From positions 744,001 to 808,000 of the forward strand of contig NC_018721.1 in the NCBI RefSeq assembly GCF_000153485.2: a stretch of 64,000 nucleotides of DNA, in the 5' to 3' direction. Each line of letters opens with the position of its first letter. Positions within the stretch are counted from its first letter, which is position 1. Shown piece by piece: positions 1 through 64,000 of the stretch. The notes under the pieces are model-generated. The model saw nothing but the letters and a program-made list of their open reading frames with translations, searched no databases and was not told the origin of the DNA. This stretch comes from Psychroflexus torquis ATCC 700755 (GTDB lineage Bacteria; Bacteroidota; Bacteroidia; Flavobacteriales; Flavobacteriaceae). A program made the position numbers and the translations under genes.

Positions 1-2
1 AA

Positions 3-497
3 GAACCTATCAATCCAAAAGTATTCAGAAATCTAGATGATGCATACAAAACAGGATTTGAAGCTAGCGTGGGCGTTAATTTCTTAACCCATTTTCAGTT
101 AGATGCTGATATGGCTTACGTGTATACCCGAAACGAGGATTTAAGCGAGTCTTTGCCCCTTACTCCTCCCCTGCGCAGTAAAATAAGTTTGCAGTACAGC
201 AAGAATAAGTTTTGGGCAGCAACCGACTTAAGGATGGTCAGCCAACAAGATGAGCTGGCTACATCCTTTGGCGAAAATGAAGCTACTCCTGGTTACGAAT
301 TGGTTGATTTTCGGTTGGGTTACGAACTTTTCCCTGGGCTCGACTTAGGAGCAGCAGTTTTGAATGCTTTTGATCAGCAGTATTACGATCACCTAAATTT
401 TGCCTTTAGAAACCAAGCCAATGCCAGCTTAAGCGGACTGGAACGTCTTACCGATCCTGGTCAAAATTTTACAGTTTTCGTTAAATATGGATTTTAA
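3..497 (+). CDS. TonB-dependent receptor, C-terminal part (5' truncated by window)
   Basis: The reading frame is open from the first bases of the window, so this is the last ~164 residues of a longer outer-membrane protein. The sequence alternates short amphipathic beta-strand segments (for example GYELVDFRLGYEL and GAAVLNAFDQQYYDHL) and ends in an aromatic strand, TVFVKYGF. This is the usual C-terminal signature of TonB-dependent receptors, which import siderophores, metals or glycans through the outer membrane. The plug domain and TonB box are outside the window, so the substrate cannot be inferred. A 146-bp repeat begins about 10 bp after the stop codon. Another outer-membrane beta-barrel is possible but less likely. 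Confidence 0.75.
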   Translation, partial: EPINPKVFRNLDDAYKTGFEASVGVNFLTHFQLDADMAYVYTRNEDLSESLPLTPPLRSKISLQYSKNKFWAATDLRMVSQQDELATSFGENEATPGYELVDFRLGYELFPGLDLGAAVLNAFDQQYYDHLNFAFRNQANASLSGLERLTDPGQNFTVFVKYGF

Positions 498-506
498 TTA
501 AGTATT

Positions 507-652
507 GGGCGTTTCAACGTGCTGTCCGTTTCTAGTCCGCAAGCCAAAAGCTGGAGATTCTAGGGCTGTAAAGGAGCTTCTAAGGTCGCTCTCCTCAGCC
601 AAGACTCTCTGGCTTTTGGCTATTACGGGCTATCCACTTCCATCACGAACGC
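507..652. repeat. 146-bp dispersed repeat, copy 1
   Basis: It begins GGGCGTTTCAACGTGC and ends TCCACTTCCATCACGAACGC. Inside, AAGCCAAAAGC and the later GGCTTTTGGC can pair as a stem. A second copy at 6475-6620 differs at only about five positions. Both copies sit within about 10 bp after a stop codon (TonB receptor here, RND pump there). Elements with GGGCGT and CGGGCT ends are common dispersed repeats in flavobacteria; their function is unknown. A short open frame inside is not considered a gene. Confidence 0.75.
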
Positions 653-821
653 ATATTACCAATTTCACTTCAAATGTGGTAAATTAGCTTTTTTTTGATC
701 CTGGAAGAAAAAAATAATTCAGAATTTTTTACGACATTTAAGAGGTAAATTGGTGTAAAACCAAAATTTTATAACCAAAATTTATAGAACATTTGTTACA
801 TTCAGTGCACCTCTTAATTCC

Positions 822-829
822 TAATTTTG
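822..829 (+). promoter_or_regulatory. Putative -7 box of the efflux operon
   Basis: TAATTTTG matches the Bacteroidota -7 consensus TAnnTTTG and lies 21 bp before the tolC-like start codon. No -33 box with good spacing is evident. Just upstream (about 745-790) are two near-copies of ACCAAAATTTTATA and a TTGGT/ACCAA dyad that might bind a regulator. Inference only. Confidence 0.35.
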
Positions 830-850
830 CAATTATAAATTCAAAATAAA

Positions 851-2179
851 ATGAAGGCATACCTAATGATAATTCCAGTTATAGCTTTTCTATTTAATTT
901 TGGGCAACTTCAGGCCCAAGAAGAAATGGAGTTTACTCTTGAAGAACTCAAGAGCCAAGTGCTTCAAAATAATAGATCACTTCAAATTAATGAAAGTGAA
1001 TTTAGAAAAGCAAGAGCCCGCTATAGGCAAACCAATGCTGCGTTTTTACCTCAGCTTAGTGTTTCGCATAATTTTTATAGAACCAATAATCCCGTCCAAG
1101 CATTTGGAACATTATTGAACCAAGGAATTTTTACAGAGCAAGATTTTCAAATCGATAATTTGAACAATCCAAGTGCCATTTCCAATTTTACCACTGCTTT
1201 AAGCATTCAACAACCTCTTATCAATATAGAAAAGTGGGCTCAACGTTCTGCGCTAAACGCTCAAAAAGAAGCACAACAACTTCAAAATAAATTTGAAGAA
1301 AAAGCGCTTTTAGTTGAAGTGGAAAAACTTTATATGCAACTTCAGCTCGCTTATAAAGGGATTGAAGTACTAGAGCAAACTAGAGAAATTGCCGAGCAAA
1401 ATTTTAAAAGTATTCAAAATTTTTATGACGAAGGTCTATTGATCATGCCAGATTTACTAAGTGCAGAAGTAAGGTTAAATGAAGTTGAAAACGAATACAT
1501 CGCGGCTTACAATCAACTCCAAAATCTTTCAGACTATCTTCTGTTTTTAATGAACAGAGATGCTAATACTGTGGTAAAACCAGTTTCAAAACTTGGGCTT
1601 AATATTGTGGAGACTATGGACGCAAGTCAAATAGAAACAAGAGAAGACATTTTAGCAGTCGATTTGCAAACCAAGGCCCAATCCAAAATGCAAACTGCAG
1701 CCAAACATTCCTTTTTGCCAACGCTTAATGCTTTTGGGAACCTACAATGGTTTTCAGATGAAGCCTTTACAACCAACACAAGAAACTTTTTTGTAGGTGC
1801 TTCACTTAACTGGAATATTTTTGAAGGTGGTAAAAATATTGCAAAACTTCAAGAAGAAAATGCAAGTTTAGATCAAGCCAAACTAGAAGCTTCTAGGTAT
1901 GCCTCCAATTCCAATATGGAGTTGGAAAAAGCAAAACGCCAATTTCGCGAGGCAGAGCAAAAACTTAATAGAAATAGACTATCCCTGAAGCAAGCAGAAA
2001 AAGCATACCAAATCAGGAAAGATAGATTTGGAGAAGGTCTTGAGCGCACTACAGATTTGCTGCGGGCAGAACAACAACAATCTTCTATGCGACTGGCTTA
2101 CAACCAATCCATATTCGAGTTTAACTACGCTCAGTTATACATTCAATTTTTAGCAAACACCTATACTTATGAAAAATAA
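851..2179 (+). CDS. TolC-family outer membrane efflux protein
   Basis: This 442-residue protein has a signal peptide (hydrophobic residues 5-20, cleavage near QAQ) followed by two helix-rich repeats typical of the outer membrane efflux protein family. The long heptad-like stretches (such as the regions around residues 130-220 and 330-420) would form the periplasmic alpha-barrel. The length is normal for the family. It is the exit duct for the tripartite pump encoded by the next two genes, with which it overlaps by 11 bp. The start was chosen because the signal peptide follows directly and a promoter-like box lies just upstream. The exported substrate cannot be read from the sequence. Confidence 0.93.
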   Translation: MKAYLMIIPVIAFLFNFGQLQAQEEMEFTLEELKSQVLQNNRSLQINESEFRKARARYRQTNAAFLPQLSVSHNFYRTNNPVQAFGTLLNQGIFTEQDFQIDNLNNPSAISNFTTALSIQQPLINIEKWAQRSALNAQKEAQQLQNKFEEKALLVEVEKLYMQLQLAYKGIEVLEQTREIAEQNFKSIQNFYDEGLLIMPDLLSAEVRLNEVENEYIAAYNQLQNLSDYLLFLMNRDANTVVKPVSKLGLNIVETMDASQIETREDILAVDLQTKAQSKMQTAAKHSFLPTLNAFGNLQWFSDEAFTTNTRNFFVGASLNWNIFEGGKNIAKLQEENASLDQAKLEASRYASNSNMELEKAKRQFREAEQKLNRNRLSLKQAEKAYQIRKDRFGEGLERTTDLLRAEQQQSSMRLAYNQSIFEFNYAQLYIQFLANTYTYEK

Positions 2180-3236
2180 ATTACTGCCTATATTTTTTTC
2201 TGTGTTCTTATTAAGCATTTTGAGCTGTGGAGAAAAAACCGAAAATAAAAAGCCTGAGCAGATATCTGTCGATGTTAAAATCGAGTATCCTACCACCAGT
2301 TTACCTCAGCTTTTAAGCTATAAGGGGAAAATTCAGTCTTCAAAATCGATAGATATTCAATCTAGAGGATCAAGTTACGTGGATAAAATCCTTGTAGATG
2401 TAGGCGATGCTGTTCATGAAAACCAGTTGCTGGTTAAATTAAACAGCGATGACCTCATGTCGAAACAAAATCAGCTTACTGCCAAACTCGACGAGGTAAG
2501 TGCCACTTTAGAAAACACCGAAAAGGATTATAAACGATACAAAAGTTTAAGAGAAAAAAATAGTGTTTCAGAAAAAGAGCTGGAGTCTATCTCCTTAAAA
2601 TATAACTCTGTAAAAAGTCAAAAAGCAGGAGTAGAAAGTCAGTTGAAAGAAATACAATCAGAATTAAAATATTTCAATATCAAGGCCCCATTTGAGGGTG
2701 TAATTACTTCAAAAATGGCTCAAGAGGGAGATTTAGCAAACCCCCGATTTTCGATTCTACAAATGGAAGTTGAGAATGCATTTGAATTTCACTTTTCAGT
2801 TTCAGAACGAGCTATTTCTTCATTAAGAAAAGGACAACTGGCCACCGTTGTAGTGTCGACAGATGGTCAAAAAATCGATGCCCAAATATCAGAATTGAGC
2901 TTATCGTCTTCAGAAACAGGAGGACAATATGTTGTGAAAGCAAAATTACTAACCGAAAATGATGTCCAGCTTTTTTCTGGACAACAAGGAGAAATACAAC
3001 TTATTACGGATTCTTTGGATCAAGGAATTTTTGTTCCCAAATCAGCACTTATCGATCGAGGCGGTTTACAGGGTCTATACGTAGTTAGCCCAGAAAATAA
3101 AGCGATGCTGAGATGGGTGGAGACTGGGGTAAACTACGATGAATATATAGAGATTCTTTCTGGTCTAAGCAGCGATGAGTCCGTTGTAACTTCTGCAGAC
3201 TCCAAACTTTATAACGGTATAACCGTGAAATACTAG
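2169..3236 (+). CDS. RND efflux periplasmic adaptor subunit (lipoprotein)
   Basis: This 355-residue protein starts with a lipoprotein signal peptide ending in LLSILSC, so Cys20 is the likely acylation site. It then shows the membrane-fusion-protein order: a biotinyl-lipoyl-like half (around SRGSSYVDKILVDVGDAV), a coiled-coil hairpin (about residues 95-160), the second lipoyl half (FNIKAPFEGVITSKMAQEGD), and a beta-barrel domain. It bridges the inner-membrane pump and the TolC-like duct. The gene overlaps tolC by 11 bp and is 5 bp from the pump gene, so the three are certainly one operon. Confidence 0.93.
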   Translation: MKNKLLPIFFSVFLLSILSCGEKTENKKPEQISVDVKIEYPTTSLPQLLSYKGKIQSSKSIDIQSRGSSYVDKILVDVGDAVHENQLLVKLNSDDLMSKQNQLTAKLDEVSATLENTEKDYKRYKSLREKNSVSEKELESISLKYNSVKSQKAGVESQLKEIQSELKYFNIKAPFEGVITSKMAQEGDLANPRFSILQMEVENAFEFHFSVSERAISSLRKGQLATVVVSTDGQKIDAQISELSLSSSETGGQYVVKAKLLTENDVQLFSGQQGEIQLITDSLDQGIFVPKSALIDRGGLQGLYVVSPENKAMLRWVETGVNYDEYIEILSGLSSDESVVTSADSKLYNGITVKY

Positions 3237-3241
3237 ATCTT

Positions 3242-6200
3242 ATGAAAAATGGTATTGCTGGTAAACTAGCCAACGCATTTATGACTTCCAAAATTACAGT
3301 CTTACTTATGGTTGTATTTATGGCCGTGGGAATTTATGCTGCTTTATTGATTCCACGAGAAGAAGAACCACAAATAAACGTGCCTATGGCCGATATATTT
3401 GTTGGCTATCCTGGTGCGAGTCCTAAAGAAATTGAATCTAAAGTTATTATTCCTTTGGAGCGTGTTATCTCTAATATTGATGGTATTGAATATGTTTACA
3501 CCACCTCTATGCAGGGACAAGGAATGCTCATAGCGCAATTCTATGTGGGTGAAGATATAGAAAGGTCTTACGTAAAACTTCATGATGAAATTATGCGCCA
3601 TATGGATGAAATTCCTGAGGGCGTTACTCAGCCACTTATCAAAACAAGATCTATAGACGATGTGCCAGTCGTTGGCCTTACGCTTTTTAGCGAAAAGTAC
3701 GATGACTTCCGCCTTAAACAAATCGCCAATGAACTGATTTTGGAGATTGAAAAGGTGGAGAATGTCGCTTCTAGTGAAGTCATTGGAGGCAGAAGTAGAG
3801 AGTTGAAAATTAATTTTGATCATCAAAAAGCAGCTTCCTATAATTTAGATATTTTGAGTGTTACCAAGATGATACAGGCTAACCACTCCAAGTCCAAAAG
3901 TGGAACTATACAGACCAAAGACGAAAACATCCTCATCACCACTGGAAAATTCATCGAAACTGAAAGAGACCTAAAGCAAATAGTTGTTGGCACTTCTGGA
4001 AACAGACCCGTATATCTGCATCAAATAGCAAATGTAGAAGAAGGTGCAGAAAAACCTAAGAACTATGTGGAGTTTGGCTTCGGTGCTGCAAGTGCAGAAC
4101 AGGCAAAAATGCCTTCCTCCTATTCTGCCGTTACCCTATCTATTGCAAAAAGAAAGGGCGCTGATGCCATGCAAGTTGCCGACCAGATTTTGGCTCAACA
4201 AGAACGCTGGGAACAATATATAATCCCAGAAGGTGTGGAACTCGAGGTGACTCGTAATTATGGAGAAACAGCATCACAAAAGGTATCCGACTTACTTTTC
4301 AATTTACTAAGTGCAATCATTGCTGTAACCTTAGTTGTTATGTTATCTATGGGATGGCGCGGCGGACTTGTTGTCTTTATTTCTGTTCCTGTTACGTTCG
4401 CTTTAACAATGCTTAGTTACTATTTATTTGGTTACACGCTAAATAGAATCACGCTTTTTGCACTCATTTTTATTACCGGGATTGTAGTCGATGATTCTAT
4501 CATCATTACAGAAAATATACACCGGCATTTCAAAATGAAGAAACGATCCTTAAGGAACGCCGCCATTTATGCTATAAATGAAGTAGGTAATCCTACTATT
4601 TTAGCTGCCTTTATTGTTATTGCTTCTGTACTTCCCATGGCTTTTGTAAGTGGCCTTATGGGTCCTTACATGAGTCCAATGCCCATTGGTGCATCTATTA
4701 CAATGATTCTTTCTCTATTTATAGCGCTTACCATTGTGCCTTACTTGGCCTTTTATTTTTTGAAAGGCGATGGCAAACAAGACGATGGCGAAGAGGATGA
4801 TGAAGAAGCTATTAAGAAAGCCGACAAACTCGGTGATGAAAAATTAAAATCGACCCGAATTTATAAAATTTATGAAAAAGTACAGAGACCACTTCTAGAG
4901 AGTTCTAAGAAACGTTGGCTTTTCATTGGAAGTACATTTGTATTGCTTATCGCTTCTGTACTTTTATTCTTAAATGAATCTGTTTTGGTAAAAATGCTTC
5001 CCTTCGATAACAAAAACGAATTTCAAATTGTTATTGATATGCCAGAAGGTACTACACTGGAGCGCACGCAAGCCGTCACATTAGAAATTGCAGAGTACGT
5101 AAAAGACCGAGAGGAAGTGGTTAATTATCAAACCTACGTTGGTGCTGCTTCTCCCATCACCTTTAATGGGCTTGTAAGACATTACGATCTTAGAGATGGT
5201 GATCATCTAGCAGACATTCAGGTAAATATTACCAATAAGAGCGAACGAAGTGAACAAAGCCACGATATCGCAAAATCGTTTAGGAAAGAGGTAAAAGCCA
5301 TTGGTGATCGCTATGGCGCAGCTATCAAAATTGTGGAAGTCCCCCCGGGGCCACCAGTGCTATCAACAATTGTTGCAGAAATTTACGGACCAGATTACGA
5401 AGAGCAAATCAAAATTGCACAAAAGGTAAAGGATATTTTACACGAGACCCAAGATGTGGTCGACATCGACTGGCGTGTAGAAGCCGACCAAAAGGAGATT
5501 GAATTTAAAGTTGACACCGAGCGAGCCAACCTAGAAGGCATAAGCACTCAGCAAATTGTTGAAACCATGCGGTTGAGTCTCGGGAATACTTCCATTGGTA
5601 AGGCTTACAGAGAAAATGAACCTGAACAAGTTAGCATAACCTACTATACACCAAACTCAGAAAAGTCCAGTACCAAGGATCTTTTAAAATTAAAAGTAAA
5701 GTCTCAGCAAGGACATACCGTAAACATCGGCGACCTAGTAAATCTGGTAGAACAACCTATTGAAAAAAGCATCTACAGAAAAAATAAGCGCCGTGTAGTA
5801 TATGTCACAGCAGAAATGGCTGGAGAACTAGAAAGTCCCGTTTACGCCATATTGGGTATGGAAAAGTATCTTAAAGACATGCACTTACCAGAAGGCTACT
5901 CTATAGAAGAATTGTACACAGATATTCCTGTTGATACAGAAGATTACTCTGTAAAATGGGATGGTGAATGGCAAATTACATTGGAAGTATTCCAAGATCT
6001 TGGTATTGCTTTCTTAGTGGTTATTTTTATCATTTACATGCTAATCGTTGGCTGGTTTCAAAGCTTCCGTTCCCCAATTGTGATGATGATTGCTATTCCG
6101 CTTTCATTAATAGGAATTATTTTAGCACATTGGCTGTTCGATGCATTTTTTACAGCAACTTCTTTTATTGGAATGATTGCTCTAGCAGGAATTATGGTTA

Positions 6201-6472
6201 GAAATTCCGTTTTGCTTATCGATTTCATAGAAATCCGCCTCAACGAAGGTATTGCCTTTAAGCAAGCCATCATTGAAGCAGGTGCCGTAAGAACCACACC
6301 CATTTTACTCACAGCAGGAACCGTGGTCATAGGAGCAGTCGCCATACTTTTCGATCCTATTTTTCAAGGTCTTGCCCTGTCTTTGATGGGTGGAACAATT
6401 GTTTCAACATTCTTAACCCTTATTTTGGTTCCTCTTGTCTTTTATATAGTGATGAAAAATAAGTATAAATAA
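3242..6472 (+). CDS. RND efflux transporter permease subunit
   Basis: This 1076-residue inner-membrane pump has the AcrB/CusA layout: a first transmembrane helix near residues 18-38, a large periplasmic porter domain, a helix bundle at about 340-510, then a repeat of this order. Family motifs include PGASPKEIE in the first porter part, TGIVVDDSIIITENI with paired aspartates in the proton-relay helix, and GIMVRNSVLLIDFIEIRL in the second half. A very acidic cytoplasmic loop (DDGEEDDEEA) lies between the halves. It probably exports drugs or toxic compounds by proton antiport. It is the last gene of the operon; a copy of the 146-bp repeat starts 3 bp after the stop. Confidence 0.95.
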   Translation: MKNGIAGKLANAFMTSKITVLLMVVFMAVGIYAALLIPREEEPQINVPMADIFVGYPGASPKEIESKVIIPLERVISNIDGIEYVYTTSMQGQGMLIAQFYVGEDIERSYVKLHDEIMRHMDEIPEGVTQPLIKTRSIDDVPVVGLTLFSEKYDDFRLKQIANELILEIEKVENVASSEVIGGRSRELKINFDHQKAASYNLDILSVTKMIQANHSKSKSGTIQTKDENILITTGKFIETERDLKQIVVGTSGNRPVYLHQIANVEEGAEKPKNYVEFGFGAASAEQAKMPSSYSAVTLSIAKRKGADAMQVADQILAQQERWEQYIIPEGVELEVTRNYGETASQKVSDLLFNLLSAIIAVTLVVMLSMGWRGGLVVFISVPVTFALTMLSYYLFGYTLNRITLFALIFITGIVVDDSIIITENIHRHFKMKKRSLRNAAIYAINEVGNPTILAAFIVIASVLPMAFVSGLMGPYMSPMPIGASITMILSLFIALTIVPYLAFYFLKGDGKQDDGEEDDEEAIKKADKLGDEKLKSTRIYKIYEKVQRPLLESSKKRWLFIGSTFVLLIASVLLFLNESVLVKMLPFDNKNEFQIVIDMPEGTTLERTQAVTLEIAEYVKDREEVVNYQTYVGAASPITFNGLVRHYDLRDGDHLADIQVNITNKSERSEQSHDIAKSFRKEVKAIGDRYGAAIKIVEVPPGPPVLSTIVAEIYGPDYEEQIKIAQKVKDILHETQDVVDIDWRVEADQKEIEFKVDTERANLEGISTQQIVETMRLSLGNTSIGKAYRENEPEQVSITYYTPNSEKSSTKDLLKLKVKSQQGHTVNIGDLVNLVEQPIEKSIYRKNKRRVVYVTAEMAGELESPVYAILGMEKYLKDMHLPEGYSIEELYTDIPVDTEDYSVKWDGEWQITLEVFQDLGIAFLVVIFIIYMLIVGWFQSFRSPIVMMIAIPLSLIGIILAHWLFDAFFTATSFIGMIALAGIMVRNSVLLIDFIEIRLNEGIAFKQAIIEAGAVRTTPILLTAGTVVIGAVAILFDPIFQGLALSLMGGTIVSTFLTLILVPLVFYIVMKNKYK

Positions 6473-6474
6473 TA

Positions 6475-6620
6475 GGGCGTTTCAACGTGCTGTCCGTTTC
6501 TAGTCCGCAAGCCAAAAGCTGGAGATTCTAGTGCTGTAAAGGAGCTTCTTAGGTCGCTCTCCACAGCCAAGACTCTCTGGCTTTTGGCTTTTACGGGCTA
6601 TCCACTTCCATCACGAACGC
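6475..6620. repeat. 146-bp dispersed repeat, copy 2
   Basis: This is a near-identical direct copy of the repeat at 507-652, in the same orientation and again immediately after a stop codon. The two copies bracket the efflux operon. The region after it (6621-6877) holds no convincing gene; a 19-codon open frame at 6685-6744 (very Lys-rich) is not supported by anything else. Confidence 0.75.
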
Positions 6621-6877
6621 AGAGAACTTTGAGATAGAACTAATAGTTTGGGTTTATTAAACAACATTTATATATCAGTTGTTAATGAGAAAAATTAAAA
6701 AAACAAATAGCCTACTAGTCACTAAAGTGAAGAAGAAAGGATGACACTTCTAAATCTGAAAAACCACTCCAAAACCAACTCATCCCAATAGGATCATCGA
6801 CGAAAGATCGATACAGACATTCCCAAAGGATCGGGGCATTAAGGTGAGGTTACCGAAAATTCGGCATAAGCTATACC

Positions 6878-6906
6878 GACAACAACAATCATAAATTATT
6901 GTTGTC
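6878..6906. terminator. Hairpin terminator between convergent transcription units
   Basis: GACAACAACAAT and ATTATTGTTGTC pair around a five-base loop with one mismatch on each arm. The hairpin lies 3 bp after the stop codon of the minus-strand thioredoxin-like gene and about 400 bp after the efflux operon, so it can serve leftward transcription and perhaps rightward too. Confidence 0.55.
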
Positions 6907-6908
6907 AG

Positions 6909-8087
6909 TTATTTTATCCACTTCTTTAATAAACTATCAATCTCTTTTTCGTTCTTTTCGCTATGTCCAACCTTTGAATACACAATTTTTCCTTTAGTAT
7001 CTATGATGTAGAAAGTAGGATAAGCTCTAACTTTATATTCTTTCGTGACTTTATGATCCACGAAAATTGTTGGATAGCTCATTTTATTTATCTCAATAAA
7101 GTCATTCAGTTTTTCTTTATTCTTTTCTTTATTGTCAAATGGATTTAACCCAAGAATTACTAAATCCTTTGCAGAATATTTAGTCCTTAATTCATTTAGC
7201 GATGCTATTGCTTTTATGCAAGGAAAACAGTCCTTGTACCAAAAGTCTAAAATGACATATTTTCCGTTATGATCTTGTAATGTAATTGAGTCTTTTTCTT
7301 TAAATCTTAATCCTTTAAATTTTGGCGCTTTCAAACCAATAGCCAATGGCTCCATTTCTTTAGGATTAGGTTCTTTATAATCTTCAATTTCATAGTCCTT
7401 AGTTAATCTATCAAACTCCGATTTTAATACTTTATCATTTACTTTATTAAATTTCTCATTTGAAAAATGCCATTCATTATATTGCCATTCGTTTTGAAAT
7501 TTTACCGAATAAATAATATCTTTCAAATAGTTATCATCATTAAAATAAAATATCTTTGTCTGTTTTTCAATTGGTAATTCGTCTTCAAATGCAAATTCTA
7601 TCGTATTGAGATTCTTTTTACCTATTAATGTGTCATTTAACTTTGCGACAATAGTTGAATCTTTTAGATATTTCGAAAGCCTGTTAGGTTTAAGAAAATA
7701 AGAGTCTAAAACTCCGCTTACCGTATTACCTCTTATAACCCCATCTTGTCCTTTTTTCGGGAAGAATTTTGTTATTTTTTTGCTGTTATGATTAATAATA
7801 TAGATGTTCTCTAAATCATAATATCTGTCGATACTATCATTTTTAATCCAAAAACTACCACCGAAGATAGTATCTAACTTATGTTTGATTAGTCTACAAT
7901 TTGAATAGTAGTTCAATGTATCCTCATCAGAACTGAAATATTTCATTTTGTAATGAACATCATATTCCCAAGATTCAGAGTTCAATATTCGATTTTCAAA
8001 TTCAGATACAATCGAATTCGCTGTGTTTTCTTTCTGACAACTAACTATAGTAAGACATATAGCTAAAATGTAAAATATTGTTTTCAT
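6909..8087 (-). CDS. TlpA-like thioredoxin-fold lipoprotein
   Basis: The 392-residue protein has a lipoprotein signal (ICLTIVSC, Cys17), an N-terminal ~240-residue domain without recognisable motifs, and a C-terminal AhpC/TlpA-type thioredoxin fold. The redox motif CFPC occurs in FWYKDCFPCIKA, around residues 285-290, followed by the cis-proline segment AYPTFYIID. It probably acts as a periplasmic thiol-disulfide reductase, like many Bacteroidota TlpA proteins with a long N-terminal extension. It is preceded by a degenerate copy of the cassette leader U, so it may be the last (oldest) gene of the cassette array. Confidence 0.85.
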   Translation of the reverse strand: MKTIFYILAICLTIVSCQKENTANSIVSEFENRILNSESWEYDVHYKMKYFSSDEDTLNYYSNCRLIKHKLDTIFGGSFWIKNDSIDRYYDLENIYIINHNSKKITKFFPKKGQDGVIRGNTVSGVLDSYFLKPNRLSKYLKDSTIVAKLNDTLIGKKNLNTIEFAFEDELPIEKQTKIFYFNDDNYLKDIIYSVKFQNEWQYNEWHFSNEKFNKVNDKVLKSEFDRLTKDYEIEDYKEPNPKEMEPLAIGLKAPKFKGLRFKEKDSITLQDHNGKYVILDFWYKDCFPCIKAIASLNELRTKYSAKDLVILGLNPFDNKEKNKEKLNDFIEINKMSYPTIFVDHKVTKEYKVRAYPTFYIIDTKGKIVYSKVGHSEKNEKEIDSLLKKWIK

Positions 8088-8123
8088 AAATTATTGGATA
8101 GAGGTTTTTTGTCAAATTATGCA

Positions 8124-8245
8124 CAGAACCAATATAAACCCTATTTAAATCTCCAGCATAGGCTCTCTATCTATTAGAACGTTGTTTTTATTTTCATCTA
8201 AACTATCACTTTTATGTATTATCCAATGGTCTTTTCCATGGTTTT
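8124..8245 (-). repeat. Cassette leader module U, copy 1 (degenerate)
   Basis: It keeps recognisable pieces of the U consensus (AACCCTATTTAAATCTCC, AGAACGTTGTTTTTATT, CATCTAAACTATCAC, TATCCAA), but the right half and any A/B module are lost. It lies directly upstream of the thioredoxin-like gene, as every U does relative to its gene. The following ~150 bp (8246-8397) contain nothing recognisable. Confidence 0.55.
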
Positions 8246-8397
8246 GTTGTGAATAGACAAAACTCGAGTATTTATTTCTTTGGTTTTAGTGAATTGATGC
8301 TTCTTTCTTTGCTATGTTAACGAAAGCCTGACCACAGAACATAGCTAGACGCCTCGATGACTTGAGTTTGTATGTATGCACTTAAGTTTGTGATGAG

Positions 8398-8738
8398 CTA
8401 CACAATTAAAAGAGAAGGACTCTTCTTAGCCTCTTTTGATTTGTCTTTACCAGCGTTTTCAATAATTGAGTATAAAGAGCTTTTATCATTATTTTATTTT
8501 TCTGACTCTTTTTTTACTATATAATGAATGATAAAAGGTGCATTAACATCATCAACAAAAGTATTTATATCTTTTTCACTTTTGAATAATGAATCTCAAT
8601 AGTTTTTCTGTGAGAATTGTGTAATACAACTAAATTTTTCCCTATTGTTTTAGAAAGTAATAGTGTTTCCTTTGGTATTGAAACACATGAGGTTATCAAT
8701 GCAATTGTAATTGAAAATAAATTAAATAGAGATTTTAC
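8398..8738 (-). pseudogene. Decayed small lipoprotein gene
   Basis: Reading leftwards from 8738, the frame gives a lipoprotein-like start (SITIALITSC) and continues for about 50 residues. It then shifts frame near 8570 (segment INTFVDDVNAPFIIHYIV) and meets further stops before a last segment SSLYSIIENAGKDKSKE. An ATG is missing where one is expected (GTA at 8736-8738). The pieces read as one protein of about 110 residues with at least one frameshift and a nonsense codon. It begins only 11 bp after the patatin stop, so the two were probably one operon. The product is unknown. Confidence 0.6.
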
Positions 8739-8749
8739 AGTATTAGGTT

Positions 8750-9778
8750 TTAGCTTTGGTAATTGATAAGTTTTTCTACAATTGCATCTAGTTCTTTATC
8801 TATACTCTGAATTGAAATATATGATAAACCATCTTCCTTTAATTTTTGTAAGTTCTCAAGGGATGCGTTGTCCATTTCAGTATCAGCTGTTATTATTTCA
8901 GGTTCAAGGCGGTGATAATCTTTTTGGTCTTGTTCTTCTAATGTTCCAAATATTTGTTTTAAATGATGGTGGACAGTTTTAGAATTACCAGACATCATTA
9001 TTTCTATAATAGGTTTAATCCATCCAATGGCTCCCCAATCTTTGGCTTTCTTATATTCGTAACCTTTACTTACACTACCTGTCCCAATAGATACAATCAT
9101 CATATTTTTAGCAGACGGAAAGTTTTCCATATTTTCAAAAGTCATAGACCTAACTTCTGAGTAGGCGACTAATGAGGGGTTGTTCACAAACACACCACCG
9201 TCTATTAAAGGATAAGGAGTTCCTAGATCATTTTTAACTCGCGCAGGTTCGAAATAGGTTGGGGCTGCAGATGTAGCTCTAGCAACATCTTTAATTTTAA
9301 AATTGTAAATGTCATTATTTGATTTGTGCTGCTTAAAAAAATGAGGTTTACCATTTCTTATGTCGTAAGAACTAATTATACAGGGTTTTAATAAATTTGA
9401 TAATTTCAATTCTCCAAATGTATCTTCAAGAGCTTCTTCAAGTTCAGAAGCGTTATATTTTTCATCTGCTAGACCATTTAGGCTTTTTATTTTTTGCCAA
9501 TTGCTAACATCAAATATGTCATCACCTCTATCTAAATAGATATTTACCGCTTCTTGAGCAGTTAATTTGGGACGGTTTTCTTCATTGGGTGTTAGATAAG
9601 CTAAAGCTAATATACCTCCTGTACTTGTGCCTGCCATAAAATCAAACATATCAGATAGTTTAACATTTGAGTCTCCCATTTTCTCTTGAAGTTTTTGTTC
9701 GATTTGGGTTAATACAATGCCGGGTAAAATACCTCGTATTCCTCCACCATCTAGGGATAGAATTCTGATTTTTTTCAT
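8750..9778 (-). CDS. Patatin-like phospholipase
   Basis: This 342-residue protein has the patatin oxyanion motif DGGGIRG (residues 10-16), the nucleophile elbow GTSTG (Ser52) and the catalytic aspartate in DGG (Asp193). It should hydrolyse acyl esters of phospholipids with a Ser-Asp dyad. The size and motifs resemble CapV, the phospholipase effector of CBASS antiphage systems, but no cyclic-nucleotide synthase gene is present here. The start at 9778 was chosen because the core patatin fold begins directly with KIRILSLDGGG; an upstream in-frame ATG would translate the cassette leader. The gene has a decayed partner downstream. Confidence 0.9.
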   Translation of the reverse strand: MKKIRILSLDGGGIRGILPGIVLTQIEQKLQEKMGDSNVKLSDMFDFMAGTSTGGILALAYLTPNEENRPKLTAQEAVNIYLDRGDDIFDVSNWQKIKSLNGLADEKYNASELEEALEDTFGELKLSNLLKPCIISSYDIRNGKPHFFKQHKSNNDIYNFKIKDVARATSAAPTYFEPARVKNDLGTPYPLIDGGVFVNNPSLVAYSEVRSMTFENMENFPSAKNMMIVSIGTGSVSKGYEYKKAKDWGAIGWIKPIIEIMMSGNSKTVHHHLKQIFGTLEEQDQKDYHRLEPEIITADTEMDNASLENLQKLKEDGLSYISIQSIDKELDAIVEKLINYQS

Positions 9779-9816
9779 GATTTTTTTATTTAATTTATAT
9801 TCTTTTAATGATAGCC

Positions 9817-10039
9817 AACATCCATATAGACCCAATTCAAATCTTAGGTATAGGGAATATACCTATAAAAAAGTTGTTTTTTTAACTGAACTAAGACTTT
9901 TGTATGCTTTATCCAAGGGGCTTTTTGTTAACCACTAAAAATACTGTATTTGAGATTCTAAGGCAACGAAGGTCTGCCAACAGTATTCATTGATCTTTTT
10001 CACTTAAGGACAAACACAGGTTTTCGTCATCTTCATTTC
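9817..10039 (-). repeat. Intercassette element: U plus truncated A module
   Basis: Plus-strand reading starts AACATCCATATAGACCC (U edge), runs through AACTGAACTAAGAC and TTTATCCAAGGGG, and then changes to the A-module start (CTGCCAACAGTATTC). It stops at TTTCGTCATCTTCATTTCG, so the A hairpin and the A 3' end are gone. The stop codon of the next gene (10033-10035) lies inside the A remnant. Confidence 0.7.
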
Positions 10040-10740
10040 GTACTGTCTTCTATAAATGCCCATGGACAACAGTTTGTCGTATCAGAGTTCAATGAAATTT
10101 TGAGTTCCTCTTGATTCCATTCTACATCATAATAGCGGTATCTCTCAAAGAGCAAGTTGTAAGCCGATTTATATAACCCTATACTTTTTAGATAATTAAA
10201 ATTCTCTAGAGCTTTTGCATCTGTCAATGAATCTTCAAATTCTCTAATTTCAATCAATTTGAAAAGCGTGTCATTGACGTGGTCTACATTGTAAGGGATT
10301 GCAATGTCTTGGCACAATATGATCGATACTTCTTTTAATACTTCAAATACGATTGAGTCGTTTTGCTCTGTCCTTCTTCTATCCCAAAACTCTCGGTAGT
10401 ACTTTGATCTAATTTTTTCAGAATCATGGGTGATGAGCAGACTGTCAATGATTTCATCACACGGTTTATTCACGTCTCCTAGAATCCAACACCAATCGTA
10501 GCTGTAGTTATACTCTAGAAATAATCTTCTATATCCAACTTTTTTGAAAGTCTCGTGCGCTACTTTAATATTCTCGGAATTTCTAATCCAAATCGAGCGA
10601 TCAAAGTCCTTATCATAAGGGTCATAAAAGCTCAACATGTTTTCCACATAATATACATTAGAGGAATCAGAATTCTTGTCATACTCGCAGGAGGTAAGTC
10701 CAAGAACTAAAAATATGAATGTGGTAATTATCTGTTTCAA
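10033..10740 (-). CDS. Hypothetical lipoprotein
   Basis: The 235-residue product has a lipoprotein signal ending GLTSC (Cys18) and is then hydrophilic and rich in Tyr, Asp and Glu, with several Trp and Cys residues. I recognise no family. It is one unit of the cassette array: a U leader starts 22 bp upstream of its start codon, and its TGA stop lies inside a truncated A module, so the native 3' end may have been replaced by the element. Confidence 0.7.
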   Translation of the reverse strand: MKQIITTFIFLVLGLTSCEYDKNSDSSNVYYVENMLSFYDPYDKDFDRSIWIRNSENIKVAHETFKKVGYRRLFLEYNYSYDWCWILGDVNKPCDEIIDSLLITHDSEKIRSKYYREFWDRRRTEQNDSIVFEVLKEVSIILCQDIAIPYNVDHVNDTLFKLIEIREFEDSLTDAKALENFNYLKSIGLYKSAYNLLFERYRYYDVEWNQEELKISLNSDTTNCCPWAFIEDSTK

Positions 10741-10762
10741 AGTTTTCTTTCTAATGCCCTAC

Positions 10763-10888
10763 AACATCCGTATAAACCCTTTTCAAATCTTCAGTATAGA
10801 GTATACATCTTTTATAGGTACAGTTTTTTTTAACTAAATTAAGACTTTTACATACTTTATCCAAGGGGCTTTTAGTTAACCCCCTTAA
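10763..10888 (-). repeat. Cassette leader module U, copy 3 (no A/B module)
   Basis: U from AACATCCGTATAAACCC to GGGGCTTTTAGTTAACC. The element ends there, and a plus-strand gene lies beyond. The unit downstream begins GTTGTAGGGCATTAGAAA in gene direction, the same first bases as the unit whose leader ends at 20988. Confidence 0.65.
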
Positions 10889-10908
10889 ATCCACAAGTAA
10901 GAATTAAG

Positions 10909-10966
10909 ATAGCTAATTTCATTTTAATTGTATTCAGAATGATGCAACTAAAATGAAATTGGCTAT
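10909..10966. other. Long hairpin in a gene-free stretch (10889-11358)
   Basis: Two 18-base arms (10909-10926, ATAGCTAATTTCATTTTA, and 10949-10966) pair with one mismatch around a 22-base loop. The rest of the gap up to 11358 holds no gene. A smaller CTTATT/AATAAG hairpin lies near 11204-11221, and a weak promoter-like pair (TTTG at 11308 and TAGTTTTA at 11333, 21 bp apart) stands just before the next gene. The long hairpin may mark the left edge of the inserted plus-strand gene. Confidence 0.45.
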
Positions 10967-11358
10967 TTCAACGTTCATTTTTACTTATTTTTTACTTTTT
11001 CTATTGTAGGCCTAAATCATTGAAATTTCATTTTTGAGAAGAAATAAAAAAGAATAAAGAATAAAGAAATTAACTATCTTATTTTAAGCAAATTATATTT
11101 TACGTTCGTATTTCCATTTCTATTTTCGATATGAACAATGTGTTTTCCAATAGCAGAAACGCCAGGGAAGTAGCCACGTTTCATTTCATAACAGACCCTT
11201 AGTCTTATTTTTGAATAAGGCTGTGATCAAATGAGAATAATGTAATTGGTTTACTTTAAATAAAAGTATAGGACTTATTGAACATAAAGAAAAATAATCC
11301 TTGATCTTTTGCATTACATTTTAAAGATTGTTTAGTTTTATAAAGTATCTCTTGGTTT

Positions 11359-14300
11359 ATGAAAAACATCAATCTCCTTCTACCCTTTTTTTTCATTTTT
11401 TTTGGGATTCAAAGTTTATTTGCTCAGGAAAATTTTGAAAAGCAGGGAAGTGAATTCACCTATATTTTCAAAATTTCATCAGATCAGGCACTATCGCTTT
11501 ATGAAAACAGTCCAACTGAACTAGATAAAGCTTTTTTTGAACAACTCATCGATTCTTTTCCTCGTTATGAAACCTATCAAAAGCAACTTCCAGTTGGGCA
11601 TTATGTAAAAACCAATGCACAAAAAAATGTTCAACGAACCTATTATCAATATGTAGCGGATTTTGAAACCTTTGTCTTTAACAATTCAAAAGACTTAATT
11701 ATTCAAGTGTATGAAAAAGATGGGGGAATTATTAAAAACGCTGTGGTTTTAGTAGAAAATAAAGAAATTTTGTTTGATGAAAAGCAAAAAGCCTACTTCA
11801 AAAAAAATGCAAACAGCAAAGGTATGCTAACGGTAAAGCATGAAAATTTCACAGCCTATTATTATTTGGAAAGAACTAAAAACAGCTCATTTTTAAGCAG
11901 AAGTTCTAAAAATTTGGCTTACAAATATCCCACAAAATATATTTGGCTACCCATAGAATATGTAGCCATGCTTCCCATAGATGCTGTAAAATCTATAAAA
12001 TATTCTTACGCCACAGGTAAAATATGGACATCTAAATTTTTTTTAATCAAGTGGTTTAAGCAATTCACGTGTTGGTCTGGCATAGACGACTACCATTGCG
12101 AATCTGATAGTGACGATTATGAAGTCGCTTATTTTGTTTTCAATAAACCCAAATTTAAACCCAATGATACTTTAAAAGGAAAGGCTTTTATTTGGGATAG
12201 AAAGGGAAAAGCATTGGACGAGGTTTTGACTTTAAAATTATATAAAAATAACAGAAACGCTATTGAAGTCGGAAAAATTAAACCTTCTCCAAATGGAAGC
12301 TATTCTTATAAGTTACATTTACATGATTCATTAGAACTATATTTAGATAAGTCATATTCCTTAAGATTAGAAGATAAGGATGGAAACAAAGTAGCTCAAA
12401 AACATTTTTCATTTGAAGATTATGAGTTAAAAGGAATTCGGTTGGACATGCAGGTCAGCGCAAATGAACAATTTAACGGCGAAGAACTAGAAGTGACACT
12501 CCATGCTAAAGACGAAAACGATTTACGAATAGTAGATGGCAGTATGGAAATTCAGCTACTTACTGAAAAATCAGATTTTCAAGCTGAGGATTATGTTTTT
12601 GTACCCGACACGCTTTGGACTCATCAACCTGATTTATCTTCTTCAAAACCCACTAAATTCAATATTCCGAGTACTATTTTCCCCAAAGCCAATGTGGAAT
12701 ATAGACTTTTGGCGAAATTAAGAACAAGCGACCAAGAATACATTCAAGCCTCAGAACAAATAAAGTATCAATTTGAAGCTGAAAAATTTGAACACCACGT
12801 TTTAGGAGATAGTATTTTAGTTGAATTCCTTCAAAATGGAAAGAAAATAGCTTCAGATTTTAGTATTGAAGCCATAGACCACTTTGGCAATTCAACTGAA
12901 ATATACAAGGAAACAACTCCCTTTCAATTTCAAATTAATGCTTTACAAAAAGCCTATCTATTCAAGACCAATGATGTTGAAAAAAAAGTTGATTTAAATT
13001 CAATTTCAACAGGAATAAATGCTCGAATGCTTAGGGGAAAGGATAGTGTATTTATAAAAGTAAATAACCCTAACCAGTTGGTATTTCACTACCACATTTT
13101 CAAAGAAAATAAGGAAATAAAGCGTGGTTTTGGAAGTGAATTAGATTTTTCAGCAGCAGAAAAACACGTTAAAGACTATTACTTAACACTCAATTATGTA
13201 TGGTCGGGAAAAGTTTTGGAGCGAAATTTTGTGATGCCTATAAACGATAAAAATTTAAGTCTAAAAGTAAATCAACCTAAACTAATTTATCCGGGACAAG
13301 AAGTTGAGGTAGAGTTGGAAGTGCTAAACAACAAAAAACAACCTGTTGAAAATGCAGATGTCCTAGCCTATGGAATGACGAGTAAATTTGATTACACTCC
13401 CAACCGAATAAAAAACTATTCTACAAAACCAAAAAACAGAAAACTAAGGAATTACTTCAAAATAAACGAAATTCCTAACCAAGTCTTTGAAGAACATCTG
13501 AATATAGAAAGGTGGAATACTTTAGCCGATTTAAAAAAGCTGAATTATTACAAATTAGTTCATCCGGCTAAAGAAATTTTTAAACAAGAATACGAATTGG
13601 AAAATCAACCAACACAATTTGCCCCTTTTGTAGTAGATGAAGGCGATATTTTGCCGGTACATATTATTTACGTCAACAAAAAACCGATTTATTTTAGCGA
13701 TATGACCAATGTGCAACCCTATTCATTTTCGGTAGACCATAGAAAGGTTCAGGTGCAACTGAGGACTGCAAATCATCTCATTACCTTAGATTCTATAGCG
13801 TTTAAAGTTGCTCATAAAACCATTTTTAGTTTAGATGTAAACCATAACTACCCAGATGTAAGCATAGAAAAAAAGCTGAGTAAATTAGAAGAATATGAGC
13901 GCAATAGATTATCGACCTATATTATGCCTTATAGAGTGATGACTAATGAGTTTGCCTATATACAAAACAAAGAGCGATTTCATCTAATGCAGACTACTTC
14001 GGTTAGCTATTCAAGTCATTCCTATTTAGGGCCTATCCATAACCAAGAACTGAGGTTTGTTCAAAATAAACAATACGAGTTGAGCTTCAATTTAGAAAGC
14101 AATTATAGATATGAATTTGGACCCAAGCACTTAGTCCAAAGACCTTTTTCTAAAAGTAGTTATCCTACTTTTCTAAACAATCAAACAATTCCTAGTTTTT
14201 ATGATTTGGCACTAACCGAAAACAGAATTAAGGCCTTGGGAGAATTAAGTTTAGCAAAAACTAAACAAAATTTCAAGCTATTCGATTATCCTAATCATAC

Positions 14301-17300
14301 TAGCCGAGGAAACGGAACCTTACGTATTGAAAAAGACAAAACACCGTCCACTATTTTTTTGGTGAACTTAAAGGATAAAGAAGATTATCGCATTTACAAG
14401 GGCAGTCAAAGTAGGTTTGCAAACTTAATACCAAGCACATATCGTTTAATTTTCATTTACGACAATGAAGATTACAATATAAAAGAGGACATCGAAATAA
14501 AACCAGACGGAACTACTTATCTGAAGATTAATAACCTTGATATACTTAAAAGAGACTCTTTTAGCGATGCTATTTCTGCAAGCATAAATGAAATTATTTT
14601 AGGTAAGCAAATCTCTAAGCAAGAAGGAAAAGAACAGCAACGCGAACTTAAAGAGGTGTATGATAAGTATGAAACATTTTTGGGAGACCATTTCCTTTTT
14701 GAAGGAACAGTTATTGATTTTTCTGGATTACCACTTCCTAGTGTAAGCATTAGCGTAAGTGGAACTGATTATGGAACCACTTCAGATTTCGATGGAAATT
14801 TTCAACTTAGAGTACCTAAAGAATCTAATCTAGTAGAAATACAATACATAGGTTATGAATCACAAAAAATAGCAATACATACAGATGTATATCAGCAAAT
14901 TATATTAATGCCCGACTTTGTAAGTTTAAGTGAGGTTGTAATTACTGGTTACTCAAGTAATAAAATGAGAAATGAAGCTGCAGTGTATAGTGAAATGGCA
15001 AATTTTACTGAAAATCAGGATGATGTTGGCTATCTTCCTAATTCACTATTAATTCAACTGCTTCAAGGTACGCTTGTTATATCGGCTGAAACGATTGAAA
15101 ATCGCCCTAACTCAAGTTTTATTCAATTGCTTCAAGGACAAGCTGCAGGTGTAAGAATTACAACTAGTAATGGTCAACCTGGAGGAATTGATTTCGTAAG
15201 AATAAGAGGTGTTAGTTCAATTAGTGGCTTGTCTAAACCATTAATTATAATAAATGGTGCTGCTTATGATGGCGATTTTTCTTCTATTTCGGCAGATTTA
15301 ATACAAGATATAACCGTATTAAAAGATGCAGCAGCCAGGGCTATTTATGGAAGTAGAGGAGCAAATGGGGTATTACTTATCAACACTACTCAAAGCGATT
15401 TGCAAACAGATGAAGAAGGAACAGATTTGCTGCCAGATTTTGCGGTAGAGTCTAGTGAAGCCAATAGCATTAGAACGAACTTTAATGATGAAGCTTTCTG
15501 GAGACCCAGTCTAACTACCAATAAAGAAGGGAAAGTAAATTTCAGCATTACCTATCCAGATGATGTAACCAGTTGGGACACCCACTTTTTTGTGGCAACA
15601 GAAAGTCAACAAACGGGACAAACTACACAAAATGTAAAATCCTATCGACCATTAGTAGCGCAATTGCGTATCCCACGATTTTTAATTGAAGGCGATAGCG
15701 TTTTTGGAATAGGCAAAGTAAAAAACTACCTAAAAGATACTATTTCAATACAAACTCAGTTTGCAATTAATGAGGAAATTCAGTTTTCTAAAGACAAAGA
15801 AATCTTTGATTTTGGGGCAGATGAATTAAGCATACATGCAAAAAGTTTAGATAGTTTGCAAATTAGTTACCAAGTGATCCGCAAAGACAACAACTATTTA
15901 GACGGAGAACAATTGCGTATTCCCGTTTTCCCAAAAGGAATGGAAAAGGCAGAAGGAGAATTTATCAGGTTGCAGCAAAATGATACTTTATTATTGAATT
16001 TCAATACTGATTTAAGCGAAGTTCAACTTCAGATCAATGCTGATTTCCAACAAATTTTACAAGAAGAATTAGACATTGTAATTAACTATTTGCATGACTG
16101 TAACGAGCAAATTGCTTCCCGACTAAAAGCGCAGCTCCTCAAAAGGAAAATCTATCAACAACAAGAGCGTACTTTTGAAGACGATAAGGAAATTAAAAAG
16201 TTAATTCGGTTGCTTCAAAAAAACCAAAAATCCAATCAACTTTGGGGTTGGTGGAGAAATTCAAGTGTTAATTTATGGGCGAGTTTAAATGTAATGGAAG
16301 CATTGCTGATGGCAGGTGACCAAGAGTTTAAAGTGAAATTTGACATGGAAGCGATGACACAAAAAGTAACCGATAGGTTTTTTCTAGAAGACCAAGTTTC
16401 CGTTCGTTTACAGCTACTTCAGTTACTAGATGTATTGAAAAGTGATATCAATTACCTTCAAGAAATAGAAGAATTGCTTGAAGTTGAAAGCCTTTCTGTA
16501 GTTGAAAAATTCAAATTATGGGAATTGTATCAAAAGCATGGTGGCGAAGTTCCAATACTTGATTTGATGCCATACCAAAAAGAAACTGCTTTAGGAAATT
16601 GGTATTTTGAAGCGGAAGAAAAACACATTTTTCATCCCTATAAAAATTCAATACAAGCCACTTTAATCGCTTACCGTATTTTAAGTAAAATGGATCTAGA
16701 AAATGAAGATTTGAGTAAAATAAGGGATTATTTAATTATACAACGAAATAAGGACGGATATGCCAATACCTTTGAATCTATGAAAGTAATAGAAACGCTT
16801 CTGGATGAAGTGACAGAGCCAGTAGATTCGAAAATCAAGTATCAAATTCAAATTAATAATGGCGCTTGGCAAAATTATGATGTACTTACTATTTCTCAGG
16901 TTTTACAAGCCTCAAACCAAGTTAGGATTACCCATACTGCGCAGTTTCCACTTTATGTGAATTATGTTCAAACTTACTTTGATCCTGAACCAGAAAAGCG
17001 AGATGATTTATTTGAAGTCGAAACCCACTTTGAAAACGAATTTGGGGAAACAATTCAGTCAAATGAAATAAAAACGGGAAATCCAGTCAGTTTACAAATA
17101 GAACTGAATGTGAAAAAACAAGCCGATTATTTTATGATAGAAGTACCTATTCCATCTGGTACTAGTTACCACGAAAAGAAACAATTTCCAAATGAAACAC
17201 ATCGGGAATACACAAAAGACAAAGTCTATATTTATGTAGAAGCATTGGATGTAGGAACATACACTTACACTATAAAATTGATGCCGAGATACAAAGGAAG

Positions 17301-17409
17301 TTACCAGCTAAATCCAGCCAAAGCAAAACTCATGTATTTTGAACAATTTTATGGCAACAATGAAATGAAGAAGCTTGAGGTTGTTGAGACGGGAGATGGT
17401 AGTGAGTAG
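11359..17409 (+). CDS. Alpha-2-macroglobulin family protein with inserted carboxypeptidase-regulatory and SusC-plug domains
   Basis: This 2016-residue secreted protein (signal peptide ending SLFAQ) shows MG2-type domains in the first half (such as FNKPKFKPNDTLKGKAF and YPGQEVEVELEVLNNKKQPVENADV). The A2M domain follows at about 1370-1430 (EAFWRPSLTTNKEGKVNFSI and DDVTSWDTHFFVAT). A thioester-type motif CNEQ is at residues 1581-1584, followed by a helical ring domain. Between MG and A2M parts, residues ~1112-1195 form a carboxypeptidase-regulatory-like domain (GTTSDFDGNFQL). Residues ~1230-1345 match the plug of SusC/RagA receptors (GVRITTSNGQPGGID, IYGSRGANGVLLINTT). No beta-barrel follows. 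It probably traps proteases or binds periplasmic partners. It is the only plus-strand gene inside the array. Confidence 0.88.
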   Translation: MKNINLLLPFFFIFFGIQSLFAQENFEKQGSEFTYIFKISSDQALSLYENSPTELDKAFFEQLIDSFPRYETYQKQLPVGHYVKTNAQKNVQRTYYQYVADFETFVFNNSKDLIIQVYEKDGGIIKNAVVLVENKEILFDEKQKAYFKKNANSKGMLTVKHENFTAYYYLERTKNSSFLSRSSKNLAYKYPTKYIWLPIEYVAMLPIDAVKSIKYSYATGKIWTSKFFLIKWFKQFTCWSGIDDYHCESDSDDYEVAYFVFNKPKFKPNDTLKGKAFIWDRKGKALDEVLTLKLYKNNRNAIEVGKIKPSPNGSYSYKLHLHDSLELYLDKSYSLRLEDKDGNKVAQKHFSFEDYELKGIRLDMQVSANEQFNGEELEVTLHAKDENDLRIVDGSMEIQLLTEKSDFQAEDYVFVPDTLWTHQPDLSSSKPTKFNIPSTIFPKANVEYRLLAKLRTSDQEYIQASEQIKYQFEAEKFEHHVLGDSILVEFLQNGKKIASDFSIEAIDHFGNSTEIYKETTPFQFQINALQKAYLFKTNDVEKKVDLNSISTGINARMLRGKDSVFIKVNNPNQLVFHYHIFKENKEIKRGFGSELDFSAAEKHVKDYYLTLNYVWSGKVLERNFVMPINDKNLSLKVNQPKLIYPGQEVEVELEVLNNKKQPVENADVLAYGMTSKFDYTPNRIKNYSTKPKNRKLRNYFKINEIPNQVFEEHLNIERWNTLADLKKLNYYKLVHPAKEIFKQEYELENQPTQFAPFVVDEGDILPVHIIYVNKKPIYFSDMTNVQPYSFSVDHRKVQVQLRTANHLITLDSIAFKVAHKTIFSLDVNHNYPDVSIEKKLSKLEEYERNRLSTYIMPYRVMTNEFAYIQNKERFHLMQTTSVSYSSHSYLGPIHNQELRFVQNKQYELSFNLESNYRYEFGPKHLVQRPFSKSSYPTFLNNQTIPSFYDLALTENRIKALGELSLAKTKQNFKLFDYPNHTSRGNGTLRIEKDKTPSTIFLVNLKDKEDYRIYKGSQSRFANLIPSTYRLIFIYDNEDYNIKEDIEIKPDGTTYLKINNLDILKRDSFSDAISASINEIILGKQISKQEGKEQQRELKEVYDKYETFLGDHFLFEGTVIDFSGLPLPSVSISVSGTDYGTTSDFDGNFQLRVPKESNLVEIQYIGYESQKIAIHTDVYQQIILMPDFVSLSEVVITGYSSNKMRNEAAVYSEMANFTENQDDVGYLPNSLLIQLLQGTLVISAETIENRPNSSFIQLLQGQAAGVRITTSNGQPGGIDFVRIRGVSSISGLSKPLIIINGAAYDGDFSSISADLIQDITVLKDAAARAIYGSRGANGVLLINTTQSDLQTDEEGTDLLPDFAVESSEANSIRTNFNDEAFWRPSLTTNKEGKVNFSITYPDDVTSWDTHFFVATESQQTGQTTQNVKSYRPLVAQLRIPRFLIEGDSVFGIGKVKNYLKDTISIQTQFAINEEIQFSKDKEIFDFGADELSIHAKSLDSLQISYQVIRKDNNYLDGEQLRIPVFPKGMEKAEGEFIRLQQNDTLLLNFNTDLSEVQLQINADFQQILQEELDIVINYLHDCNEQIASRLKAQLLKRKIYQQQERTFEDDKEIKKLIRLLQKNQKSNQLWGWWRNSSVNLWASLNVMEALLMAGDQEFKVKFDMEAMTQKVTDRFFLEDQVSVRLQLLQLLDVLKSDINYLQEIEELLEVESLSVVEKFKLWELYQKHGGEVPILDLMPYQKETALGNWYFEAEEKHIFHPYKNSIQATLIAYRILSKMDLENEDLSKIRDYLIIQRNKDGYANTFESMKVIETLLDEVTEPVDSKIKYQIQINNGAWQNYDVLTISQVLQASNQVRITHTAQFPLYVNYVQTYFDPEPEKRDDLFEVETHFENEFGETIQSNEIKTGNPVSLQIELNVKKQADYFMIEVPIPSGTSYHEKKQFPNETHREYTKDKVYIYVEALDVGTYTYTIKLMPRYKGSYQLNPAKAKLMYFEQFYGNNEMKKLEVVETGDGSE

Positions 17410-17529
17410 TGATTAGTCAGCAGTTGGTAGTGAGTATTAAGAAAAAAAAATTAAAAATCTGTGGTATCTGCGGGATGAAAATAAAATATCCTATTTAATA
17501 TTAGAAGTGTAGTGTAAAAAGTAGACTGT

Positions 17530-19450
17530 CATTCCAAGCAAAACGTCATTCCGACGACAGGAGGAATCTCTTTCCGTTTTCAGTGATAAAGATTCTTCAC
17601 TTCGTTGCTCTTCGTATAGAATGACAGGGGAAATGCCACTCACAAAGCAAAATGTCATTCCGATGATAGGAGGAATCTCTTTCCGTTTTCAATAGAAAAG
17701 ATTCTTCACATCGTTGCTCTTTGTTCAGAATGACAAGTATTAGAATTCCACTCATAAAGTACACTGTCATTCCGACTATAGGAGGAATCTCTTTCTGTTT
17801 TCAGTAATAAAGATTCTTCACTTCGCTGCTCTTCGTTCAGAATGACACGGGAAATACCACTCACAAAGCAAAATGTCATTCCGATGATAGGAGGAATCTC
17901 TTTCCGTTTTCAATAGAAAAGATTCTTCACATCGTTGCTCTTTGTTCAGAATGACTGGGGAAATACCGCTCATAAAGCAAAATATCATTCCGATACAAAA
18001 TGTCATTCCGACGACAGGAGGAATCTCTTTCCGTTTTCAGTGATAAAGATTCTTCACTTCGCTGCTCTTTGTTCAGAATGACTGGGGAAATACCGCTCAT
18101 AAAGCAAAATATCATTCCGACGACAGGAGGAATCTCTTTTCGTTTTCAGTAATAAAGATTCTTCACTTCGTTGCTCTTCGTTCAGAATGACAAGAAGTAG
18201 CATGCCACTCATAGAGCAAAATGTCATTCCGACGATAGGAGGAATCTCTTTTCGTTTTCAGTAATAAAGATTCTTCACTTCGTTGCTCTTCGTTCAGAAT
18301 GAGTGGGGAAATACCGCTCATAAAGCAAAATATCATTCCGATACAAAATGTCATTCCGACGACAGGAGGAATCTCTTTCCGTTTTCAATAGAAAAGATTC
18401 TTCACATCGTTGCTCTTCGTTCAGAATGACAAGAAGTAGCATGCCACTCATAGAGCAAAATGTCATTCCGACGATAGGAGGAATCTCTTTTCGTTTTCAG
18501 TAATAAAGATTCTTCACTTCGTTGCTCTTCGTTCAGAATGACAAGAAGTAGCATGCCACTCATAGAGCAAAATGTCATTCCGACGATAGGAGGAATCTCT
18601 TTTCGTTTTCAATAGAAAAGATTCTTCACTTCGTTGCTCTTCGTTCAGAATGACAAGAAGTAGCATGCCACTCATAAAGCAAAATGTCATTCCGACGATA
18701 GGAGGAATCTCTTTTCGTTTTCAGTAATAAAGATTCTTCACTTCGTTGCTCTTCGTTCAGAATGACAAGAAGTAGCATGCCACTCATAGAGCAAAATGTC
18801 ATTCCGACGACAGGAGGAATCTCTTTTCGTTTTCAATAGAAAAGATTCTTCACTTCGTTGCTCTTCGTTCAGAATGACAGGGGAAATACCGCTAACAAAT
18901 CAAAATGTCATTCCGACGATAGGAGGAATCTCTTTCCGTTTTCAATAGAAAAGATTCTTCACTTCGTTGCTCTTCGTTCAGAATGACAAGAAGTAGCATG
19001 CCACTCATAGAGCAAAATGTCATTCCGACTATAGGAGGAATCTCTTTCCGTTTTCAGTGATAAAGATTCTTCACTTCGTTGCTCTTCGTATAGAATGACA
19101 GGGGAAATGCCACTCACAAAGCAAAATGTCATTCCGACGATAGGAGGAATCTCTTTCCGTTTTCAATAGAAAAGATTCTTCACTTCGTTGCTCTTCGTTC
19201 AGAATGACTGGGGAAATACCGCTCATAAAGCAAAATATCATTCCGATACAAAATGTCATTCCGACGACAGGAGGAATCTCTTTCCGTTTTCAATAGAAAA
19301 GATTCTTCACTTCGTTGCTCTTCGTTCAGAATGACAAGAAGTAGCATGCCACTCATAAAGCAAAATGTCATTCCGACGATAGGAGGAATCTCTTTCCGTT
19401 TTCAGTGATAAAGATTCTTCACTTCGTTGCTCTTCGTTCAGAATGGCAGG
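17530..19450. repeat. Array of ~110-bp hairpin repeats, block 1 (17 units)
   Basis: Seventeen units, each with GTCATTCCGAcgacAGGAGG, GAATCTCTTT, a short middle, AAAGATTCTTCACTTCG and GTTCAGAATGAC. GTCATTC pairs with GAATGAC and GAATCTCTTT with AAAGATTC, so each unit folds as an imperfect hairpin. Spacers between units come in a few versions (AAGAAGTAGCATGCCACTC, GGGGAAATACCGCTC). Some units carry a partial duplication (ATATCATTCCGATAC). Spacing is 107-127 bp. The minus-strand frames through these units are repetitive and not considered genes. The stretch 17410-17529 holds nothing. Confidence 0.85.
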
Positions 19451-19665
19451 GGAAATGTAGGTTTTTGTGATTTTCACTTGCGCAATTATTTTCAGGGGCA
19501 TTATTTATTTTCAAAAATAATGAGTGGAATAATGGTTATTCCCTATTTGGAAAGCACTCTAAAAACAACCTTCTCTTCTTGTAAGGTTCTTGCCAACTCC
19601 TCGAATTTCCTCTTATTTAAAAATCCCAGATCAGTCAACAAATCATATAGCGGACTCCACTGGCA
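19451..19665 (-). repeat. A module without its U leader
   Basis: From TAGGTTTTTGTGATTTTCAC the sequence is a good A module, including the hairpin ATTATTTATTTTC/AAAAATAATGAG and the GAGAAGGTTGTTTTT segment (on the minus strand). It ends in the short version AGCGGACTCCACTGGCACTA, which lacks the CATATGCTTAGTT end. The U half is replaced by repeat block 1. In gene direction this copy still encodes an uninterrupted remnant peptide (see findings). Confidence 0.7.
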
Positions 19666-20079
19666 CTATTTCCGAGCCAAATATTCTTTTGCACTTAAAA
19701 CAGGAATTTTCGAGTTTTTAAAGTCCTTTTTATTCCGTGTAATAATCACATCAATTTGATTTTCGATGGCAGAATAGTATTGCAATCCATCCTCGAAATC
19801 TGGAAAATTATCATCACTCAAAGCTAATTCTGTTATTTTATCATCTAAGCTCAATAGTTCAACGAGCACTTTAAATTTTCTCAATATTTCTCTTGCTTCT
19901 TTTGCAGACTTAAGTTTTGTCAGAATATAATTTGTGTTGGCAAATGTCAAAGAGGAAATTGACAATTCTAATTCTTTTTTGTCCGCACGAGAAAATAAAT
20001 CGGCAGCTTCATCATAAAATTTATCTCTTTTTGCAAGTAAATCAATGACGATATTTGTGTCAATTAGTAATCTGCTCAT
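19666..20079 (-). CDS. PIN-domain toxin (VapC-type RNase)
   Basis: This 137-residue protein starts with the PIN motif LLIDTNIVIDLL (first acidic residue Asp7) and keeps the later acidic residues in DFEDGLQYYSA and IITRNKKDF. PIN toxins cut tRNA or other RNA with a metal bound by these acids. It overlaps the small upstream gene by 4 bp, the usual antitoxin-then-toxin arrangement. The pair forms one unit of the cassette array, where such pairs can favour retention of neighbouring genes. Confidence 0.9.
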   Translation of the reverse strand: MSRLLIDTNIVIDLLAKRDKFYDEAADLFSRADKKELELSISSLTFANTNYILTKLKSAKEAREILRKFKVLVELLSLDDKITELALSDDNFPDFEDGLQYYSAIENQIDVIITRNKKDFKNSKIPVLSAKEYLARK

Positions 20080-20321
20080 TTATATTTCTCAATTAGATAA
20101 TCAGAATATGAATCTTTCACATCAAAATCTTTATCAAGTGATATTATACCACTCAAACTTTCCACAAGAGGCGTTATATCCACTGGATTTCTTTTTTGTT
20201 TAGTCAACGCAGTTAAATACGATTCGATAAGTTTTGACAAACTAATATTGTTCGATTTGGCATAATTTTTTGCGTTTTCAATAATAGTTTTATCCAAACT
20301 TAATGTCAATTTTTTGTCCAT
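20076..20321 (-). CDS. Antitoxin partner of the PIN toxin (DUF6364-like)
   Basis: The 81-residue protein opens with KKLTLSLDKTIIENAKNYAK and continues NISLSKLIESYLTAL, a ribbon-helix-helix-like pattern seen in antitoxins of the DUF6364 type. The acidic C-terminal tail would wrap the toxin. It ends inside the start of the PIN gene, so translation is coupled. The complex probably represses its own promoter; the AT-rich stretch 20322-20390 contains TTTACGTACAAA and TTTATTACGTAAG, a possible dyad operator. Confidence 0.8.
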   Translation of the reverse strand: MDKKLTLSLDKTIIENAKNYAKSNNISLSKLIESYLTALTKQKRNPVDITPLVESLSGIISLDKDFDVKDSYSDYLIEKYK

Positions 20322-20394
20322 AACAAATATTTTACGTACAAATTTAATTATTTATTACGTAAGTTTAATTTTATTTCGATTTTTTTTTGCTTGT

Positions 20395-20627
20395 GGCTAA
20401 CGGTTAGATAAGCGTTGTATATCAATAACTTAGCACTACCATACTTCGTAATATTTGCGATATTTTGCTAACCTGCTTTATTCATAAGTGACACAAAGCA
20501 GTGGTAAAAGAAGGCTGGATGCAACAGACTACTTTTATAAATATCTACGAGCAAATATTACGGGCACACAGACAAACCTTTCAAATAACTACCAATTTAG
20601 GTATGCCGCTTAGGTGCTGTTGTAGAT
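20395..20627 (-). other. attC-like junction with 12-bp paired arms
   Basis: The junction runs from GGCTAAC at the antitoxin side to GTTGTAGATGC at the side of the next gene. CGTAATATTTGC (20447-20458) and GCAAATATTACG (20551-20562) are perfect inverted arms. The site has no U, A or B sequence. The last codons of the neighbouring gene run into its right edge. Confidence 0.5.
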
Positions 20628-20971
20628 GCATTTTTATTTTTGATTGATATTATCAAAAGTGTTATTTGAAAAGGTATTCCAACTCCATAGCATATTTGTC
20701 CAATTAGTTTTATTTTATGACCTGATGACAAGTAATCTTGAAGCCATAAGGGTAATCCAGTCAGAATGGTAATCAATAAAATTATTAAAGTGATAATGAT
20801 ATGGTATTTTGATTTTCTCACTTGATACATTGCTATAAGTGCCAATATTGATGCAATTAATACCGTTAAGTAAGTCAAAATAAATTGAAGGCCAGGAGGC
20901 CCTAGATACATTGTAAAACCAAAAAGATTTACAATTATTGATATGATTATTAAAGTTATATAAATTTTCAT
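20597..20971 (-). CDS. Hypothetical four-helix membrane protein
   Basis: The 124-residue product consists of four hydrophobic segments (about residues 3-20, 27-46, 53-73 and 90-109) with short loops and a basic tail. I recognise no family. The unit is bounded by GTTGTAGGGCATT at its 5' side (20976-20988) and the near-complement, GTTGTAGATGCATT on the plus strand (20619-20632), inside the end of the gene. The last residues are therefore encoded by the junction site. Confidence 0.65.
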   Translation of the reverse strand: MKIYITLIIISIIVNLFGFTMYLGPPGLQFILTYLTVLIASILALIAMYQVRKSKYHIIITLIILLITILTGLPLWLQDYLSSGHKIKLIGQICYGVGIPFQITLLIISIKNKNASTTAPKRHT

Positions 20972-20985
20972 TTCTAATGCCCTAC

Positions 20986-21127
20986 AACATCCATATAACC
21001 CCTATTTAAATCTTCAGTAGAGGGCATATCTGTTAAAGATGTCGATTTTATTTTTATCTAAATTAACACTTTCACACATATTATCCAAGGGCCTTTTAAT
21101 TAACCACTGAAAATGCTGAATTCAAGA
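20986..21127 (-). repeat. Cassette leader module U, copy 4, cut by repeat block 2
   Basis: A typical U (AACATCCATATAACCCC, CTAAATTAACACTTTC, ATTATCCAAGGG) runs to ATGCTGAATTCAAGATTCT and there passes directly into a unit of the 110-bp repeat (TTCATTTCGTTGC). AAGATTCT is common to both repeat families, so the join may be a recombination at shared sequence. Confidence 0.7.
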
Positions 21128-21916
21128 TTCTTCATTTCGTTGCTCTTCGTTCAGAATGACAAGTATTAGAATTCCACTCATAAAGCAAAATGTCATTCCG
21201 ACGATAGGAGGAATCTCTTTCTGTTTTCAGTAATAAAGATTCTTCACTTCGCTGCTCTTTGTTCAGAATGACTGGGGAAATACCGCTCATAAAGCAAAAT
21301 ATCATTCCGATACAAAATGTCATTCCGACGACAGGAGGAATCTCTTTCCGTTTTCAGTGATAAAGATTCTTCACTTCGTTGCTCTTCGTTCAGAATGACA
21401 AGAAGTAGCATGCCACTCATAGAGCAAAATGTCATTCCGACGATAGGAGGAATCTCTTTCCGTTTTCAGTAATAAAGATTCTTCACTTCGTTGCTCTTTG
21501 TTCAGAATGACTGGGGAAATACCACTCATAAAGCAAAATGTCATTCCGATACAAAATGTCATTCCGACGACAGGAGGAATCTCTTTTCGTTTTCAATAGA
21601 AAATATTCTTCACTTCGTTGCTCTTCGTTCAAAATGACAGGGGAAATACCACTCATAAAGCAAAATGCCATTCCGACGATAGGAGGAATCTCTTTTCGTT
21701 TTCAATAGAAAAGATTCTTCACTCCGTTGCTCTTCGTTCAGAATGACAAGTATTAGAATTCCACTCATAAAGCAAAATGTCATTCCGACGACAGGAGGAA
21801 TCTCTTTTCGTTTTCAGTGATAAAGATTCTTCACTTCGTTGCTCTTCGTTCAGAATGACTGGGGAAATACCGCTAACAAATCAAAATGTCATTCCAACGA
21901 TAGGAGGAATCCTCAC
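21128..21916. repeat. Array of ~110-bp hairpin repeats, block 2 (7 units)
   Basis: Seven copies of the same unit as block 1, in the same orientation, with the same spacer versions. The last copy is cut after GGAGGAATCCTCAC. The two blocks flank the PIN toxin pair and the four-helix membrane protein. Confidence 0.85.
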
Positions 21917-21997
21917 TTAATTATTTTTTCACCATTAAATTACGCCTTTTTTTATTGGTGATAACGATGTATTTTTTAAAAGGATAAAAAAACACAG

Positions 21998-22475
21998 ATG
22001 AGAAAGTTTATTTTTTCACTATTATTCCTGCCATTTATCATTAACGCTCAAATTTTATCGAAACGAGATCGTGCAACTTTAAAAGATAAAATATTAGCAG
22101 ATCGGTTTGATAATCTGTTGCCGAGTTTAATGGATCGCGCTGATATTGACATGTGGTTGGTCATCTCTAGAGTATAATGAAGACCCCGTAATACTAACCA
22201 TGCTTCCAGCAACTTGGCTAAATGCTAGAAGAAGAACGATATTGGTTTTTTATCGAAAGAAAGAAAAACGATAGAAAAGCTCGCAGTAGCTCGCTATGAT
22301 GTTGGCGAGAATATTACTTCTGCATGGGATAAAGAAAAACAACCAAATCAATGGGCAAGGTTAGTCGAAATTATCAACGAAAGAAATCCAGAGAAAATTG
22401 GAATTAATGTATCTCCGACTTTCGGAATAGTAGATGAATTGGTTCAAACTGATTACCATGAGTTAAAAGGAGCGC
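21998..22475 (+). pseudogene. N-terminal remnant of an M24-type (Xaa-Pro aminopeptidase-like) protein
   Basis: From the ATG at 21998 a signal peptide (LLFLPFIINAQ) leads into RADIDMWLVISR. Two frameshifts, near 22170 and 22268, are needed to continue through LPATWLNARRRTILVFY and WARLVEIINERNPEKIGINV to VDELVQTDYHELKG. This is the N-terminal creatinase-like part of Bacteroidota M24 peptidases. Near 22475 the sequence changes abruptly to an IS21-type transposase remnant on the other strand, so the metal-binding catalytic domain is missing. The gene is clearly dead. Confidence 0.75.
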
Positions 22476-22935
22476 TTCCACATAAGCATAGGGATCGCTA
22501 TAGTAATGCTTGTCCATGCCTAAATAAATATAGTTGTTCTTGGCTACTTTAAGATCCCGATAGTATTTAAGCTCAAAAGCTTCTGTCGGTAAGCCTTGCA
22601 GGCTATGTTTTTCATCAGCTATAAATTTTTCTTCCCGGGAATACTCCTTCTGATGCATACGGGTTTGGTTATGTGCCCTTATCTTTTCTTTGATAGCTAG
22701 GTTCAGCGAAGCCAGATCAAAGAATTGTTGATTGCGTAATTTGGCGTATACACGGCTATAGATGAGTTTCACTTGATTCTCTACTAAGGATTTGTCTTTG
22801 GGTTTTCTGGGGCGTGTGGGAGTAACGGTAGTGCCATAATGAATGGCGAAATCTTCCAGTGCACGGTTTACATCAAGTTCGTAAGAGTTGGCCTTTATAA
22901 CGGCAGATTTTAAATTATCGAGAACCGAGGTATTA
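22476..22935 (-). mobile_element. IS21-family transposase (IstA) remnant
   Basis: The minus-strand frame reads SVLDNLKSAVIKANSYELDV, ALEDFAIHYGTTVTPTRPRK, PKDKSLVENQVKLIYSRVYA and, at the end, MDKHYYSDPYAYVEAL. These are the last part of the integrase-like core (the DK.LVE glutamate region) and the start of the C-terminal domain of IstA. The N-terminal DDE part, IstB and clear terminal repeats are absent. The right end is 20 bp from the stop of the serine hydrolase gene. Confidence 0.8.
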
Positions 22936-22954
22936 TATAATTAATCGCTTAAAA

Positions 22955-24712
22955 TTAATCTTTTCTTTTACCTATCATTTCGCGTCCTCCTTGAAAAAGA
23001 GTGACACTATCTATATCGCCAGCATCATTTTTATTAAAAACTAATTGTGCATCAACTACTTTTAAATAAAATTCATTTTCAGATTTTGGAAATATATCAA
23101 ATACCAGTTGCCCTGTGGCTTGCGTTTTTAATTGATTACCTTCTCTGGTAACGCTAAGAATAAAACCTGGTTGGAGCTCGTATTTACCTATATAAGTTTC
23201 TAAAACGGCATTGGATACTTTTACTTCTTTTACCAAATCACTTACATCATCCCCAAGGTTCTTTAAAGAATCGATACCATTTTGGTTATTTGGGTTTAAT
23301 GCTACCGATTTTCTATAATTTTTGATGGCTAGGTCGTTTTTACCTAACTTCATTAAACTTTCTCCAAAACTATCATAGGCATTCGACGATGTAGGAAACT
23401 CTTTAATAATAAGTTGAAATACTTTGTTGGCTTCTTCTACTTTATCAGATTCCATAAGTTGATAACCAATCGTATTCATTTCATTTTCACTTAAGCTATA
23501 GTTTTCAGACTCTTTAATACTATTATAATGTGATAGTCCTGCCTCAATTCCTTTAGCTTCAATAACGGCCAATACGGCATCGGCAACCGATTTTTTAGGC
23601 ATATCGTATTCTTTGCCATGCATGATGCCTAGAATAGCTTTTGTCATATCGTTAAGTGGTGCTCTACCTGTATTATTTAGAAGTACAACCAAAGAATTAT
23701 TGGAAGTTGTTCTAGAAATATTAGTATTAAATCCGTTAATACCACCGCCATGCCCCATGGCATAAATACTATCTGTAGATTTTCCTATTTTGGCGTAACC
23801 AACAATCCATCCATAAGCATAATGGAGATTATCAAAACCAGGGATATGAGGTTTAAAATACATGGTCATATATTCTTTTGGTAAAATGCTAGTGGTATAC
23901 AAAGCTTGATCCCATTTATATAAATCTTCAACAGTGGAATATATCGAACCGGCTGCATACGGAATAGACATGTCTAAATAACTAGAGTTCACATAATCTC
24001 CGCCTTGTTTTTCGTAACCAGTGGCTCTGTTTTTTAAAATATCACCGTGATTGTCATATCCTGAATCCTTCATACTTAGGGGGATAAAAATTTTATCTTG
24101 AAGCATTTGCTCATAGCTTTTTCCAGCCAATTTTTCAATAAGAACACCAAGAAGGAAATAACCAGAATTGCTATAACTAAATTTTTCACCTGGTGTAAAA
24201 TCCAATGCTTTATCAGAAAATGTTTTCACAAACTCTTCTGGGGTATATGGATTGCGACTTTCGTCTTCCATAAACTTAGGAAATGCTGTGTAATTAGGTA
24301 TTCCTGAAGTATGTGTTAGTAAATGATGGGTGGTTATTATATCACCGCTGGCTTTTGGATAATCTGGCAGATAGGTAGTAATAGGCGCTTTTAGATCTAG
24401 TTTCCCTTCCTCTACTAATTGTAAAATAAGCATTGCTGTAAATTGTTTGGTGATAGAACCCAAACGATGTTTTGTATTGGGCTGATTTGGAATATCCCAT
24501 TCCATATTTGCCATGCCAAATCCTTTCTTGTATATAACCTTTCCTTGATCGGATACTAAAACGGAACCATTAAATTTGCCATACTCCTCATAGGTACTTA
24601 AAAGTTCTTCGATTTGCTCCACTTTCGCTTGAGCAAAACTCATACTGCTTAATAATAATAAAAGTATTAAGATGCCATTTTTAAAGAATAGATAATTTGA
24701 ATTTGATTTCAT
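22955..24712 (-). CDS. Serine hydrolase, beta-lactamase/DD-peptidase family with TPR segment
   Basis: The 585-residue secreted protein (signal peptide ending SFAQA) has the class C beta-lactamase fold with SITK (Ser86, Lys89), YSN (Tyr180-Asn182) and HGGG (321-324) in place of the KTG box. Residues ~405-480 contain two TPR-like helices (ANKVFQLIIKEFPTSSNAYD and AIKNYRKSVALNPNNQNG), and a small C-terminal beta domain follows. Such proteins are periplasmic esterases or peptidases acting on peptides or cell-wall fragments; the substrate is unknown. It has no U leader directly upstream, so it may have come in with the adjoining insertion debris. Confidence 0.9.
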   Translation of the reverse strand: MKSNSNYLFFKNGILILLLLLSSMSFAQAKVEQIEELLSTYEEYGKFNGSVLVSDQGKVIYKKGFGMANMEWDIPNQPNTKHRLGSITKQFTAMLILQLVEEGKLDLKAPITTYLPDYPKASGDIITTHHLLTHTSGIPNYTAFPKFMEDESRNPYTPEEFVKTFSDKALDFTPGEKFSYSNSGYFLLGVLIEKLAGKSYEQMLQDKIFIPLSMKDSGYDNHGDILKNRATGYEKQGGDYVNSSYLDMSIPYAAGSIYSTVEDLYKWDQALYTTSILPKEYMTMYFKPHIPGFDNLHYAYGWIVGYAKIGKSTDSIYAMGHGGGINGFNTNISRTTSNNSLVVLLNNTGRAPLNDMTKAILGIMHGKEYDMPKKSVADAVLAVIEAKGIEAGLSHYNSIKESENYSLSENEMNTIGYQLMESDKVEEANKVFQLIIKEFPTSSNAYDSFGESLMKLGKNDLAIKNYRKSVALNPNNQNGIDSLKNLGDDVSDLVKEVKVSNAVLETYIGKYELQPGFILSVTREGNQLKTQATGQLVFDIFPKSENEFYLKVVDAQLVFNKNDAGDIDSVTLFQGGREMIGKRKD

Positions 24713-24753
24713 AATTGAATATTTAGTTGGTTATAGTAAAGCACAATGTTTAG

Positions 24754-24793
24754 CCATTGGTACTAACATCCAGCAGGGTGTTAGTACCAATGG
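24754..24793. terminator. Perfect 15-bp inverted repeat
   Basis: CCATTGGTACTAACA and TGTTAGTACCAATGG pair perfectly around a 10-base loop between two minus-strand genes. It can end transcription of the small DUF2007-like gene, although no T-tract follows. It also contains CTAAC and GTTAG edges, so a compact attC-like site is an alternative reading. Confidence 0.5.
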
Positions 24794-24813
24794 AATGTGT
24801 CGTAAGCTGTTTT

Positions 24814-25044
24814 TTATTGTTTCTCATTATTCTCTAAAAATGTATTGATTATCTTTTTAGCTTTTTCAAGATCTGAAGTATACACATAAAGTTCAACGTC
24901 ATTTGCAGAAGTTCCAAAACCGGCAAGTCTGGCTGATTCAACATTATCTTTAATCAATGACGGAATCTCTTCTTCCTCTAGTATTTGAGCAATTCGATTT
25001 ATTAAAATTGAGCTGTTCGTTAGAATTTTTACATGTTCATTCAT
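24814..25044 (-). CDS. DUF2007-like small protein
   Basis: The 76-residue product has the pattern VKILTNSSILINRIAQILEE, then LARLAGFGTSANDVELYVYTSDLEKAKKII, as in the DUF2007 family (ferredoxin-like fold, sometimes called putative signal-transducing proteins). The start at 25044 is preferred; in-frame codons upstream belong to the U leader. The function is unknown. Confidence 0.7.
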   Translation of the reverse strand: MNEHVKILTNSSILINRIAQILEEEEIPSLIKDNVESARLAGFGTSANDVELYVYTSDLEKAKKIINTFLENNEKQ

Positions 25045-25071
25045 AGTTTTATGCTTTTTTTCATGTTTTAC

Positions 25072-25753
25072 AACAACCACATAACCTATTAAAATTTTCA
25101 GTGGAAGGCATATCAACTAAAGATGTTAATTTTATTTTTATCTAAATTAACACTTTCATATATATTATCCAAGGGACTTTTAATTAACCATTAAAATACT
25201 GCATTCAAGATTTTAATACAATGGAGGTTTCCAACACTACTCGTTTATCTTTTTCCTTATGCCAAATTAAATTTATAATGTCACATAAATAAATTGAATT
25301 ATACTACGACGTAGCTCAGCACAGGTTTTTTGATTTATTGAAGTTAAAAATAATTAGCATAGCCTTAGCTACGATAATTATTTTTGATAAAAAGTAGGCG
25401 AAAAAAGCCTGTGCCGAATTCGTATCGGTAAAACGATTTATTGCGACATTATAGGTTTAATTTGGTATTAAAGGGCAAACGCAAGTTTTCGTCATTTTCA
25501 TTTCTACAATTATTTTCAGTGACGATATTTATTCTCAAAAATAATAAGTGGAATAAAGGCACTCCCCTATTTGGAAAGCAGTTCAAAAACAACCTTCTCC
25601 TCTTATAAGGTTCTTACCAACTCCTCGAATTCCCTCTTATTTAAAAATCGGATCGGTCAACAAATCATTTAGCGGACACCACTTAGCCTGCCTGTTGTGC
25701 CTTGGCAGGCAGGCGTGGAAGTGATGGCCTATCGGCACGCCATATGCTTAGTT
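25072..25753 (-). repeat. Intercassette element: U plus A module with nested MITE and GCCTGCC hairpin
   Basis: U (from AACAACCACATAACC) is followed by an A module interrupted by a 204-bp inverted-repeat element (25262-25465). The A module then continues with its hairpin, the decayed coding segment and the end CATATGCTTAGTTTTTGTAGC. A perfect hairpin GCCTGCCTG/CAGGCAGGC (25686-25714) is also inserted. The TAA stop of the next gene (25748-25750) is part of the AACTAAGC end of the element. Confidence 0.75.
25262..25465. mobile_element. MITE-like element
   Basis: The ends are 21-base terminal inverted repeats with two mismatches (CCAAATTAAATTTATAATGT and its near complement). The 204-bp interior has no gene but more pairing: GCACAGG...CCTGTGC and AAAAATAATTAGC/GATAATTATTTTT. 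It splits an A module whose two parts are recognisable from the other copies. Flanking TTA on both sides may be a target duplication. Confidence 0.7.
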
Positions 25754-26494
25754 TTTGTAGCTCGTTTTAGTTTTTCTTTTATTTAATTTCAGAGGGGTTA
25801 AAATCAAACTCAAAAGTCCTGCAGAAATTGCAGTCACAATTACGTTTCCGTATTGTTTCAATTCAAGACCGCCTAAAAGTCTCATTGCAATTATAGTTAA
25901 TGTCAGCCCTATAAGAATAGTCCAATATTTCAAGTTTACATTTTCTTTTTTCATTTTTCTAGTCGGTAGTTTATAAATAGCAAAGGCAATTGCCAGTCCA
26001 CCGATGAGGGTTGATGAATGTTGTAAAATTTTCAAAATTGGAACTTGTTTACTGAAAAAGTCTACTGAATTTGTTAATGCAGGAATTATATTGACAAAAT
26101 ATCCGTGGTCGTGAGTAAAGCTATCCCAAAAATTGTGTGATGCAGCTCCAATCAAGATTGAAATTATCACAACTAACCAATTTCTATTAAAGTATCTATT
26201 CCAGTCAAATAATTTAAATACTGAAAACCGTGATTTTAAAAAGGTTGGTAAATTGTCGAATAAATCATTTCGAACAATGTTGTGAAAGATGAAAGTAAGT
26301 AAAAGTCCTAACGGAAGATCAAACCAAAAAAGTCCATCTATCGTGTGGCTGTAATCACTTCTTATTCTCATTCTTAAAAAATACTCAAAGTCAGGTGTCA
26401 AACTTCCGATTACAAGTCCCGTTAGAGAAAACCATTTTCTTGGAAAATATGTCAGTGGTAAAATAATCGCTGGATGTGAGAATGTAAATGGCAT
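25748..26494 (-). CDS. DUF4184 family membrane protein
   Basis: The 248-residue protein starts MPFTFSHPAIILPL and has GSLTPDFEYFLRM followed by several transmembrane helices, with conserved His/Asp residues (SHNFWDSFTHDHG). This is the typical layout of DUF4184, a family of integral membrane proteins related to metal-dependent hydrolases of the YdjM type. The function is unknown. The gene ends Asn-stop in the AACTAA of the junction, so the element supplies its stop codon. Confidence 0.8.
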   Translation of the reverse strand: MPFTFSHPAIILPLTYFPRKWFSLTGLVIGSLTPDFEYFLRMRIRSDYSHTIDGLFWFDLPLGLLLTFIFHNIVRNDLFDNLPTFLKSRFSVFKLFDWNRYFNRNWLVVIISILIGAASHNFWDSFTHDHGYFVNIIPALTNSVDFFSKQVPILKILQHSSTLIGGLAIAFAIYKLPTRKMKKENVNLKYWTILIGLTLTIIAMRLLGGLELKQYGNVIVTAISAGLLSLILTPLKLNKRKTKTSYKN

Positions 26495-26522
26495 TAAATC
26501 TACTCGTATTTTTTTGATGTTT

Positions 26523-26617
26523 GCTAACGATTTGATATACTCAGTAGTGGGATTTATGCACTTACTTTTCGCTTTGAAACCGAGTTTAAATTTATAAAAA
26601 ATTACTTTTGGTTAAGT
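26523..26617 (-). other. Compact attC-like junction
   Basis: In gene direction it ends CGTTAGCAAACATC, a G-TTRRRY-like edge, just before the DUF4184 gene. It begins near CTTAACC. GATATACTCAGTAGTGGG and the near complement around 26628-26646 can pair partly. It lacks U, A and B sequence. Confidence 0.35.
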
Positions 26618-26653
26618 CACAACTCCACTATTCCTTTCATACTCGCATTTTAC

Positions 26654-27133
26654 TTAGTTCTTATCAGCCAAAAACTGTTCTGCGAAACTACTTTTCAATT
26701 CAAAAGATCGGCAGCCATTGGTTGAAATCGTATGATATTCACTCAGTAATTTTTCCGATTCGTCCGAGTGATCGATTTGTCTAATACGATCAGAAAATTT
26801 AACATCTTTAATCTCCTCACCAGTAATTAAATACTCCTTAGATAACTCAAAGTTTTCAGCACAATTTCCAGCATTGTTTTGATTGATCAAAATAGTGTGA
26901 ATTGCCTTGTTTCCTTTTATTAAAGAGTCTATTTTAAAAATTATCATTTCTTCTTCGTAATCCGTTTTAGCCTTTATCTTTTCAATAGGTCTTCCAATTG
27001 CTATTAAATCACTTCTTGTTTTTAATCCATTGATGGATTTCGTGTTAAATGGAAAGCAATCACAGAATACGTTCGTCTTGTTCGACTCAATTGTCGGTAT
27101 TAGAAGGGTTAACATAAAAAATATTATTTTCAT
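26654..27133 (-). CDS. Hypothetical secreted protein with NTR/TIMP-like pattern
   Basis: The 159-residue product has a short hydrophobic start and then CDCFPF, SDLIAIGRPIEKIKAK, a strand-rich middle, and NAGNCAENFELSKEYLITGEE. The spacing of cysteines and the 'GNC..F..G..YLI' pattern resemble netrin/TIMP-like OB-fold proteins secreted by Bacteroidota. This is a weak similarity by eye. Cys24, Cys26, the GNC cysteine and the late GCRS cysteine could form disulfides. It is a single-gene cassette preceded by an attC-like site with GTTAGGC. Confidence 0.6.
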   Translation of the reverse strand: MKIIFFMLTLLIPTIESNKTNVFCDCFPFNTKSINGLKTRSDLIAIGRPIEKIKAKTDYEEEMIIFKIDSLIKGNKAIHTILINQNNAGNCAENFELSKEYLITGEEIKDVKFSDRIRQIDHSDESEKLLSEYHTISTNGCRSFELKSSFAEQFLADKN

Positions 27134-27149
27134 TTTTTTATTGAATTAT

Positions 27150-27346
27150 GCCTAACGTTTAGTACAAAAGAATTAGGACTGTAAATAAGGGATTAACTTT
27201 CAGATTAACCACAAGCCAAATCTTTTACATTTTGTTTTATCTTATTTTTCTAAAAGCCAAATTGAAAGATTTGGCGACCTCGCAAATATGCGTGAACCAT
27301 TGGGTTTAAAACTTATTTGTCCTATTTTTTAATACTTATGTTGTGG
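27150..27346 (-). other. attC-like junction with 11-bp paired arms
   Basis: On the plus strand it starts GCCTAACG (a match to RYYYAAC) and ends TTATGTTGTGGTGCG. GCCAAATCTTT (27215-27225) and AAAGATTTGGC (27265-27275) are perfect arms. The bases GTTGTGGTGC at the right edge recur inverted at the other end of the neighbouring unit (28064-28073). It is the best classical-type site next to that at 40584-40655. Confidence 0.55.
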
Positions 27347-27387
27347 TGCGTTTTTATGCCACGTTTTGTTTTTATTCAATTTTCCAT

Positions 27388-27855
27388 TTAAACCTTTTGT
27401 AGATCCAAATGTTTCTTAAAATTGTCGCGTAGTCGATTTCTAAAAAACATTCCCATTAGATAAAAAAATATTCCAACTGCGATTATAATTAGTCCAAAAA
27501 TTAAGCTTTCATCATTTGATTCTGCCACTATTATGGTAAATATTCATATTAATAAAGTAAAAATAGGGAAAATGGCTATAACAGGATTTGGTTTAATGTT
27601 TAACTTTATTAATGTGCCTTTTCCTGACTTTATAATTTCTCCATTTAAATAAGCCGTTTTTCTTTTAAAATTTGGTACGAAATACGTAATATATGTCCAT
27701 TTGTCATAAGTCCCAAACTCATTTTGACTTGTAAATCTTCCAACAAAGCTTAAGTTACTTTGCTTAAAAACATCTTCAATTTTTTGCCTTAAATTACTTG
27801 CATTCAAATTTGAAGAATAATTTATTTTTTTGGTATTGAGTATTTTTTCAATCAT
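27388..27855 (-). pseudogene. Small membrane protein gene with an in-frame TGA
   Basis: The frame from 27855 gives 103 residues, then TGA (27544-27546), and continues in the same frame for 52 more codons (IFTIIVAESNDES, then LIFGLIIIAVGIFFYLMGMFF, then RNRLRDNFKKHLDL) to a natural stop at 27388. The part before the stop ends in a hydrophobic strand (VIAIFPIFTLL), and the part after supplies a second membrane helix and a basic tail. The intact protein would be a two-helix membrane protein of 155 residues. Nonsense mutation is the simplest explanation; a sequencing error or readthrough is possible. Confidence 0.6.
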
Positions 27856-27930
27856 TTTGTATCAGTATATGATTTTCAATAATTTCGTCTCGGTTTGAGC
27901 TCCCACCATTGTAATATCGAATGAACTGTC

Positions 27931-28023
27931 TTAAAAATCATTATATTCATTCGCTAAATGATTTAAATCATTTCTTTTGTCAATAGAATAAAGATAATAA
28001 TAAAGTAATTCCGTTTCTGCCAT
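27931..28023 (-). pseudogene. Short or truncated ORF upstream of the broken membrane protein
   Basis: A 30-codon frame, starting MAETELLYYYLYSIDKRNDL, stands between the cassette leader and the broken membrane protein gene. Past its stop the other frame reads SFDITMVGAQTETKLLKIIY, so this may be the start of a longer, frameshifted gene. No family is recognised. Confidence 0.3.
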
Positions 28024-28070
28024 TCCTAAATTTTATTGGTTGTCACAAGATTTTTTTTTAGATGCACCAC

Positions 28071-28397
28071 AACATCCATATGAACCCTATTAAAATCTTC
28101 AGTATAGGATATATATTTAGAACGTTGTTTTATTATCAACTAAACTAACACTTTCATATATATTATCCAAAGGACAATTAACTACTAAAATACTGTATTC
28201 AAGATTCTAAAGCAACGGAGGATTACTATTGCAAAATCTGGTAGGCCTTATGATGAAAATTACGTTTCTGTATTGCCTAAATAAAGAAAAATCAATTTAA
28301 AAAGCATAATGAATCAGTTTTATGAATCTCTGAGTCAAGACTACTCCTGTTTCAAATTAATGTAGAAAAAGGTTGCTTTTTACCTCAGTTCTTTGTT
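28071..28397 (-). repeat. Intercassette element: U plus B module
   Basis: The U edge is AACATCCATATGAACCC; the B module runs from TTACTATTGCAAAATCTGG to CCTCAGTTCTTTGTT. The unit to its left starts GTTGTGGTGCATC. The unit to its right ends with plus-strand GTTATAGC (28395-28402), which recurs inverted at 30796-30803, the other end of that unit. Confidence 0.8.
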
Positions 28398-28411
28398 ATA
28401 GCAAGTGTTGA

Positions 28412-28849
28412 CTATTTGCGGAGTATTTTGAACCGATTTTTTTTACTCCTTTGGTAGTTTAGGTGAACAATTTCATTTTGCAGATCATGATAAAAACCCT
28501 TACTCTCTGGATGGAGCCTCTGCCAAATTTTATCCAAACCAAGAAAACCACCTATGTTGCGATCATCTATAAATATATCTACATTTATTTTCCTGCTATA
28601 ATTTCCTTCTTCAGTTTCAGCAGGATAATTTTTGTTAACCGCGAAAAATTAAACTCCGTTATCAGAACAGAATTTTACTGTATCCTCCAAACGCTTACCT
28701 TAACGGTAAGTCCACAAAATTAAAGGGTGACCTTTCTTCTGTAGTTCTTTCATTGTGGCGAAAGCATAGAGCATTTCCCTATCGATTATGGGGTAGGTGT
28801 GCTCTACAATTGTGTCGTCAAAGTCAATTGCTATAATTTTACCTGTCTA
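28412..28849 (-). pseudogene. HAD-family hydrolase pseudogene with two nonsense codons
   Basis: An uninterrupted frame of 146 codons reads KIIAIDFDDTIVEHTYP (HAD motif I, DFDDT), LILWTYR (motif II region) and VDIFIDDRNIGG (motif IV-like). It contains TAA at 28700-28702 and 28649-28651, both where related sequences would likely have Glu, and the start codon appears damaged (TAG where ATG is expected at 28847-28849). It is similar to the small BT0820-type HAD proteins of Bacteroidota. It is the last gene of the nickel superoxide dismutase cassette and cannot make a full product. Confidence 0.75.
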
Positions 28850-28854
28850 TTGAA

Positions 28855-29307
28855 TCAAACAGTAGAAGTAGATTTAACATGCTCTTGAATATTGGCAAAT
28901 ACCGTTTGCTGATCTTGAGGTTCTATCGCATTTTTGTCTGCGAAGTGCTTGTATGTTAAGAGGGCCATTTTTAGTTCGTTTTGAATAACAGAATCATCTG
29001 CTTGACCTTTAGATAAAAACATAAAATAATAGATGACCCTTTTAAGCATCTTTTCACCTTTTTCTATTTCACCCATTTCTTCATAAGTAAAAGCAATATT
29101 TTTACATGATATAGCAAATACTTGCATAAATGGTATTCCCATCTCTATGGCATCAAGTTGATGATTATTCAAGACCTCAGCTCGACATAAAGCTTCTTCA
29201 TAGCCCATAAGAGCTTCTTTAAGCTTCCGTTCATTGAAAAGTTGGTTGGCTGAATTTGTTTTTTCTTTCCAAACAGATTCTATATGCTGCATACACGACT
29301 CACTCAT
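28855..29307 (-). CDS. TPR-like helical protein in the Ni-SOD operon
   Basis: The 150-residue protein is almost entirely helical, with a TPR-like pair (SANQLFNERKLKEALMGYEEA and ISCKNIAFTYEEMGEIEKGEKMLKR). It has two Cys residues near the start and no signal peptide. It lies 17 bp after the maturation protease gene in one operon with sodN, so a role in Ni-SOD maturation or nickel handling is possible but not shown. The broken HAD gene follows at 6 bp. Confidence 0.6.
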   Translation of the reverse strand: MSESCMQHIESVWKEKTNSANQLFNERKLKEALMGYEEALCRAEVLNNHQLDAIEMGIPFMQVFAISCKNIAFTYEEMGEIEKGEKMLKRVIYYFMFLSKGQADDSVIQNELKMALLTYKHFADKNAIEPQDQQTVFANIQEHVKSTSTV

Positions 29308-29324
29308 GATAATTTTGTTTTTGA

Positions 29325-29600
29325 TTAAATTTTCATAATAACTTTTCCTTCAATCATGTTGAAGTTTACTAAACCGATAGATTGGCTAGTTGTACTTTTC
29401 GGATAACTGCCTTGAACGTAGTATCCATTTTCGTTCTTCTGGCATATTTCTTTTATCAAATAGCCGTAAGTGGGATGTTTAAAAATGATGACATCTCCCT
29501 TCCGAAGTTTGACCAGCTTTGTAGTTACCGATACAACATAGTCGCCTTCCAAATAAGAAGGTGACATGCTATATCCTTTTATTTTTGACAGTTTCAGCAT
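29325..29600 (-). CDS. sodX: Nickel-type superoxide dismutase maturation protease
   Basis: The 91-residue protein is a minimal S24/S26 signal-peptidase fold. KGYSMSPSYLEGDYVV carries the catalytic Ser, and KLRKGDVIIFKHP carries the lysine-bearing strand. Its place directly after the nickel superoxide dismutase gene fits SodX, which removes the N-terminal propeptide so that His1 can bind nickel. The start at 29600 overlaps the sodN stop as TAATG, so translation is coupled. An upstream in-frame ATG inside sodN is less likely. Confidence 0.82.
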   Translation of the reverse strand: MLKLSKIKGYSMSPSYLEGDYVVSVTTKLVKLRKGDVIIFKHPTYGYLIKEICQKNENGYYVQGSYPKSTTSQSIGLVNFNMIEGKVIMKI

Positions 29601-30094
29601 TACAGCTGGGGATAGACTACCTCTAATGAAGGAGGGTAAGGACAAACGGCTTTTTTGGTAGATACACCTTTGATTTCCCAGAATATTTCGGCAAACCTGT
29701 TTACTTTTTCCAGTAATTGTAAGGCTGCATCTTTGTTTACTTCCTGTCTTGTCTTAGAACCAAGAAGCATAATACTATGGGTTAGCTCGTGCAACTCAGG
29801 ATACTTTTCAAATTGTGGTGCTTTGAAAAAATCACCCCAGATGATGCGTATTTCATGCTTGACAATGGCCGCGTGCCGCTCTTTTTCAGCAATGTATCTG
29901 TTTATTTCATTGTGCCAATCTACAGAATGCTTTACTTCTTTATGATCGTTGATTAAATCCGTCATACGAATCACAGTTAAACATGCTACAAGTACATGCC
30001 CAGGATCATAGATTCCACAAGGGATATCACAGTGTGCCTGTACTTCTTTTATAGGTATGATTCTTTCTAAAATATTTATCGTTTTATTAAACAT
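29600..30094 (-). CDS. sodN: Nickel superoxide dismutase precursor
   Basis: The 164-residue precursor has a 20-residue propeptide followed by HCDIPCGIYDP, the nickel hook in which His1, Cys2 and Cys6 of the mature protein bind the metal. The remaining ~140 residues are helical, as in the four-helix-bundle subunits that form a hexamer. It converts superoxide to oxygen and hydrogen peroxide. The operon order is small membrane protein, sodN, sodX, TPR-like gene, broken HAD gene, all in one cassette bounded by GTTATAGC inverted ends. Ni-SOD is known mostly from actinobacteria, cyanobacteria and some marine bacteria, so a cassette-borne flavobacterial copy suggests transfer. Confidence 0.92.
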   Translation of the reverse strand: MFNKTINILERIIPIKEVQAHCDIPCGIYDPGHVLVACLTVIRMTDLINDHKEVKHSVDWHNEINRYIAEKERHAAIVKHEIRIIWGDFFKAPQFEKYPELHELTHSIMLLGSKTRQEVNKDAALQLLEKVNRFAEIFWEIKGVSTKKAVCPYPPSLEVVYPQL

Positions 30095-30290
30095 GGTTTC
30101 TGTTCTTTTTGAGTTGTTTTTTGATTAGAAATAACGCAGAAACAGTGAGGACTGTAGCCAAGACAGTAATAATTTCAATACTCAAAGATTCAGTCACGTG
30201 AATATGAGGTGTGGATTGATGGCTAGCGTGAGCCATAACAGAAGTTACCCCAATTAGAGATAAACATAATGTACTGATGATTTTTTTCAT
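30087..30290 (-). CDS. Small His-containing membrane protein upstream of sodN
   Basis: The 67-residue product has a signal peptide (LSLIGVTSVMAHA), a short His-rich stretch (HASHQSTPHIHV), one transmembrane helix (about residues 37-56) and a basic end (KKQLKKNRNHV). It overlaps sodN by 8 bp. The histidines suggest metal binding, perhaps nickel delivery or sensing for Ni-SOD; this is inferred from position only. Confidence 0.65.
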   Translation of the reverse strand: MKKIISTLCLSLIGVTSVMAHASHQSTPHIHVTESLSIEIITVLATVLTVSALFLIKKQLKKNRNHV

Positions 30291-30469
30291 AATTATTTGT
30301 TTTTAGATTTCAAATTTTTAATTCCTTTTTAGATTTCACTTATTTTGTAAAGTTCCTTCGAAGCTTTTCTCATATCTCTTTGCATCAAGGTCTTATTCTC
30401 TTTTCGATTTCTATTTTATGGATTTCGAGATACCTTATTGAATAATCCATTAAATAATAATTGTTACTG

Positions 30470-30545
30470 CAAATATAGATAAAATTATACTAATCTAAAT
30501 TATTATTTAGACTAATCTAAATTTTTAATAAGATCAGTCTAATAA
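30470..30545 (-). promoter_or_regulatory. Promoter and triple dyad operator of the Ni-SOD operon
   Basis: In gene direction TATATTTG (30470-30477) matches the Bacteroidota -7 box TAnnTTTG exactly. The -33 region is covered by repeated dyads: a perfect-armed TTTAGATTAGTCTAAA at 30506-30521, a half-matching copy at 30487-30502, and another at about 30526-30541. The shape resembles operators of DtxR/MntR-type metalloregulators. The untranslated leader would be about 170 bases. The rest of 30291-30612 holds no gene. Confidence 0.55.
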
Positions 30546-30612
30546 ATATAATTAGATGCATATTATTTCCTGTATAAAACAAGGAAGTGGTTATATTTAA
30601 TGCATAAATCTA

Positions 30613-30760
30613 TTATTTGATGAGTTGTAAAACCCTAATGAAACCTAGAATTATAGGGATGAAAACGATTGTACCGATAATAAAATCGGGCTTGTATTTA
30701 TTGAGGTAATCGCCTAAAAGTCCTGCTGCAATGACTTGCAAATTGATATACACTACCTAA
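30613..30760 (-). pseudogene. Remnant of a membrane protein gene
   Basis: About 48 codons (VYINLQVIAAGLLGDYLNKY, then KPDFIIGTIVFIPIILGFIR) end at a TAA at 30613. A stop precedes them in frame, so only the C-terminal helix of a membrane protein is left. It lies between the U leader and the Ni-SOD promoter. Confidence 0.4.
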
Positions 30761-30800
30761 AAAAGTGAAAATTGAATGAATTTAATCTCGGATTGGCTAT

Positions 30801-31277
30801 AACGTCCCCATATACTCTATTCAAATCCTCAGTATAGGGTATATATCTATTATAGAATGTTGTTTTATTATCAACTCAATTAACACTTTCAAACATTTTA
30901 TCAAAAGGTCTTATAATTAACCACTAAAGATGATGCATTCAAGATTCTAAAGCAACGGAGGATTGCCAACACTACTCGTTTATTCTTTTTCATTACAAAA
31001 CAAATGGAGTTTTTGTCAATTTCACTTTCGTAATTATTTTCAAGAGCATTATTTATTTTGATAAATAATTAGTGTCATAAGGGGCTTCCCTATTTGTAAA
31101 GCATACTGAAAACAACCTTCTCCTCTTGTAAGGTTCTTACCAACTCATGAAATTCCCCCTTACCAGCAATCCCGGATAAGTCAACACATCATAAGCGGAA
31201 TCCACAGAGCTTGCCTGTCGTGCCCTGGCAGGCAGGGTGTCGAAGTGTTGGCCTATCGGTACACCATATTCTTAGTT
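30801..31277 (-). repeat. Intercassette element: U plus A module with GCCTGCC-type hairpin
   Basis: U starts AACGTCCCCATATACTC; the A module keeps the hairpin ATTATTTATTTTGA/AAATAATTAGTG in weaker form and a GCTTGCCTG/CAGGCAGGG insertion near 31214-31237. It ends ATATTCTTAGTTATT. The unit to the right ends with the complement of GACATTAG, matching GTTTGCATTA at that unit's start (32498). Confidence 0.8.
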
Positions 31278-31284
31278 ATTGACA

Positions 31285-31881
31285 TTAGTTTTTTGCGAAT
31301 TCAATTAAGTGTTTGAAATTACCATTATCAGCTTCTCTCAAGGATTTTATATATTGATTTCTTGTTTCGCTAGCTTTAACCATATTGGATTGGTGCCAGG
31401 AAAATATGTCATTCCCAAATATTGATTCTATAATAATGTCAGCCATCATTCTAGAGTGTCTTCCATTTCCATTTGGAAAACAATGAATAAATACTATGCG
31501 ATGTTTAAATCTTATAGCTATTTCTACAGGCAAAAAAGTTTTGTTTTCTATCCAATATTTAGTGTCGTCCAATAAATTTTTTAATTCAACTCCAATTTGC
31601 GTCCATGGAATTCCAATGTTCTTTTCTGTCCTTCTAAATTTGCCTGCCCAATTCCATACTTCACCATACATTCTTTTATGCAAGTCTTTTACAAACTTTT
31701 CTGTTAAGATTTTTTCAGGTTTGAATTTTGTGCGAATAGTCCATTCGACTGCATTTTCAATGTTCAATTGCTCAAATTCATCTAGTTCTCTTTGAGTAGT
31801 AATAGACTTTATTTTAAGACCTTCCTTTTCTTCTTCGTCTAAAGGTGTTTGTCCATCCTTATAATCGAATTCTAATCCCAT
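31285..31881 (-). CDS. Fic-domain protein, mobile mystery protein B type
   Basis: The 198-residue protein has the Fic active-site loop HCFPNGNGR (His133, GNGR 138-141), preceded by the upstream helix FKHRIVFI, and the family segment LHKRMYGEVWNWAGKFR. Fic enzymes transfer AMP or other nucleotides to target proteins. Together with the upstream HTH gene it matches the 'mobile mystery' A/B pair (TIGR02612/TIGR02613), a toxin-antitoxin-like pair found in mobile contexts. The genes overlap by 10 bp. Confidence 0.9.
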   Translation of the reverse strand: MGLEFDYKDGQTPLDEEEKEGLKIKSITTQRELDEFEQLNIENAVEWTIRTKFKPEKILTEKFVKDLHKRMYGEVWNWAGKFRRTEKNIGIPWTQIGVELKNLLDDTKYWIENKTFLPVEIAIRFKHRIVFIHCFPNGNGRHSRMMADIIIESIFGNDIFSWHQSNMVKASETRNQYIKSLREADNGNFKHLIEFAKN

Positions 31882-32333
31882 AATGATTTTTTCATCTCTC
31901 GTTTTATTTCATCAGCAAGTTCTTTTATGGTTTTAGTTATCTTTTCATCTCCGATTCCTTGGTCCTCTAATTTCATATTTTGGTTAGTCCTTAAAACTAT
32001 TTTTTGGGCCAATTTTTCAGCCTTTAAGTTGACTAGGCTTTCAATAGTCTCGTCTTTAGGAAAAAAACCATAGACAAATTTCATATTCAAAGCATTACCA
32101 ACATCCTTTAATTTATTAATGGTTATCTGACCTGTAGCTTCACGTTCCTCGATTTTTTGTATTGCTCCTTTAGTTAAGTTAAGTTTGGTCCCTAATTGGT
32201 TCCTCGTCATATTAAGAGTGGTTCTAATAGTATTTACCCAACCTTTTTGGGGGACTAGGACCATAGCTGCATCTTTAAAATTTGCTAATTTGTGGTCAAG
32301 TTGTTCTATGAGTAGTTTTTTCTTATTTCTCAT
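31872..32333 (-). CDS. HTH regulator, mobile mystery protein A type
   Basis: The 153-residue protein contains an XRE-like helix-turn-helix (MTRNQLGTKLNLTKGAIQKI, about residues 43-62), preceded by the family-typical GWVNTIRTTLNM and followed by a helical tail rich in Lys and Glu. It is the partner of the Fic gene and probably both DNA-binding regulator and antitoxin. The AT-rich gap upstream (32340-32480) contains repeated ATACATATA/TATGTAT boxes (for example near 32349-32360, 32384-32394 and 32419-32427), likely operators for this protein. Confidence 0.85.
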   Translation of the reverse strand: MRNKKKLLIEQLDHKLANFKDAAMVLVPQKGWVNTIRTTLNMTRNQLGTKLNLTKGAIQKIEEREATGQITINKLKDVGNALNMKFVYGFFPKDETIESLVNLKAEKLAQKIVLRTNQNMKLEDQGIGDEKITKTIKELADEIKREMKKSLWD

Positions 32334-32497
32334 TTGTTAATATTTTTATACATATATGTATTTAACTTTATTCAAAAGTATACAAATACATATAAAAAAA
32401 ACAAATTAAAGAATACTTATATGTATTCTTTAAAAATTTAAATCATACTAATACGTATGATTAAGTTTGTGTAAAGGGTTCTGATTTAGTTAATGCA

Positions 32498-32837
32498 AAC
32501 ATCTATATAAACCCCAATTCAACTCTTCAGTATAGGGTATATATCTATTTAGGACGTTGATTTATTATTAACTAAACTAACACTTTTGTATACTTTATCC
32601 AAGGGACTTTTGATTAACTACAAAAATGCTGCATTCAAGATTCTAATGAAACGGAGGTTTACTATCGCAAAATCTGGAAGGGCTTATGATGAAATGTACG
32701 TTTCTGTGTTGACTAAATAAACAGCAAAAAATCAATTAAAAAAGCTCAAAGAATCAGTTTTATGAATCGATGAGCCTAGACAACTCATGTTTTAAATTAA
32801 AGCAGAAAAGAGTTGTTTTTTACCTCAGTTCTTTGCT
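32498..32837 (-). repeat. Intercassette element: U plus B module
   Basis: U edge AACATCTATATAAACCCC; B module with the terminator-like CTCAAAGAATCA/TGAATCGATGAG and the end CCTCAGTTCTTTGCT. The right unit ends GCTGTAGGTAGT on the plus strand, matching GTTGTAGCCAAT at its start (33920 leftwards). Confidence 0.8.
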
Positions 32838-32848
32838 GTAGGTAGTTT

Positions 32849-33901
32849 TTATTCCTTGTAAACGTACAATCTTATCTCTCGATTACTGCTGAAATTAAAC
32901 ATATATGCATTAATCCCTTGTTCATTTTTCCATCTAATTTTTCTTCTTCCACTTTCCTCTGTAACATTCTGAATTGGAAAACCTAAAATATCATTTAAAG
33001 TTTTTAGTACAAATTCAAATTTTTCATTGAATTTGTTTTCTAAATCTTTTTCTATTTTTGGATTAGCTCCAAAATTTGTTTTTTTAAAGGTTTTCCAATT
33101 AAATGATGCAACTTTAATGTTTTTATCGTTTTTGGTATAGAAATAGGTTGATTTTCCTTCAAAATATGGGCATTCAATTCTTCTGTAACTTATAGGGTTG
33201 TCAAATTTGAATCGTTTTTCATTTGGATAAATTCCTTCTCCAAGAGACCAAAAGTGACCAAGCGAAAAATCTTCCGAATTAATAGAATTCTCATATTCTG
33301 TCATTTTCGTAAGCTCAAAGTCTTCACTATTGTGAAGCTCTGAAATTAATATCTCAAAATGGTTTTTGAATTCTTTTTCTCCAAACTCAATATTTTTATC
33401 TGTATTCTTAATACAGGTTGAATCTATTTTTGTCTCAATTTGAAATTGTTCAAAATTTTCTTTAGGAATAGTCTTAAACTTCTTAAAATCAATTTCCTCA
33501 ATTTGATAAGGCCAATATTCAATTGATTTTACACCTTTAAATAGTGCAGAAGTAGAAGTCTTTTGAAACTTTTTTTTATTTGGAATTTTGATTTTTAAAT
33601 CATAATTAAGATTGTTATTTAAACCACTAATTAGTACAAGCATAGAATTAGTTTTGTTTCCAAATTTTCCATTTGCAAATACACCAATTATTTGATTTTC
33701 TTTTGGCTTGATTTTTATAATAGAATCCATTTTTGACAATTCAATTGTTCCATTATATGAACTTTTTGATATTAACTCAAAATTCATATTTTTTATAGGA
33801 TTACTAAATTCAATTGTAAATATTGTTCCAATTTCAATTTCTTGAGAATTGGCTGAAATTGAAAGGCTCAATATTATGAATATGTTTATTAGTTTTCTCA
33901 T
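32849..33901 (-). CDS. Hypothetical secreted protein
   Basis: The 350-residue protein has a signal peptide (INIFIILSLSISANS) and then alternates Lys-, Asn- and Phe-rich stretches; Ile, Lys and Asn dominate. The N-terminal third is strand-rich (residues 25-110), and the C-terminal part has YRRIECPYFEGKSTYFYT. No family is recognised. It is a single-gene cassette with a U leader starting 17 bp from the start codon. Confidence 0.65.
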   Translation of the reverse strand: MRKLINIFIILSLSISANSQEIEIGTIFTIEFSNPIKNMNFELISKSSYNGTIELSKMDSIIKIKPKENQIIGVFANGKFGNKTNSMLVLISGLNNNLNYDLKIKIPNKKKFQKTSTSALFKGVKSIEYWPYQIEEIDFKKFKTIPKENFEQFQIETKIDSTCIKNTDKNIEFGEKEFKNHFEILISELHNSEDFELTKMTEYENSINSEDFSLGHFWSLGEGIYPNEKRFKFDNPISYRRIECPYFEGKSTYFYTKNDKNIKVASFNWKTFKKTNFGANPKIEKDLENKFNEKFEFVLKTLNDILGFPIQNVTEESGRRKIRWKNEQGINAYMFNFSSNREIRLYVYKE

Positions 33902-33917
33902 TTCTTAAATTGGCTAC

Positions 33918-34337
33918 AACATCCATTCAAATCCTCAGTATAGGGCATATGTCTATTTAGAGCGTTGTTTTATTACCAACTAAACTAATACTTTTGTATA
34001 CTTTATCCAAGGGACTTTAAATCAACCAGTAAAAATGCTGCATTCAAGATTCTAAGGCGACGGAAGATGGTCAACACTAATCGTTTATTCTTTTTCACTA
34101 CAAAGCAAACGCAGGCTTTTGTCATATTCATTTTCACAATTATTTTCAGTGGCACTATTTATTTTATAAAAATAAATAGTGGAATAAAACGGTCTTCCTA
34201 ATTGCAAAGCATTCTAAAAACAACCTTCTCCTCTTGTAAGGTTCTTGCCAACTCATCGAATCCCCCTTTATTTAAAAAGCCCAGATCAGTCAAAAAATCA
34301 TTTAGCTTTGGCCTATCGGCAAGCCATATGCTTAGTT
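33918..34337 (-). repeat. Intercassette element: U plus A module
   Basis: A short U (AACATCCATTCAAATCC, lacking the CATATAACCCC part) and a well-kept A module. Its terminator-like hairpin is perfect: CACTATTTATTTT/AAAATAAATAGTG at 34153-34181. It ends GCCATATGCTTAGTTATT. Most of it is duplicated at 35420-35658. Confidence 0.85.
34153..34181 (-). terminator. A-module hairpin (best copy)
   Basis: Thirteen paired bases on each side of a three-base loop, directly after the decayed coding segment of the A module. The pairing is conserved in several other A copies (near 35480, 43495, 49120, 55275) with paired changes, for example ATTATTTTTGAAAATAAT-type loops. This suggests it works as a transcription terminator for the upstream cassette gene. 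Confidence 0.6.
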
Positions 34338-34351
34338 ATTGCTACACGCAT

Positions 34352-35218
34352 TTATTCCGTGTTGATTAGTTTACCATTCTCGTAAGTTTCCGTTTTGGTC
34401 AGTTTTCCTTGTTCGTCGAAATATGTCCAAACTCCGTCTTTTTTTAATCCGTTACCATAAAATCCGCTCTCGCTTATTTTTCCATTTTCGTGAAATTCAG
34501 TAAAATTTCCAGTCACAAGTCCATTGTCATAATTTGCCAGAAGTCGGATATTTCCATTTTCATAATATGCGGTAAAAGATTTGTAAGTCAGATTATCGAG
34601 TGGAAATCTTGTCTCGCCAGTTTTATTTTGGTGTCGGTCAAAATCTATCGTTATCAAATGAGTAAAATCACGATACTTTATTTTTTTCACAAAGCCTGTA
34701 TCATCATAATTTTCTGAAACCACTTCGCCAGATTCCGGAATTTTCTCTTCCTCCGCTCCGAGAATGACTTTTACATTTGGCATTCTTTGTACTTTTACAA
34801 TATCTATACTGTAAATTTTGGTAAAGTTATTTTCGTTAAGGAACGAAGTTTCTAAATAATCTTTACTATCATTTTTCTTCCCTATTGGGAATTGATAAAC
34901 CACATAATTAAGTTTAGAATTTCCGTCAATCGGAACGACTAATTTTTTGTTGAAATTGTCAAAATCAATTTTTGCATTCGATAAGGTTTCGTTGAAATCA
35001 TCAACCGTTTTTTGAATGTAATCCGAACCTGCGCTTTTTTGATACTCCTCAATTCTCATTTTTATTGTATCCTCAAATGAATTGAAAAATTCAGTGTAAT
35101 CTTTTTGCTTTATCAATTCTAAAACACCCTTTGATGTTTTCACAGCTTTTTTGTCATTTTGAGCAAATCCAAATTGAGTTATCAAAATTAAAATGGTAAA
35201 TACGATTGTTTTTTTCAT
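34352..35218 (-). CDS. MORN-repeat secreted protein, copy 1
   Basis: The 288-residue protein has a signal peptide (TILILITQFGFAQ), a Lys-rich domain of about 120 residues, and a C-terminal run of MORN-variant repeats (YYENGNIRLLANYDNGLVTG, FHENGKISESGFYGNG, YFDEQGKLTKTETYENGK), as in the YwqK family. The start at 35218 is chosen because upstream codons in frame belong to the U leader. The gene is almost identical to 35673-36539: only three residues differ (Glu/Lys, Thr/Met and Ile/Met). Confidence 0.8.
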   Translation of the reverse strand: MKKTIVFTILILITQFGFAQNDKKAVKTSKGVLELIKQKDYTEFFNSFEDTIKMRIEEYQKSAGSDYIQKTVDDFNETLSNAKIDFDNFNKKLVVPIDGNSKLNYVVYQFPIGKKNDSKDYLETSFLNENNFTKIYSIDIVKVQRMPNVKVILGAEEEKIPESGEVVSENYDDTGFVKKIKYRDFTHLITIDFDRHQNKTGETRFPLDNLTYKSFTAYYENGNIRLLANYDNGLVTGNFTEFHENGKISESGFYGNGLKKDGVWTYFDEQGKLTKTETYENGKLINTE

Positions 35219-35226
35219 ATGTGTGC

Positions 35227-35658
35227 TATCATCCCCATAACCCCTATTCAAATCTTCAGTGTAGGCTATACATCTATTTAGGACTTTGTTTTTATTATCA
35301 ACTAAACTAACACTTTCAAACATTTTATCCAAGAAACTTTTAATTAACCACTAAAAATACTGCATTCAAGATTCTAAGGCGACGAAGGATTGCCAACACT
35401 ACTCGCTTATTCTTTTTTATTATATCGCAAACGCTGGTTTTTGCCATTTTCATTTTCACAATTATTTTCAGTGGCACTATTTATTTTATAAAAATAAATA
35501 GTGGAATAAAACGGTCTTCCTAATTGCAAAGCATTCTAAAAACAAGCTTCTCCTCTTGTAAGGTTCTTGCCAACTCATCGAATCCCCCCTTATTTAAAAT
35601 CTTGGATCAGTCAACAATTCATATAGCGCTAGTCTATCGGCAAGCCATATGCTTAGTT
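35227..35658 (-). repeat. Intercassette element: U plus A module inside the tandem duplication
   Basis: Starts ATCATCCCCATAACCCC, with the same unusual edge (ATC for AAC) as the next copy at 36547. Its U has one extra A in the TTATTTTTGT stretch, which joins it in frame with the gene; this is why a longer frame exists. The A coding segment is frameshifted here. Confidence 0.8.
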
Positions 35659-35672
35659 ATTGCTACACGCAT

Positions 35673-36539
35673 TTATTCCGTGTTGATTAGTTTACCATTC
35701 TCGTAAGTTTCCGTTTTGGTCAGTTTTCCTTGTTCGTCGAAATATGTCCAAACTCCGTCTTTTTTTAATCCGTTACCATAAAATCCGCTCTCGCTTATTT
35801 TTCCATTTTCGTGAAATTCAGTAAAATTTCCAGTTACAAGTCCATTGTCATAATTTGCCAGAAGTCGGATATTTCCATTTTCGTAATATGCGGTAAAAGA
35901 TTTGTAAGTCAGATTATCGAGTGGAAATCTTGTCTCGCCAGTTTTATTTTGGTGTCGGTCAAAATCTATCGTTATCAAATGAGTAAAATCACGATACTTT
36001 ATTTTTTTCACAAAGCCTGTATCATCATAATTTTCTGAAACCACTTCGCCAGATTCCGGAATTTTCTCTTCCTCCGCTCCGAGAATGACTTTTACATTTG
36101 GCATTCTTTGTACTTTTACAATATCTATACTGTAAATTTTGGTAAAGTTATTTTCGTTAAGGAACGAAGTTTCTAAATAATCTTTACTATCATTTTTCTT
36201 CCCCATTGGGAATTGATAAACCACATAATTAAGTTTAGAATTTCCGTCAATCGGAACGACTAATTTTTTGTTGAAATTGTCAAAATCAATTTTTGCATTC
36301 GATAAGGTTTCGTTGAAATCATCAACCATTTTTTGAATATAATCCGAACCTGCGCTTTTTTGATACTCCTTAATTCTCATTTTTATTGTATCCTCAAATG
36401 AATTGAAAAATTCAGTGTAATCTTTTTGCTTTATCAATTCTAAAACACCCTTTGATGTTTTCACAGCTTTTTTGTCATTTTGAGCAAATCCAAATTGAGT
36501 TATCAAAATTAAAATGGTAAATACGATTGTTTTTTTCAT
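35673..36539 (-). CDS. MORN-repeat secreted protein, copy 2
   Basis: Same protein as copy 1 with three substitutions, including KEYQKSAGSDYIQKM for EEYQKSAGSDYIQKT. Both copies are intact and each has its own U leader and A module. The repeat period is 1321 bp, exactly one cassette, so a whole cassette was duplicated or integrated twice. The signal peptide and MORN-variant repeats suggest a periplasmic or surface protein of unknown role. Confidence 0.8.
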   Translation of the reverse strand: MKKTIVFTILILITQFGFAQNDKKAVKTSKGVLELIKQKDYTEFFNSFEDTIKMRIKEYQKSAGSDYIQKMVDDFNETLSNAKIDFDNFNKKLVVPIDGNSKLNYVVYQFPMGKKNDSKDYLETSFLNENNFTKIYSIDIVKVQRMPNVKVILGAEEEKIPESGEVVSENYDDTGFVKKIKYRDFTHLITIDFDRHQNKTGETRFPLDNLTYKSFTAYYENGNIRLLANYDNGLVTGNFTEFHENGKISESGFYGNGLKKDGVWTYFDEQGKLTKTETYENGKLINTE

Positions 36540-36546
36540 ATGTGTG

Positions 36547-36892
36547 CTATCATTCCCATAACCCCTATTCAAAACTTCAGTATAGGGTATATATCTATTT
36601 AGGACGTTGTTTTTATCACAAACTAAACTAACACTTTCACACATAGCATCCAAGGGGACTTATAATTAAACCTCTCAAGATTTTGCATTCAAGATTCTAA
36701 GGCGATGGAAATTTTGCTATTGCAAAATCTGGTAGGCCTTATAATGAAAGTTATGTTTTTGTGTTGCCTGAATAAATAGAGAAAAATCATTTAAAAAAGC
36801 TCAAAGAATCAGTTTTATGAATCCATAAGCCTAGACTACAAGTGTTTCAAATTAAAGTAGAAAAGAGTTGTTTTTTACCTCAGTTCTTTGTT
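36547..36892 (-). repeat. Intercassette element: U plus B module
   Basis: U edge ATCATTCCCATAACCCC, B end CCTCAGTTCTTTGTTAGC. The terminator-like part is at 36793-36830. This element follows an A-type element around the same gene, showing that A and B are freely combined with U. Confidence 0.8.
36793..36830 (-). terminator. B-module terminator (example)
   Basis: In gene direction GCTTATGGATTCA and TGATTCTTTGAGC pair imperfectly around AAAAC and are followed by TTTTTT, the form of an intrinsic terminator. The same stem and T-tract occur in all nine B modules, about 80-100 bp after each gene end. Confidence 0.6.
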
Positions 36893-37022
36893 AGCTGCTG
36901 TGGTTTAATTCGAGAAAACACGAACTAGCAATGTATTAGTCTACCTATTTATTCCGTAACGTGTTCAAAAAGGCACATTTTATTGGGTAGATTCAAGGTA
37001 TAGGTATCATAACTTGGAATCG

Positions 37023-37685
37023 TTACGCCAAACCAAAGTAAATACAAATTAAAGCAATGGTGTCAAAAAAAGCATGTACAGCAATAATAAACCATAAATC
37101 GTATTTACGCAAGTAGAATATCAGGGCCAAGAGTGCTCCGACAATCCCTGTAACAAGTTGCCCTGTAATTCCTTGTTGACTATGCATAAAACCAAAGAAA
37201 CAAGCAAATAGAACAATATTAAGCACAATGCTGACTTTGCTTTCTCCTAAGAATTTTACAAATTGTCGCATAAAATAACCACGAAAGATAATTTCTTCTC
37301 CAAACGCCGTAGCACTCCACACTAATAATAAAGCAATTAAACAGGCAGGGAGATTTCCTCTCAACTGATCAAAACTTGTGTAATCTATAGGAGCTCCTGT
37401 GAGTTTTGTAATTCCAGGAACCAATGCAAAGACATAAAAAGCAAAGAGTCCTAGTGCAACTAATGGAGCAAGTACAAAGATATTTTTAAATGTGAATTTT
37501 TCACGTTGAAATCCAAGTGCTGAAAATGGTTTTGCTTTGTATTCTATATAATTCGCTATAATGATTAATATAGAAATAATGATATTTTCTACGTAACTAA
37601 TACGCACTGGTCCAAACCATAAAAAGCAGATGATTATAAAGGTAATTAATGGAATTAATGTTTGTCTTAAGGTAATTTTATTCAT
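37023..37685 (-). CDS. CPBP-family intramembrane metalloprotease
   Basis: The 220-residue membrane protein has the CPBP (Abi) motifs: EEIIFR (Glu130, Glu131, Arg135), FMH (His168) and HAFFD (His204, Asp208), within about seven hydrophobic helices. These proteases cleave within membranes; relatives process CaaX proteins or peptides or give bacteriocin self-protection. It shares a cassette with a membrane-bound LytTR regulator (126 bp upstream), a combination typical of peptide or bacteriocin-linked regulation. Confidence 0.9.
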   Translation of the reverse strand: MNKITLRQTLIPLITFIIICFLWFGPVRISYVENIIISILIIIANYIEYKAKPFSALGFQREKFTFKNIFVLAPLVALGLFAFYVFALVPGITKLTGAPIDYTSFDQLRGNLPACLIALLLVWSATAFGEEIIFRGYFMRQFVKFLGESKVSIVLNIVLFACFFGFMHSQQGITGQLVTGIVGALLALIFYLRKYDLWFIIAVHAFFDTIALICIYFGLA

Positions 37686-37810
37686 TGTTTTCTGATTTTA
37701 AATCTTAAACGAAATAATGAACAAATTCTTGAAATACCCCTTTAAATACTTATGTTTTTACCGAATGGTCGTTAATTTATAACTGAATAGTCGATAGTTT
37801 TTGGCCTCTT

Positions 37811-38647
37811 TTATTGAAACCAATCTATAAATGCTTTTCGCTTGTAACGACTGATCATGATTTCAGCAATCGTATCGTTTACAGTGGAAACTTTTAACCT
37901 AATACGCAACTTACCATTTTCAATTTTTTCAATTTGATCTACAGCATCTTTGTGAATGATAATTTGCCGATTGGCTCTAAAAAACAATTGATCATTTATT
38001 TTTTCTTCGAGCTCGTTCAATGTAAAATCGGTATTAATTTTTGTGCCATCACTTTGGAGAGTATATACAATTTTGTTTTCGCTGTAAAAGCACGCAATAT
38101 TTTCATAGCGAAGCTTAATTATTTTCGCGCCGCTTTCAATGGTGATTTCAGCATCTTTTATAGATAACTTATACAAATTGTATATGTCTTGTGCATACCA
38201 TAAACCTATGAGAATAAAACTCAGTAATAAGGTAATTAGCAATCCAATTAATAAATAATAGAACTCTGTCTGTCCACCTGCAACTATATTGAAAATAATA
38301 TTTACAGGAAAATACATGATTGTAATATATCCTAGAGTAGAAGCCATATACCATGTGATAGTGACAATTTCTACTTTTTTAGAGAAATACTTTTTCTTGT
38401 AAAATTTTAAATTAAGATGCGCTATGATACCAATGAGAATAGACAAAGCAATAGACGACAGAAAACCTTCTATAGGAAATCTATACGATTCACCGTCTGG
38501 AAAACTTTCGCGCTTAGTTAAATGATTTAGCACTAAAAATAAAATCATCAATACAATTGCTTTCTGAAACCAACGCCAAGCAGAACTATAAAAAAATGTA
38601 TGCCATACTTTTTTTTGTATAGCCTTGGCTGGTTGTATCTTATTCAT
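37811..38647 (-). CDS. Membrane-anchored LytTR DNA-binding protein
   Basis: The 278-residue protein has four hydrophobic helices in the first ~165 residues and a C-terminal LytTR domain (IKLRYENIACFYSENKIVYT, LNELEEKINDQLFFRANRQIIIHKDAVDQI). This is the HPK7/LytTR-only type of Bacteroidota regulator without a receiver domain. It probably controls its neighbour, the CPBP protease, from the membrane. Between them (37686-37810), AACGACCATTCGG and CGACTATTCAG are possible LytTR direct repeats in gene direction. Confidence 0.88.
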   Translation of the reverse strand: MNKIQPAKAIQKKVWHTFFYSSAWRWFQKAIVLMILFLVLNHLTKRESFPDGESYRFPIEGFLSSIALSILIGIIAHLNLKFYKKKYFSKKVEIVTITWYMASTLGYITIMYFPVNIIFNIVAGGQTEFYYLLIGLLITLLLSFILIGLWYAQDIYNLYKLSIKDAEITIESGAKIIKLRYENIACFYSENKIVYTLQSDGTKINTDFTLNELEEKINDQLFFRANRQIIIHKDAVDQIEKIENGKLRIRLKVSTVNDTIAEIMISRYKRKAFIDWFQ

Positions 38648-38706
38648 GAATAAGCGGATATTTTTTTGTTAAGATATATTTGAATTAGAATGCTTTTTTG
38701 CCGTTG

Positions 38707-38757
38707 CATATAGCGTTTAGTATATGGCGCGTTTTAATGCCCTATATATATTGTTGT
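38707..38757 (-). other. Compact attC-like junction
   Basis: Plus strand TAGCGTTTAGTATATGGC ... GCCCTATATATATTGTTG; TATATGGC and GCCCTATATA pair around a ten-base loop. The edges GTTGTAAATAG (38753) and GTTGTAGGTAAT (leftwards from 39060) bound the small gene to the right. Confidence 0.45.
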
Positions 38758-38835
38758 AAATAGTTTTGATATTCTGGATTTCGTATTATTCTGCATTTTA
38801 TCAACACGGAAGATCTAAAAAGCTTATTTCGCCAA

Positions 38836-39000
38836 CTATTGTTTTTTCATAGCATTATAAATAAGTGCATTTTGTAATCCTGCTGCAACTAATAATACAC
38901 CAAATAGATATTTGTAATTTTCTGTACCACTATAGAGATATGAAGCTAAGAGAATTACAACGGCCCATATTATGGCACTTATAATCAGTATATTTTTCAT
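38836..39000 (-). CDS. Small membrane protein, 54 residues
   Basis: The frame from ATG at 39000 gives MKNILIISAIIWAVVILLAS, a charged turn (YSGTENYKYLFG), and a second helix (VLLVAAGLQNALIYNA) ending KKQ. It is a two-helix hairpin protein of a type common in flavobacteria. It forms a cassette of its own, with U starting 58 bp upstream and a compact attC-like site behind. The function is unknown. Confidence 0.65.
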   Translation of the reverse strand: MKNILIISAIIWAVVILLASYLYSGTENYKYLFGVLLVAAGLQNALIYNAMKKQ

Positions 39001-39057
39001 TTTTGAATTTATTTTATTGGGATTACTTATAGTTTAAGTTAGTATTCAATTACCTAC

Positions 39058-39397
39058 AACATACGTATAACCCCTATTCAACTCTTTGGTATAGGGCATA
39101 TATCTATTTAGAGCGTTGTTTTATTATCAACTAAACTAACACTTTCAAATATTTTATCCAAGGGACTTATAATTAAACCTCTCAAGATGCTGCATTCAAG
39201 ATTCTAAAGCAACGGATGTTTTTCTATCACAAAATCTGGAAGGCCCTATTGAAAGTTATGTTTATGTGTTGCCTAAATAAATAGAGAAAAATCAAATAAA
39301 AAAGCTCAAAGAATCAGTTTTACGAATCCATGAGCCTAGACTACTTCTGTTTCAGATTAATAAAAAAAAGAGTTGTTTTTTACCTCAGTTCTTTGTT
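39058..39397 (-). repeat. Intercassette element: U plus B module
   Basis: U edge AACATACGTATAACCCC, B end CCTCAGTTCTTTGTTAGC. In gene direction it follows the frameshifted MORN/TPR gene and leads into the 54-residue gene. Confidence 0.8.
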
Positions 39398-39409
39398 AGC
39401 TGTCTGGCT

Positions 39410-40562
39410 TTATTCTTTACAATGTTTTTCTAATGCTTCTAAAACCATCCCATTATCATCTCCAAATGATACCGCTTTTTTCAAATCCGCACAAATTTTA
39501 TTCAATTCCGATTCTGGTATTTCAATTTCTTTTGAAGCGATTATTTGAATGTCTTTTGTTTTCGATAAAGTCCGACCGTTTCCAAGTTCGTGTTTTCTTA
39601 AAATTGCAAAAGCCCGATTTGAGTATGCATTGGTAAAATAAGGCTCAATTTCGACGGTTTTATTGAAGTCTTTAATTGCCTCGTCAAATTGAAAATCGTT
39701 TAATTTCATAGTGCCTCTTGCAAAATATCCTTCTGCCCAACTTGAGTCCAATTCCAACGCTTTGTCCAGTTTTTTTTATTGCTCCTTTATGGTTTACTTG
39801 TTTGTATAATTCTTGTGATTCGTTATAAAGTTTGAAAAGCTTATCGTTTATTTTGTCTTTTTGATAAACTCCTTTTTTATAAATGTTTTTCCCTTTTTCA
39901 TTTCCTGTTGAATAATAAGAAACAGATTCTCCATCCATTTTCCCGTATTCGTTGAATGTAGTTCGTTGTTTTAATTGCCCATTTGGATGGTACATTTCCC
40001 AAATTCCAATTTCTTTTCCATTTTTAAAATTTCCTTTCTGCATTAAAGTTCCATCATCGTAAAACCTTTGTTCAAGTCCGTTTGAAATTCCGTTCTCGTA
40101 TTCAATTTCGTCTGATACACATCCGTTTATGTGATAGTGTAGGCGTTTGCCCTTTAATTTTCCATTAAATAGAATACCTTCGCCTTGTTTTTTACCAATT
40201 AGGTAATAGTCAATAAATTTTCCTGAATATGTTGATGTACTATTTTTTAGATACCAAGCACCATTTTTTTTGGTCATTATTTTGGTCGACGGAATTGCTT
40301 TAATGCTATCAGGTCTTTTTACATATTCTTTAGTAAATACATAAATAATTCCATCCAAATCTTTGTAACCAGAAGATTCGATTACTTTTTTATCTTTTAC
40401 GACAACTACATTATCAATTTCGTTTTCTGTTAATGTTCCAAAACCTTCTTTTGGTTCTTCGATTACAGGAATTGAATCGACTACGTAAAGGACATTTTCA
40501 TTTTGTCCAAAGCCAATTATTGACGATAAGGTCAATAGTAAAATCATTATTTTGTTTTTCAT
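39410..40562 (-). pseudogene. MORN-plus-TPR secreted protein with a frameshift
   Basis: From 40562 the protein has a signal peptide (LLLTLSSIIGFGQ), MORN-variant repeats (YENGISNGLEQRFYDDGTL, FKNGKEIGIWEMYHPNGQL) and then VNHKGAIKK. Here, at a run of eight A (39770-39777), the frame is lost. One A fewer joins it to LDKALELDSSWAEGYFARGT and further TPR units, ending EALEKHCKE at 39410. The intact product would be about 384 residues. The single-base difference in a homopolymer could be a mutation, phase variation by slippage, or a sequencing error. Confidence 0.75.
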
Positions 40563-40583
40563 TCGTATGTTTTTTCAGCTTGT

Positions 40584-40655
40584 TACCAACGCTCACCTAT
40601 ATGACGGTCATGCCCAGCTTTTGCTAGACATGACCGTCATATAAAATGTTAGGTA
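40584..40655 (-). other. Classical-size attC-like site
   Basis: In gene direction it starts ACCTAAC (fits RYYYAAC) and ends AGCGTTGGT. The inner arms ATATGACGGTCATG (40599-40612) and CATGACCGTCATAT (40629-40642) are perfect complements around a 16-base loop. Size (72 bp), edge bases and the stem are those of an integron attC. The right-hand unit begins and ends with GTTAGGTATCRTG in opposite orientation (40648-40660 and 41071-41083). Confidence 0.65.
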
Positions 40656-40771
40656 TCGTGTTAATGGTTCTCTTGTCCTTTTTTGATTAATCATTAAGCA
40701 ATTAAACACATTGATTTAAGTTTTTTGAATTCACACTCAAATAGTAGGACTCTAATTTGGTATGAAATGCA

Positions 40772-41029
40772 TTATCTGAATTTACTTCTCGCTCTTATTT
40801 CTTTTTGAACTTCCTTTAACTCTGGGTAAATTGTTGCAGGACCACCTAATGTACAAATCGCAATTGTTAATATTGCCCAGTCCATTTCTTTACCATTCAG
40901 ATAATCTCGGATTACAAAGAAAAATAGACCTATGATTAGCGGTATAAAGATTCCGATATACATTTTAAGGCTCTTTTCTTTTTTCTTCACTTGTTCAAGA
41001 GACAATTCTTGCAATTTTGGTTTTTCCAT
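40772..41029 (-). CDS. Hypothetical two-helix membrane protein
   Basis: The 85-residue product has a charged helical start (PKLQELSLEQVKKKEKSLKM), a helix at about 28-43, a short loop, a second helix (WAILTIAICTLGGPATIY) and a basic helical end. No family is recognised. It is a single-gene cassette of 436 bp bounded by 13-base inverted ends with one mismatch, the clearest unit in the window. Confidence 0.65.
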   Translation of the reverse strand: MEKPKLQELSLEQVKKKEKSLKMYIGIFIPLIIGLFFFVIRDYLNGKEMDWAILTIAICTLGGPATIYPELKEVQKEIRARSKFR

Positions 41030-41080
41030 TTTACGATAGTTATAATTTTAGCGGTTGTTTATTTTTTCTTCATGATACCT

Positions 41081-41489
41081 AACATCCTCATAACCCTATT
41101 CAAATCCTCTGTATAGGATATATACATATTTAGGACGTTGTTTTATTTTTTATCTAAACTAACACTTTTGTATACTTTATCCAAGGGACTTCTAATTAAC
41201 CATTAAAATACTGCATTCAAGATTCTAAGGTGACGTAGGTTTGACAATACTAATCGTTTATTTTTTCTTTATAGGCCATATGTAAGTTTACATCATCTTC
41301 ACTTCCGTAATTATTTTCAGGGACACTATTTATTTTAATGAATAATTACTGTCATAAAGGTACTTCCCTATTTGGAAAGCACTCTAAAACAATCTTTTCC
41401 TCTTGTAAGGTTCTTGCCAACTCATCGAATTTCCCCTTACCAGCAATCCCGGAGCAGTCAACAAATCATTTAGCGGTCTCCGCTGGCAC
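41081..41489 (-). repeat. Intercassette element: U plus short-ended A module
   Basis: U edge AACATCCTCATAACCC; A module ends in the short form AGCGGTCTCCGCTGGCAC, without the CATATGCTTAGTT end. The same short end occurs at ~19660. The next gene's TAG stop overlaps its last base pairs. Confidence 0.75.
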
Positions 41490-42310
41490 TATTTTTCAGT
41501 TCCTTCCAACATTTTTTGAAGTTCAGAATTTGTCTTTTCTCCAATAATATCAGTTAGTTCCCCTGTTACGTTGTTGTATTTTTTAATGATAGTTGGCTCA
41601 TTCAAATCCTCATATTTCCCATCATTATTTTTGTCAATTCCGAAACTTACAATCAAGTCTTTACTTTCATTTAAAAACTTATAAGAAACAATATCCATTT
41701 CCTCATTCTCTATTTTTTTTAATCTCTTTTCGCTTAATGAATAAATATAAAGTGATTTAAAATCTGATAAATTTATAACACCATCTTTGTACGTGTCTTT
41801 TTCAGCAACTTTAAATAACAAAAGGATATCGTCAACAAAATATTCCACTTTTATGTCATTGAAGTTAACTCTTTTCTCAAATAGTTTGTTGGTCAAATTA
41901 TTTTTTTGATTGTAAATAATCAGATTGTTATAAGAGCCATAGAATCGTCTTGAATATCTACTATCTTCAGAATCATACCCTTTTCTAATACTTAGAAGAC
42001 CATTAATGTTTTCTGCTTCATTTAAGTTTTTATGAGAAACAGGAATTATGTATACTGAATTTAAAGTGTCAATCAGTTTTGGGTTTTCATAGGATATTAC
42101 TTGTTCTCGTTTATTTTCGTTTTGCAATTCTTCGATTTTCTCATCTGAAAGAATTCCAGTTTCTATATCGTCATCATTGTTAAATCTAAAGAAATCTGAA
42201 ATTGCTGCTCCTCCTATTCCTAAAATTGAAACAATTACTAAAATAATAGCAAGTGTTCCAAGAATTGCTAGAATTTTTTGATTGTAATTTTTTACTTTCT
42301 CTATTTTCAT
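41489..42310 (-). CDS. Hypothetical membrane-anchored protein
   Basis: The 273-residue protein has a single transmembrane helix (about residues 14-33, ILGTLAIILVIVSILGIGG) and a soluble domain rich in Asn, Lys and Glu. A segment reading FGIDKNNDGKYEDLNEPTI resembles an EF-hand-like calcium loop (D-x-N-x-D-G). No family is recognised. The 3' end is fused to an A module. Confidence 0.65.
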   Translation of the reverse strand: MKIEKVKNYNQKILAILGTLAIILVIVSILGIGGAAISDFFRFNNDDDIETGILSDEKIEELQNENKREQVISYENPKLIDTLNSVYIIPVSHKNLNEAENINGLLSIRKGYDSEDSRYSRRFYGSYNNLIIYNQKNNLTNKLFEKRVNFNDIKVEYFVDDILLLFKVAEKDTYKDGVINLSDFKSLYIYSLSEKRLKKIENEEMDIVSYKFLNESKDLIVSFGIDKNNDGKYEDLNEPTIIKKYNNVTGELTDIIGEKTNSELQKMLEGTEK

Positions 42311-42335
42311 TTATCGTTCGGTTTTAATGAAGTAC

Positions 42336-42674
42336 AACATCCCCATAACCCCTATTCAAATCCTCAGTATAGGTCATATATCTATTTAGGACGTTGTTTT
42401 ATTTTTATCTAAACTAACACTTTCACACATAGTATCCAAGAGCCTTTTAATTGACCACTGAAGATGCTGTATTCAAGATTCTGAAGCAGCAGATGTTTAC
42501 AATTACAAAATATGGTAGGCCTTATGATGAAAGTTACATTTCTGTGTTGCTTAAATAGATAGCGAAAAATCAATTAAAAAAGCTCAAAGAATCAGTTATA
42601 TGATTCCATGAGCCTAGACTACTCCTGTTTTAAATTAAAGTAGAAAAGAGTTGTTTTTGACCTCAGTTTTTGTT
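42336..42674 (-). repeat. Intercassette element: U plus B module
   Basis: U edge AACATCCCCATAACCCC, B end CCTCAGTTTTTGTTGTAG. The right unit begins GTTGAGGC and ends with the complement of GTTGTAGACC. Confidence 0.8.
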
Positions 42675-42687
42675 GTAGACCGTGTAT

Positions 42688-43206
42688 TTATTTTGTGATA
42701 GCTGAATTCTCGGCAACAGGAGTAATAGTTGCAAATTCATTAGAGTATGTTACTTTCCACGAATCATCAATCTTTTTAAAAACTAATGTTGCTGCAAATG
42801 GATCTATTTTGAATTGCTGCTTGTCTTTAAATGTTGCATGTCCTGTTCCAATAAAAGTCATAATGACATTCTTCTTGTCAATATATGTAAATAGAATGCG
42901 GGTTTCATTGTATTTTTGATGGTCCACTGCACCAAAATATTCTTTATTTGATTTGATAAAACCAGTATAATCAGCAAGTACTCCATTGCTAATAGCAATA
43001 AATTCAGGACTATTTAAGTAAGGTTCGGTTGCTTTTTCAAAATTTCCAGCTTCACTATTCTCAACAATTTGATTAATTACCACTTCAACTTCCATTTTAA
43101 TAGTTGCTTTATCTTGGTCACTTAATACTTCTATTTTTTTTGTATCACACGATGCAAGTAATAAAGATGCTAGAGTCAGGATTGTCAGAGTTAATTTTTT
43201 CATCAT
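42688..43206 (-). CDS. SnoaL/NTF2-like lipoprotein
   Basis: The 172-residue product has a lipoprotein signal (LTLASLLLASC, Cys19) and then the NTF2-like cone-fold pattern of the DUF4440/SnoaL group: a long helix (IKMEVEVVINQIVENSEAG), EPYLNSPEFIAISNGVL, and paired strands ending DDSWKVTYSNEF. It may bind a small ligand in the periplasm. It is a single-gene cassette. Confidence 0.75.
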   Translation of the reverse strand: MMKKLTLTILTLASLLLASCDTKKIEVLSDQDKATIKMEVEVVINQIVENSEAGNFEKATEPYLNSPEFIAISNGVLADYTGFIKSNKEYFGAVDHQKYNETRILFTYIDKKNVIMTFIGTGHATFKDKQQFKIDPFAATLVFKKIDDSWKVTYSNEFATITPVAENSAITK

Positions 43207-43248
43207 TATGAATTTTTGTGGTTAATATAAATAGTTTTAAATAGCCTC

Positions 43249-43675
43249 AACATCCGTATAACCCCTATTCAAATCCTCAGTATAGGGTATATATCTATTT
43301 AGAACGTTGTTTTATTTTTATCTAAACTAACACTTTCACACATAGTATCCAAGAGCCTTTTAATTAACCACTGAAGATGCTGCATTCAAGATTATATAGC
43401 TACGCAGGATTGCAAATACTACTCACTTATTTTTCCCTTTTAGGGCAAACGTAGGTTTTGTGATTTTCACTTGCGCAATTATTTTAAGGGCATTATTTAT
43501 TTTCAAAAATAATGAGTGGAATAAAGGTATTTCCCCATTTGGATAGCAGTTTAAAAACGACCTTCTCATCTTGTAAGGTTCTTGCCTACTCATCGAATTC
43601 CCCCTTATCTAAAAATCATGAATCAGTTAACAAATCATATAGCGTTGGCCTGTCGGCACGCCATATGATTAGTTG
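43249..43675 (-). repeat. Intercassette element: U plus A module
   Basis: U edge AACATCCGTATAACCCC; A module with CATTATTTATTTTC/AAAAATAATGAG hairpin and end GCCATATGATTAGTTGTTG. The coding remnant of A contains stops in this copy. Start (GTTGGCGGTAAT) and end (GTTGTTGCCCATAAT) of the right unit are partly complementary. Confidence 0.8.
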
Positions 43676-43726
43676 TTGCCCATAATACTTCTACATACTA
43701 CTAGACAATACATTCTTCCTATTAGT

Positions 43727-44314
43727 TTATTCAGTTCGTTTCTCTTGGTCATTTATGCTTAAAAAATGAATTGCGATTAACAATTTTATGTTCGGATTTT
43801 CTAAATCAAAACTCTCTTTGTTCGTGTAAATCCATTGCTGTAATAAAGCTGAACTCTCAAAATCGCCAGAAGCAATTAATCGTTCGGCATATTTCTTTAC
43901 AAACTTATTTTCTTGACCAACTGCAAGTAAAAAATCCGCATATTTTCCTTCAACACCTTTTGGGCAAAGCGATTGATATTTTTCGTTAGTCTTTAATTTT
44001 GTTGTTTTGCAAAAGTTCCAAATTTCGTTGAATGTTTTTTCACCAATTGATTTATATAGTTCTTTCTGCAACTGAAAATCGATAAACTTAAAAATCGGTT
44101 TATAACCAAAATCAATCAAGTTCGGGAGAATTGGCTCGAAACAATTTTTGAAATCAGTTTGGTTAGTTTTGCAGATTTGGCTCTCAAAAAACTCAGTTAT
44201 TTTTTGTAAATCCGCAATTTGGTCGGCTGAAAAATGAGCTTTTAATTCAGGGGTTGAGTACTGGCTTTTGCAAGACAAATTTAAAATCAGAATAAGTAAA
44301 ATTAATTTTCTCAA
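43727..44314 (-). CDS. Hypothetical lipoprotein
   Basis: The protein is mostly helical, with regularly spaced Phe, Lys and Cys residues (CKTNQTDFKNCFEPILPNLI, YQSLCPKGVEGKYADFLLAV). A TTG start at 44314 gives a perfect lipoprotein signal (RKLILLILILNLSC, Cys15). An in-frame ATG at 44377 would put 21 hydrophilic residues before it and is less likely. There is no U element between this gene and the GIY-YIG gene upstream (84 bp away), so the two share a cassette. Confidence 0.65.
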   Translation of the reverse strand: MRKLILLILILNLSCKSQYSTPELKAHFSADQIADLQKITEFFESQICKTNQTDFKNCFEPILPNLIDFGYKPIFKFIDFQLQKELYKSIGEKTFNEIWNFCKTTKLKTNEKYQSLCPKGVEGKYADFLLAVGQENKFVKKYAERLIASGDFESSALLQQWIYTNKESFDLENPNIKLLIAIHFLSINDQEKRTE

Positions 44315-44397
44315 TGTCTTTTTAGTGTCATGGGAAACGTTTAGACTATGCGAAGTATCCCGTAAGGTATTGCACATAGCTTTTCTTGAGTGCTTTT

Positions 44398-45099
44398 TTA
44401 ATTTATTGACTTGGCATAGTCATAACATCTGCTGTTTTCATATTCTGATATGAATTTTTTCAAATCAGCAATTGAAATATTGCATTCGTATGCTACGTCT
44501 TTAGTTTCTATATCTTGCCCTTTTAGTTTTAAAATTGTTTCGCCTAGGATTTGTGTTAATCTATCACCTTGCCAATTTACAGGAAGTTGGCCTTCTTCAT
44601 CAACTATGTTTTTAGATTTAGAGTCATATTTCAAACCTTGTTTTTTAAGTAGTGGTTTTCTTATATTGACAACATCGAGAAAGTTGATTTTATATTTTTC
44701 TGAGATTGCATAGATACTTCTACCTATCTCATTTTCAAATAAGGTTTTGATTTCTTCTTTAATTGAAGAGGCTATCAAATTCTGATTCGTGTTCGTAGTT
44801 TGGCTGATGTTAAACATCTTTATTTCTCCTTTTTTCTTAGACTCATTAATCCAATAGGTTTCTCGTTCGTTGAGCTCTTTAGTTTTAGAAACTACTTCAA
44901 GAATTAAAAAAGAGAAATTAGTGAAACCAAACCGCTTAATTTCTTTATCGATATTTTGTTCATTGCCATCACAATGTTGTCTCCATCTATTAAAAATTCC
45001 AATAGATTGGCCCACATAATAAACTGGTTCTTTATCGCTTTCTTTGATATTAATTCTCTCAATTAAATAGATTCCTTTTATATCTTTCCAAGACGCCAT
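44398..45099 (-). CDS. GIY-YIG endonuclease-domain protein
   Basis: The first ~95 residues of this 233-residue protein form a GIY-YIG domain: GIYLI (from residue 9), YYVGQS (27-32), then NRWRQH with Arg38, Arg40 and His42, and a later Glu in NERETYWI. The C-terminal part is helical, with two HTH-like segments (GRSIYAISEKYKINFLDVVN and DVAYECNISIADLKKF). It could be a small homing-type or restriction-like nuclease. It has its own U leader. Confidence 0.82.
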   Translation of the reverse strand: MASWKDIKGIYLIERINIKESDKEPVYYVGQSIGIFNRWRQHCDGNEQNIDKEIKRFGFTNFSFLILEVVSKTKELNERETYWINESKKKGEIKMFNISQTTNTNQNLIASSIKEEIKTLFENEIGRSIYAISEKYKINFLDVVNIRKPLLKKQGLKYDSKSKNIVDEEGQLPVNWQGDRLTQILGETILKLKGQDIETKDVAYECNISIADLKKFISEYENSRCYDYAKSIN

Positions 45100-45126
45100 T
45101 TTCTTTTTATTTTTTTAATTACCGCC

Positions 45127-45465
45127 AACATCCATATAACCCCTATTCAAATCCTCAGTATAGGGTATATATCTATTTAAAACGTTGTTTTATTATCAAC
45201 TAAACTAACACTTTCATATATAGTATCCAAGGGACTTATATTAACCACTGAAAATACTGCATTCAAAATTCTAAGGCGACGGAGGATTGCTGTAGCAAAA
45301 TCTGGTAGACCTTATGATGAAAGTTAGGTTTCTGTGTTACCTAAATAAATAGAGAAAAATCAATTTAAAAAGCTCAAAGAATCAGTTTTATAAATCAATG
45401 AGCCTAGACTACTCCTGTTTCAAATTAAAGTAGAAAAGAGTTGTTTTTACCTCAATTCTTTTGCT
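45127..45465 (-). repeat. Intercassette element: U plus B module
   Basis: U edge AACATCCATATAACCCC; B end CCTCAATTCTTTTGCTAAC. The right unit starts GTTAGCAAAAATTT and ends with plus-strand GCTAACAAAAGTTT, identical at 11 of 14 positions in the inverted sense. Confidence 0.8.
45200..45230 (-). promoter_or_regulatory. Promoter-like pair conserved in the U leader (example copy)
   Basis: In gene direction TTG (in CCTTGG) is followed after 20 bases by TAGTTTAG, one mismatch from the Bacteroidota -7 box TAnnTTTG. On the plus strand this is the CTAAACTAACAC ... TATCCAAG core, the best conserved part of U in nearly all 23 copies. A start near the -7 box would leave a leader of about 80 bases containing the hairpin ACCCTAT/ATAGGGGT close to the start codon. 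Confidence 0.5.
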
Positions 45466-45476
45466 AACAAAAGTTT

Positions 45477-46616
45477 TTACGTTTCTCTCTGTACTAGATT
45501 ATATGGAATATGTCTTGATTGAATATTTAATTTTTTTAGTCCATATACTCCCAGATTTCTCGTTAGATTTAATTTATCAATAGATTGAACAACAGTCATT
45601 TGTTCGTAAAACTCTCCAAAATGTGAGCCACTCATATTAGATCCTAAAATGATTTTTCCATCAATGATACTAATATTTTTGTTCAAATCTTCCACTTGTT
45701 TAAGGGTCTTATTAATTGCAATAGAGATTTTGCCATTTGGATATAAACAAATCTCCAGTAAGAAATACCTATCTAATAAATTTGCAATGTCTATAACTAT
45801 AGTTTTAGACATTGATATTTGGAAAATAAGTTTGTTTTTACTTTGAAAAATTCCAATGTTTAAATCTTTGTTCAATCTATGTCCATACCAGAGTATATGG
45901 TTTTTGTCTGATTTGTTTGAACTTAATAGTTTAATTAATAAAGAAATACGAATTCCTTTGTTTTTCTTATATCTGATTGGAAACTGCATAAAAGCTCTTT
46001 CAAAATAAATTCCATCAAGCACTTTTCCTGCTTTAACAATCATTGGTTGAAAGTTCTCGTTTGGGGATTGGCCATCATTGTTTCCTGCTAATAAAGATTG
46101 AAATCCATCAAAGATTTCAAGTAATACTTTAGAAATTGATTCTACGAGTTCAAAAGTGAAATCTGGGAATTTTTCAAACAGGTTTTTATAAAAAAAATTA
46201 CTTTTATCCTCGTCTTTTTTATCTGGTTTCATGTGCAATCCTCCATTGTATGCAAGAATTAATAAGAATTCATGAATGGTAAGATCATATTCAGTACTCT
46301 TAAGAATTGTGCTCTGAAAAAAATCCTCGAGTTTTATTTCTAATTTTTTTTTATTGTCAGAAACTTTAATTTTTTTGTAACTAAATTTTCCTATTAATAT
46401 TTTTCCAAAATCATCAAATTCAGATGAAACAACAGCTAACCTTAAGAAATCAAATCGATTTATTTGTTGAATCCAAGGACTGGGTTGGTCAAGAAACATA
46501 ATACGATAGAACAAAGGCAAAGAATCAAAAAGCCTATCAGATTCAATTTCGAAATCCTGCTTTAAATTTAAATAGTGTTTTACTCCTCGTGTATTTCTAT
46601 TTAAATCTTTTTTCAT
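45477..46616 (-). CDS. Hypothetical cytoplasmic protein with a possible lectin-like domain
   Basis: The 379-residue protein has no signal peptide. The N-terminal half is helical; it contains LILAYNGGLHMKPDKKDE. The C-terminal half alternates strands (AFMQFPIRYKKNKGIRISLL, FLLEICLYPNGKISIAINK, GKIILGSNMSGSHFGEF), a pattern seen in concanavalin-like (LamG) folds. This assignment is by eye only. It has its own U leader past a small broken gene. Confidence 0.6.
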   Translation of the reverse strand: MKKDLNRNTRGVKHYLNLKQDFEIESDRLFDSLPLFYRIMFLDQPSPWIQQINRFDFLRLAVVSSEFDDFGKILIGKFSYKKIKVSDNKKKLEIKLEDFFQSTILKSTEYDLTIHEFLLILAYNGGLHMKPDKKDEDKSNFFYKNLFEKFPDFTFELVESISKVLLEIFDGFQSLLAGNNDGQSPNENFQPMIVKAGKVLDGIYFERAFMQFPIRYKKNKGIRISLLIKLLSSNKSDKNHILWYGHRLNKDLNIGIFQSKNKLIFQISMSKTIVIDIANLLDRYFLLEICLYPNGKISIAINKTLKQVEDLNKNISIIDGKIILGSNMSGSHFGEFYEQMTVVQSIDKLNLTRNLGVYGLKKLNIQSRHIPYNLVQRET

Positions 46617-46811
46617 TTTGTTTTAATGTGCCCTAATGCCACCAAACTATAAATAGTGAAGGAGATGAGAAGAAATTCACATTCCTCCTAGCTCGTAGCA
46701 AAAGATTTATATTTTTGTTATGTACCAAAGGTTACTTATTATAAAAATTCCTGAAATTATTTTGCTTTTAAAGCAATTCTTATTCATAAATTTAATTGCT
46801 TCTTAAATAAT

Positions 46812-46833
46812 AAATCCCTCAATAGAGGGATTT
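46812..46833. terminator. Hairpin AAATCCCTC/GAGGGATTT
   Basis: Nine paired bases around AATA, 27 bp after the stop of the small broken gene on the minus strand. It is followed by an AT-rich run on both sides, so it could end transcription either way. The rest of 46617-46859 holds no gene. Confidence 0.6.
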
Positions 46834-46859
46834 TAATTTTAGTAAAATAGGATGAATTT

Positions 46860-47045
46860 TTATTTGTTATCCCATCCTTTACGATAAGCTTTTGACTTTT
46901 CGTCTGTGTTCTTCAATCTGCTACTTGATGGATCTAAATAATCTAAAAAAGTACTTCCGTTGTTGTACTTTTTTCCAGCAGCTCTGTCTTTTTGTCCTTT
47001 GATGTGTGATTCCCATTTCCCATAATAATAGTTTTAAATTTTCAT
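46860..47045 (-). pseudogene. Small basic protein gene with TAA as fourth codon
   Basis: From ATG at 47045 the frame reads MKI, stop (TAA at 47034-47036), then NYYYGKWESHIKGQKDRAAG and KKYNNGSTFLDYLDPSSSRL to GWDNK and a natural stop, 62 codons in all. The composition is that of a real small protein. No other start codon precedes the conserved part. TAA may replace GAA. Confidence 0.5.
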
Positions 47046-47100
47046 ATTAAATGTAATAAAAAATATTGATACTTTCTGTTTTTTCTTTTAAATTTTTGCT

Positions 47101-47440
47101 AACATCCATATAACATTTACTAAAATCCTCATTATAGAATGTATATCTATCTAAAACATTGTTTTATTACAAACTAAACTAACACTTTCACACATAGTAT
47201 CCAAGGGACTTATATTAACCACTAAAGATGTTGCATTCAAGATTCTAAGGCGACGAGTATTTGCTATTGCAAAATCTGGTAGGCCTTATGATGAAATGTA
47301 CGTTTCTGTGTTACCTAAATAAATAGCGAAAAAATCAATTAAAAAAACTCAAAAAATCAGTTTTACGAATCCATGAGCCTAGACTACTCCTGTTTCAAAT
47401 TAAAGTAGAAAAGAGTCGTTTTTTACCTCAGCTCTTTGTT
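47101..47440 (-). repeat. Intercassette element: U plus B module
   Basis: U edge AACATCCATATAACATT, B end CCTCAGCTCTTTGTTGCC. The right unit (MazEF-type) starts GTTACC and ends with the complement of GTTGCC. Confidence 0.8.
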
Positions 47441-47479
47441 GCCATTCGTACTTTCCTCAGTCTTATTCCGAATTTAATT

Positions 47480-47803
47480 TTAGTCAACGAAGGTTTCTTG
47501 GATTATATCTTTGCAGTTTTGTATTTCCGATTTAGTTAATTGGTCAAACTTTTTTAGTATTCGTGATTTGTCAATGGTCCGAATTTGGTCTATTGCAATC
47601 ATTCCTTTTTTTCCGTTATGCTTTGCCTTAATTCTGGTTGGATAACTTTTTAAATTCGTTGTCATTGGTGCGACTACGATTGTTCTCAAAAACTTATTGA
47701 TTTCGTCAGGTGAAACAATTACACAAGGTCTTGTTTTTTTTATTTCGCTACCTATTGTCGGGTCAAGATTTACCAGTATGATGGAATACTGTTCTAATTC
47801 CAT
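47480..47803 (-). CDS. MazF/PemK-type endoribonuclease toxin
   Basis: The 107-residue protein starts LEQYSIILVNLDPTIGSEIK and has KKTRPCVIVSPDEIN, the active-site loop of PemK/MazF toxins, followed by TIVVAPMTTN and GMIAIDQIRTIDKSRI. These toxins cut mRNA at short sequence sites. It overlaps the antitoxin gene by 10 bp. The pair is a single cassette, and its presence may stabilise the array. Confidence 0.93.
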   Translation of the reverse strand: MELEQYSIILVNLDPTIGSEIKKTRPCVIVSPDEINKFLRTIVVAPMTTNLKSYPTRIKAKHNGKKGMIAIDQIRTIDKSRILKKFDQLTKSEIQNCKDIIQETFVD

Positions 47804-48039
47804 TCCTCAAAGTTTTCGTCCTCAAAGACATCATTGAATAATAATAGGTCATCATTATTTTTTCGCATTTCTTCAAATGCTTTTCCCCAGTTTTTTCTCG
47901 GACTACTTATTGGCTTAAGGATTATTTGTCCTTCTTCTAAAATCATTTCTACTTTGTCCTTTATGTTATATTTTTCCAAGATAGTCTTGCTCAAACGCAG
48001 ACCTTTTGAATTTCCAATTTTTATGATTGTTGTTTCCAT
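47794..48039 (-). CDS. MazE-type (AbrB-fold) antitoxin
   Basis: The 81-residue protein has the swapped-hairpin AbrB pattern TTIIKIGNSKGLRLSKTILE followed by KVEMILEEGQIILKP and an acidic C-terminus (LLLFNDVFEDENFEEW) that would block the toxin. Upstream, GTTATGGAAAC and ACTTACTTTTTGTAATTACAAAGT include TTTGTAATTACAAAG, a palindrome just before the start codon (about 48050-48065) that is a likely autoregulatory operator. Confidence 0.88.
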   Translation of the reverse strand: METTIIKIGNSKGLRLSKTILEKYNIKDKVEMILEEGQIILKPISSPRKNWGKAFEEMRKNNDDLLLFNDVFEDENFEEWN

Positions 48040-48049
48040 AACTTACTTT

Positions 48050-48065
48050 TTGTAATTACAAAGTT
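48050..48065. promoter_or_regulatory. Palindrome upstream of the MazE-type antitoxin
   Basis: CTTTTTGTAATTACAAAG is a near-perfect dyad about 10 bp upstream of the antitoxin start. AbrB-fold antitoxins commonly bind such sites to repress their own operon. This copy is cassette-specific, unlike the shared U promoter. Confidence 0.45.
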
Positions 48066-48108
48066 AGTACATAATATTCAGTTCGCAAAGTTTTTATAAA
48101 ATTAAGGT

Positions 48109-48447
48109 AACATCCGTATAACCCCTATTTAAATACTTAGTACAGAATACATATCTATTTAGGACATTGTTTAATTACCAACTAAATTAACACTTTCACA
48201 CATAGTATCCAAGTGACTTATATTAACCACTGAAAATACTACATTCAAGATTCTAAAGCAACGGAGGATTACTATCGCAAAATCTGGTAGGCCTTATGAT
48301 GAAATGTACGTTTCTGTGTTGCCTAAATAAATGAAGAAAAATCAATTTAAAAAAACAATGAATCAGTTTTATGAATCTCTGAGGCAAGACTACTAATGTT
48401 TCAAATTAAAGTAGAAAAAAGTTGTTTTTTACCTCAGTTCTTTTGTT
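48109..48447 (-). repeat. Intercassette element: U plus B module
   Basis: U edge AACATCCGTATAACCCC, B end CCTCAGTTCTTTTGTT. The TGA stop of the next gene (48434-48436) lies within the AACTGAGG end of B, so the element supplies the stop codon. Confidence 0.8.
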
Positions 48448-48847
48448 TTTCATTCACTCGTTTTCTAATATTCAAAAGGCTTGGGATTATTAATACGAAC
48501 TGTACAAAAATCACAAATACAATTAAAGCAATTACAATAGTCCAAATATTTTCTTTTTCTATATTTTCAAAATAATTCAAAATCACCATTGCTATTGGTA
48601 TATAAATAAAAGAATAGAAATTCGGAATTGGGATTATTTTCATCTTTAAATCATTATCCGTTTTAAAAATAAATTCAGGCGAATAATAGTCGGCATAATT
48701 TCCGGGTAAATATTTCACGAAATATTTAAATTCGCATTTATATTTAGTTGTTATTGAAGAACCGTTTTCAAACATAACTTTTCTATTCCCTTCTAATTTA
48801 GTCGGGATAAAATGTTTTAAAAAAAGTTGTTTGTCTATTTTGGTCAT
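48434..48847 (-). CDS. Hypothetical two-helix membrane protein
   Basis: The 137-residue protein has a soluble N-terminal part (FENGSSITTKYKCEFKYFVK) and two hydrophobic helices (about residues 78-92 and 99-123), ending in a basic tail NIRKRVNEKQKN. The last codons and stop are in the B module. No family is recognised. Confidence 0.65.
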   Translation of the reverse strand: MTKIDKQLFLKHFIPTKLEGNRKVMFENGSSITTKYKCEFKYFVKYLPGNYADYYSPEFIFKTDNDLKMKIIPIPNFYSFIYIPIAMVILNYFENIEKENIWTIVIALIVFVIFVQFVLIIPSLLNIRKRVNEKQKN

Positions 48848-48860
48848 TCAAATTAAAGCT

Positions 48861-49289
48861 AACATCCCCATAACCCCCATTCAAATCCTCAGTATAGGAT
48901 ATATATATATTTAGGACTTTGTTTTATTTTTATCTAAACTAACACATTCATATATAGTATCCAAGGGACTTTTAATTAACCTCTCAAGATGCTGCATTCA
49001 AGATTCTAATACAACGAAGGATTACCAACCCTGCTCGTATATTCTTTTTCATTACAAATCAAATTCAGGTTTTTGTCATTTTCATTTGCGTAATTATTTT
49101 TAGGGACACTAGTTATTTTATAAAAATAATTAGTATCACAAAAGTGCTTCCCTATTTGGATAGCACACTAAAAACCACCTTCTCCTCTTGTAAGATTCTT
49201 GCTAACTCATAGAATTCCCTTTATTTAAAAACCCCAGATAAGTCAACAAATCATATAGCTTTGACCTGTCGGCAACCATATGCTTAGTT
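48861..49289 (-). repeat. Intercassette element: U plus A module
   Basis: U edge AACATCCCCATAACCCC, A end CCATATGCTTAGTTATT. After this end the right unit reads ATCTCTAG on the plus strand, complementary to the unit's start GTTATCTTTA at 51976 leftwards. Confidence 0.8.
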
Positions 49290-49296
49290 ATTATCT

Positions 49297-49953
49297 CTAG
49301 TTTTTTAGATAATAACAATCAGTTTGTCTATTTAATAAATCTATAAATTGTTCAGTTGATATATCTTTTTCTAAGCCAATTTTAAATGTAGCAGCATTAG
49401 TATAAAATAAATCATAGTGATCCAGTGGGTGTTTATGCGGTACCCCTTTCTCTTTAGCTATAGCAAATCCATTTGGGTCGTTGTCATACCTTATGTAACC
49501 ATCTTCTAATAACATAAGTTCTCTAACAAAAAACCATAAATCTTCGTTAGTCTCGTCATTTACAATATCATGTATAGTGTCTGCAAATCCTAACACACAA
49601 TGATCTTCAAAACCATTGCAATTAATAGCAGATTTAGTTTGAGTTATTAAATAAGAATCAATCTCAATATTGTTGTGAAATGATAAACTAAATTGATCTT
49701 CTTCTTGGTAAATTTTAAATGGAAAGATAATTGAATATGATTTTTTATCAGATACAAAGAATAATCTACTCATTTTATCTATAACTAACCTGATTTCTCC
49801 TTTTGCATCTTCTTTTTTAACTTCAGGATTTGACAGTATATATCTACTAGCCTCTAAGAGAATATTAATAATTTGAATTTTATTTTTAAGTCTTTCTTTA
49901 GGAAAGAAAATATCTTTTGATATAATATCGATTTGAAATGTCCAATTTTTCAT
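49297..49953 (-). CDS. Hypothetical partner of the SF1 helicase
   Basis: The 218-residue protein has no signal peptide or membrane segment. It shows strand-rich N-terminal and helical C-terminal parts, with acidic patches (HDIVNDETNEDLWFFVREL) and HKHPLDHYDLFYTN. I recognise no family. It begins 1 bp inside the helicase stop codon, so the two are translated together and probably act as one system. Confidence 0.7.
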   Translation of the reverse strand: MKNWTFQIDIISKDIFFPKERLKNKIQIINILLEASRYILSNPEVKKEDAKGEIRLVIDKMSRLFFVSDKKSYSIIFPFKIYQEEDQFSLSFHNNIEIDSYLITQTKSAINCNGFEDHCVLGFADTIHDIVNDETNEDLWFFVRELMLLEDGYIRYDNDPNGFAIAKEKGVPHKHPLDHYDLFYTNAATFKIGLEKDISTEQFIDLLNRQTDCYYLKN

Positions 49954-51944
49954 TAACTATAGAATTCTATATTGGCATTAATAAATTTTTTCGTTTGGTC
50001 TTTATCAAATTGTTCAATATCCGTTTGTGTAATTGCCTTTTCAAGTTTTTTTCTAAATTCGTTGGCTATTTTTAGTTCATCGAAAATTTCTGTTAAGAAA
50101 TCTTTGTACGATATATTTTTTTTATTCTGCAACTTCACAAGAGTATTATTTATTTCTTCTTTCTCTTCTAAAGTGGGTTCTTTAGTTATTATTTTTCTTT
50201 CCGCATTTATCGTTTTCAAACCTTCTTTCAAAATATCTAATCTTTCATTACTTTGTACTAATAAATAAGATTGAATAAAAGATCTAGTTAACATTGTATA
50301 TAGTATATTCCTATAACGATATGTGTTTTTAATTGAGTATGTTATACATATCACGAAAGGAAACTCCAATCCTTTTACGTTATTTGGATTAGTAATATAA
50401 ACCGCATCATCACTCTTTTCTTTTGTTTCTACACCTCTGTTAACTTTCCAATTTAACTCATTAAAAATAGCATAGCTTATTTTATCAATATAATCATAGA
50501 TTTTATTGTTATCATCTAAAATGATTATCCCAACATCTTCTGGTTTAACAGTTGGATGGTCTTTCTTAATTTGATTTAAAATATTTATTACATCACTGAC
50601 TTTTGTAGAATTTTGAATAATTGTACTATTGAAATTTTCAATGTTTAATTCTTCAAATCTCCTTATTGGTTCTCTAGATAATTCTACTTGACCATCACCT
50701 TCTCTTTTCATATCATAACCTAAAGCATTCCAATAAGCATCATCAAACCAATTAAGTTTTTTTTCTTCAAATAATCCTAGTCCAATTGAATGAGCAAACA
50801 TTAAAGTTCGAGGGTCAGTTCGATAACATCGATTTAGTATAATATCGACCTCTAGCTCAGTCTCTTTTGTGTTTTCGAAAATATCTTGAAATATATCACC
50901 AGCTATAAATACCTTCTCTTTTGTAACCTTTTCACATAGTTCAAAAAATACATTAGGGAAGTCTTGTCTTTCATCTATTAAGATATAGTCAAAAGCAAAT
51001 TTAAAATTATCTAAAGCAAGTTTATTTATATGTTCAAGAGCCTGATTAAAAATTTTATTGTAATTGGTAGATGAACTATATCTTAAAAACGGTATATTAT
51101 AAAAATAACATAAATAACTATAAAGGCCTGAATTAATATCTCTTTGAGAACCCCAAGCTCGATTTACCCATAGTTTTGAATTCCATTCAATTTGTTTCTC
51201 AACTTTCATAAAATTGAAAAAAGATGGAATTCTAGCTCTTAAAGTGTTTGCTAAAGCTATATTATGACACGTAAAAAAAATCTTAGCCTTGTCTTTTGTA
51301 ATATATAACTCTTTTAATTTATGTAGTAAAAGTTCCGTTTTACCAGTACCAGAAAGTCCTTGAATCGAAACTGTTTTGTTCGCGAATTTTTGGTAAATAA
51401 ATCTCGTCTGTTCTCCATCAAAAAGTATGATATTCTGTTTAACTTTTTCTAGAATGGACTCTGGTTCTTTAGCGCCAATTTTAGCAACATCATTTATACT
51501 ACTAGTTAATAATGATATTAATAATTCACCAACTCTATATGATTGGCTATCTAATTTATTTTGTTTTAATAAATCCTCTACAGAATCTAAATTTTCATAC
51601 TTTTCTTTTACTGTAATATCTTTTTTCCATTCTCTAGGTCTTCCAATAAATTCTTTATAGTTGTATTTATCAGAAATATAACTTAAATCCTCAACGAAAT
51701 CTTCATAATATGTTGAAAATTCTTCAGTGTTATCTGTAAGATTAAGGAAAATTATTTTATGCTTAGGTGATAAAATAACAAGTACATTTTGAGAGTAGTT
51801 GTACTCGTATTTTTCCCCTAGTGGTGCGTTTATTAAGTATATTTGCCTTTGAGAATCTTGATTTGTATAGTCTCTAAATTTCTTAATAACTTCCTTATTT
51901 GAGTCATCCTCTTTAATGTGACTGTAAAATAAGCTTTTTTCCAT
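49953..51944 (-). CDS. UvrD/Rep-like SF1 helicase-domain protein
   Basis: The 663-residue protein has an N-terminal region of about 170 residues without a known motif. SF1 helicase motifs follow: a Q-motif-like DGEQTRFIYQ, Walker A GLSGTGKT (196-203), Walker B DERQD (324-328), motif III GDIFQDIF, NRCYRTDPRT (motif IV region), NVKGLEFPFVICITY (motif V) and YTMLTRS (motif VI). The C-terminal ~90 residues are helical. It probably moves along or unwinds nucleic acid. Helicase-plus-unknown pairs on mobile units are often antiphage systems; this is suggested by context only. It has its own U leader. Confidence 0.88.
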   Translation of the reverse strand: MEKSLFYSHIKEDDSNKEVIKKFRDYTNQDSQRQIYLINAPLGEKYEYNYSQNVLVILSPKHKIIFLNLTDNTEEFSTYYEDFVEDLSYISDKYNYKEFIGRPREWKKDITVKEKYENLDSVEDLLKQNKLDSQSYRVGELLISLLTSSINDVAKIGAKEPESILEKVKQNIILFDGEQTRFIYQKFANKTVSIQGLSGTGKTELLLHKLKELYITKDKAKIFFTCHNIALANTLRARIPSFFNFMKVEKQIEWNSKLWVNRAWGSQRDINSGLYSYLCYFYNIPFLRYSSSTNYNKIFNQALEHINKLALDNFKFAFDYILIDERQDFPNVFFELCEKVTKEKVFIAGDIFQDIFENTKETELEVDIILNRCYRTDPRTLMFAHSIGLGLFEEKKLNWFDDAYWNALGYDMKREGDGQVELSREPIRRFEELNIENFNSTIIQNSTKVSDVINILNQIKKDHPTVKPEDVGIIILDDNNKIYDYIDKISYAIFNELNWKVNRGVETKEKSDDAVYITNPNNVKGLEFPFVICITYSIKNTYRYRNILYTMLTRSFIQSYLLVQSNERLDILKEGLKTINAERKIITKEPTLEEKEEINNTLVKLQNKKNISYKDFLTEIFDELKIANEFRKKLEKAITQTDIEQFDKDQTKKFINANIEFYS

Positions 51945-51973
51945 TTTTCTGTTGTTTTGTTTAAATTAAAGAT

Positions 51974-52313
51974 AACATCCATATAACCCCTATTCAAATC
52001 TTCAGTATAGGGTATATATCTATTTAAGATGTTGTTTTATTATCAACTAAACTAACACTTTCACACCTAGTATCCAAGGGACTTTTAATTAACCACAAAA
52101 AATGCTGCATTCAAGATTCTAAAGCTACGGAGTTCTGCCATCACAAAATCTGATAGGCCTTATGATAAAATTACGTTTCTATGTTGCTTAAATAGATAGC
52201 AAAAAATCAATTAAAAAAAGCTCAAAGAATCAGTTTTACGAATCCATAAGCCTAGACTACAAGTGTTTCAAATTAAAGTAGAAAAGAGTTGTTTTTTACC
52301 TCAGTTTTTTGCT
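51974..52313 (-). repeat. Intercassette element: U plus B module
   Basis: U edge AACATCCATATAACCCC, B end CCTCAGTTTTTTGCT. The right unit ends GCTGTGTGTAGTGC on the plus strand and begins GTTGTATGTAATGC in gene direction (11 of 14 identical). Confidence 0.8.
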
Positions 52314-52325
52314 GTGTGTAGTGCT

Positions 52326-53246
52326 TTAATTTTTTATTATATCGTTTAAGTATACTAACAGCCATATTGTAATTCCAGTTTTTACTTTCAAACTTCTTAC
52401 TTGGTTTTCTGTAATTCCAATATTTGGTTGATGAACATTACAAAGAACTGAATAACAATCACAAACATATTGAATTTCGTTTTTGGTAAACTCTTCTAAC
52501 ATTCCAAATTCAATTTTTGAAGTGAAATATTCAATTTTATCCGCTCTTTTTACTTTAACGTATTCCAATTTCTGCTTGCCTAAATGGTATCTTTTAAATT
52601 CCTTTTTGAATCTCTCATTATTTTTTAATTCCTCAATTGGTGCAAGTTTTTCGTCAATTAAGTATTCCAAAATTGTTCTAAGTGAAATTAGACAATGCCT
52701 CAGTTTGTCAGGATTGTTTTGTGATTCTAAAACATTATTTGCTCCAATCCAAAGTGTGTCGATTCCAAGTTCTTCTAAATATGGAATCAGATTATCGTTT
52801 AAAAGTTCATCTTTTTGTTTAATATCCTCATCTGTTAAATCAGAAATCAGAGATGCTTTAAATTCCTCTGCTGATTTTAAGTTTAAAACTTCAAGGTCAG
52901 AAATAAATACAAACTGTAATTCTGGATTGTTTTTAATCCGCTCTCCAATTTTCGAAAACTTTTTTAATGTTTCTAGAAGTTCAGAGTTTGCAAAATCGAA
53001 CTTGGGGATATTAAGTTTAGGGATATTCAAATTTAAATATTCGAAATTGGGTATGTCGAGTTTTGAGAAGTTGTATTTAGGGATTTCAATTTCTGGAATG
53101 TTAGACATATATTTGTTTTGTCTTTCAATCATTTTTTGAATACTCTCTGGAACAAAACTCATCTGTTTAGCCATTTTTGATAATTCAGAAGTTTTTAAAT
53201 TTATTTCTGTGATTTTTTTTATGCTATCTAAATATTTAATCGGCAT
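52326..53246 (-). CDS. Possible pPIWI-associated nuclease-like protein
   Basis: The ~306-residue protein has a long N-terminal linker with repeated IPK/LNIPK units (IPEIEIPKYNFSKLDIPNFE, LNIPKLNIPKFDF). Its C-terminal domain reads LWIGANNVLESQNNPDKLRH, SLRTILEYLIDEKLAP and ends in a hydrophobic helix. The 'GA..L...NPDK.RH...SLR..L...LAP' pattern resembles the pPIWI-associating nuclease group (pP_pnuc) seen near prokaryotic Argonaute-like and other defence genes. I base this on memory of the pattern, so it is tentative. The start at 53246 is preferred, because codons before it are in the U edge. Confidence 0.5.
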   Translation of the reverse strand: MPIKYLDSIKKITEINLKTSELSKMAKQMSFVPESIQKMIERQNKYMSNIPEIEIPKYNFSKLDIPNFEYLNLNIPKLNIPKFDFANSELLETLKKFSKIGERIKNNPELQFVFISDLEVLNLKSAEEFKASLISDLTDEDIKQKDELLNDNLIPYLEELGIDTLWIGANNVLESQNNPDKLRHCLISLRTILEYLIDEKLAPIEELKNNERFKKEFKRYHLGKQKLEYVKVKRADKIEYFTSKIEFGMLEEFTKNEIQYVCDCYSVLCNVHQPNIGITENQVRSLKVKTGITIWLLVYLNDIIKN

Positions 53247-53253
53247 TACATAC

Positions 53254-53520
53254 AACATCCGTATAAACCCTATTCAACTCTTCAGTATAGGGTATAAATC
53301 TATTTAGGACGTTGTTTTATTTTTATCTAAACTAGCACTTTTGTATACTTTATCCAAGTAACTTATAATTAAAACTCTCAAAATGCTGCATCCAAGATTC
53401 TAAAGCAACGAAAGTTTGCCAACACTCTTGGCTTATCTTTTTCATTACAAAGTAAACGCAGGTTTTTGTTATTTTCACTTCCACAATTATTTTTAGATGT
53501 ATTTTTCTTTTTTTCGAGGC
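53254..53520 (-). repeat. Intercassette element: U plus truncated A module
   Basis: U edge AACATCCGTATAAACCC; the A start (GTTTGCCAACACTC) is kept up to TTTCACTTCCACAATTATTTTTAGA, then lost. Between 53521 and 53633 lies AT-rich sequence with GGTAACGTTTTTTACATGG and CGGTTGTTATG, possibly a small attC-like edge pair, but no gene. Confidence 0.65.
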
Positions 53521-53633
53521 TTAAAAATTACCTTAAAGTAATTATTTTCCTTCCCGTAAAAAGAGGAATTGCAGGTAACGTTTTTTACATGGAGCGTAGC
53601 ATCCCAACGGTTGTTATGATTACATATATATTG

Positions 53634-54368
53634 CTATATGTTTTTCATTGTTATCTCTCCTCCTTTAGGAATAAACGAAGGAATTATTTCCATAAAAAAC
53701 TGCGAAACAACACTAATCCATGCCTCAATCGTTTTTAGATCTATCGAAGTAACAACATCATTTTCTACATCATGCTTGACTTTATTTTCCTGGCTAAGAA
53801 TACTTCTATTTACAGAGAAGTCAGAATTATGCACGACATTATGGCGTCTAGAAATGATATCATTAATTTGAGGAAGTAAATTTATTACTTTGGTTTTGTC
53901 CACTTTGCACTTGTCCAACCAACGTGCAATGTCATTTGAATTGTTAAAAGTTTCTCGATTTACAAATTCTTCAATTGATTCTGAAATTAAGGAAGTAATG
54001 GACTTATCTTTAAATTTAATTAGTTCACCTAAAAAGAACTTTTCGGCTCTTTTAGTATTTGTATGACCTATCAATGGTATTGAATTAATATTTTCTATCG
54101 AATGATTAGAATCTAAATAATGGAAGATTAGATTTCTCATACAATCTTCTAATGTTGAATGCAAATAGACAATAGATAATCTCAGAATATCTTCGTTTTG
54201 AGAATTTTTATATGTCTCAATTAAACTTGATACTCGTGATACGTTGGAAAAGCATCTACTCAAACTTGCAGCTAAGATTGGTGCTGAATTACATTCTATT
54301 GAAATCATTTTATTAGGTTCTTTGATTACATATAATATTTGGCTTAATTGGCATGTAGGCTTAGCCAC
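53634..54368 (-). CDS. HEPN-domain protein (RiboL-PSP-HEPN-like)
   Basis: The 244-residue protein is helical, with YLHSTLEDCMRNLIFHYL and the HEPN catalytic motif RxxxxH in RRHNVVH (Arg175, His180). HEPN proteins of this kind are RNases in toxin-antitoxin and antiphage systems. The reading frame begins with GTG at 54368; the ATG at 54308 (MISIECN) is an alternative start. It follows a second helical gene by 27 bp in the same cassette. Confidence 0.75.
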   Translation of the reverse strand: MAKPTCQLSQILYVIKEPNKMISIECNSAPILAASLSRCFSNVSRVSSLIETYKNSQNEDILRLSIVYLHSTLEDCMRNLIFHYLDSNHSIENINSIPLIGHTNTKRAEKFFLGELIKFKDKSITSLISESIEEFVNRETFNNSNDIARWLDKCKVDKTKVINLLPQINDIISRRHNVVHNSDFSVNRSILSQENKVKHDVENDVVTSIDLKTIEAWISVVSQFFMEIIPSFIPKGGEITMKNI

Positions 54369-54395
54369 ATTCAGTTTAGGTTTTGTTATGCAATG

Positions 54396-55013
54396 CTATT
54401 CTCCATTTTCCATGTAAACCTTACCATCTGGCCCCATTTGATTAATAGAACGATGTTTTCTTGATCTAAAGGATTTATTGTGCAAATACGAATAACTAAA
54501 TGCTGGTAAAAAGTGTCCCCTATTGTGTTTTTTCTGGATGAATATCTCGTCAATTGTTCCAAGACCAACATCAGAATAGATTTTACTCCTCAATAAAAAA
54601 TAAAATTCATCTACTTCGTTCAACATATTCATTGATATCGAACTTCCTTTATTGATTACATATCTACGATAAAAATATTCTTGAAGTTTTTCTAAAGTGG
54701 TCTTATACTTTGTAATATCAAGCTCTGGATATTCTGCGTTAATTTTAGCTATTAGTTTGCCCACATCATGACCAAGTTTTTTACCTTTTTTGTCAAGAAC
54801 CTTATGAAGTTCGTCCATATTTGTAGATTCAGCTGAATAGGTGTCAATTTTTTCTTGTAACAGTAAAATCTTTATCATTTGTTCACATGCCAGCCACAGT
54901 AAATTACAAGAGCCATCTACTAGCCAATTAAGCCATAGGAGTCTCCCTTCTATATAGTTGGAATCAGCCTTTTGTAGCCATGAATTCAAGCTTAAATATG
55001 ATTTTGAGTCCAT
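54396..55013 (-). CDS. HEPN-like helical protein
   Basis: The 205-residue protein starts with SWLQKADSNYIEGRLLWLNW and LLWLACEQMIKILLL, then KKLGHDVGKLI. The 'A..EQ.LK.LL ... GHD...L' order is typical for HEPN-like domains, although the RxxxxH motif is not evident; a C-terminal basic part (HNKSFRSRKHRS) follows. It may be the non-catalytic partner of the HEPN RNase gene downstream. It has its own U leader, 15 bp from the start codon. Confidence 0.6.
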   Translation of the reverse strand: MDSKSYLSLNSWLQKADSNYIEGRLLWLNWLVDGSCNLLWLACEQMIKILLLQEKIDTYSAESTNMDELHKVLDKKGKKLGHDVGKLIAKINAEYPELDITKYKTTLEKLQEYFYRRYVINKGSSISMNMLNEVDEFYFLLRSKIYSDVGLGTIDEIFIQKKHNRGHFLPAFSYSYLHNKSFRSRKHRSINQMGPDGKVYMENGE

Positions 55014-55028
55014 CTTTTAGTTTTGCAC

Positions 55029-55477
55029 AACATCCCAATAACCCCTATTCAAATCCTCAGTATAGGATATATCTATTTAGGACGCTGTTTTATTATCAAC
55101 TAAATTAACACTTTCATATTTATTATCCAAGGAAATCATAGCTAACCACTAAAAATGATGCATTCTAGGTTCTAATGCATCGGAGGAAAGCCAACACTAC
55201 TCGCTTATTTTTTCCTTTTAACGCAAACGCAGGTCTTAATCATTTTCACTTCCGTATTTATTTTCAGGGACACTATTTATTTTCAAAAATAATGAGTTTC
55301 ATAGGGGTGTTTCCGTATTTTGAAAGCAATTTAAATACAACCTTCTATTCTTGTAAGGTTAATGCCAACTCATCGTATTCCCCCTTATTTAAAAAGCCCG
55401 GATCAATCAATAAATCATATAGTGGTCTCCACTTAGCCTGCTTGTCGTGCCTTGACAGGCAGGCCATATACTTAGTT
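55029..55477 (-). repeat. Intercassette element: U plus A module with GCCTGCC-type hairpin
   Basis: U edge AACATCCCAATAACCCC; A module with AATTATTTT-type hairpin near 55275 and GCCTGCTTG/CAGGCAGGC insertion (55437-55464); end CCATATACTTAGTTATT. The unit to the right ends AGCTACAATAC, matching GTTACTCAGAATAC at its start near 57451. Confidence 0.8.
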
Positions 55478-56149
55478 ATTAGCTACAATACTTTCTCCTA
55501 ATTGGATTAGATTCATAACTTCATCTATCAGAATTTTATTTTCCTGTTCACTCAAAAATTCTCTTTCAAACTTGGATAATTTACTCAATCTTTTTGGCGA
55601 AAAAACTCTTGCTACCTTGTTTTGAGGTTTAGTGATTTTAATTAATGTCAAGGATGGTTTCAATAAATTTTCTGTTTTGTGGAATTCATCACTATTTATA
55701 TCATAAAAATTACCTGTTGTTAATTTTTCGGATTTAATGTCAACTAACTTTTGTTTAGAAGAATCAATTGACAAACGAGATTTCTCATTTCTGAATTGAA
55801 CATCGTAAATAAACCCAACTGCATCTTTTTCATAGATAGGTTTATAAAGATGGTTCTCAAGCAATCCGAAAACCACAAAGGATTTAAAATTAAAAGAATG
55901 GTCGTGGATTTGTAAATCATCATCGTGATTTTCATTAGTCTTTGTCCACAAGTGTAATCTCAATTCTTCGGTAGCTGAAATATTACCAAGTTTGAAATAT
56001 TTAAAACCTAATGGATGTTTTTGAAAATATATTTCATCTCTACAATTATCAAAATATATTCTTAATTCGGAATATATTTGGTGAGCATCAGAACTCTTAA
56101 AACCTAGATTGATGTTTTTTAAATCAAATTTCATAAAATCAAAATACAT
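55472..56149 (-). CDS. Cupin-like protein next to the primase-exonuclease
   Basis: The 225-residue protein has LRLHLWTKTN, IHDHSFNFKSFVVFGLLENH and YDINSDEFHKT, the two-histidine and third-histidine pattern of metal-binding cupins (cysteine-dioxygenase-like), and a basic helical C-terminus (RVFSPKRLSKLSKFEREFL). It overlaps the upstream gene by 11 bp; an alternative ATG lies at 56134. It probably binds a small ligand or metal; its role beside a primase-exonuclease is unknown. Confidence 0.6.
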   Translation of the reverse strand: MYFDFMKFDLKNINLGFKSSDAHQIYSELRIYFDNCRDEIYFQKHPLGFKYFKLGNISATEELRLHLWTKTNENHDDDLQIHDHSFNFKSFVVFGLLENHLYKPIYEKDAVGFIYDVQFRNEKSRLSIDSSKQKLVDIKSEKLTTGNFYDINSDEFHKTENLLKPSLTLIKITKPQNKVARVFSPKRLSKLSKFEREFLSEQENKILIDEVMNLIQLGESIVANN

Positions 56150-57413
56150 TTATGCTTTTTAACTTTTTAAAACATTTCAGAGTATGAAGTACATCAATCT
56201 CTGCATTATGAGAATTTTTTACTTCATAATCAAATAGTTTATTGTAGAGCTCAGACAATTTTGGAAATTTGTAACCGAATTTGTTAGGTATTTTGCAATA
56301 GTTAACGGTAGATTTCATTGTGCATATTGTCGCTTTTCTTGAAAGTGGATTAATCCCATAAAGTTTTGTGTAATAATGACCTAAAATACTTAAATCGAAA
56401 TCGGTATTGTGTGAAACTACGTAATCACATATTTTTATATCCTCTGTTAATTTCTTAAGTGCGTGTTGTAGAGGAAACATAACCTTACGTGCAACTTCAA
56501 AATCTATATTTACGATTGAGGAATAATTATTTTCTTTAATAAAATCTGTCTCAATTATGATTGAGTTTTTTTTGAGGACTAATCCTTTTTTATTCGTAAC
56601 AACCCAAGCAATTTGTATGATTTCAGGATAATTAGTTCCATTAGCCGTCTTTTGCGGAAGACCAGATGTTTCTATATCGACAATCAGATATAAATCGTCA
56701 AGCAAATGTTTTGTAATATCCATGTCGTCACTAAAATCGTTTACAAAATCAATTTTGGAACTAATTTTGTTCAGCACTCCACCATATCCTGTACCGACTT
56801 GTATTTCATTAAAATCTAAAAATTTATCAATAAAATCATATATAGTTTCTGTATCAATTTCTTCGGGTTTATTTTTAGGAAACTCATTATTTAAAAATGA
56901 ATATTTATTTCCAGAACCGTGAACAGAAGGCGGAAGGACGGTATGTGTTCTCCATAAAAACTCGATTTTGTCAACGTATCTTTCAAATTGTGATTTAGGC
57001 GGAAATGCAGAAACTACATCATCTTCTCCGCATTCATCAATTTGGTCGCCAAGATAATAAATATGAAATCCGTTTTTACTTCCGGACTGAACAACCCATT
57101 CATAATCGGATGGTAAATTTAGTTGACGTAAAATTTGTTTTAAGAAATTTATATCGTTACAACCATCTATGTCTATTACAACCAAATCGCTCCAGTAAGT
57201 AAATGTACCTATTCCAACAGAATTAGGCCAATTAAATCTATTTAGATCATCTATTTCTTGTTTTGAATCAAATAAATTTGTCCATTCGTGACTGGGTGTT
57301 TTGAAATAACTTCTTGAATTTAAGTTATATTGATTAGGTTTATTTGTTATGCAAGAAACATTAAATCCAAATTCCTTATATTTTGTTGCTAAAGTTTTCA
57401 ATTTTTCACTCAT
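56139..57413 (-). CDS. Primase-polymerase / DEDDh exonuclease fusion
   Basis: Residues 1-200 form a prim-pol (archaeo-eukaryotic primase) domain: VVIDIDG with the metal-binding DID (81-83), VQSGSKNGFHIYY (His117) and RTHTVLPPSVHGSGNKYSF (156-173). Residues 240-420 are a DnaQ-like 3'-5' exonuclease: VDIETSG (Asp246, Glu248), SHNTDFD (from 334) and HNAEIDVLH (His402, Asp407). All catalytic residues of both domains are present. The protein could prime or fill DNA and proofread or degrade it. No helicase or replication gene is near, so a plasmid or phage replication role is unlikely. Length 424 residues; the cassette holds only this gene and the cupin-like gene. Confidence 0.85.
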   Translation of the reverse strand: MSEKLKTLATKYKEFGFNVSCITNKPNQYNLNSRSYFKTPSHEWTNLFDSKQEIDDLNRFNWPNSVGIGTFTYWSDLVVIDIDGCNDINFLKQILRQLNLPSDYEWVVQSGSKNGFHIYYLGDQIDECGEDDVVSAFPPKSQFERYVDKIEFLWRTHTVLPPSVHGSGNKYSFLNNEFPKNKPEEIDTETIYDFIDKFLDFNEIQVGTGYGGVLNKISSKIDFVNDFSDDMDITKHLLDDLYLIVDIETSGLPQKTANGTNYPEIIQIAWVVTNKKGLVLKKNSIIIETDFIKENNYSSIVNIDFEVARKVMFPLQHALKKLTEDIKICDYVVSHNTDFDLSILGHYYTKLYGINPLSRKATICTMKSTVNYCKIPNKFGYKFPKLSELYNKLFDYEVKNSHNAEIDVLHTLKCFKKLKSINVF

Positions 57414-57444
57414 AAATTATGGTTCAATGATTTATTTGTATTCT

Positions 57445-57533
57445 GAGTAACGTTTTGTTCACACCTTGTTTTTACTGGTATTCAGGCTAGCTTAATGTCA
57501 CTCATTCTTGCATCTAAATTATATATGTTAAAT
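57445..57533 (-). other. Compact attC-like junction
   Basis: In gene direction it runs from GGATTTAAC (fits RYYYAAC) to AACGTTACTCAG. It is 89 bp long and has no U, A or B sequence. Internal pairing is weak (GCTAGC near its middle is a small palindrome). Confidence 0.4.
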
Positions 57534-57555
57534 CCGTCGTTGGATTTCATAAGTA

Positions 57556-57966
57556 TTAATCTCTTCTACGTTTTCTCTTATCAGAAAGAATAGTTAATTG
57601 AAAAATCTCATAGATTATTTCTGTAGTTCCGAATCCACTCCATTCATCAAATTCCAAATCTTCGTTTCTTTGAAAATATTTTAAATAAAGTGTTGGCATT
57701 CCTTTATAAAAATCAAGAAATAAATATGAAGTATAATCATATATTCCTAAATCGGCAAATTCATTTAATAAGGAAGTATTCCAAACAGTACATTCTCCTG
57801 TTTTAGATTCGTATCCAGACATTTCAAATCTTTTGTGTTGTTTCTCAATTTGGTCTGATTCTAAATATCTCATTGAACTTTTTACATTTTCACTGAAACT
57901 CAATCTTTGTCTAATGAAGTTCATTACTTCATTTTTAGACTTACTTTTTAATTCTTCTGTTGTCAT
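57556..57966 (-). CDS. Hypothetical protein
   Basis: The 136-residue protein is hydrophilic, with a helical start (TTEELKSKSKNEVMNFIRQR), a central strand part (KTGECTVWNTSLLNEFADLG, YTSYLFLDFYKGMPTLYLKY) and a basic end (SDKRKRRRD). No family is recognised. In gene direction it is the first gene of the array, next to the outermost U element. Confidence 0.6.
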   Translation of the reverse strand: MTTEELKSKSKNEVMNFIRQRLSFSENVKSSMRYLESDQIEKQHKRFEMSGYESKTGECTVWNTSLLNEFADLGIYDYTSYLFLDFYKGMPTLYLKYFQRNEDLEFDEWSGFGTTEIIYEIFQLTILSDKRKRRRD

Positions 57967-58004
57967 ATTTTGGTTTTATGTATGTCATTGGTCAAATTGC
58001 AAAC

Positions 58005-58275
58005 AACATCCCCATAACCCCTATTAAAATCTTCAGTATAGAGCACATATCTATTTATAACGCTGTTTTTATGACCAACTAAACTAACACTTTCATATAT
58101 AGTATCCAAGGGACTTTTAATTAAATACTAAAAAATTATGATTTAAAATTCTAATACAACGAATATTTGTCAACATTACTCACATATTCTCTTTCACTAC
58201 AAAGCAAATGCAGATTTTCGTCATTTTCACTTCCGTCATTATTTTTAGAGACACTCCTTATTTTATAAAATTCAA
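58005..58275 (-). repeat. Outermost intercassette element: U plus truncated A module
   Basis: U edge AACATCCCCATAACCCC; A sequence runs to ACACTCCTTATTTTATAAAATTC, where the hairpin is cut. In gene direction this is the start of the array, where an integron would have attI and a divergent integrase; neither is present. The gap to 58419 holds no gene. Confidence 0.75.
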
Positions 58276-58419
58276 ATTTTAGGTTTCCCAGCAAATACCT
58301 GCTTAAAATTATAGAGTCCCATAAGCAGAGCTTTTATAAACCCAGATTTCCGCCCCATAATTAGCCTATTATAATTACTTTTAAACCCAAGAACTCTGAA
58401 ATTTTTTAAGCTTATCTCT

Positions 58420-61400
58420 ATGAAAAAGTCCTTCCTCCTTTTAAGTCTTCTCCTCTTATTCCAATCTTGCTCAGACGGTACTTCTGAAGATCAAGCTGCT
58501 ATTGCTTCAAAATACATTCAGAATTACACTCAACAGCCTATTTCTGTGGCATCTCCTGTTGAAATTCAGTTGAAAGAAAAGTTGCCTCAATACACTACCG
58601 ATCAAAAACTTCCATCAGAATTTATAAAAATTGAACCTGAAGTAAAAGGCGATTTGTATATCGAAAATGGAAATCGACTGCGTTTTATTCCGAAACAAAA
58701 GCTCCAACCTGCGACAACCTATCAATTCAACCTTGACTTGAGTGAGTTGTATGAAAACTTACCAAAAGAGGACAAGGTGTTTCAGTTTAAGTTTGAAACC
58801 ATAGTCCCCGATTTTATAATCGGACTCCAATCCATACAATCTTATGATGCCGATTGGCAATATATTTCAGCAGAAATAGAGGCGTCTGATGTGCTTAGTT
58901 TAGAAAATATCAAAAAGAGTATTTCTGCACAACAAAACGATAGTGACTTAGATGTTCGGTTTTTAACGACTTCTGATGCCAACTATTTTGAATTGGTCAT
59001 CGATAGTATTTACCGTGAAAAAGATGATTCCAAAGTTTTGATTTCTTGGGATGGATCACCAGTGAACTCCAAAACTGAGGGAAGTGAAACTTTTAAAATC
59101 CCTGGAAAAGATAATTTTAAAGTGATGGACGTTCGCATAGCAAAAGCAAAAAAGCCCTATTTAGAAATTAATTTTTCTGAAAGTTTAGACCCAAATCAAG
59201 AGTTTTTAGGTTTGGTTCAATTGAATGATGACACTGATCTAAAATTTGAAGTCAATGGAAATGTGTTAAACGTTTTTCCAAATAGCAAATTCAAAGGTGA
59301 GGTCACTTTGAGGGTTTTTGAAGGCATAAAAGCGGAATATGGCAGTAACCTTAAAACTGAATTTTCAGAATCTATCCGCTTTCAGCAACTTAAACCACAG
59401 GTAAGGTTGATTTCTCAAGGGGTGATTTTACCGAACAGTTCATCTAACCCCTTTTATTTTGAAACTGTAAACTTAGCCGCTGTGGACTTACGTGTTGTTC
59501 AAATTTATGAAAACAACGTACTGCAGTTTTTGCAGGATAGTGAACTCAACTCCACAAGCAACTACTACTTAAGAGATGTAGGTAGATTGGTCGCCAAAAA
59601 AACCATTCCGCTTAATCAAGATGACTTAAATAATGCTGGCGAATGGCAGGCTCATGCGATGGATTTGAGTTCCATATTTGAAGTGTCCCCTGGTGCCATT
59701 TATCAAATTGAAATCAGTTTCAGAAAAGCCTACAGCCTATACAATTGTGGTGAAGATGAGCAAATAGGTGCTGAAAAAATAAATCAAATTGCCAAAGAAT
59801 TTGAGAAGGATAAGGAAGAGGAGTATTGGAATAAAGAAGCTTGGGGGTTTAGAAATACAACTTACAATTGGCAAGAACAAGATAATGCGTGTCATGAGGC
59901 CTATTACAATGATGAAAATTTTGTAAATGGCAATGTGATGGCCTCCAATTTAGGGGTGTTGATCAAAAAAACAGAAACGGGAAATTACTTTGTAGCCACT
60001 ACAAACTTACTGTCTGGATCTCCAGAGGCGCAAACAAAGGTTAGCTTTTACAATCAGCAACAGCAGGTTTTAGGAAGTGTAGAAACCGACAATGACGGGA
60101 TTGCTGAATTTAAGCCCTCTCAAAAAGCATTTTTTGCAATCGCCCAAAATTCAAACAATTACGCTTACTTAAAACTTGAAAATTCGAATGCTTTAAACCT
60201 GAGTAGTTTTGAAGTTGGAGGCACCAAAATCACCAAAGGCATTAATGCTTTTATGTACACCGACCGTGGGGTGTATAGACCGGGAGACGCCATTCAGTTC
60301 AATTTTGTGCTAGATGATTTTGCCAATCCACTGCCCGAAAATCATCCTGTTAAACTTGATTTTTTTGATCCTCAAGGGAGACTTACGTATTCTGAAGTGA
60401 AAAATTCTTCTGTCAATGGTTTTTATCATTTTCCGCTTTCAACAGATGAAAAAGACGCTACTGGAAGCTGGCGGATAGCTGTAAATGTAGGTGCGGTGAA
60501 GTTTACAAAATTTATTTCTGTGGCTACAGTAAAGCCCAACCGATTGAAAATTGAATTATCCACGACAGATGAACCTCAACGACTTGACAAAAGTATTCAA
60601 TTGAACTTATCAACCGAATGGCTAACGGGCGCCACTGCTAAAAATCTAAAAGCGGATGTAAAAGCTAAGTTCATTTCTGCTGAATACCGATTTGAGAAAC
60701 TAAAAACTTTCAAATTTAGTGATCCTGTAAGACGCTTTTACCCACAAGAATTGCAGGTGTTTGTAGGAGAAGTAAACCAAAATGGACAAGCAGATATCCG
60801 CTCAAATATTAATTTCAATAACAATCCACCTGGAATGATCAAGGCTAACTTTTTGACCAAGGTCTTTGAAGGTGGTGGTGATTTTTCAATAGATGTCGAT
60901 GAACAATGGTACGCCCCTTACTCGCATTTTGTTGGATTAAGAGCCTTAACGTCTCATCAAAATCATCGCTTCGAAACCGACCAAGCGACAAATTTTGAAG
61001 TGGTAAGTGTAACTTATAAAGGTGAAATAGCACCTAGGCGGAAAGTAAAGGTTTACATCCATCAAATTGAATGGCGTTGGTGGTGGAATCGTGGAGATGA
61101 CCAACTTTCCAGATACGAAGATGCTGAAGTACACAAGCCTTATAAGGACTTTGAATTGACTACCGATGCAAATGGAAAAGCTAAATTCAGCTTAAACATT
61201 CCTGAAGATGACCGAGGTCGATATTTAATTCGGGTAGTGGATGAAGAAAGCCAGCATGCCAGTGGTGAAGTGGTTTACTTTTTTAAAGATTGGTGGACTA
61301 TTCAGCGGACCTCTAAAGAGCATAATCTGGTGTTCACCACCGATAAAGACACCTATAGCGTAGGTGAAAAGGCAAAAATCAACTTTCCCTCCATGGCAGA

Positions 61401-63909
61401 AGCAAAAGCATTGCTAAGCGTCGAAAATGGAGCAGAAATTATTCATCATGAATGGATTGATGCCCAAAAAGGCATGACCGATGTGGAGCTCACTATCACA
61501 GAAGCCATGGCTCCAAATGCTTACATCAGCATTTCGTTATTGCAAAAACATCAAAACACAACAAACGATTTACCCATTCGTCTATTTGGAGTTATCCCAA
61601 TTGAAGTGGAAAACCCAAAACGCAAACTTCAACCTCAACTCAAACTTCCTGAAAGTATTCGACCAGAATCTACTTATAGCATAGACGTTTCAGAAGAGAA
61701 TGGAAAAGCAATGACCTATACCATCGCCATAGTTGATGAAGGTTTGTTGGATTTGACCAGCTTTACAACACCAGATATTTATGAACATTTTAATGCGAAG
61801 CAAACTTTAGGCGTGCGCACCTTCGATGTTTTTGACGATGTGATTGGCGCTTATGGCGGAAGTCTTAAAAACGTGTACAGGATTGGTGGTGGAGATGAAG
61901 CAGCAGGGAAGAAAAACAGAAAAGCAGAGCGTTTTAAGCCAGTGGTGACAAATCTAGGCCCTTTCTATTTAGCAGCGGGGAAATCTAAAACACATCAACT
62001 GCGCACGCCCAATTACATCGGTTCTGTAAAAGTGATGTTAGTCGCTGGAAATCCAGAGGAACAGAGTTATGGAAGTGTGGATAAAGTGATGAAGATAAAA
62101 CAGCCCTTGATGCTGCTAACTTCAGTACCGAGGAAATTATCACCTGGAGAAGAAGTAAGAGTTCCTGTCACTATTTTTGTGATGGACGATAAGCTTAAGT
62201 CTATCCAAGTAAGTGTAAAAAACCACGACCAACTTCAATTAATTGGTGAGGCGACACAAGAACTCCAAGTTTCTGAAACTGGTGAATATCTAGTGTATTT
62301 CGATTTTAAAGTTAGCGATGATTTACGTCCGCAAAAAATTAAGATCCAAGCCAAATCAGGAAATGAACTAGCTTATAACGACGTTGAAGTCGATGTTATT
62401 AATCCAAATCCTGTGAGTTCCACTGTTCGCAAACTCGAACTTAAAGAAAATGAACAGAAAGAATTGGAATTAAGCACTTTTGGTACGCCGGGCACAAATT
62501 CTACACGTATCAGTTTTAGTGCATTTCCTCCAATGAATTTAGAAAAGAGATTGCATTACTTAACCTCTTATCCGCATGGGTGTGTAGAGCAAGTCACTTC
62601 CAAAGCGTTTCCTCAGTTATTTTTATCAGACATTGTCGATTTAGATGTACCACAGGAAAATCAACTGAAGGAACAGGTTCAAAAAACCATTCAGAAGATA
62701 AATAGATACCAAGCAATTTCTGGAGGAATCGCCTATTGGCCAGGCGGAGACCCCGACAAATGGACTACCAATTACGTGGGGCATTTCATGTTGGAAGCCA
62801 AAGAGAAATCTTATCAATTGCCTTTTGGTTTCCTTTCCAAATGGAAGAGCTACCAAAAAGAAGAGGCTAGAAAATGGACAGAAACACCTAGAGAAAGTGA
62901 TTTTGTACAAGCCTATCGCTTATACACTTTAGTCTTAGCTGGTGAAGCAGAAGTTGCTGCGATGAATCGCTTGAAAAACAAAAGTGATTTAAGCAGCCAG
63001 GCCAAAGCAAGATTGGCGTTAGCTTATGCCAGATTAGGACAAGAGTCTACTGCTAAAAAACTAGTACAAGAATTTAGTAATTCGCAAATAAGCGAAACTG
63101 AATACCGATATACGTATGGCTCTAAACTTCGGGACTTAGCTATGATACTGGAAACGTATGTGTCTATAAAAGATAAAAAAATGAACAGCTTAGCTGAAGA
63201 AGTGTCCCAGATCCTTTCTTCAGACCAATGGTTGCATACCCATGAAACGGCTTATGCGTTACTCGCCATGTCCAAATACATCAAGTATAAAGGGGGTAAA
63301 GAGCTAGATTTTAACTATCAAGTGAATGGAAAGACCACTCCTGTAAACTCTTCAAAAGGAATTTATCAAACCAACTTGGAAGTAGATTCAGCATCAAAAA
63401 TCCAGCTTTCAGTTCAAAATAATAAAGAAGGGAGTTTGTTTGTCAATATTTTACAATCTGGGCAGTTACCTATCGGTGAGGAACAAGCTTCTTCTAGAAA
63501 TCTTAGGGTCACCACACAATATTCAGATGTGAATAAAGAGCCTATTGATATTAAAAACCTAAAGCAAGGAACAGAAGTCACGCTAAGACTGAAAGTAGTT
63601 AACGAATCGAATTCCTATTTGAATGAGGTAGCACTAAGTCAATTTATCCCAAGTGGTTGGGAAATTATCGATACTCAATTTACCGATTTTAAGAGTGGTA
63701 GTTTTGAAAATGCCAATCATGTAGATGTCCGTGATGATCGGGTATATATATACTTTGATTTGAAAGCTAGAAAATCGACTTACTTTGAAATTAAAGTCAA
63801 TGCGTCTTATCTCGGAGAATACTATTTACCAGGAACTCAAGTTGAAGCCATGTATAGCGGAAATCACTTTGCACGAACTCAAGGACAATGGATTCAAGTT
63901 GTGGACTAA
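58420..63909 (+). CDS. Alpha-2-macroglobulin family lipoprotein
   Basis: The 1829-residue protein has a lipoprotein signal (LLLLFQSC, Cys17), MG domains including MG2 (TDRGVYRPGDAIQFNFVLDD), the A2M domain (RFKPVVTNLGPFYLAAGKSK) and the thioester motif GCVEQ (Cys1388) in YPHGCVEQVTSK, followed by the helical thioester ring domain. This is the periplasmic YfhM-type protease trap. It is followed after 63 bp by what is probably penicillin-binding protein 1C, its usual partner, which repairs peptidoglycan. It is not part of the cassette array, and its strand is opposite. Confidence 0.95.
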   Translation: MKKSFLLLSLLLLFQSCSDGTSEDQAAIASKYIQNYTQQPISVASPVEIQLKEKLPQYTTDQKLPSEFIKIEPEVKGDLYIENGNRLRFIPKQKLQPATTYQFNLDLSELYENLPKEDKVFQFKFETIVPDFIIGLQSIQSYDADWQYISAEIEASDVLSLENIKKSISAQQNDSDLDVRFLTTSDANYFELVIDSIYREKDDSKVLISWDGSPVNSKTEGSETFKIPGKDNFKVMDVRIAKAKKPYLEINFSESLDPNQEFLGLVQLNDDTDLKFEVNGNVLNVFPNSKFKGEVTLRVFEGIKAEYGSNLKTEFSESIRFQQLKPQVRLISQGVILPNSSSNPFYFETVNLAAVDLRVVQIYENNVLQFLQDSELNSTSNYYLRDVGRLVAKKTIPLNQDDLNNAGEWQAHAMDLSSIFEVSPGAIYQIEISFRKAYSLYNCGEDEQIGAEKINQIAKEFEKDKEEEYWNKEAWGFRNTTYNWQEQDNACHEAYYNDENFVNGNVMASNLGVLIKKTETGNYFVATTNLLSGSPEAQTKVSFYNQQQQVLGSVETDNDGIAEFKPSQKAFFAIAQNSNNYAYLKLENSNALNLSSFEVGGTKITKGINAFMYTDRGVYRPGDAIQFNFVLDDFANPLPENHPVKLDFFDPQGRLTYSEVKNSSVNGFYHFPLSTDEKDATGSWRIAVNVGAVKFTKFISVATVKPNRLKIELSTTDEPQRLDKSIQLNLSTEWLTGATAKNLKADVKAKFISAEYRFEKLKTFKFSDPVRRFYPQELQVFVGEVNQNGQADIRSNINFNNNPPGMIKANFLTKVFEGGGDFSIDVDEQWYAPYSHFVGLRALTSHQNHRFETDQATNFEVVSVTYKGEIAPRRKVKVYIHQIEWRWWWNRGDDQLSRYEDAEVHKPYKDFELTTDANGKAKFSLNIPEDDRGRYLIRVVDEESQHASGEVVYFFKDWWTIQRTSKEHNLVFTTDKDTYSVGEKAKINFPSMAEAKALLSVENGAEIIHHEWIDAQKGMTDVELTITEAMAPNAYISISLLQKHQNTTNDLPIRLFGVIPIEVENPKRKLQPQLKLPESIRPESTYSIDVSEENGKAMTYTIAIVDEGLLDLTSFTTPDIYEHFNAKQTLGVRTFDVFDDVIGAYGGSLKNVYRIGGGDEAAGKKNRKAERFKPVVTNLGPFYLAAGKSKTHQLRTPNYIGSVKVMLVAGNPEEQSYGSVDKVMKIKQPLMLLTSVPRKLSPGEEVRVPVTIFVMDDKLKSIQVSVKNHDQLQLIGEATQELQVSETGEYLVYFDFKVSDDLRPQKIKIQAKSGNELAYNDVEVDVINPNPVSSTVRKLELKENEQKELELSTFGTPGTNSTRISFSAFPPMNLEKRLHYLTSYPHGCVEQVTSKAFPQLFLSDIVDLDVPQENQLKEQVQKTIQKINRYQAISGGIAYWPGGDPDKWTTNYVGHFMLEAKEKSYQLPFGFLSKWKSYQKEEARKWTETPRESDFVQAYRLYTLVLAGEAEVAAMNRLKNKSDLSSQAKARLALAYARLGQESTAKKLVQEFSNSQISETEYRYTYGSKLRDLAMILETYVSIKDKKMNSLAEEVSQILSSDQWLHTHETAYALLAMSKYIKYKGGKELDFNYQVNGKTTPVNSSKGIYQTNLEVDSASKIQLSVQNNKEGSLFVNILQSGQLPIGEEQASSRNLRVTTQYSDVNKEPIDIKNLKQGTEVTLRLKVVNESNSYLNEVALSQFIPSGWEIIDTQFTDFKSGSFENANHVDVRDDRVYIYFDLKARKSTYFEIKVNASYLGEYYLPGTQVEAMYSGNHFARTQGQWIQVVD

Positions 63910-63972
63910 TGCAAGTCGCAAAAATACGGTAATGAGCTGCTTGGCTGTTCGAAAAAGTAGAAAAGATAACTC

Positions 63973-64000
63973 ATGAAACAACTTTCAAAACGGAAATGGC
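63973..64000 (+). CDS. Start of the next gene, probably penicillin-binding protein 1C
   Basis: ATG at 63973 opens a frame MKQLSKRKW that leaves the window. Basic residues before an expected transmembrane helix, and the position right after an alpha-2-macroglobulin lipoprotein, fit pbpC. The identity is inferred from gene order only. Confidence 0.4.

Follow-up and report, generated by a model that had tools for sequence, protein, structure and literature searches.

The window analysed here, a stretch of 64,000 nucleotides from Psychroflexus torquis ATCC 700755 (NC_018721.1, positions 744,001 to 808,000), raises the question of how gene cassettes came to be separated by long repeated elements with no integrase at hand. 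An earlier note had counted 23 copies of the core element, U, and a profile search recovered exactly these, all on one strand (weakest E 3.9e-16). It had also seen no integrase, in agreement with the absence of PF00589 matches from the window as against 16 genome-wide. No Rfam family matched in the window at gathering scores. Most unit edges, which were set by hand from profile maps, fitted the GTT type described before. The composition proposed for the intergenic element, U plus module A or B, held for 17 of the 23 U copies (A at nine, B at eight) but not for the other six, which were followed by a B remnant (9.8, 53.3 and 58.0 kb) or by neither module (8.1, 10.8 and 21.0 kb). A single B copy in the array stood without U. 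Measured from the U edge to the A/B edge in the 17 full elements, length was 332-485 bp in 16, close to the 330-480 bp first given, but 681 bp at 25070, where the element holds an insert. About 40 genes, all on the minus strand, had been claimed; we found 38 minus-strand ORFs of at least 90 aa between 6909 and 58275 (counted as ORFs, some overlapping), but also a plus-strand gene of 2016 aa (Table 1). The earlier interpretation was right in part: this is an integron-type cassette array lacking a local integrase.

Table 1. Elements of the cassette array in window coordinates.
Feature	Position	Strand	Remark
U without A/B; distal end of array	8123..8235	-	left flank shared with P. gondwanensis to this point (98% identity)
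U + B remnant	9815..10040	-	module map
U without A/B	10761..10873	-	module map
2016-aa gene interrupting array	11359-17409	plus	
112-bp tandem repeats interrupting array	17.5-19.4 kb and 21.2-22.0 kb		
B (IS91-like end) without U, adjoining tandem repeats	19446..19661	-	
U without A/B, then tandem repeats	20984..21098	-	
U + B junction holding insert	25070..25750	-	
Compact hairpin attC within unit	27154..27349	-	fold z -6.7
U + A junction	28069..28400	-	
U + B junction	30799..31283	-	
U + A junction	32496..32840	-	
U + B junction	33905..34342	-	
Cassette c (MORN-repeat gene)	34342..35226	-	97% copy is second in P. gondwanensis array
U + B junction	35226..35663	-	
Tandem duplicate of cassette c	35663..36547	-	
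U + A junction	36547..36895	-	
U + A junction	39056..39400	-	
Compact hairpin attC within unit	40588..40657	-	fold z -8.7
U + B junction (unit-side edge uncertain)	41079..41497	-	
U + A junction	42334..42678	-	
U + B junction	43247..43679	-	
U + A junction (query for genome searches)	45125..45468	-	
U + A junction	47099..47443	-	
U + A junction	48107..48449	-	
U + B junction	48859..49294	-	
U + A junction	51972..52316	-	
U + B remnant	53252..53497	-	
U + B junction	55027..55477	-	
Head element: truncated integrase end + attI + B remnant	58003..58272	-	

U can be recognised as the 3′ end of an integrase gene (its final ~20 codons) together with its attI. Aligned U and integrase 3′ end sequences part company right after GTT. 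Module A is identifiable as an IS110-family end with an adjoining DEDD/Transposase_20 gene, as in IS110/IS1111 elements: two of the 12 PF02371 matches (3146141-3146401 and 1868855-1869100) lie less than 100 bp from A copies. Module B is assignable to an IS91-like end, a copy of which at 1505167 adjoins a Y2 transposase and an IS91 zinc-binding domain (PF04986, 5.7e-37; PF14319, 1.4e-29). Copies of all three were also found elsewhere in the genome, outside the window array. The earlier note had held that ordinary dispersed repeats away from cassette edges would refute its reading; A and B are indeed such repeats, being IS ends, while several of the U copies away from the array are located at integrase 3′ ends. 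In the regions fetched, nine of 42 canonical attC matches began only around R″, and one of these, when read, lay at the far end of an IS91 copy. By this annotation the window junctions are scars, joining an IS end to the 3′ part of an integrase gene and its attI.

The explanation that we favour, and regard as fairly probable as a whole, is an integron-type array with an integrase acting in trans and with IS-integrase-attI scars serving as extra attI sites. The integrase that would serve it, a tyrosine recombinase of XerA-like type, lacks the additional domain of IntI and is encoded far away. Since its attI is found where its own gene ends, on the 3′ side, cassettes lie downstream on the same strand. 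Ancestral cassettes would have carried folded compact attC sites, and IS110-family (A) and IS91-like (B) elements would have inserted at the R″ arm of these. A rearrangement may then have joined an IS end of this kind to attI and the truncated 3′ part of an integrase gene, giving the scar that now occupies most junctions. Because each scar would be an extra attI, new cassettes could enter at many positions of the array, which appears to hold many spare attI sites, and homologous recombination between scars would shuffle and duplicate units. The sequence itself establishes what U, A and B are, that attC folding is lost, that cassette arms have decayed, and that other cassettes occupy the locus in a sister species, with a normal one at a U edge. 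We infer that recombination between attI and folded attC is probably the work of the integrase, that U copies inside the array may be in use, and that the order of events and the way in which the scar multiplied were as in this model.

IS91 elements move by one-ended rolling-circle transposition. Such transposition could have built the array event by event, each time inserting a segment made up of an IS91 origin, an integrase remnant, attI and a cassette at the R″ arm of whichever cassette came last, a possible but rather unlikely course. It would suit the identity of B, which is the 3′ end of an element with a Y2 transposase. It would also suit a longer fusion of ~1.1-1.3 kb, on which the favoured model draws as well and which joins an IS91 fragment to the start and the end of an integrase gene and to attI; this fusion recurs at five loci. 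However, nine junctions carry an IS110 end instead, the duplicate at L175/L176 includes no whole scar on either side, and the origin of the array would be accounted for but not the cassette arms.

The comparison with P. gondwanensis supports the model of scars as extra attI sites. There, the flanks of the locus are 98% and 93% identical and stop at the outer U elements, with other cassettes between them; on the right, the shared sequence stops no more than 2 bp from the head element's GTT edge. A canonical cassette with a normal attC and perfect arms occupies the head U edge in P. gondwanensis, and canonical perfect-arm cassettes were likewise found at U edges twice in the window and once in L175. 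Identity along the scars was mosaic, and in both duplicated units examined the breakpoints fell within scars and not only at GTT. The array, to judge by these patterns, is also exchanging units by homologous recombination, and since the breakpoints lie within scars this process by itself could account for some of the turnover. Taken to its limit, the array would be dead, its scars inert and the species differing only through homologous recombination between scars and deletion. The mosaic and the decay of the R′/R″ arms (see below) are consistent with this, but we consider it unlikely given the perfect-arm cassettes at U edges. Also against it are two stretches of 485 and 417 bp at one attI elsewhere in the genome, which match parts of another array at 100% and 99.8% identity, and the intact integrase gene, which lies well away from the window, at 3.77 Mb, and by its substitution rates is under purifying selection (dN 0.013, dS 0.122, dN/dS 0.11). 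It is on this integrase that the array appears to run.

The complementary ends noted in several units were borne out. In 12 units, 42 of 72 positions matched as against 23.4±4.4 after permutation (p 2e-5), with three internal-attC units, one tandem duplicate and four units with an unplaceable 3′ edge omitted. A wider set of 15, including internal-attC units, gave 50 of 90 against 30.4±5.0 (p 1e-4). Mean arm match was 3.3/6 within a unit and 1.7/6 between the two flanks of one element. The window arms are therefore decayed yet above chance. Among 11 other attI loci tried in the same genome, arms matched 6/6 at five; no matching R″ was found at six, of which three scored 0-3 of 6 and three had no edge.

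Tested as giant attC sites, 12 of the 23 elements gave z of -2.1 to +0.3 and paired outer ends in only 2/12, compared with z of -4.3 to -8.7 and paired ends in 10/10 canonical attC sites, so that attC folding has been lost at these scars. The proposal in the earlier note that U+A and U+B form a new, very long attC class folding as wholes can be set aside as most improbable, for although own-unit ends are complementary above chance and the elements space units regularly, they form no hairpin, modules A and B are the ends of insertion sequences, U is the end of a gene with attI, and ordinary compact attC sites lie within the same array. At least two of the latter were found in window units, both with 10-nt perfect arms and each ending the first cassette after an internal U: R″ GCACCACAAC of the site at 27154..27349 is complementary to the R′ of U edge 28069 (GTTGTGGTGC), and R″ GATACCTAAC of that at 40588..40657 to the R′ of U edge 41079 (GTTAGGTATC). 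As a counterargument, a U-adjoining cassette with an attC at its far end would be seen in any unit of two cassettes. An HMM of Algibacter attC found no match in the window; since the arm-complementarity search found two sites, this null reflects a limit of the HMM.

In some relatives, hairpin attC arrays lie directly downstream of a homologous integrase. The motif TATAY-NNN-TG|TT was found shortly past the integrase stop in seven arrays, in Algibacter and in the genome of the window; as in integrons, attI adjoins the integrase and cassettes start there. Same-strand cassettes separated by attC, a further integron trait, were present in Algibacter (L067) and in G168. The former has 10 attC sites with arm matches of 60/60. 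G168 had 26 attC-profile matches on one strand and none on the other, with arm matches of 104/114. Such cassette-specific complementary R″/R′ arms are again as in integrons, and so is the single-strand hairpin fold of the 10/10 canonical attC sites. A chain search over 44 of 47 integrase loci recovered at least one exact-arm downstream cassette at 16 loci and at least two at nine. None was recovered at 28 of the 44, where several contigs end within 1.5 kb. Ten shuffles per locus reached 2 at one locus and otherwise at most 1, so single cassette links may be due to chance. Exact chains numbered zero in both G100 arrays, G168, G029 and G024 and one in G229 and G380; the G168 array was resolved by attC profile.

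A search of the genome for an IntI-type recombinase beside U, suggested in the earlier note, yielded a tyrosine recombinase with U at its 3′ end, but of XerA-like type and without the IntI-specific additional domain. It scored below TIGR02249, its match to IntI4 (2a3v) fell in two pieces with chain residues 215-242 unmatched, and none of 18 aligned integrases had an IntI-type insertion. The domain it lacks is one held necessary for single-stranded attC recombination. No classical IntI exceeded the TIGR02249 cut-off elsewhere in the same genomes (0/7), but neither did any control (0/14), and the search therefore had no positive control. The best sequence and fold matches were to archaeal-type XerA (NF040815; PDB 4a8e, 5hxy), end to end over residues ~90-355. 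Unlike XerA, the integrase has an extra conserved N-terminal domain (1-90), is associated with attC cassette arrays and falls below the NF040815 cut-off. Strands and helices were predicted for this domain in the full model; it matched no sequence family confidently, and the best E in a PDB profile search was 0.14. HARP matches (E 0.09 in 1/16 and 0.43 in 1/18) are not claimed as a family assignment. VIA-align rows span residues 86-379, and the N-terminus was thus barely tested by them. A strong homolog of the integrase was found in only five of 393 genomes of the order, its own included.

The array resembles Vibrio-type sedentary chromosomal integrons and CALIN in its mostly single-gene units on one strand, cassette-specific R′/R″ arms, hairpin attC (here in relatives) and attI adjoining the integrase. 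It differs from them in an integrase without the additional domain and below TIGR02249, in an attI at the integrase 3′ end with the array downstream on the same strand, and in scars replacing most window attC sites. Reversed integrases are reported in Spirochaetota. According to PMC12901181, attI replaces attC, wholly or in part, after the gene in Delta-attI-type cassettes of class 1 and 2 integrons, and such cassettes excise and insert with IntI1. Here attI sequence also replaces attC downstream of genes, with U at the 3′ side of units, but it does so over most of an array, where ~115 bp made up of the integrase end and attI are linked to the end of an IS, and the recombinase is different. 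The IS1111 elements ISKpn4 and ISPst6 target attC (PMC11187229). Module A is similarly an IS110/IS1111-family element apparently inserted at one attC end, but a Bacteroidota one, of which only the end is left at window junctions.

Integron integrases are defined and searched by the added domain, which is held to permit single-strand attC recombination. We regard it as an evenly balanced possibility that Bacteroidota hold a second integron lineage, whose recombinase, XerA-type and lacking the I2/additional domain, would insert folded single-stranded attC cassettes, with the conserved N-terminal domain (1-90) as candidate fold recogniser, and which in Psychroflexus would have evolved into an array with attI at most junctions. 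With near-perfect attC arms beside an integrase lacking the added domain, the need for that domain becomes directly testable, and surveys relying on it would probably overlook integrons of this kind. The window is a natural experiment in which attI-bearing scars replace attC at ~20 junctions, and it asks whether cassettes can live on attI alone.

The window spans positions 744001-808000 of a genome that is a single contig of 4.32 Mb, and it contains 23 copies of the element U, all on one strand and lying between 8.1 and 58.1 kb. Module A follows U at 9 junctions, B at 8 and a B remnant at 3, with neither at the other 3. Mean pairwise identity was 0.80 among U copies and 0.70 over the 52 nt adjoining them; it was 0.88 for A and 0.79 for B (9 copies each). 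When U and its neighbour were queried against 60 genomes including the source genome, matches were found in three: the source genome itself, Psychroflexus gondwanensis (many copies) and one more genome, G016 (one weak match). Tyrosine-recombinase genes or fragments directly adjoin U copies at 3.77, 3.16 and 2.05 Mb. By alignment, U comprises the 3' end of a 379-aa recombinase gene (its final 20 or so codons and the stop codon) and then roughly 50 bp that close with GGATGTT; beyond this GTT the aligned sequences no longer agree. U is thus the end of the integrase gene plus attI. A genome search at E 1e-50 or better recovered one integrase copy, to which that of P. gondwanensis is 97% identical (dN 0.013, dS 0.122).

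A scan with the integrase as query returned 47 loci. In Algibacter amylolyticus, units of one or two genes lie downstream of the integrase on the same strand, parted by ten sites of 136-141 bp, all ten of which folded as hairpins with paired outer arms. The ends of these units were complementary at 60/60 positions (permuted mean 23.6, maximum 56); comparing the two flanks of one site gave only 22/60. All 26 attC profile matches in G168, another genome of this family and likewise a single contig in its assembly, shared the strand of the integrase. The arms in G168 scored 104/114 (permuted mean 53.8, maximum 82), with both edges placed by motif at 21 sites and 19 units scorable. An exact-arm search gave at least one cassette that begins close to the integrase stop at 16 of 44 loci, two or more at nine, and no such cassette at 28. 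The motif TATAY-NNN-TG|TTR was found shortly past the integrase stop in seven arrays as well as in Algibacter and the window's genome. Strong integrase homologs were present in 5 of the 393 genomes of the order, the source genome included.

Cassette ends in the window were complementary above chance (42/72 against 23.4±4.4; 12 units) but less so than those of canonical cassettes. Among 11 other attI loci tried in the same genome, five had 6/6 arms, three scored 0-3 of 6 and at three the edge could not be placed; in failing loci the edge motif may have taken a later cassette. The window arms therefore look like relics. No hairpin fold was found in the 12 scars tested (z -2.1 to +0.3). Two compact attC hairpins remain, each at the end of the cassette that directly follows an internal U, and a decayed attC was recognised by eye near 38.7 kb. 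Pfam matches among array proteins included PIN, Fic, HEPN, a pPIWI-associated nuclease, Prim-Pol plus exonuclease, a UvrD-like helicase, nickel superoxide dismutase, a beta-lactamase-family protein and patatin; 12 of the 30 proteins scanned matched no family at the thresholds applied.

Coordinates of features in the window, elsewhere in the source genome and in compared loci
Feature	Location	Remarks
Compact attC hairpin	window 27154-27349	perfect 10-nt arms; z -6.7
Compact attC hairpin	window 40588-40657	perfect 10-nt arms; z -8.7
Tandem pair of the MORN-repeat cassette	window 34342-35226 / 35663-36547	
Tandem 112-bp repeats (GTCATTCCGACGATAGGAGGAATCTC type)	window 17537-19437 and 21202-21987	interrupt the array; adjoin a lone B and a U lacking B
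2016-aa protein	window 11359-17409	alpha-2-macroglobulin (A2M) domains, carboxypeptidase-regulatory-like domain, TonB plug
Second A2M gene	window 58420-63909	
Direct repeats, 157 bp, 95% identical	window 497-653 and 6465-6621	flank an RND efflux operon
Two stretches (485 and 417 bp) shared by separate arrays	genome 2053782-2054678 and 3151870-3154022	100% and 99.8% identical, suggesting recent movement; the 485-bp one starts at an attI
Insert, group-II-intron-like on a reading of its ends	genome about 3772110-3772829	splits attC between left part and CGTT; parts recur as close copies at 2933570, 3741212, 3746292
Small divergent ORF, zinc-finger-like start	locus L034, 2693-3052	just upstream of the intact integrase
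Repeats (about 40-160 bp)	Epilithonimonas locus L087, 1585-9211	upstream of a 42% integrase homolog; two-link divergent chain; possibly an array in divergent position

Outside the window, A runs on into an IS110-type transposase gene in reverse orientation; B continues into a transposase of the IS91 type, also reversed, that has Y2 and zinc-binding domains. Both modules are insertion-sequence ends. Where readable, each directly adjoins the R'' arm of a cassette. Nine of the 42 canonical attC matches in the fetched regions begin only at about R''. One of the nine was read and sits at the distal end of an IS91 copy, from which we infer that the insertion sequence split attC at R''. Some IS1111 elements are known to target one end of attC (PMC11187229). 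At five loci the scar is longer and comprises a fragment of IS91, some 180 bp from around the start of the integrase gene, the end of that gene (86 codons at most, and more decayed at four of the loci) and attI. The scars in the window resemble shorter forms of it.

For strain comparison we used P. gondwanensis ACAM 44 (NZ_APLF01000005, 332,590 bp), of the same genus. Its left flank is 98% identical as far as the distal end of the first U; on the right, 93% identity extends to no more than 2 bp from where the last U has its GTT edge. Between the flanks, the MORN-repeat cassette was the only unit seen that matches the window; within the fetched regions another had a 93% copy in the window's genome, at 2.96 Mb in a separate array. 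Much of the array in P. gondwanensis appears to be missing, since its contigs end in these repeats. A cassette whose attC is normal (R' GTTATAGGGC, R'' GCCCTATAAC) is inserted at its head U, and the MORN-repeat cassette comes next; in the window the MORN-repeat cassette is joined straight to a U. Another normal-attC cassette was found at a U on contig L175. A unit duplicated between L175 and L176 is near-identical over a stretch that begins at the distal end of U and reaches some 30 bp into B; the scars of the tandem pair are mosaic. Homologous recombination therefore acts as well, and both observations count against a purely site-specific model.

Insertion of cassettes by this integrase is inferred. 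In the mechanism that we propose, the enzyme would act in trans and could use every intact attI for insertion, the U copies within scars among them; the scars would have been multiplied by homologous recombination, perhaps also by IS91-type transposition. A precedent comes from PMC12901181: cassettes in which attI sequence replaces attC work with IntI1, and excision exceeds 97% for cassettes flanked by two identical sites, for example two attI1. The titles and abstract openings listed from the open-licence PMC library contained no account of integrons of this kind in Flavobacteriia. Since attI, attC and an array are present and the IntI-defining domain was tested for and is absent, we class the system as a variant form of integron.
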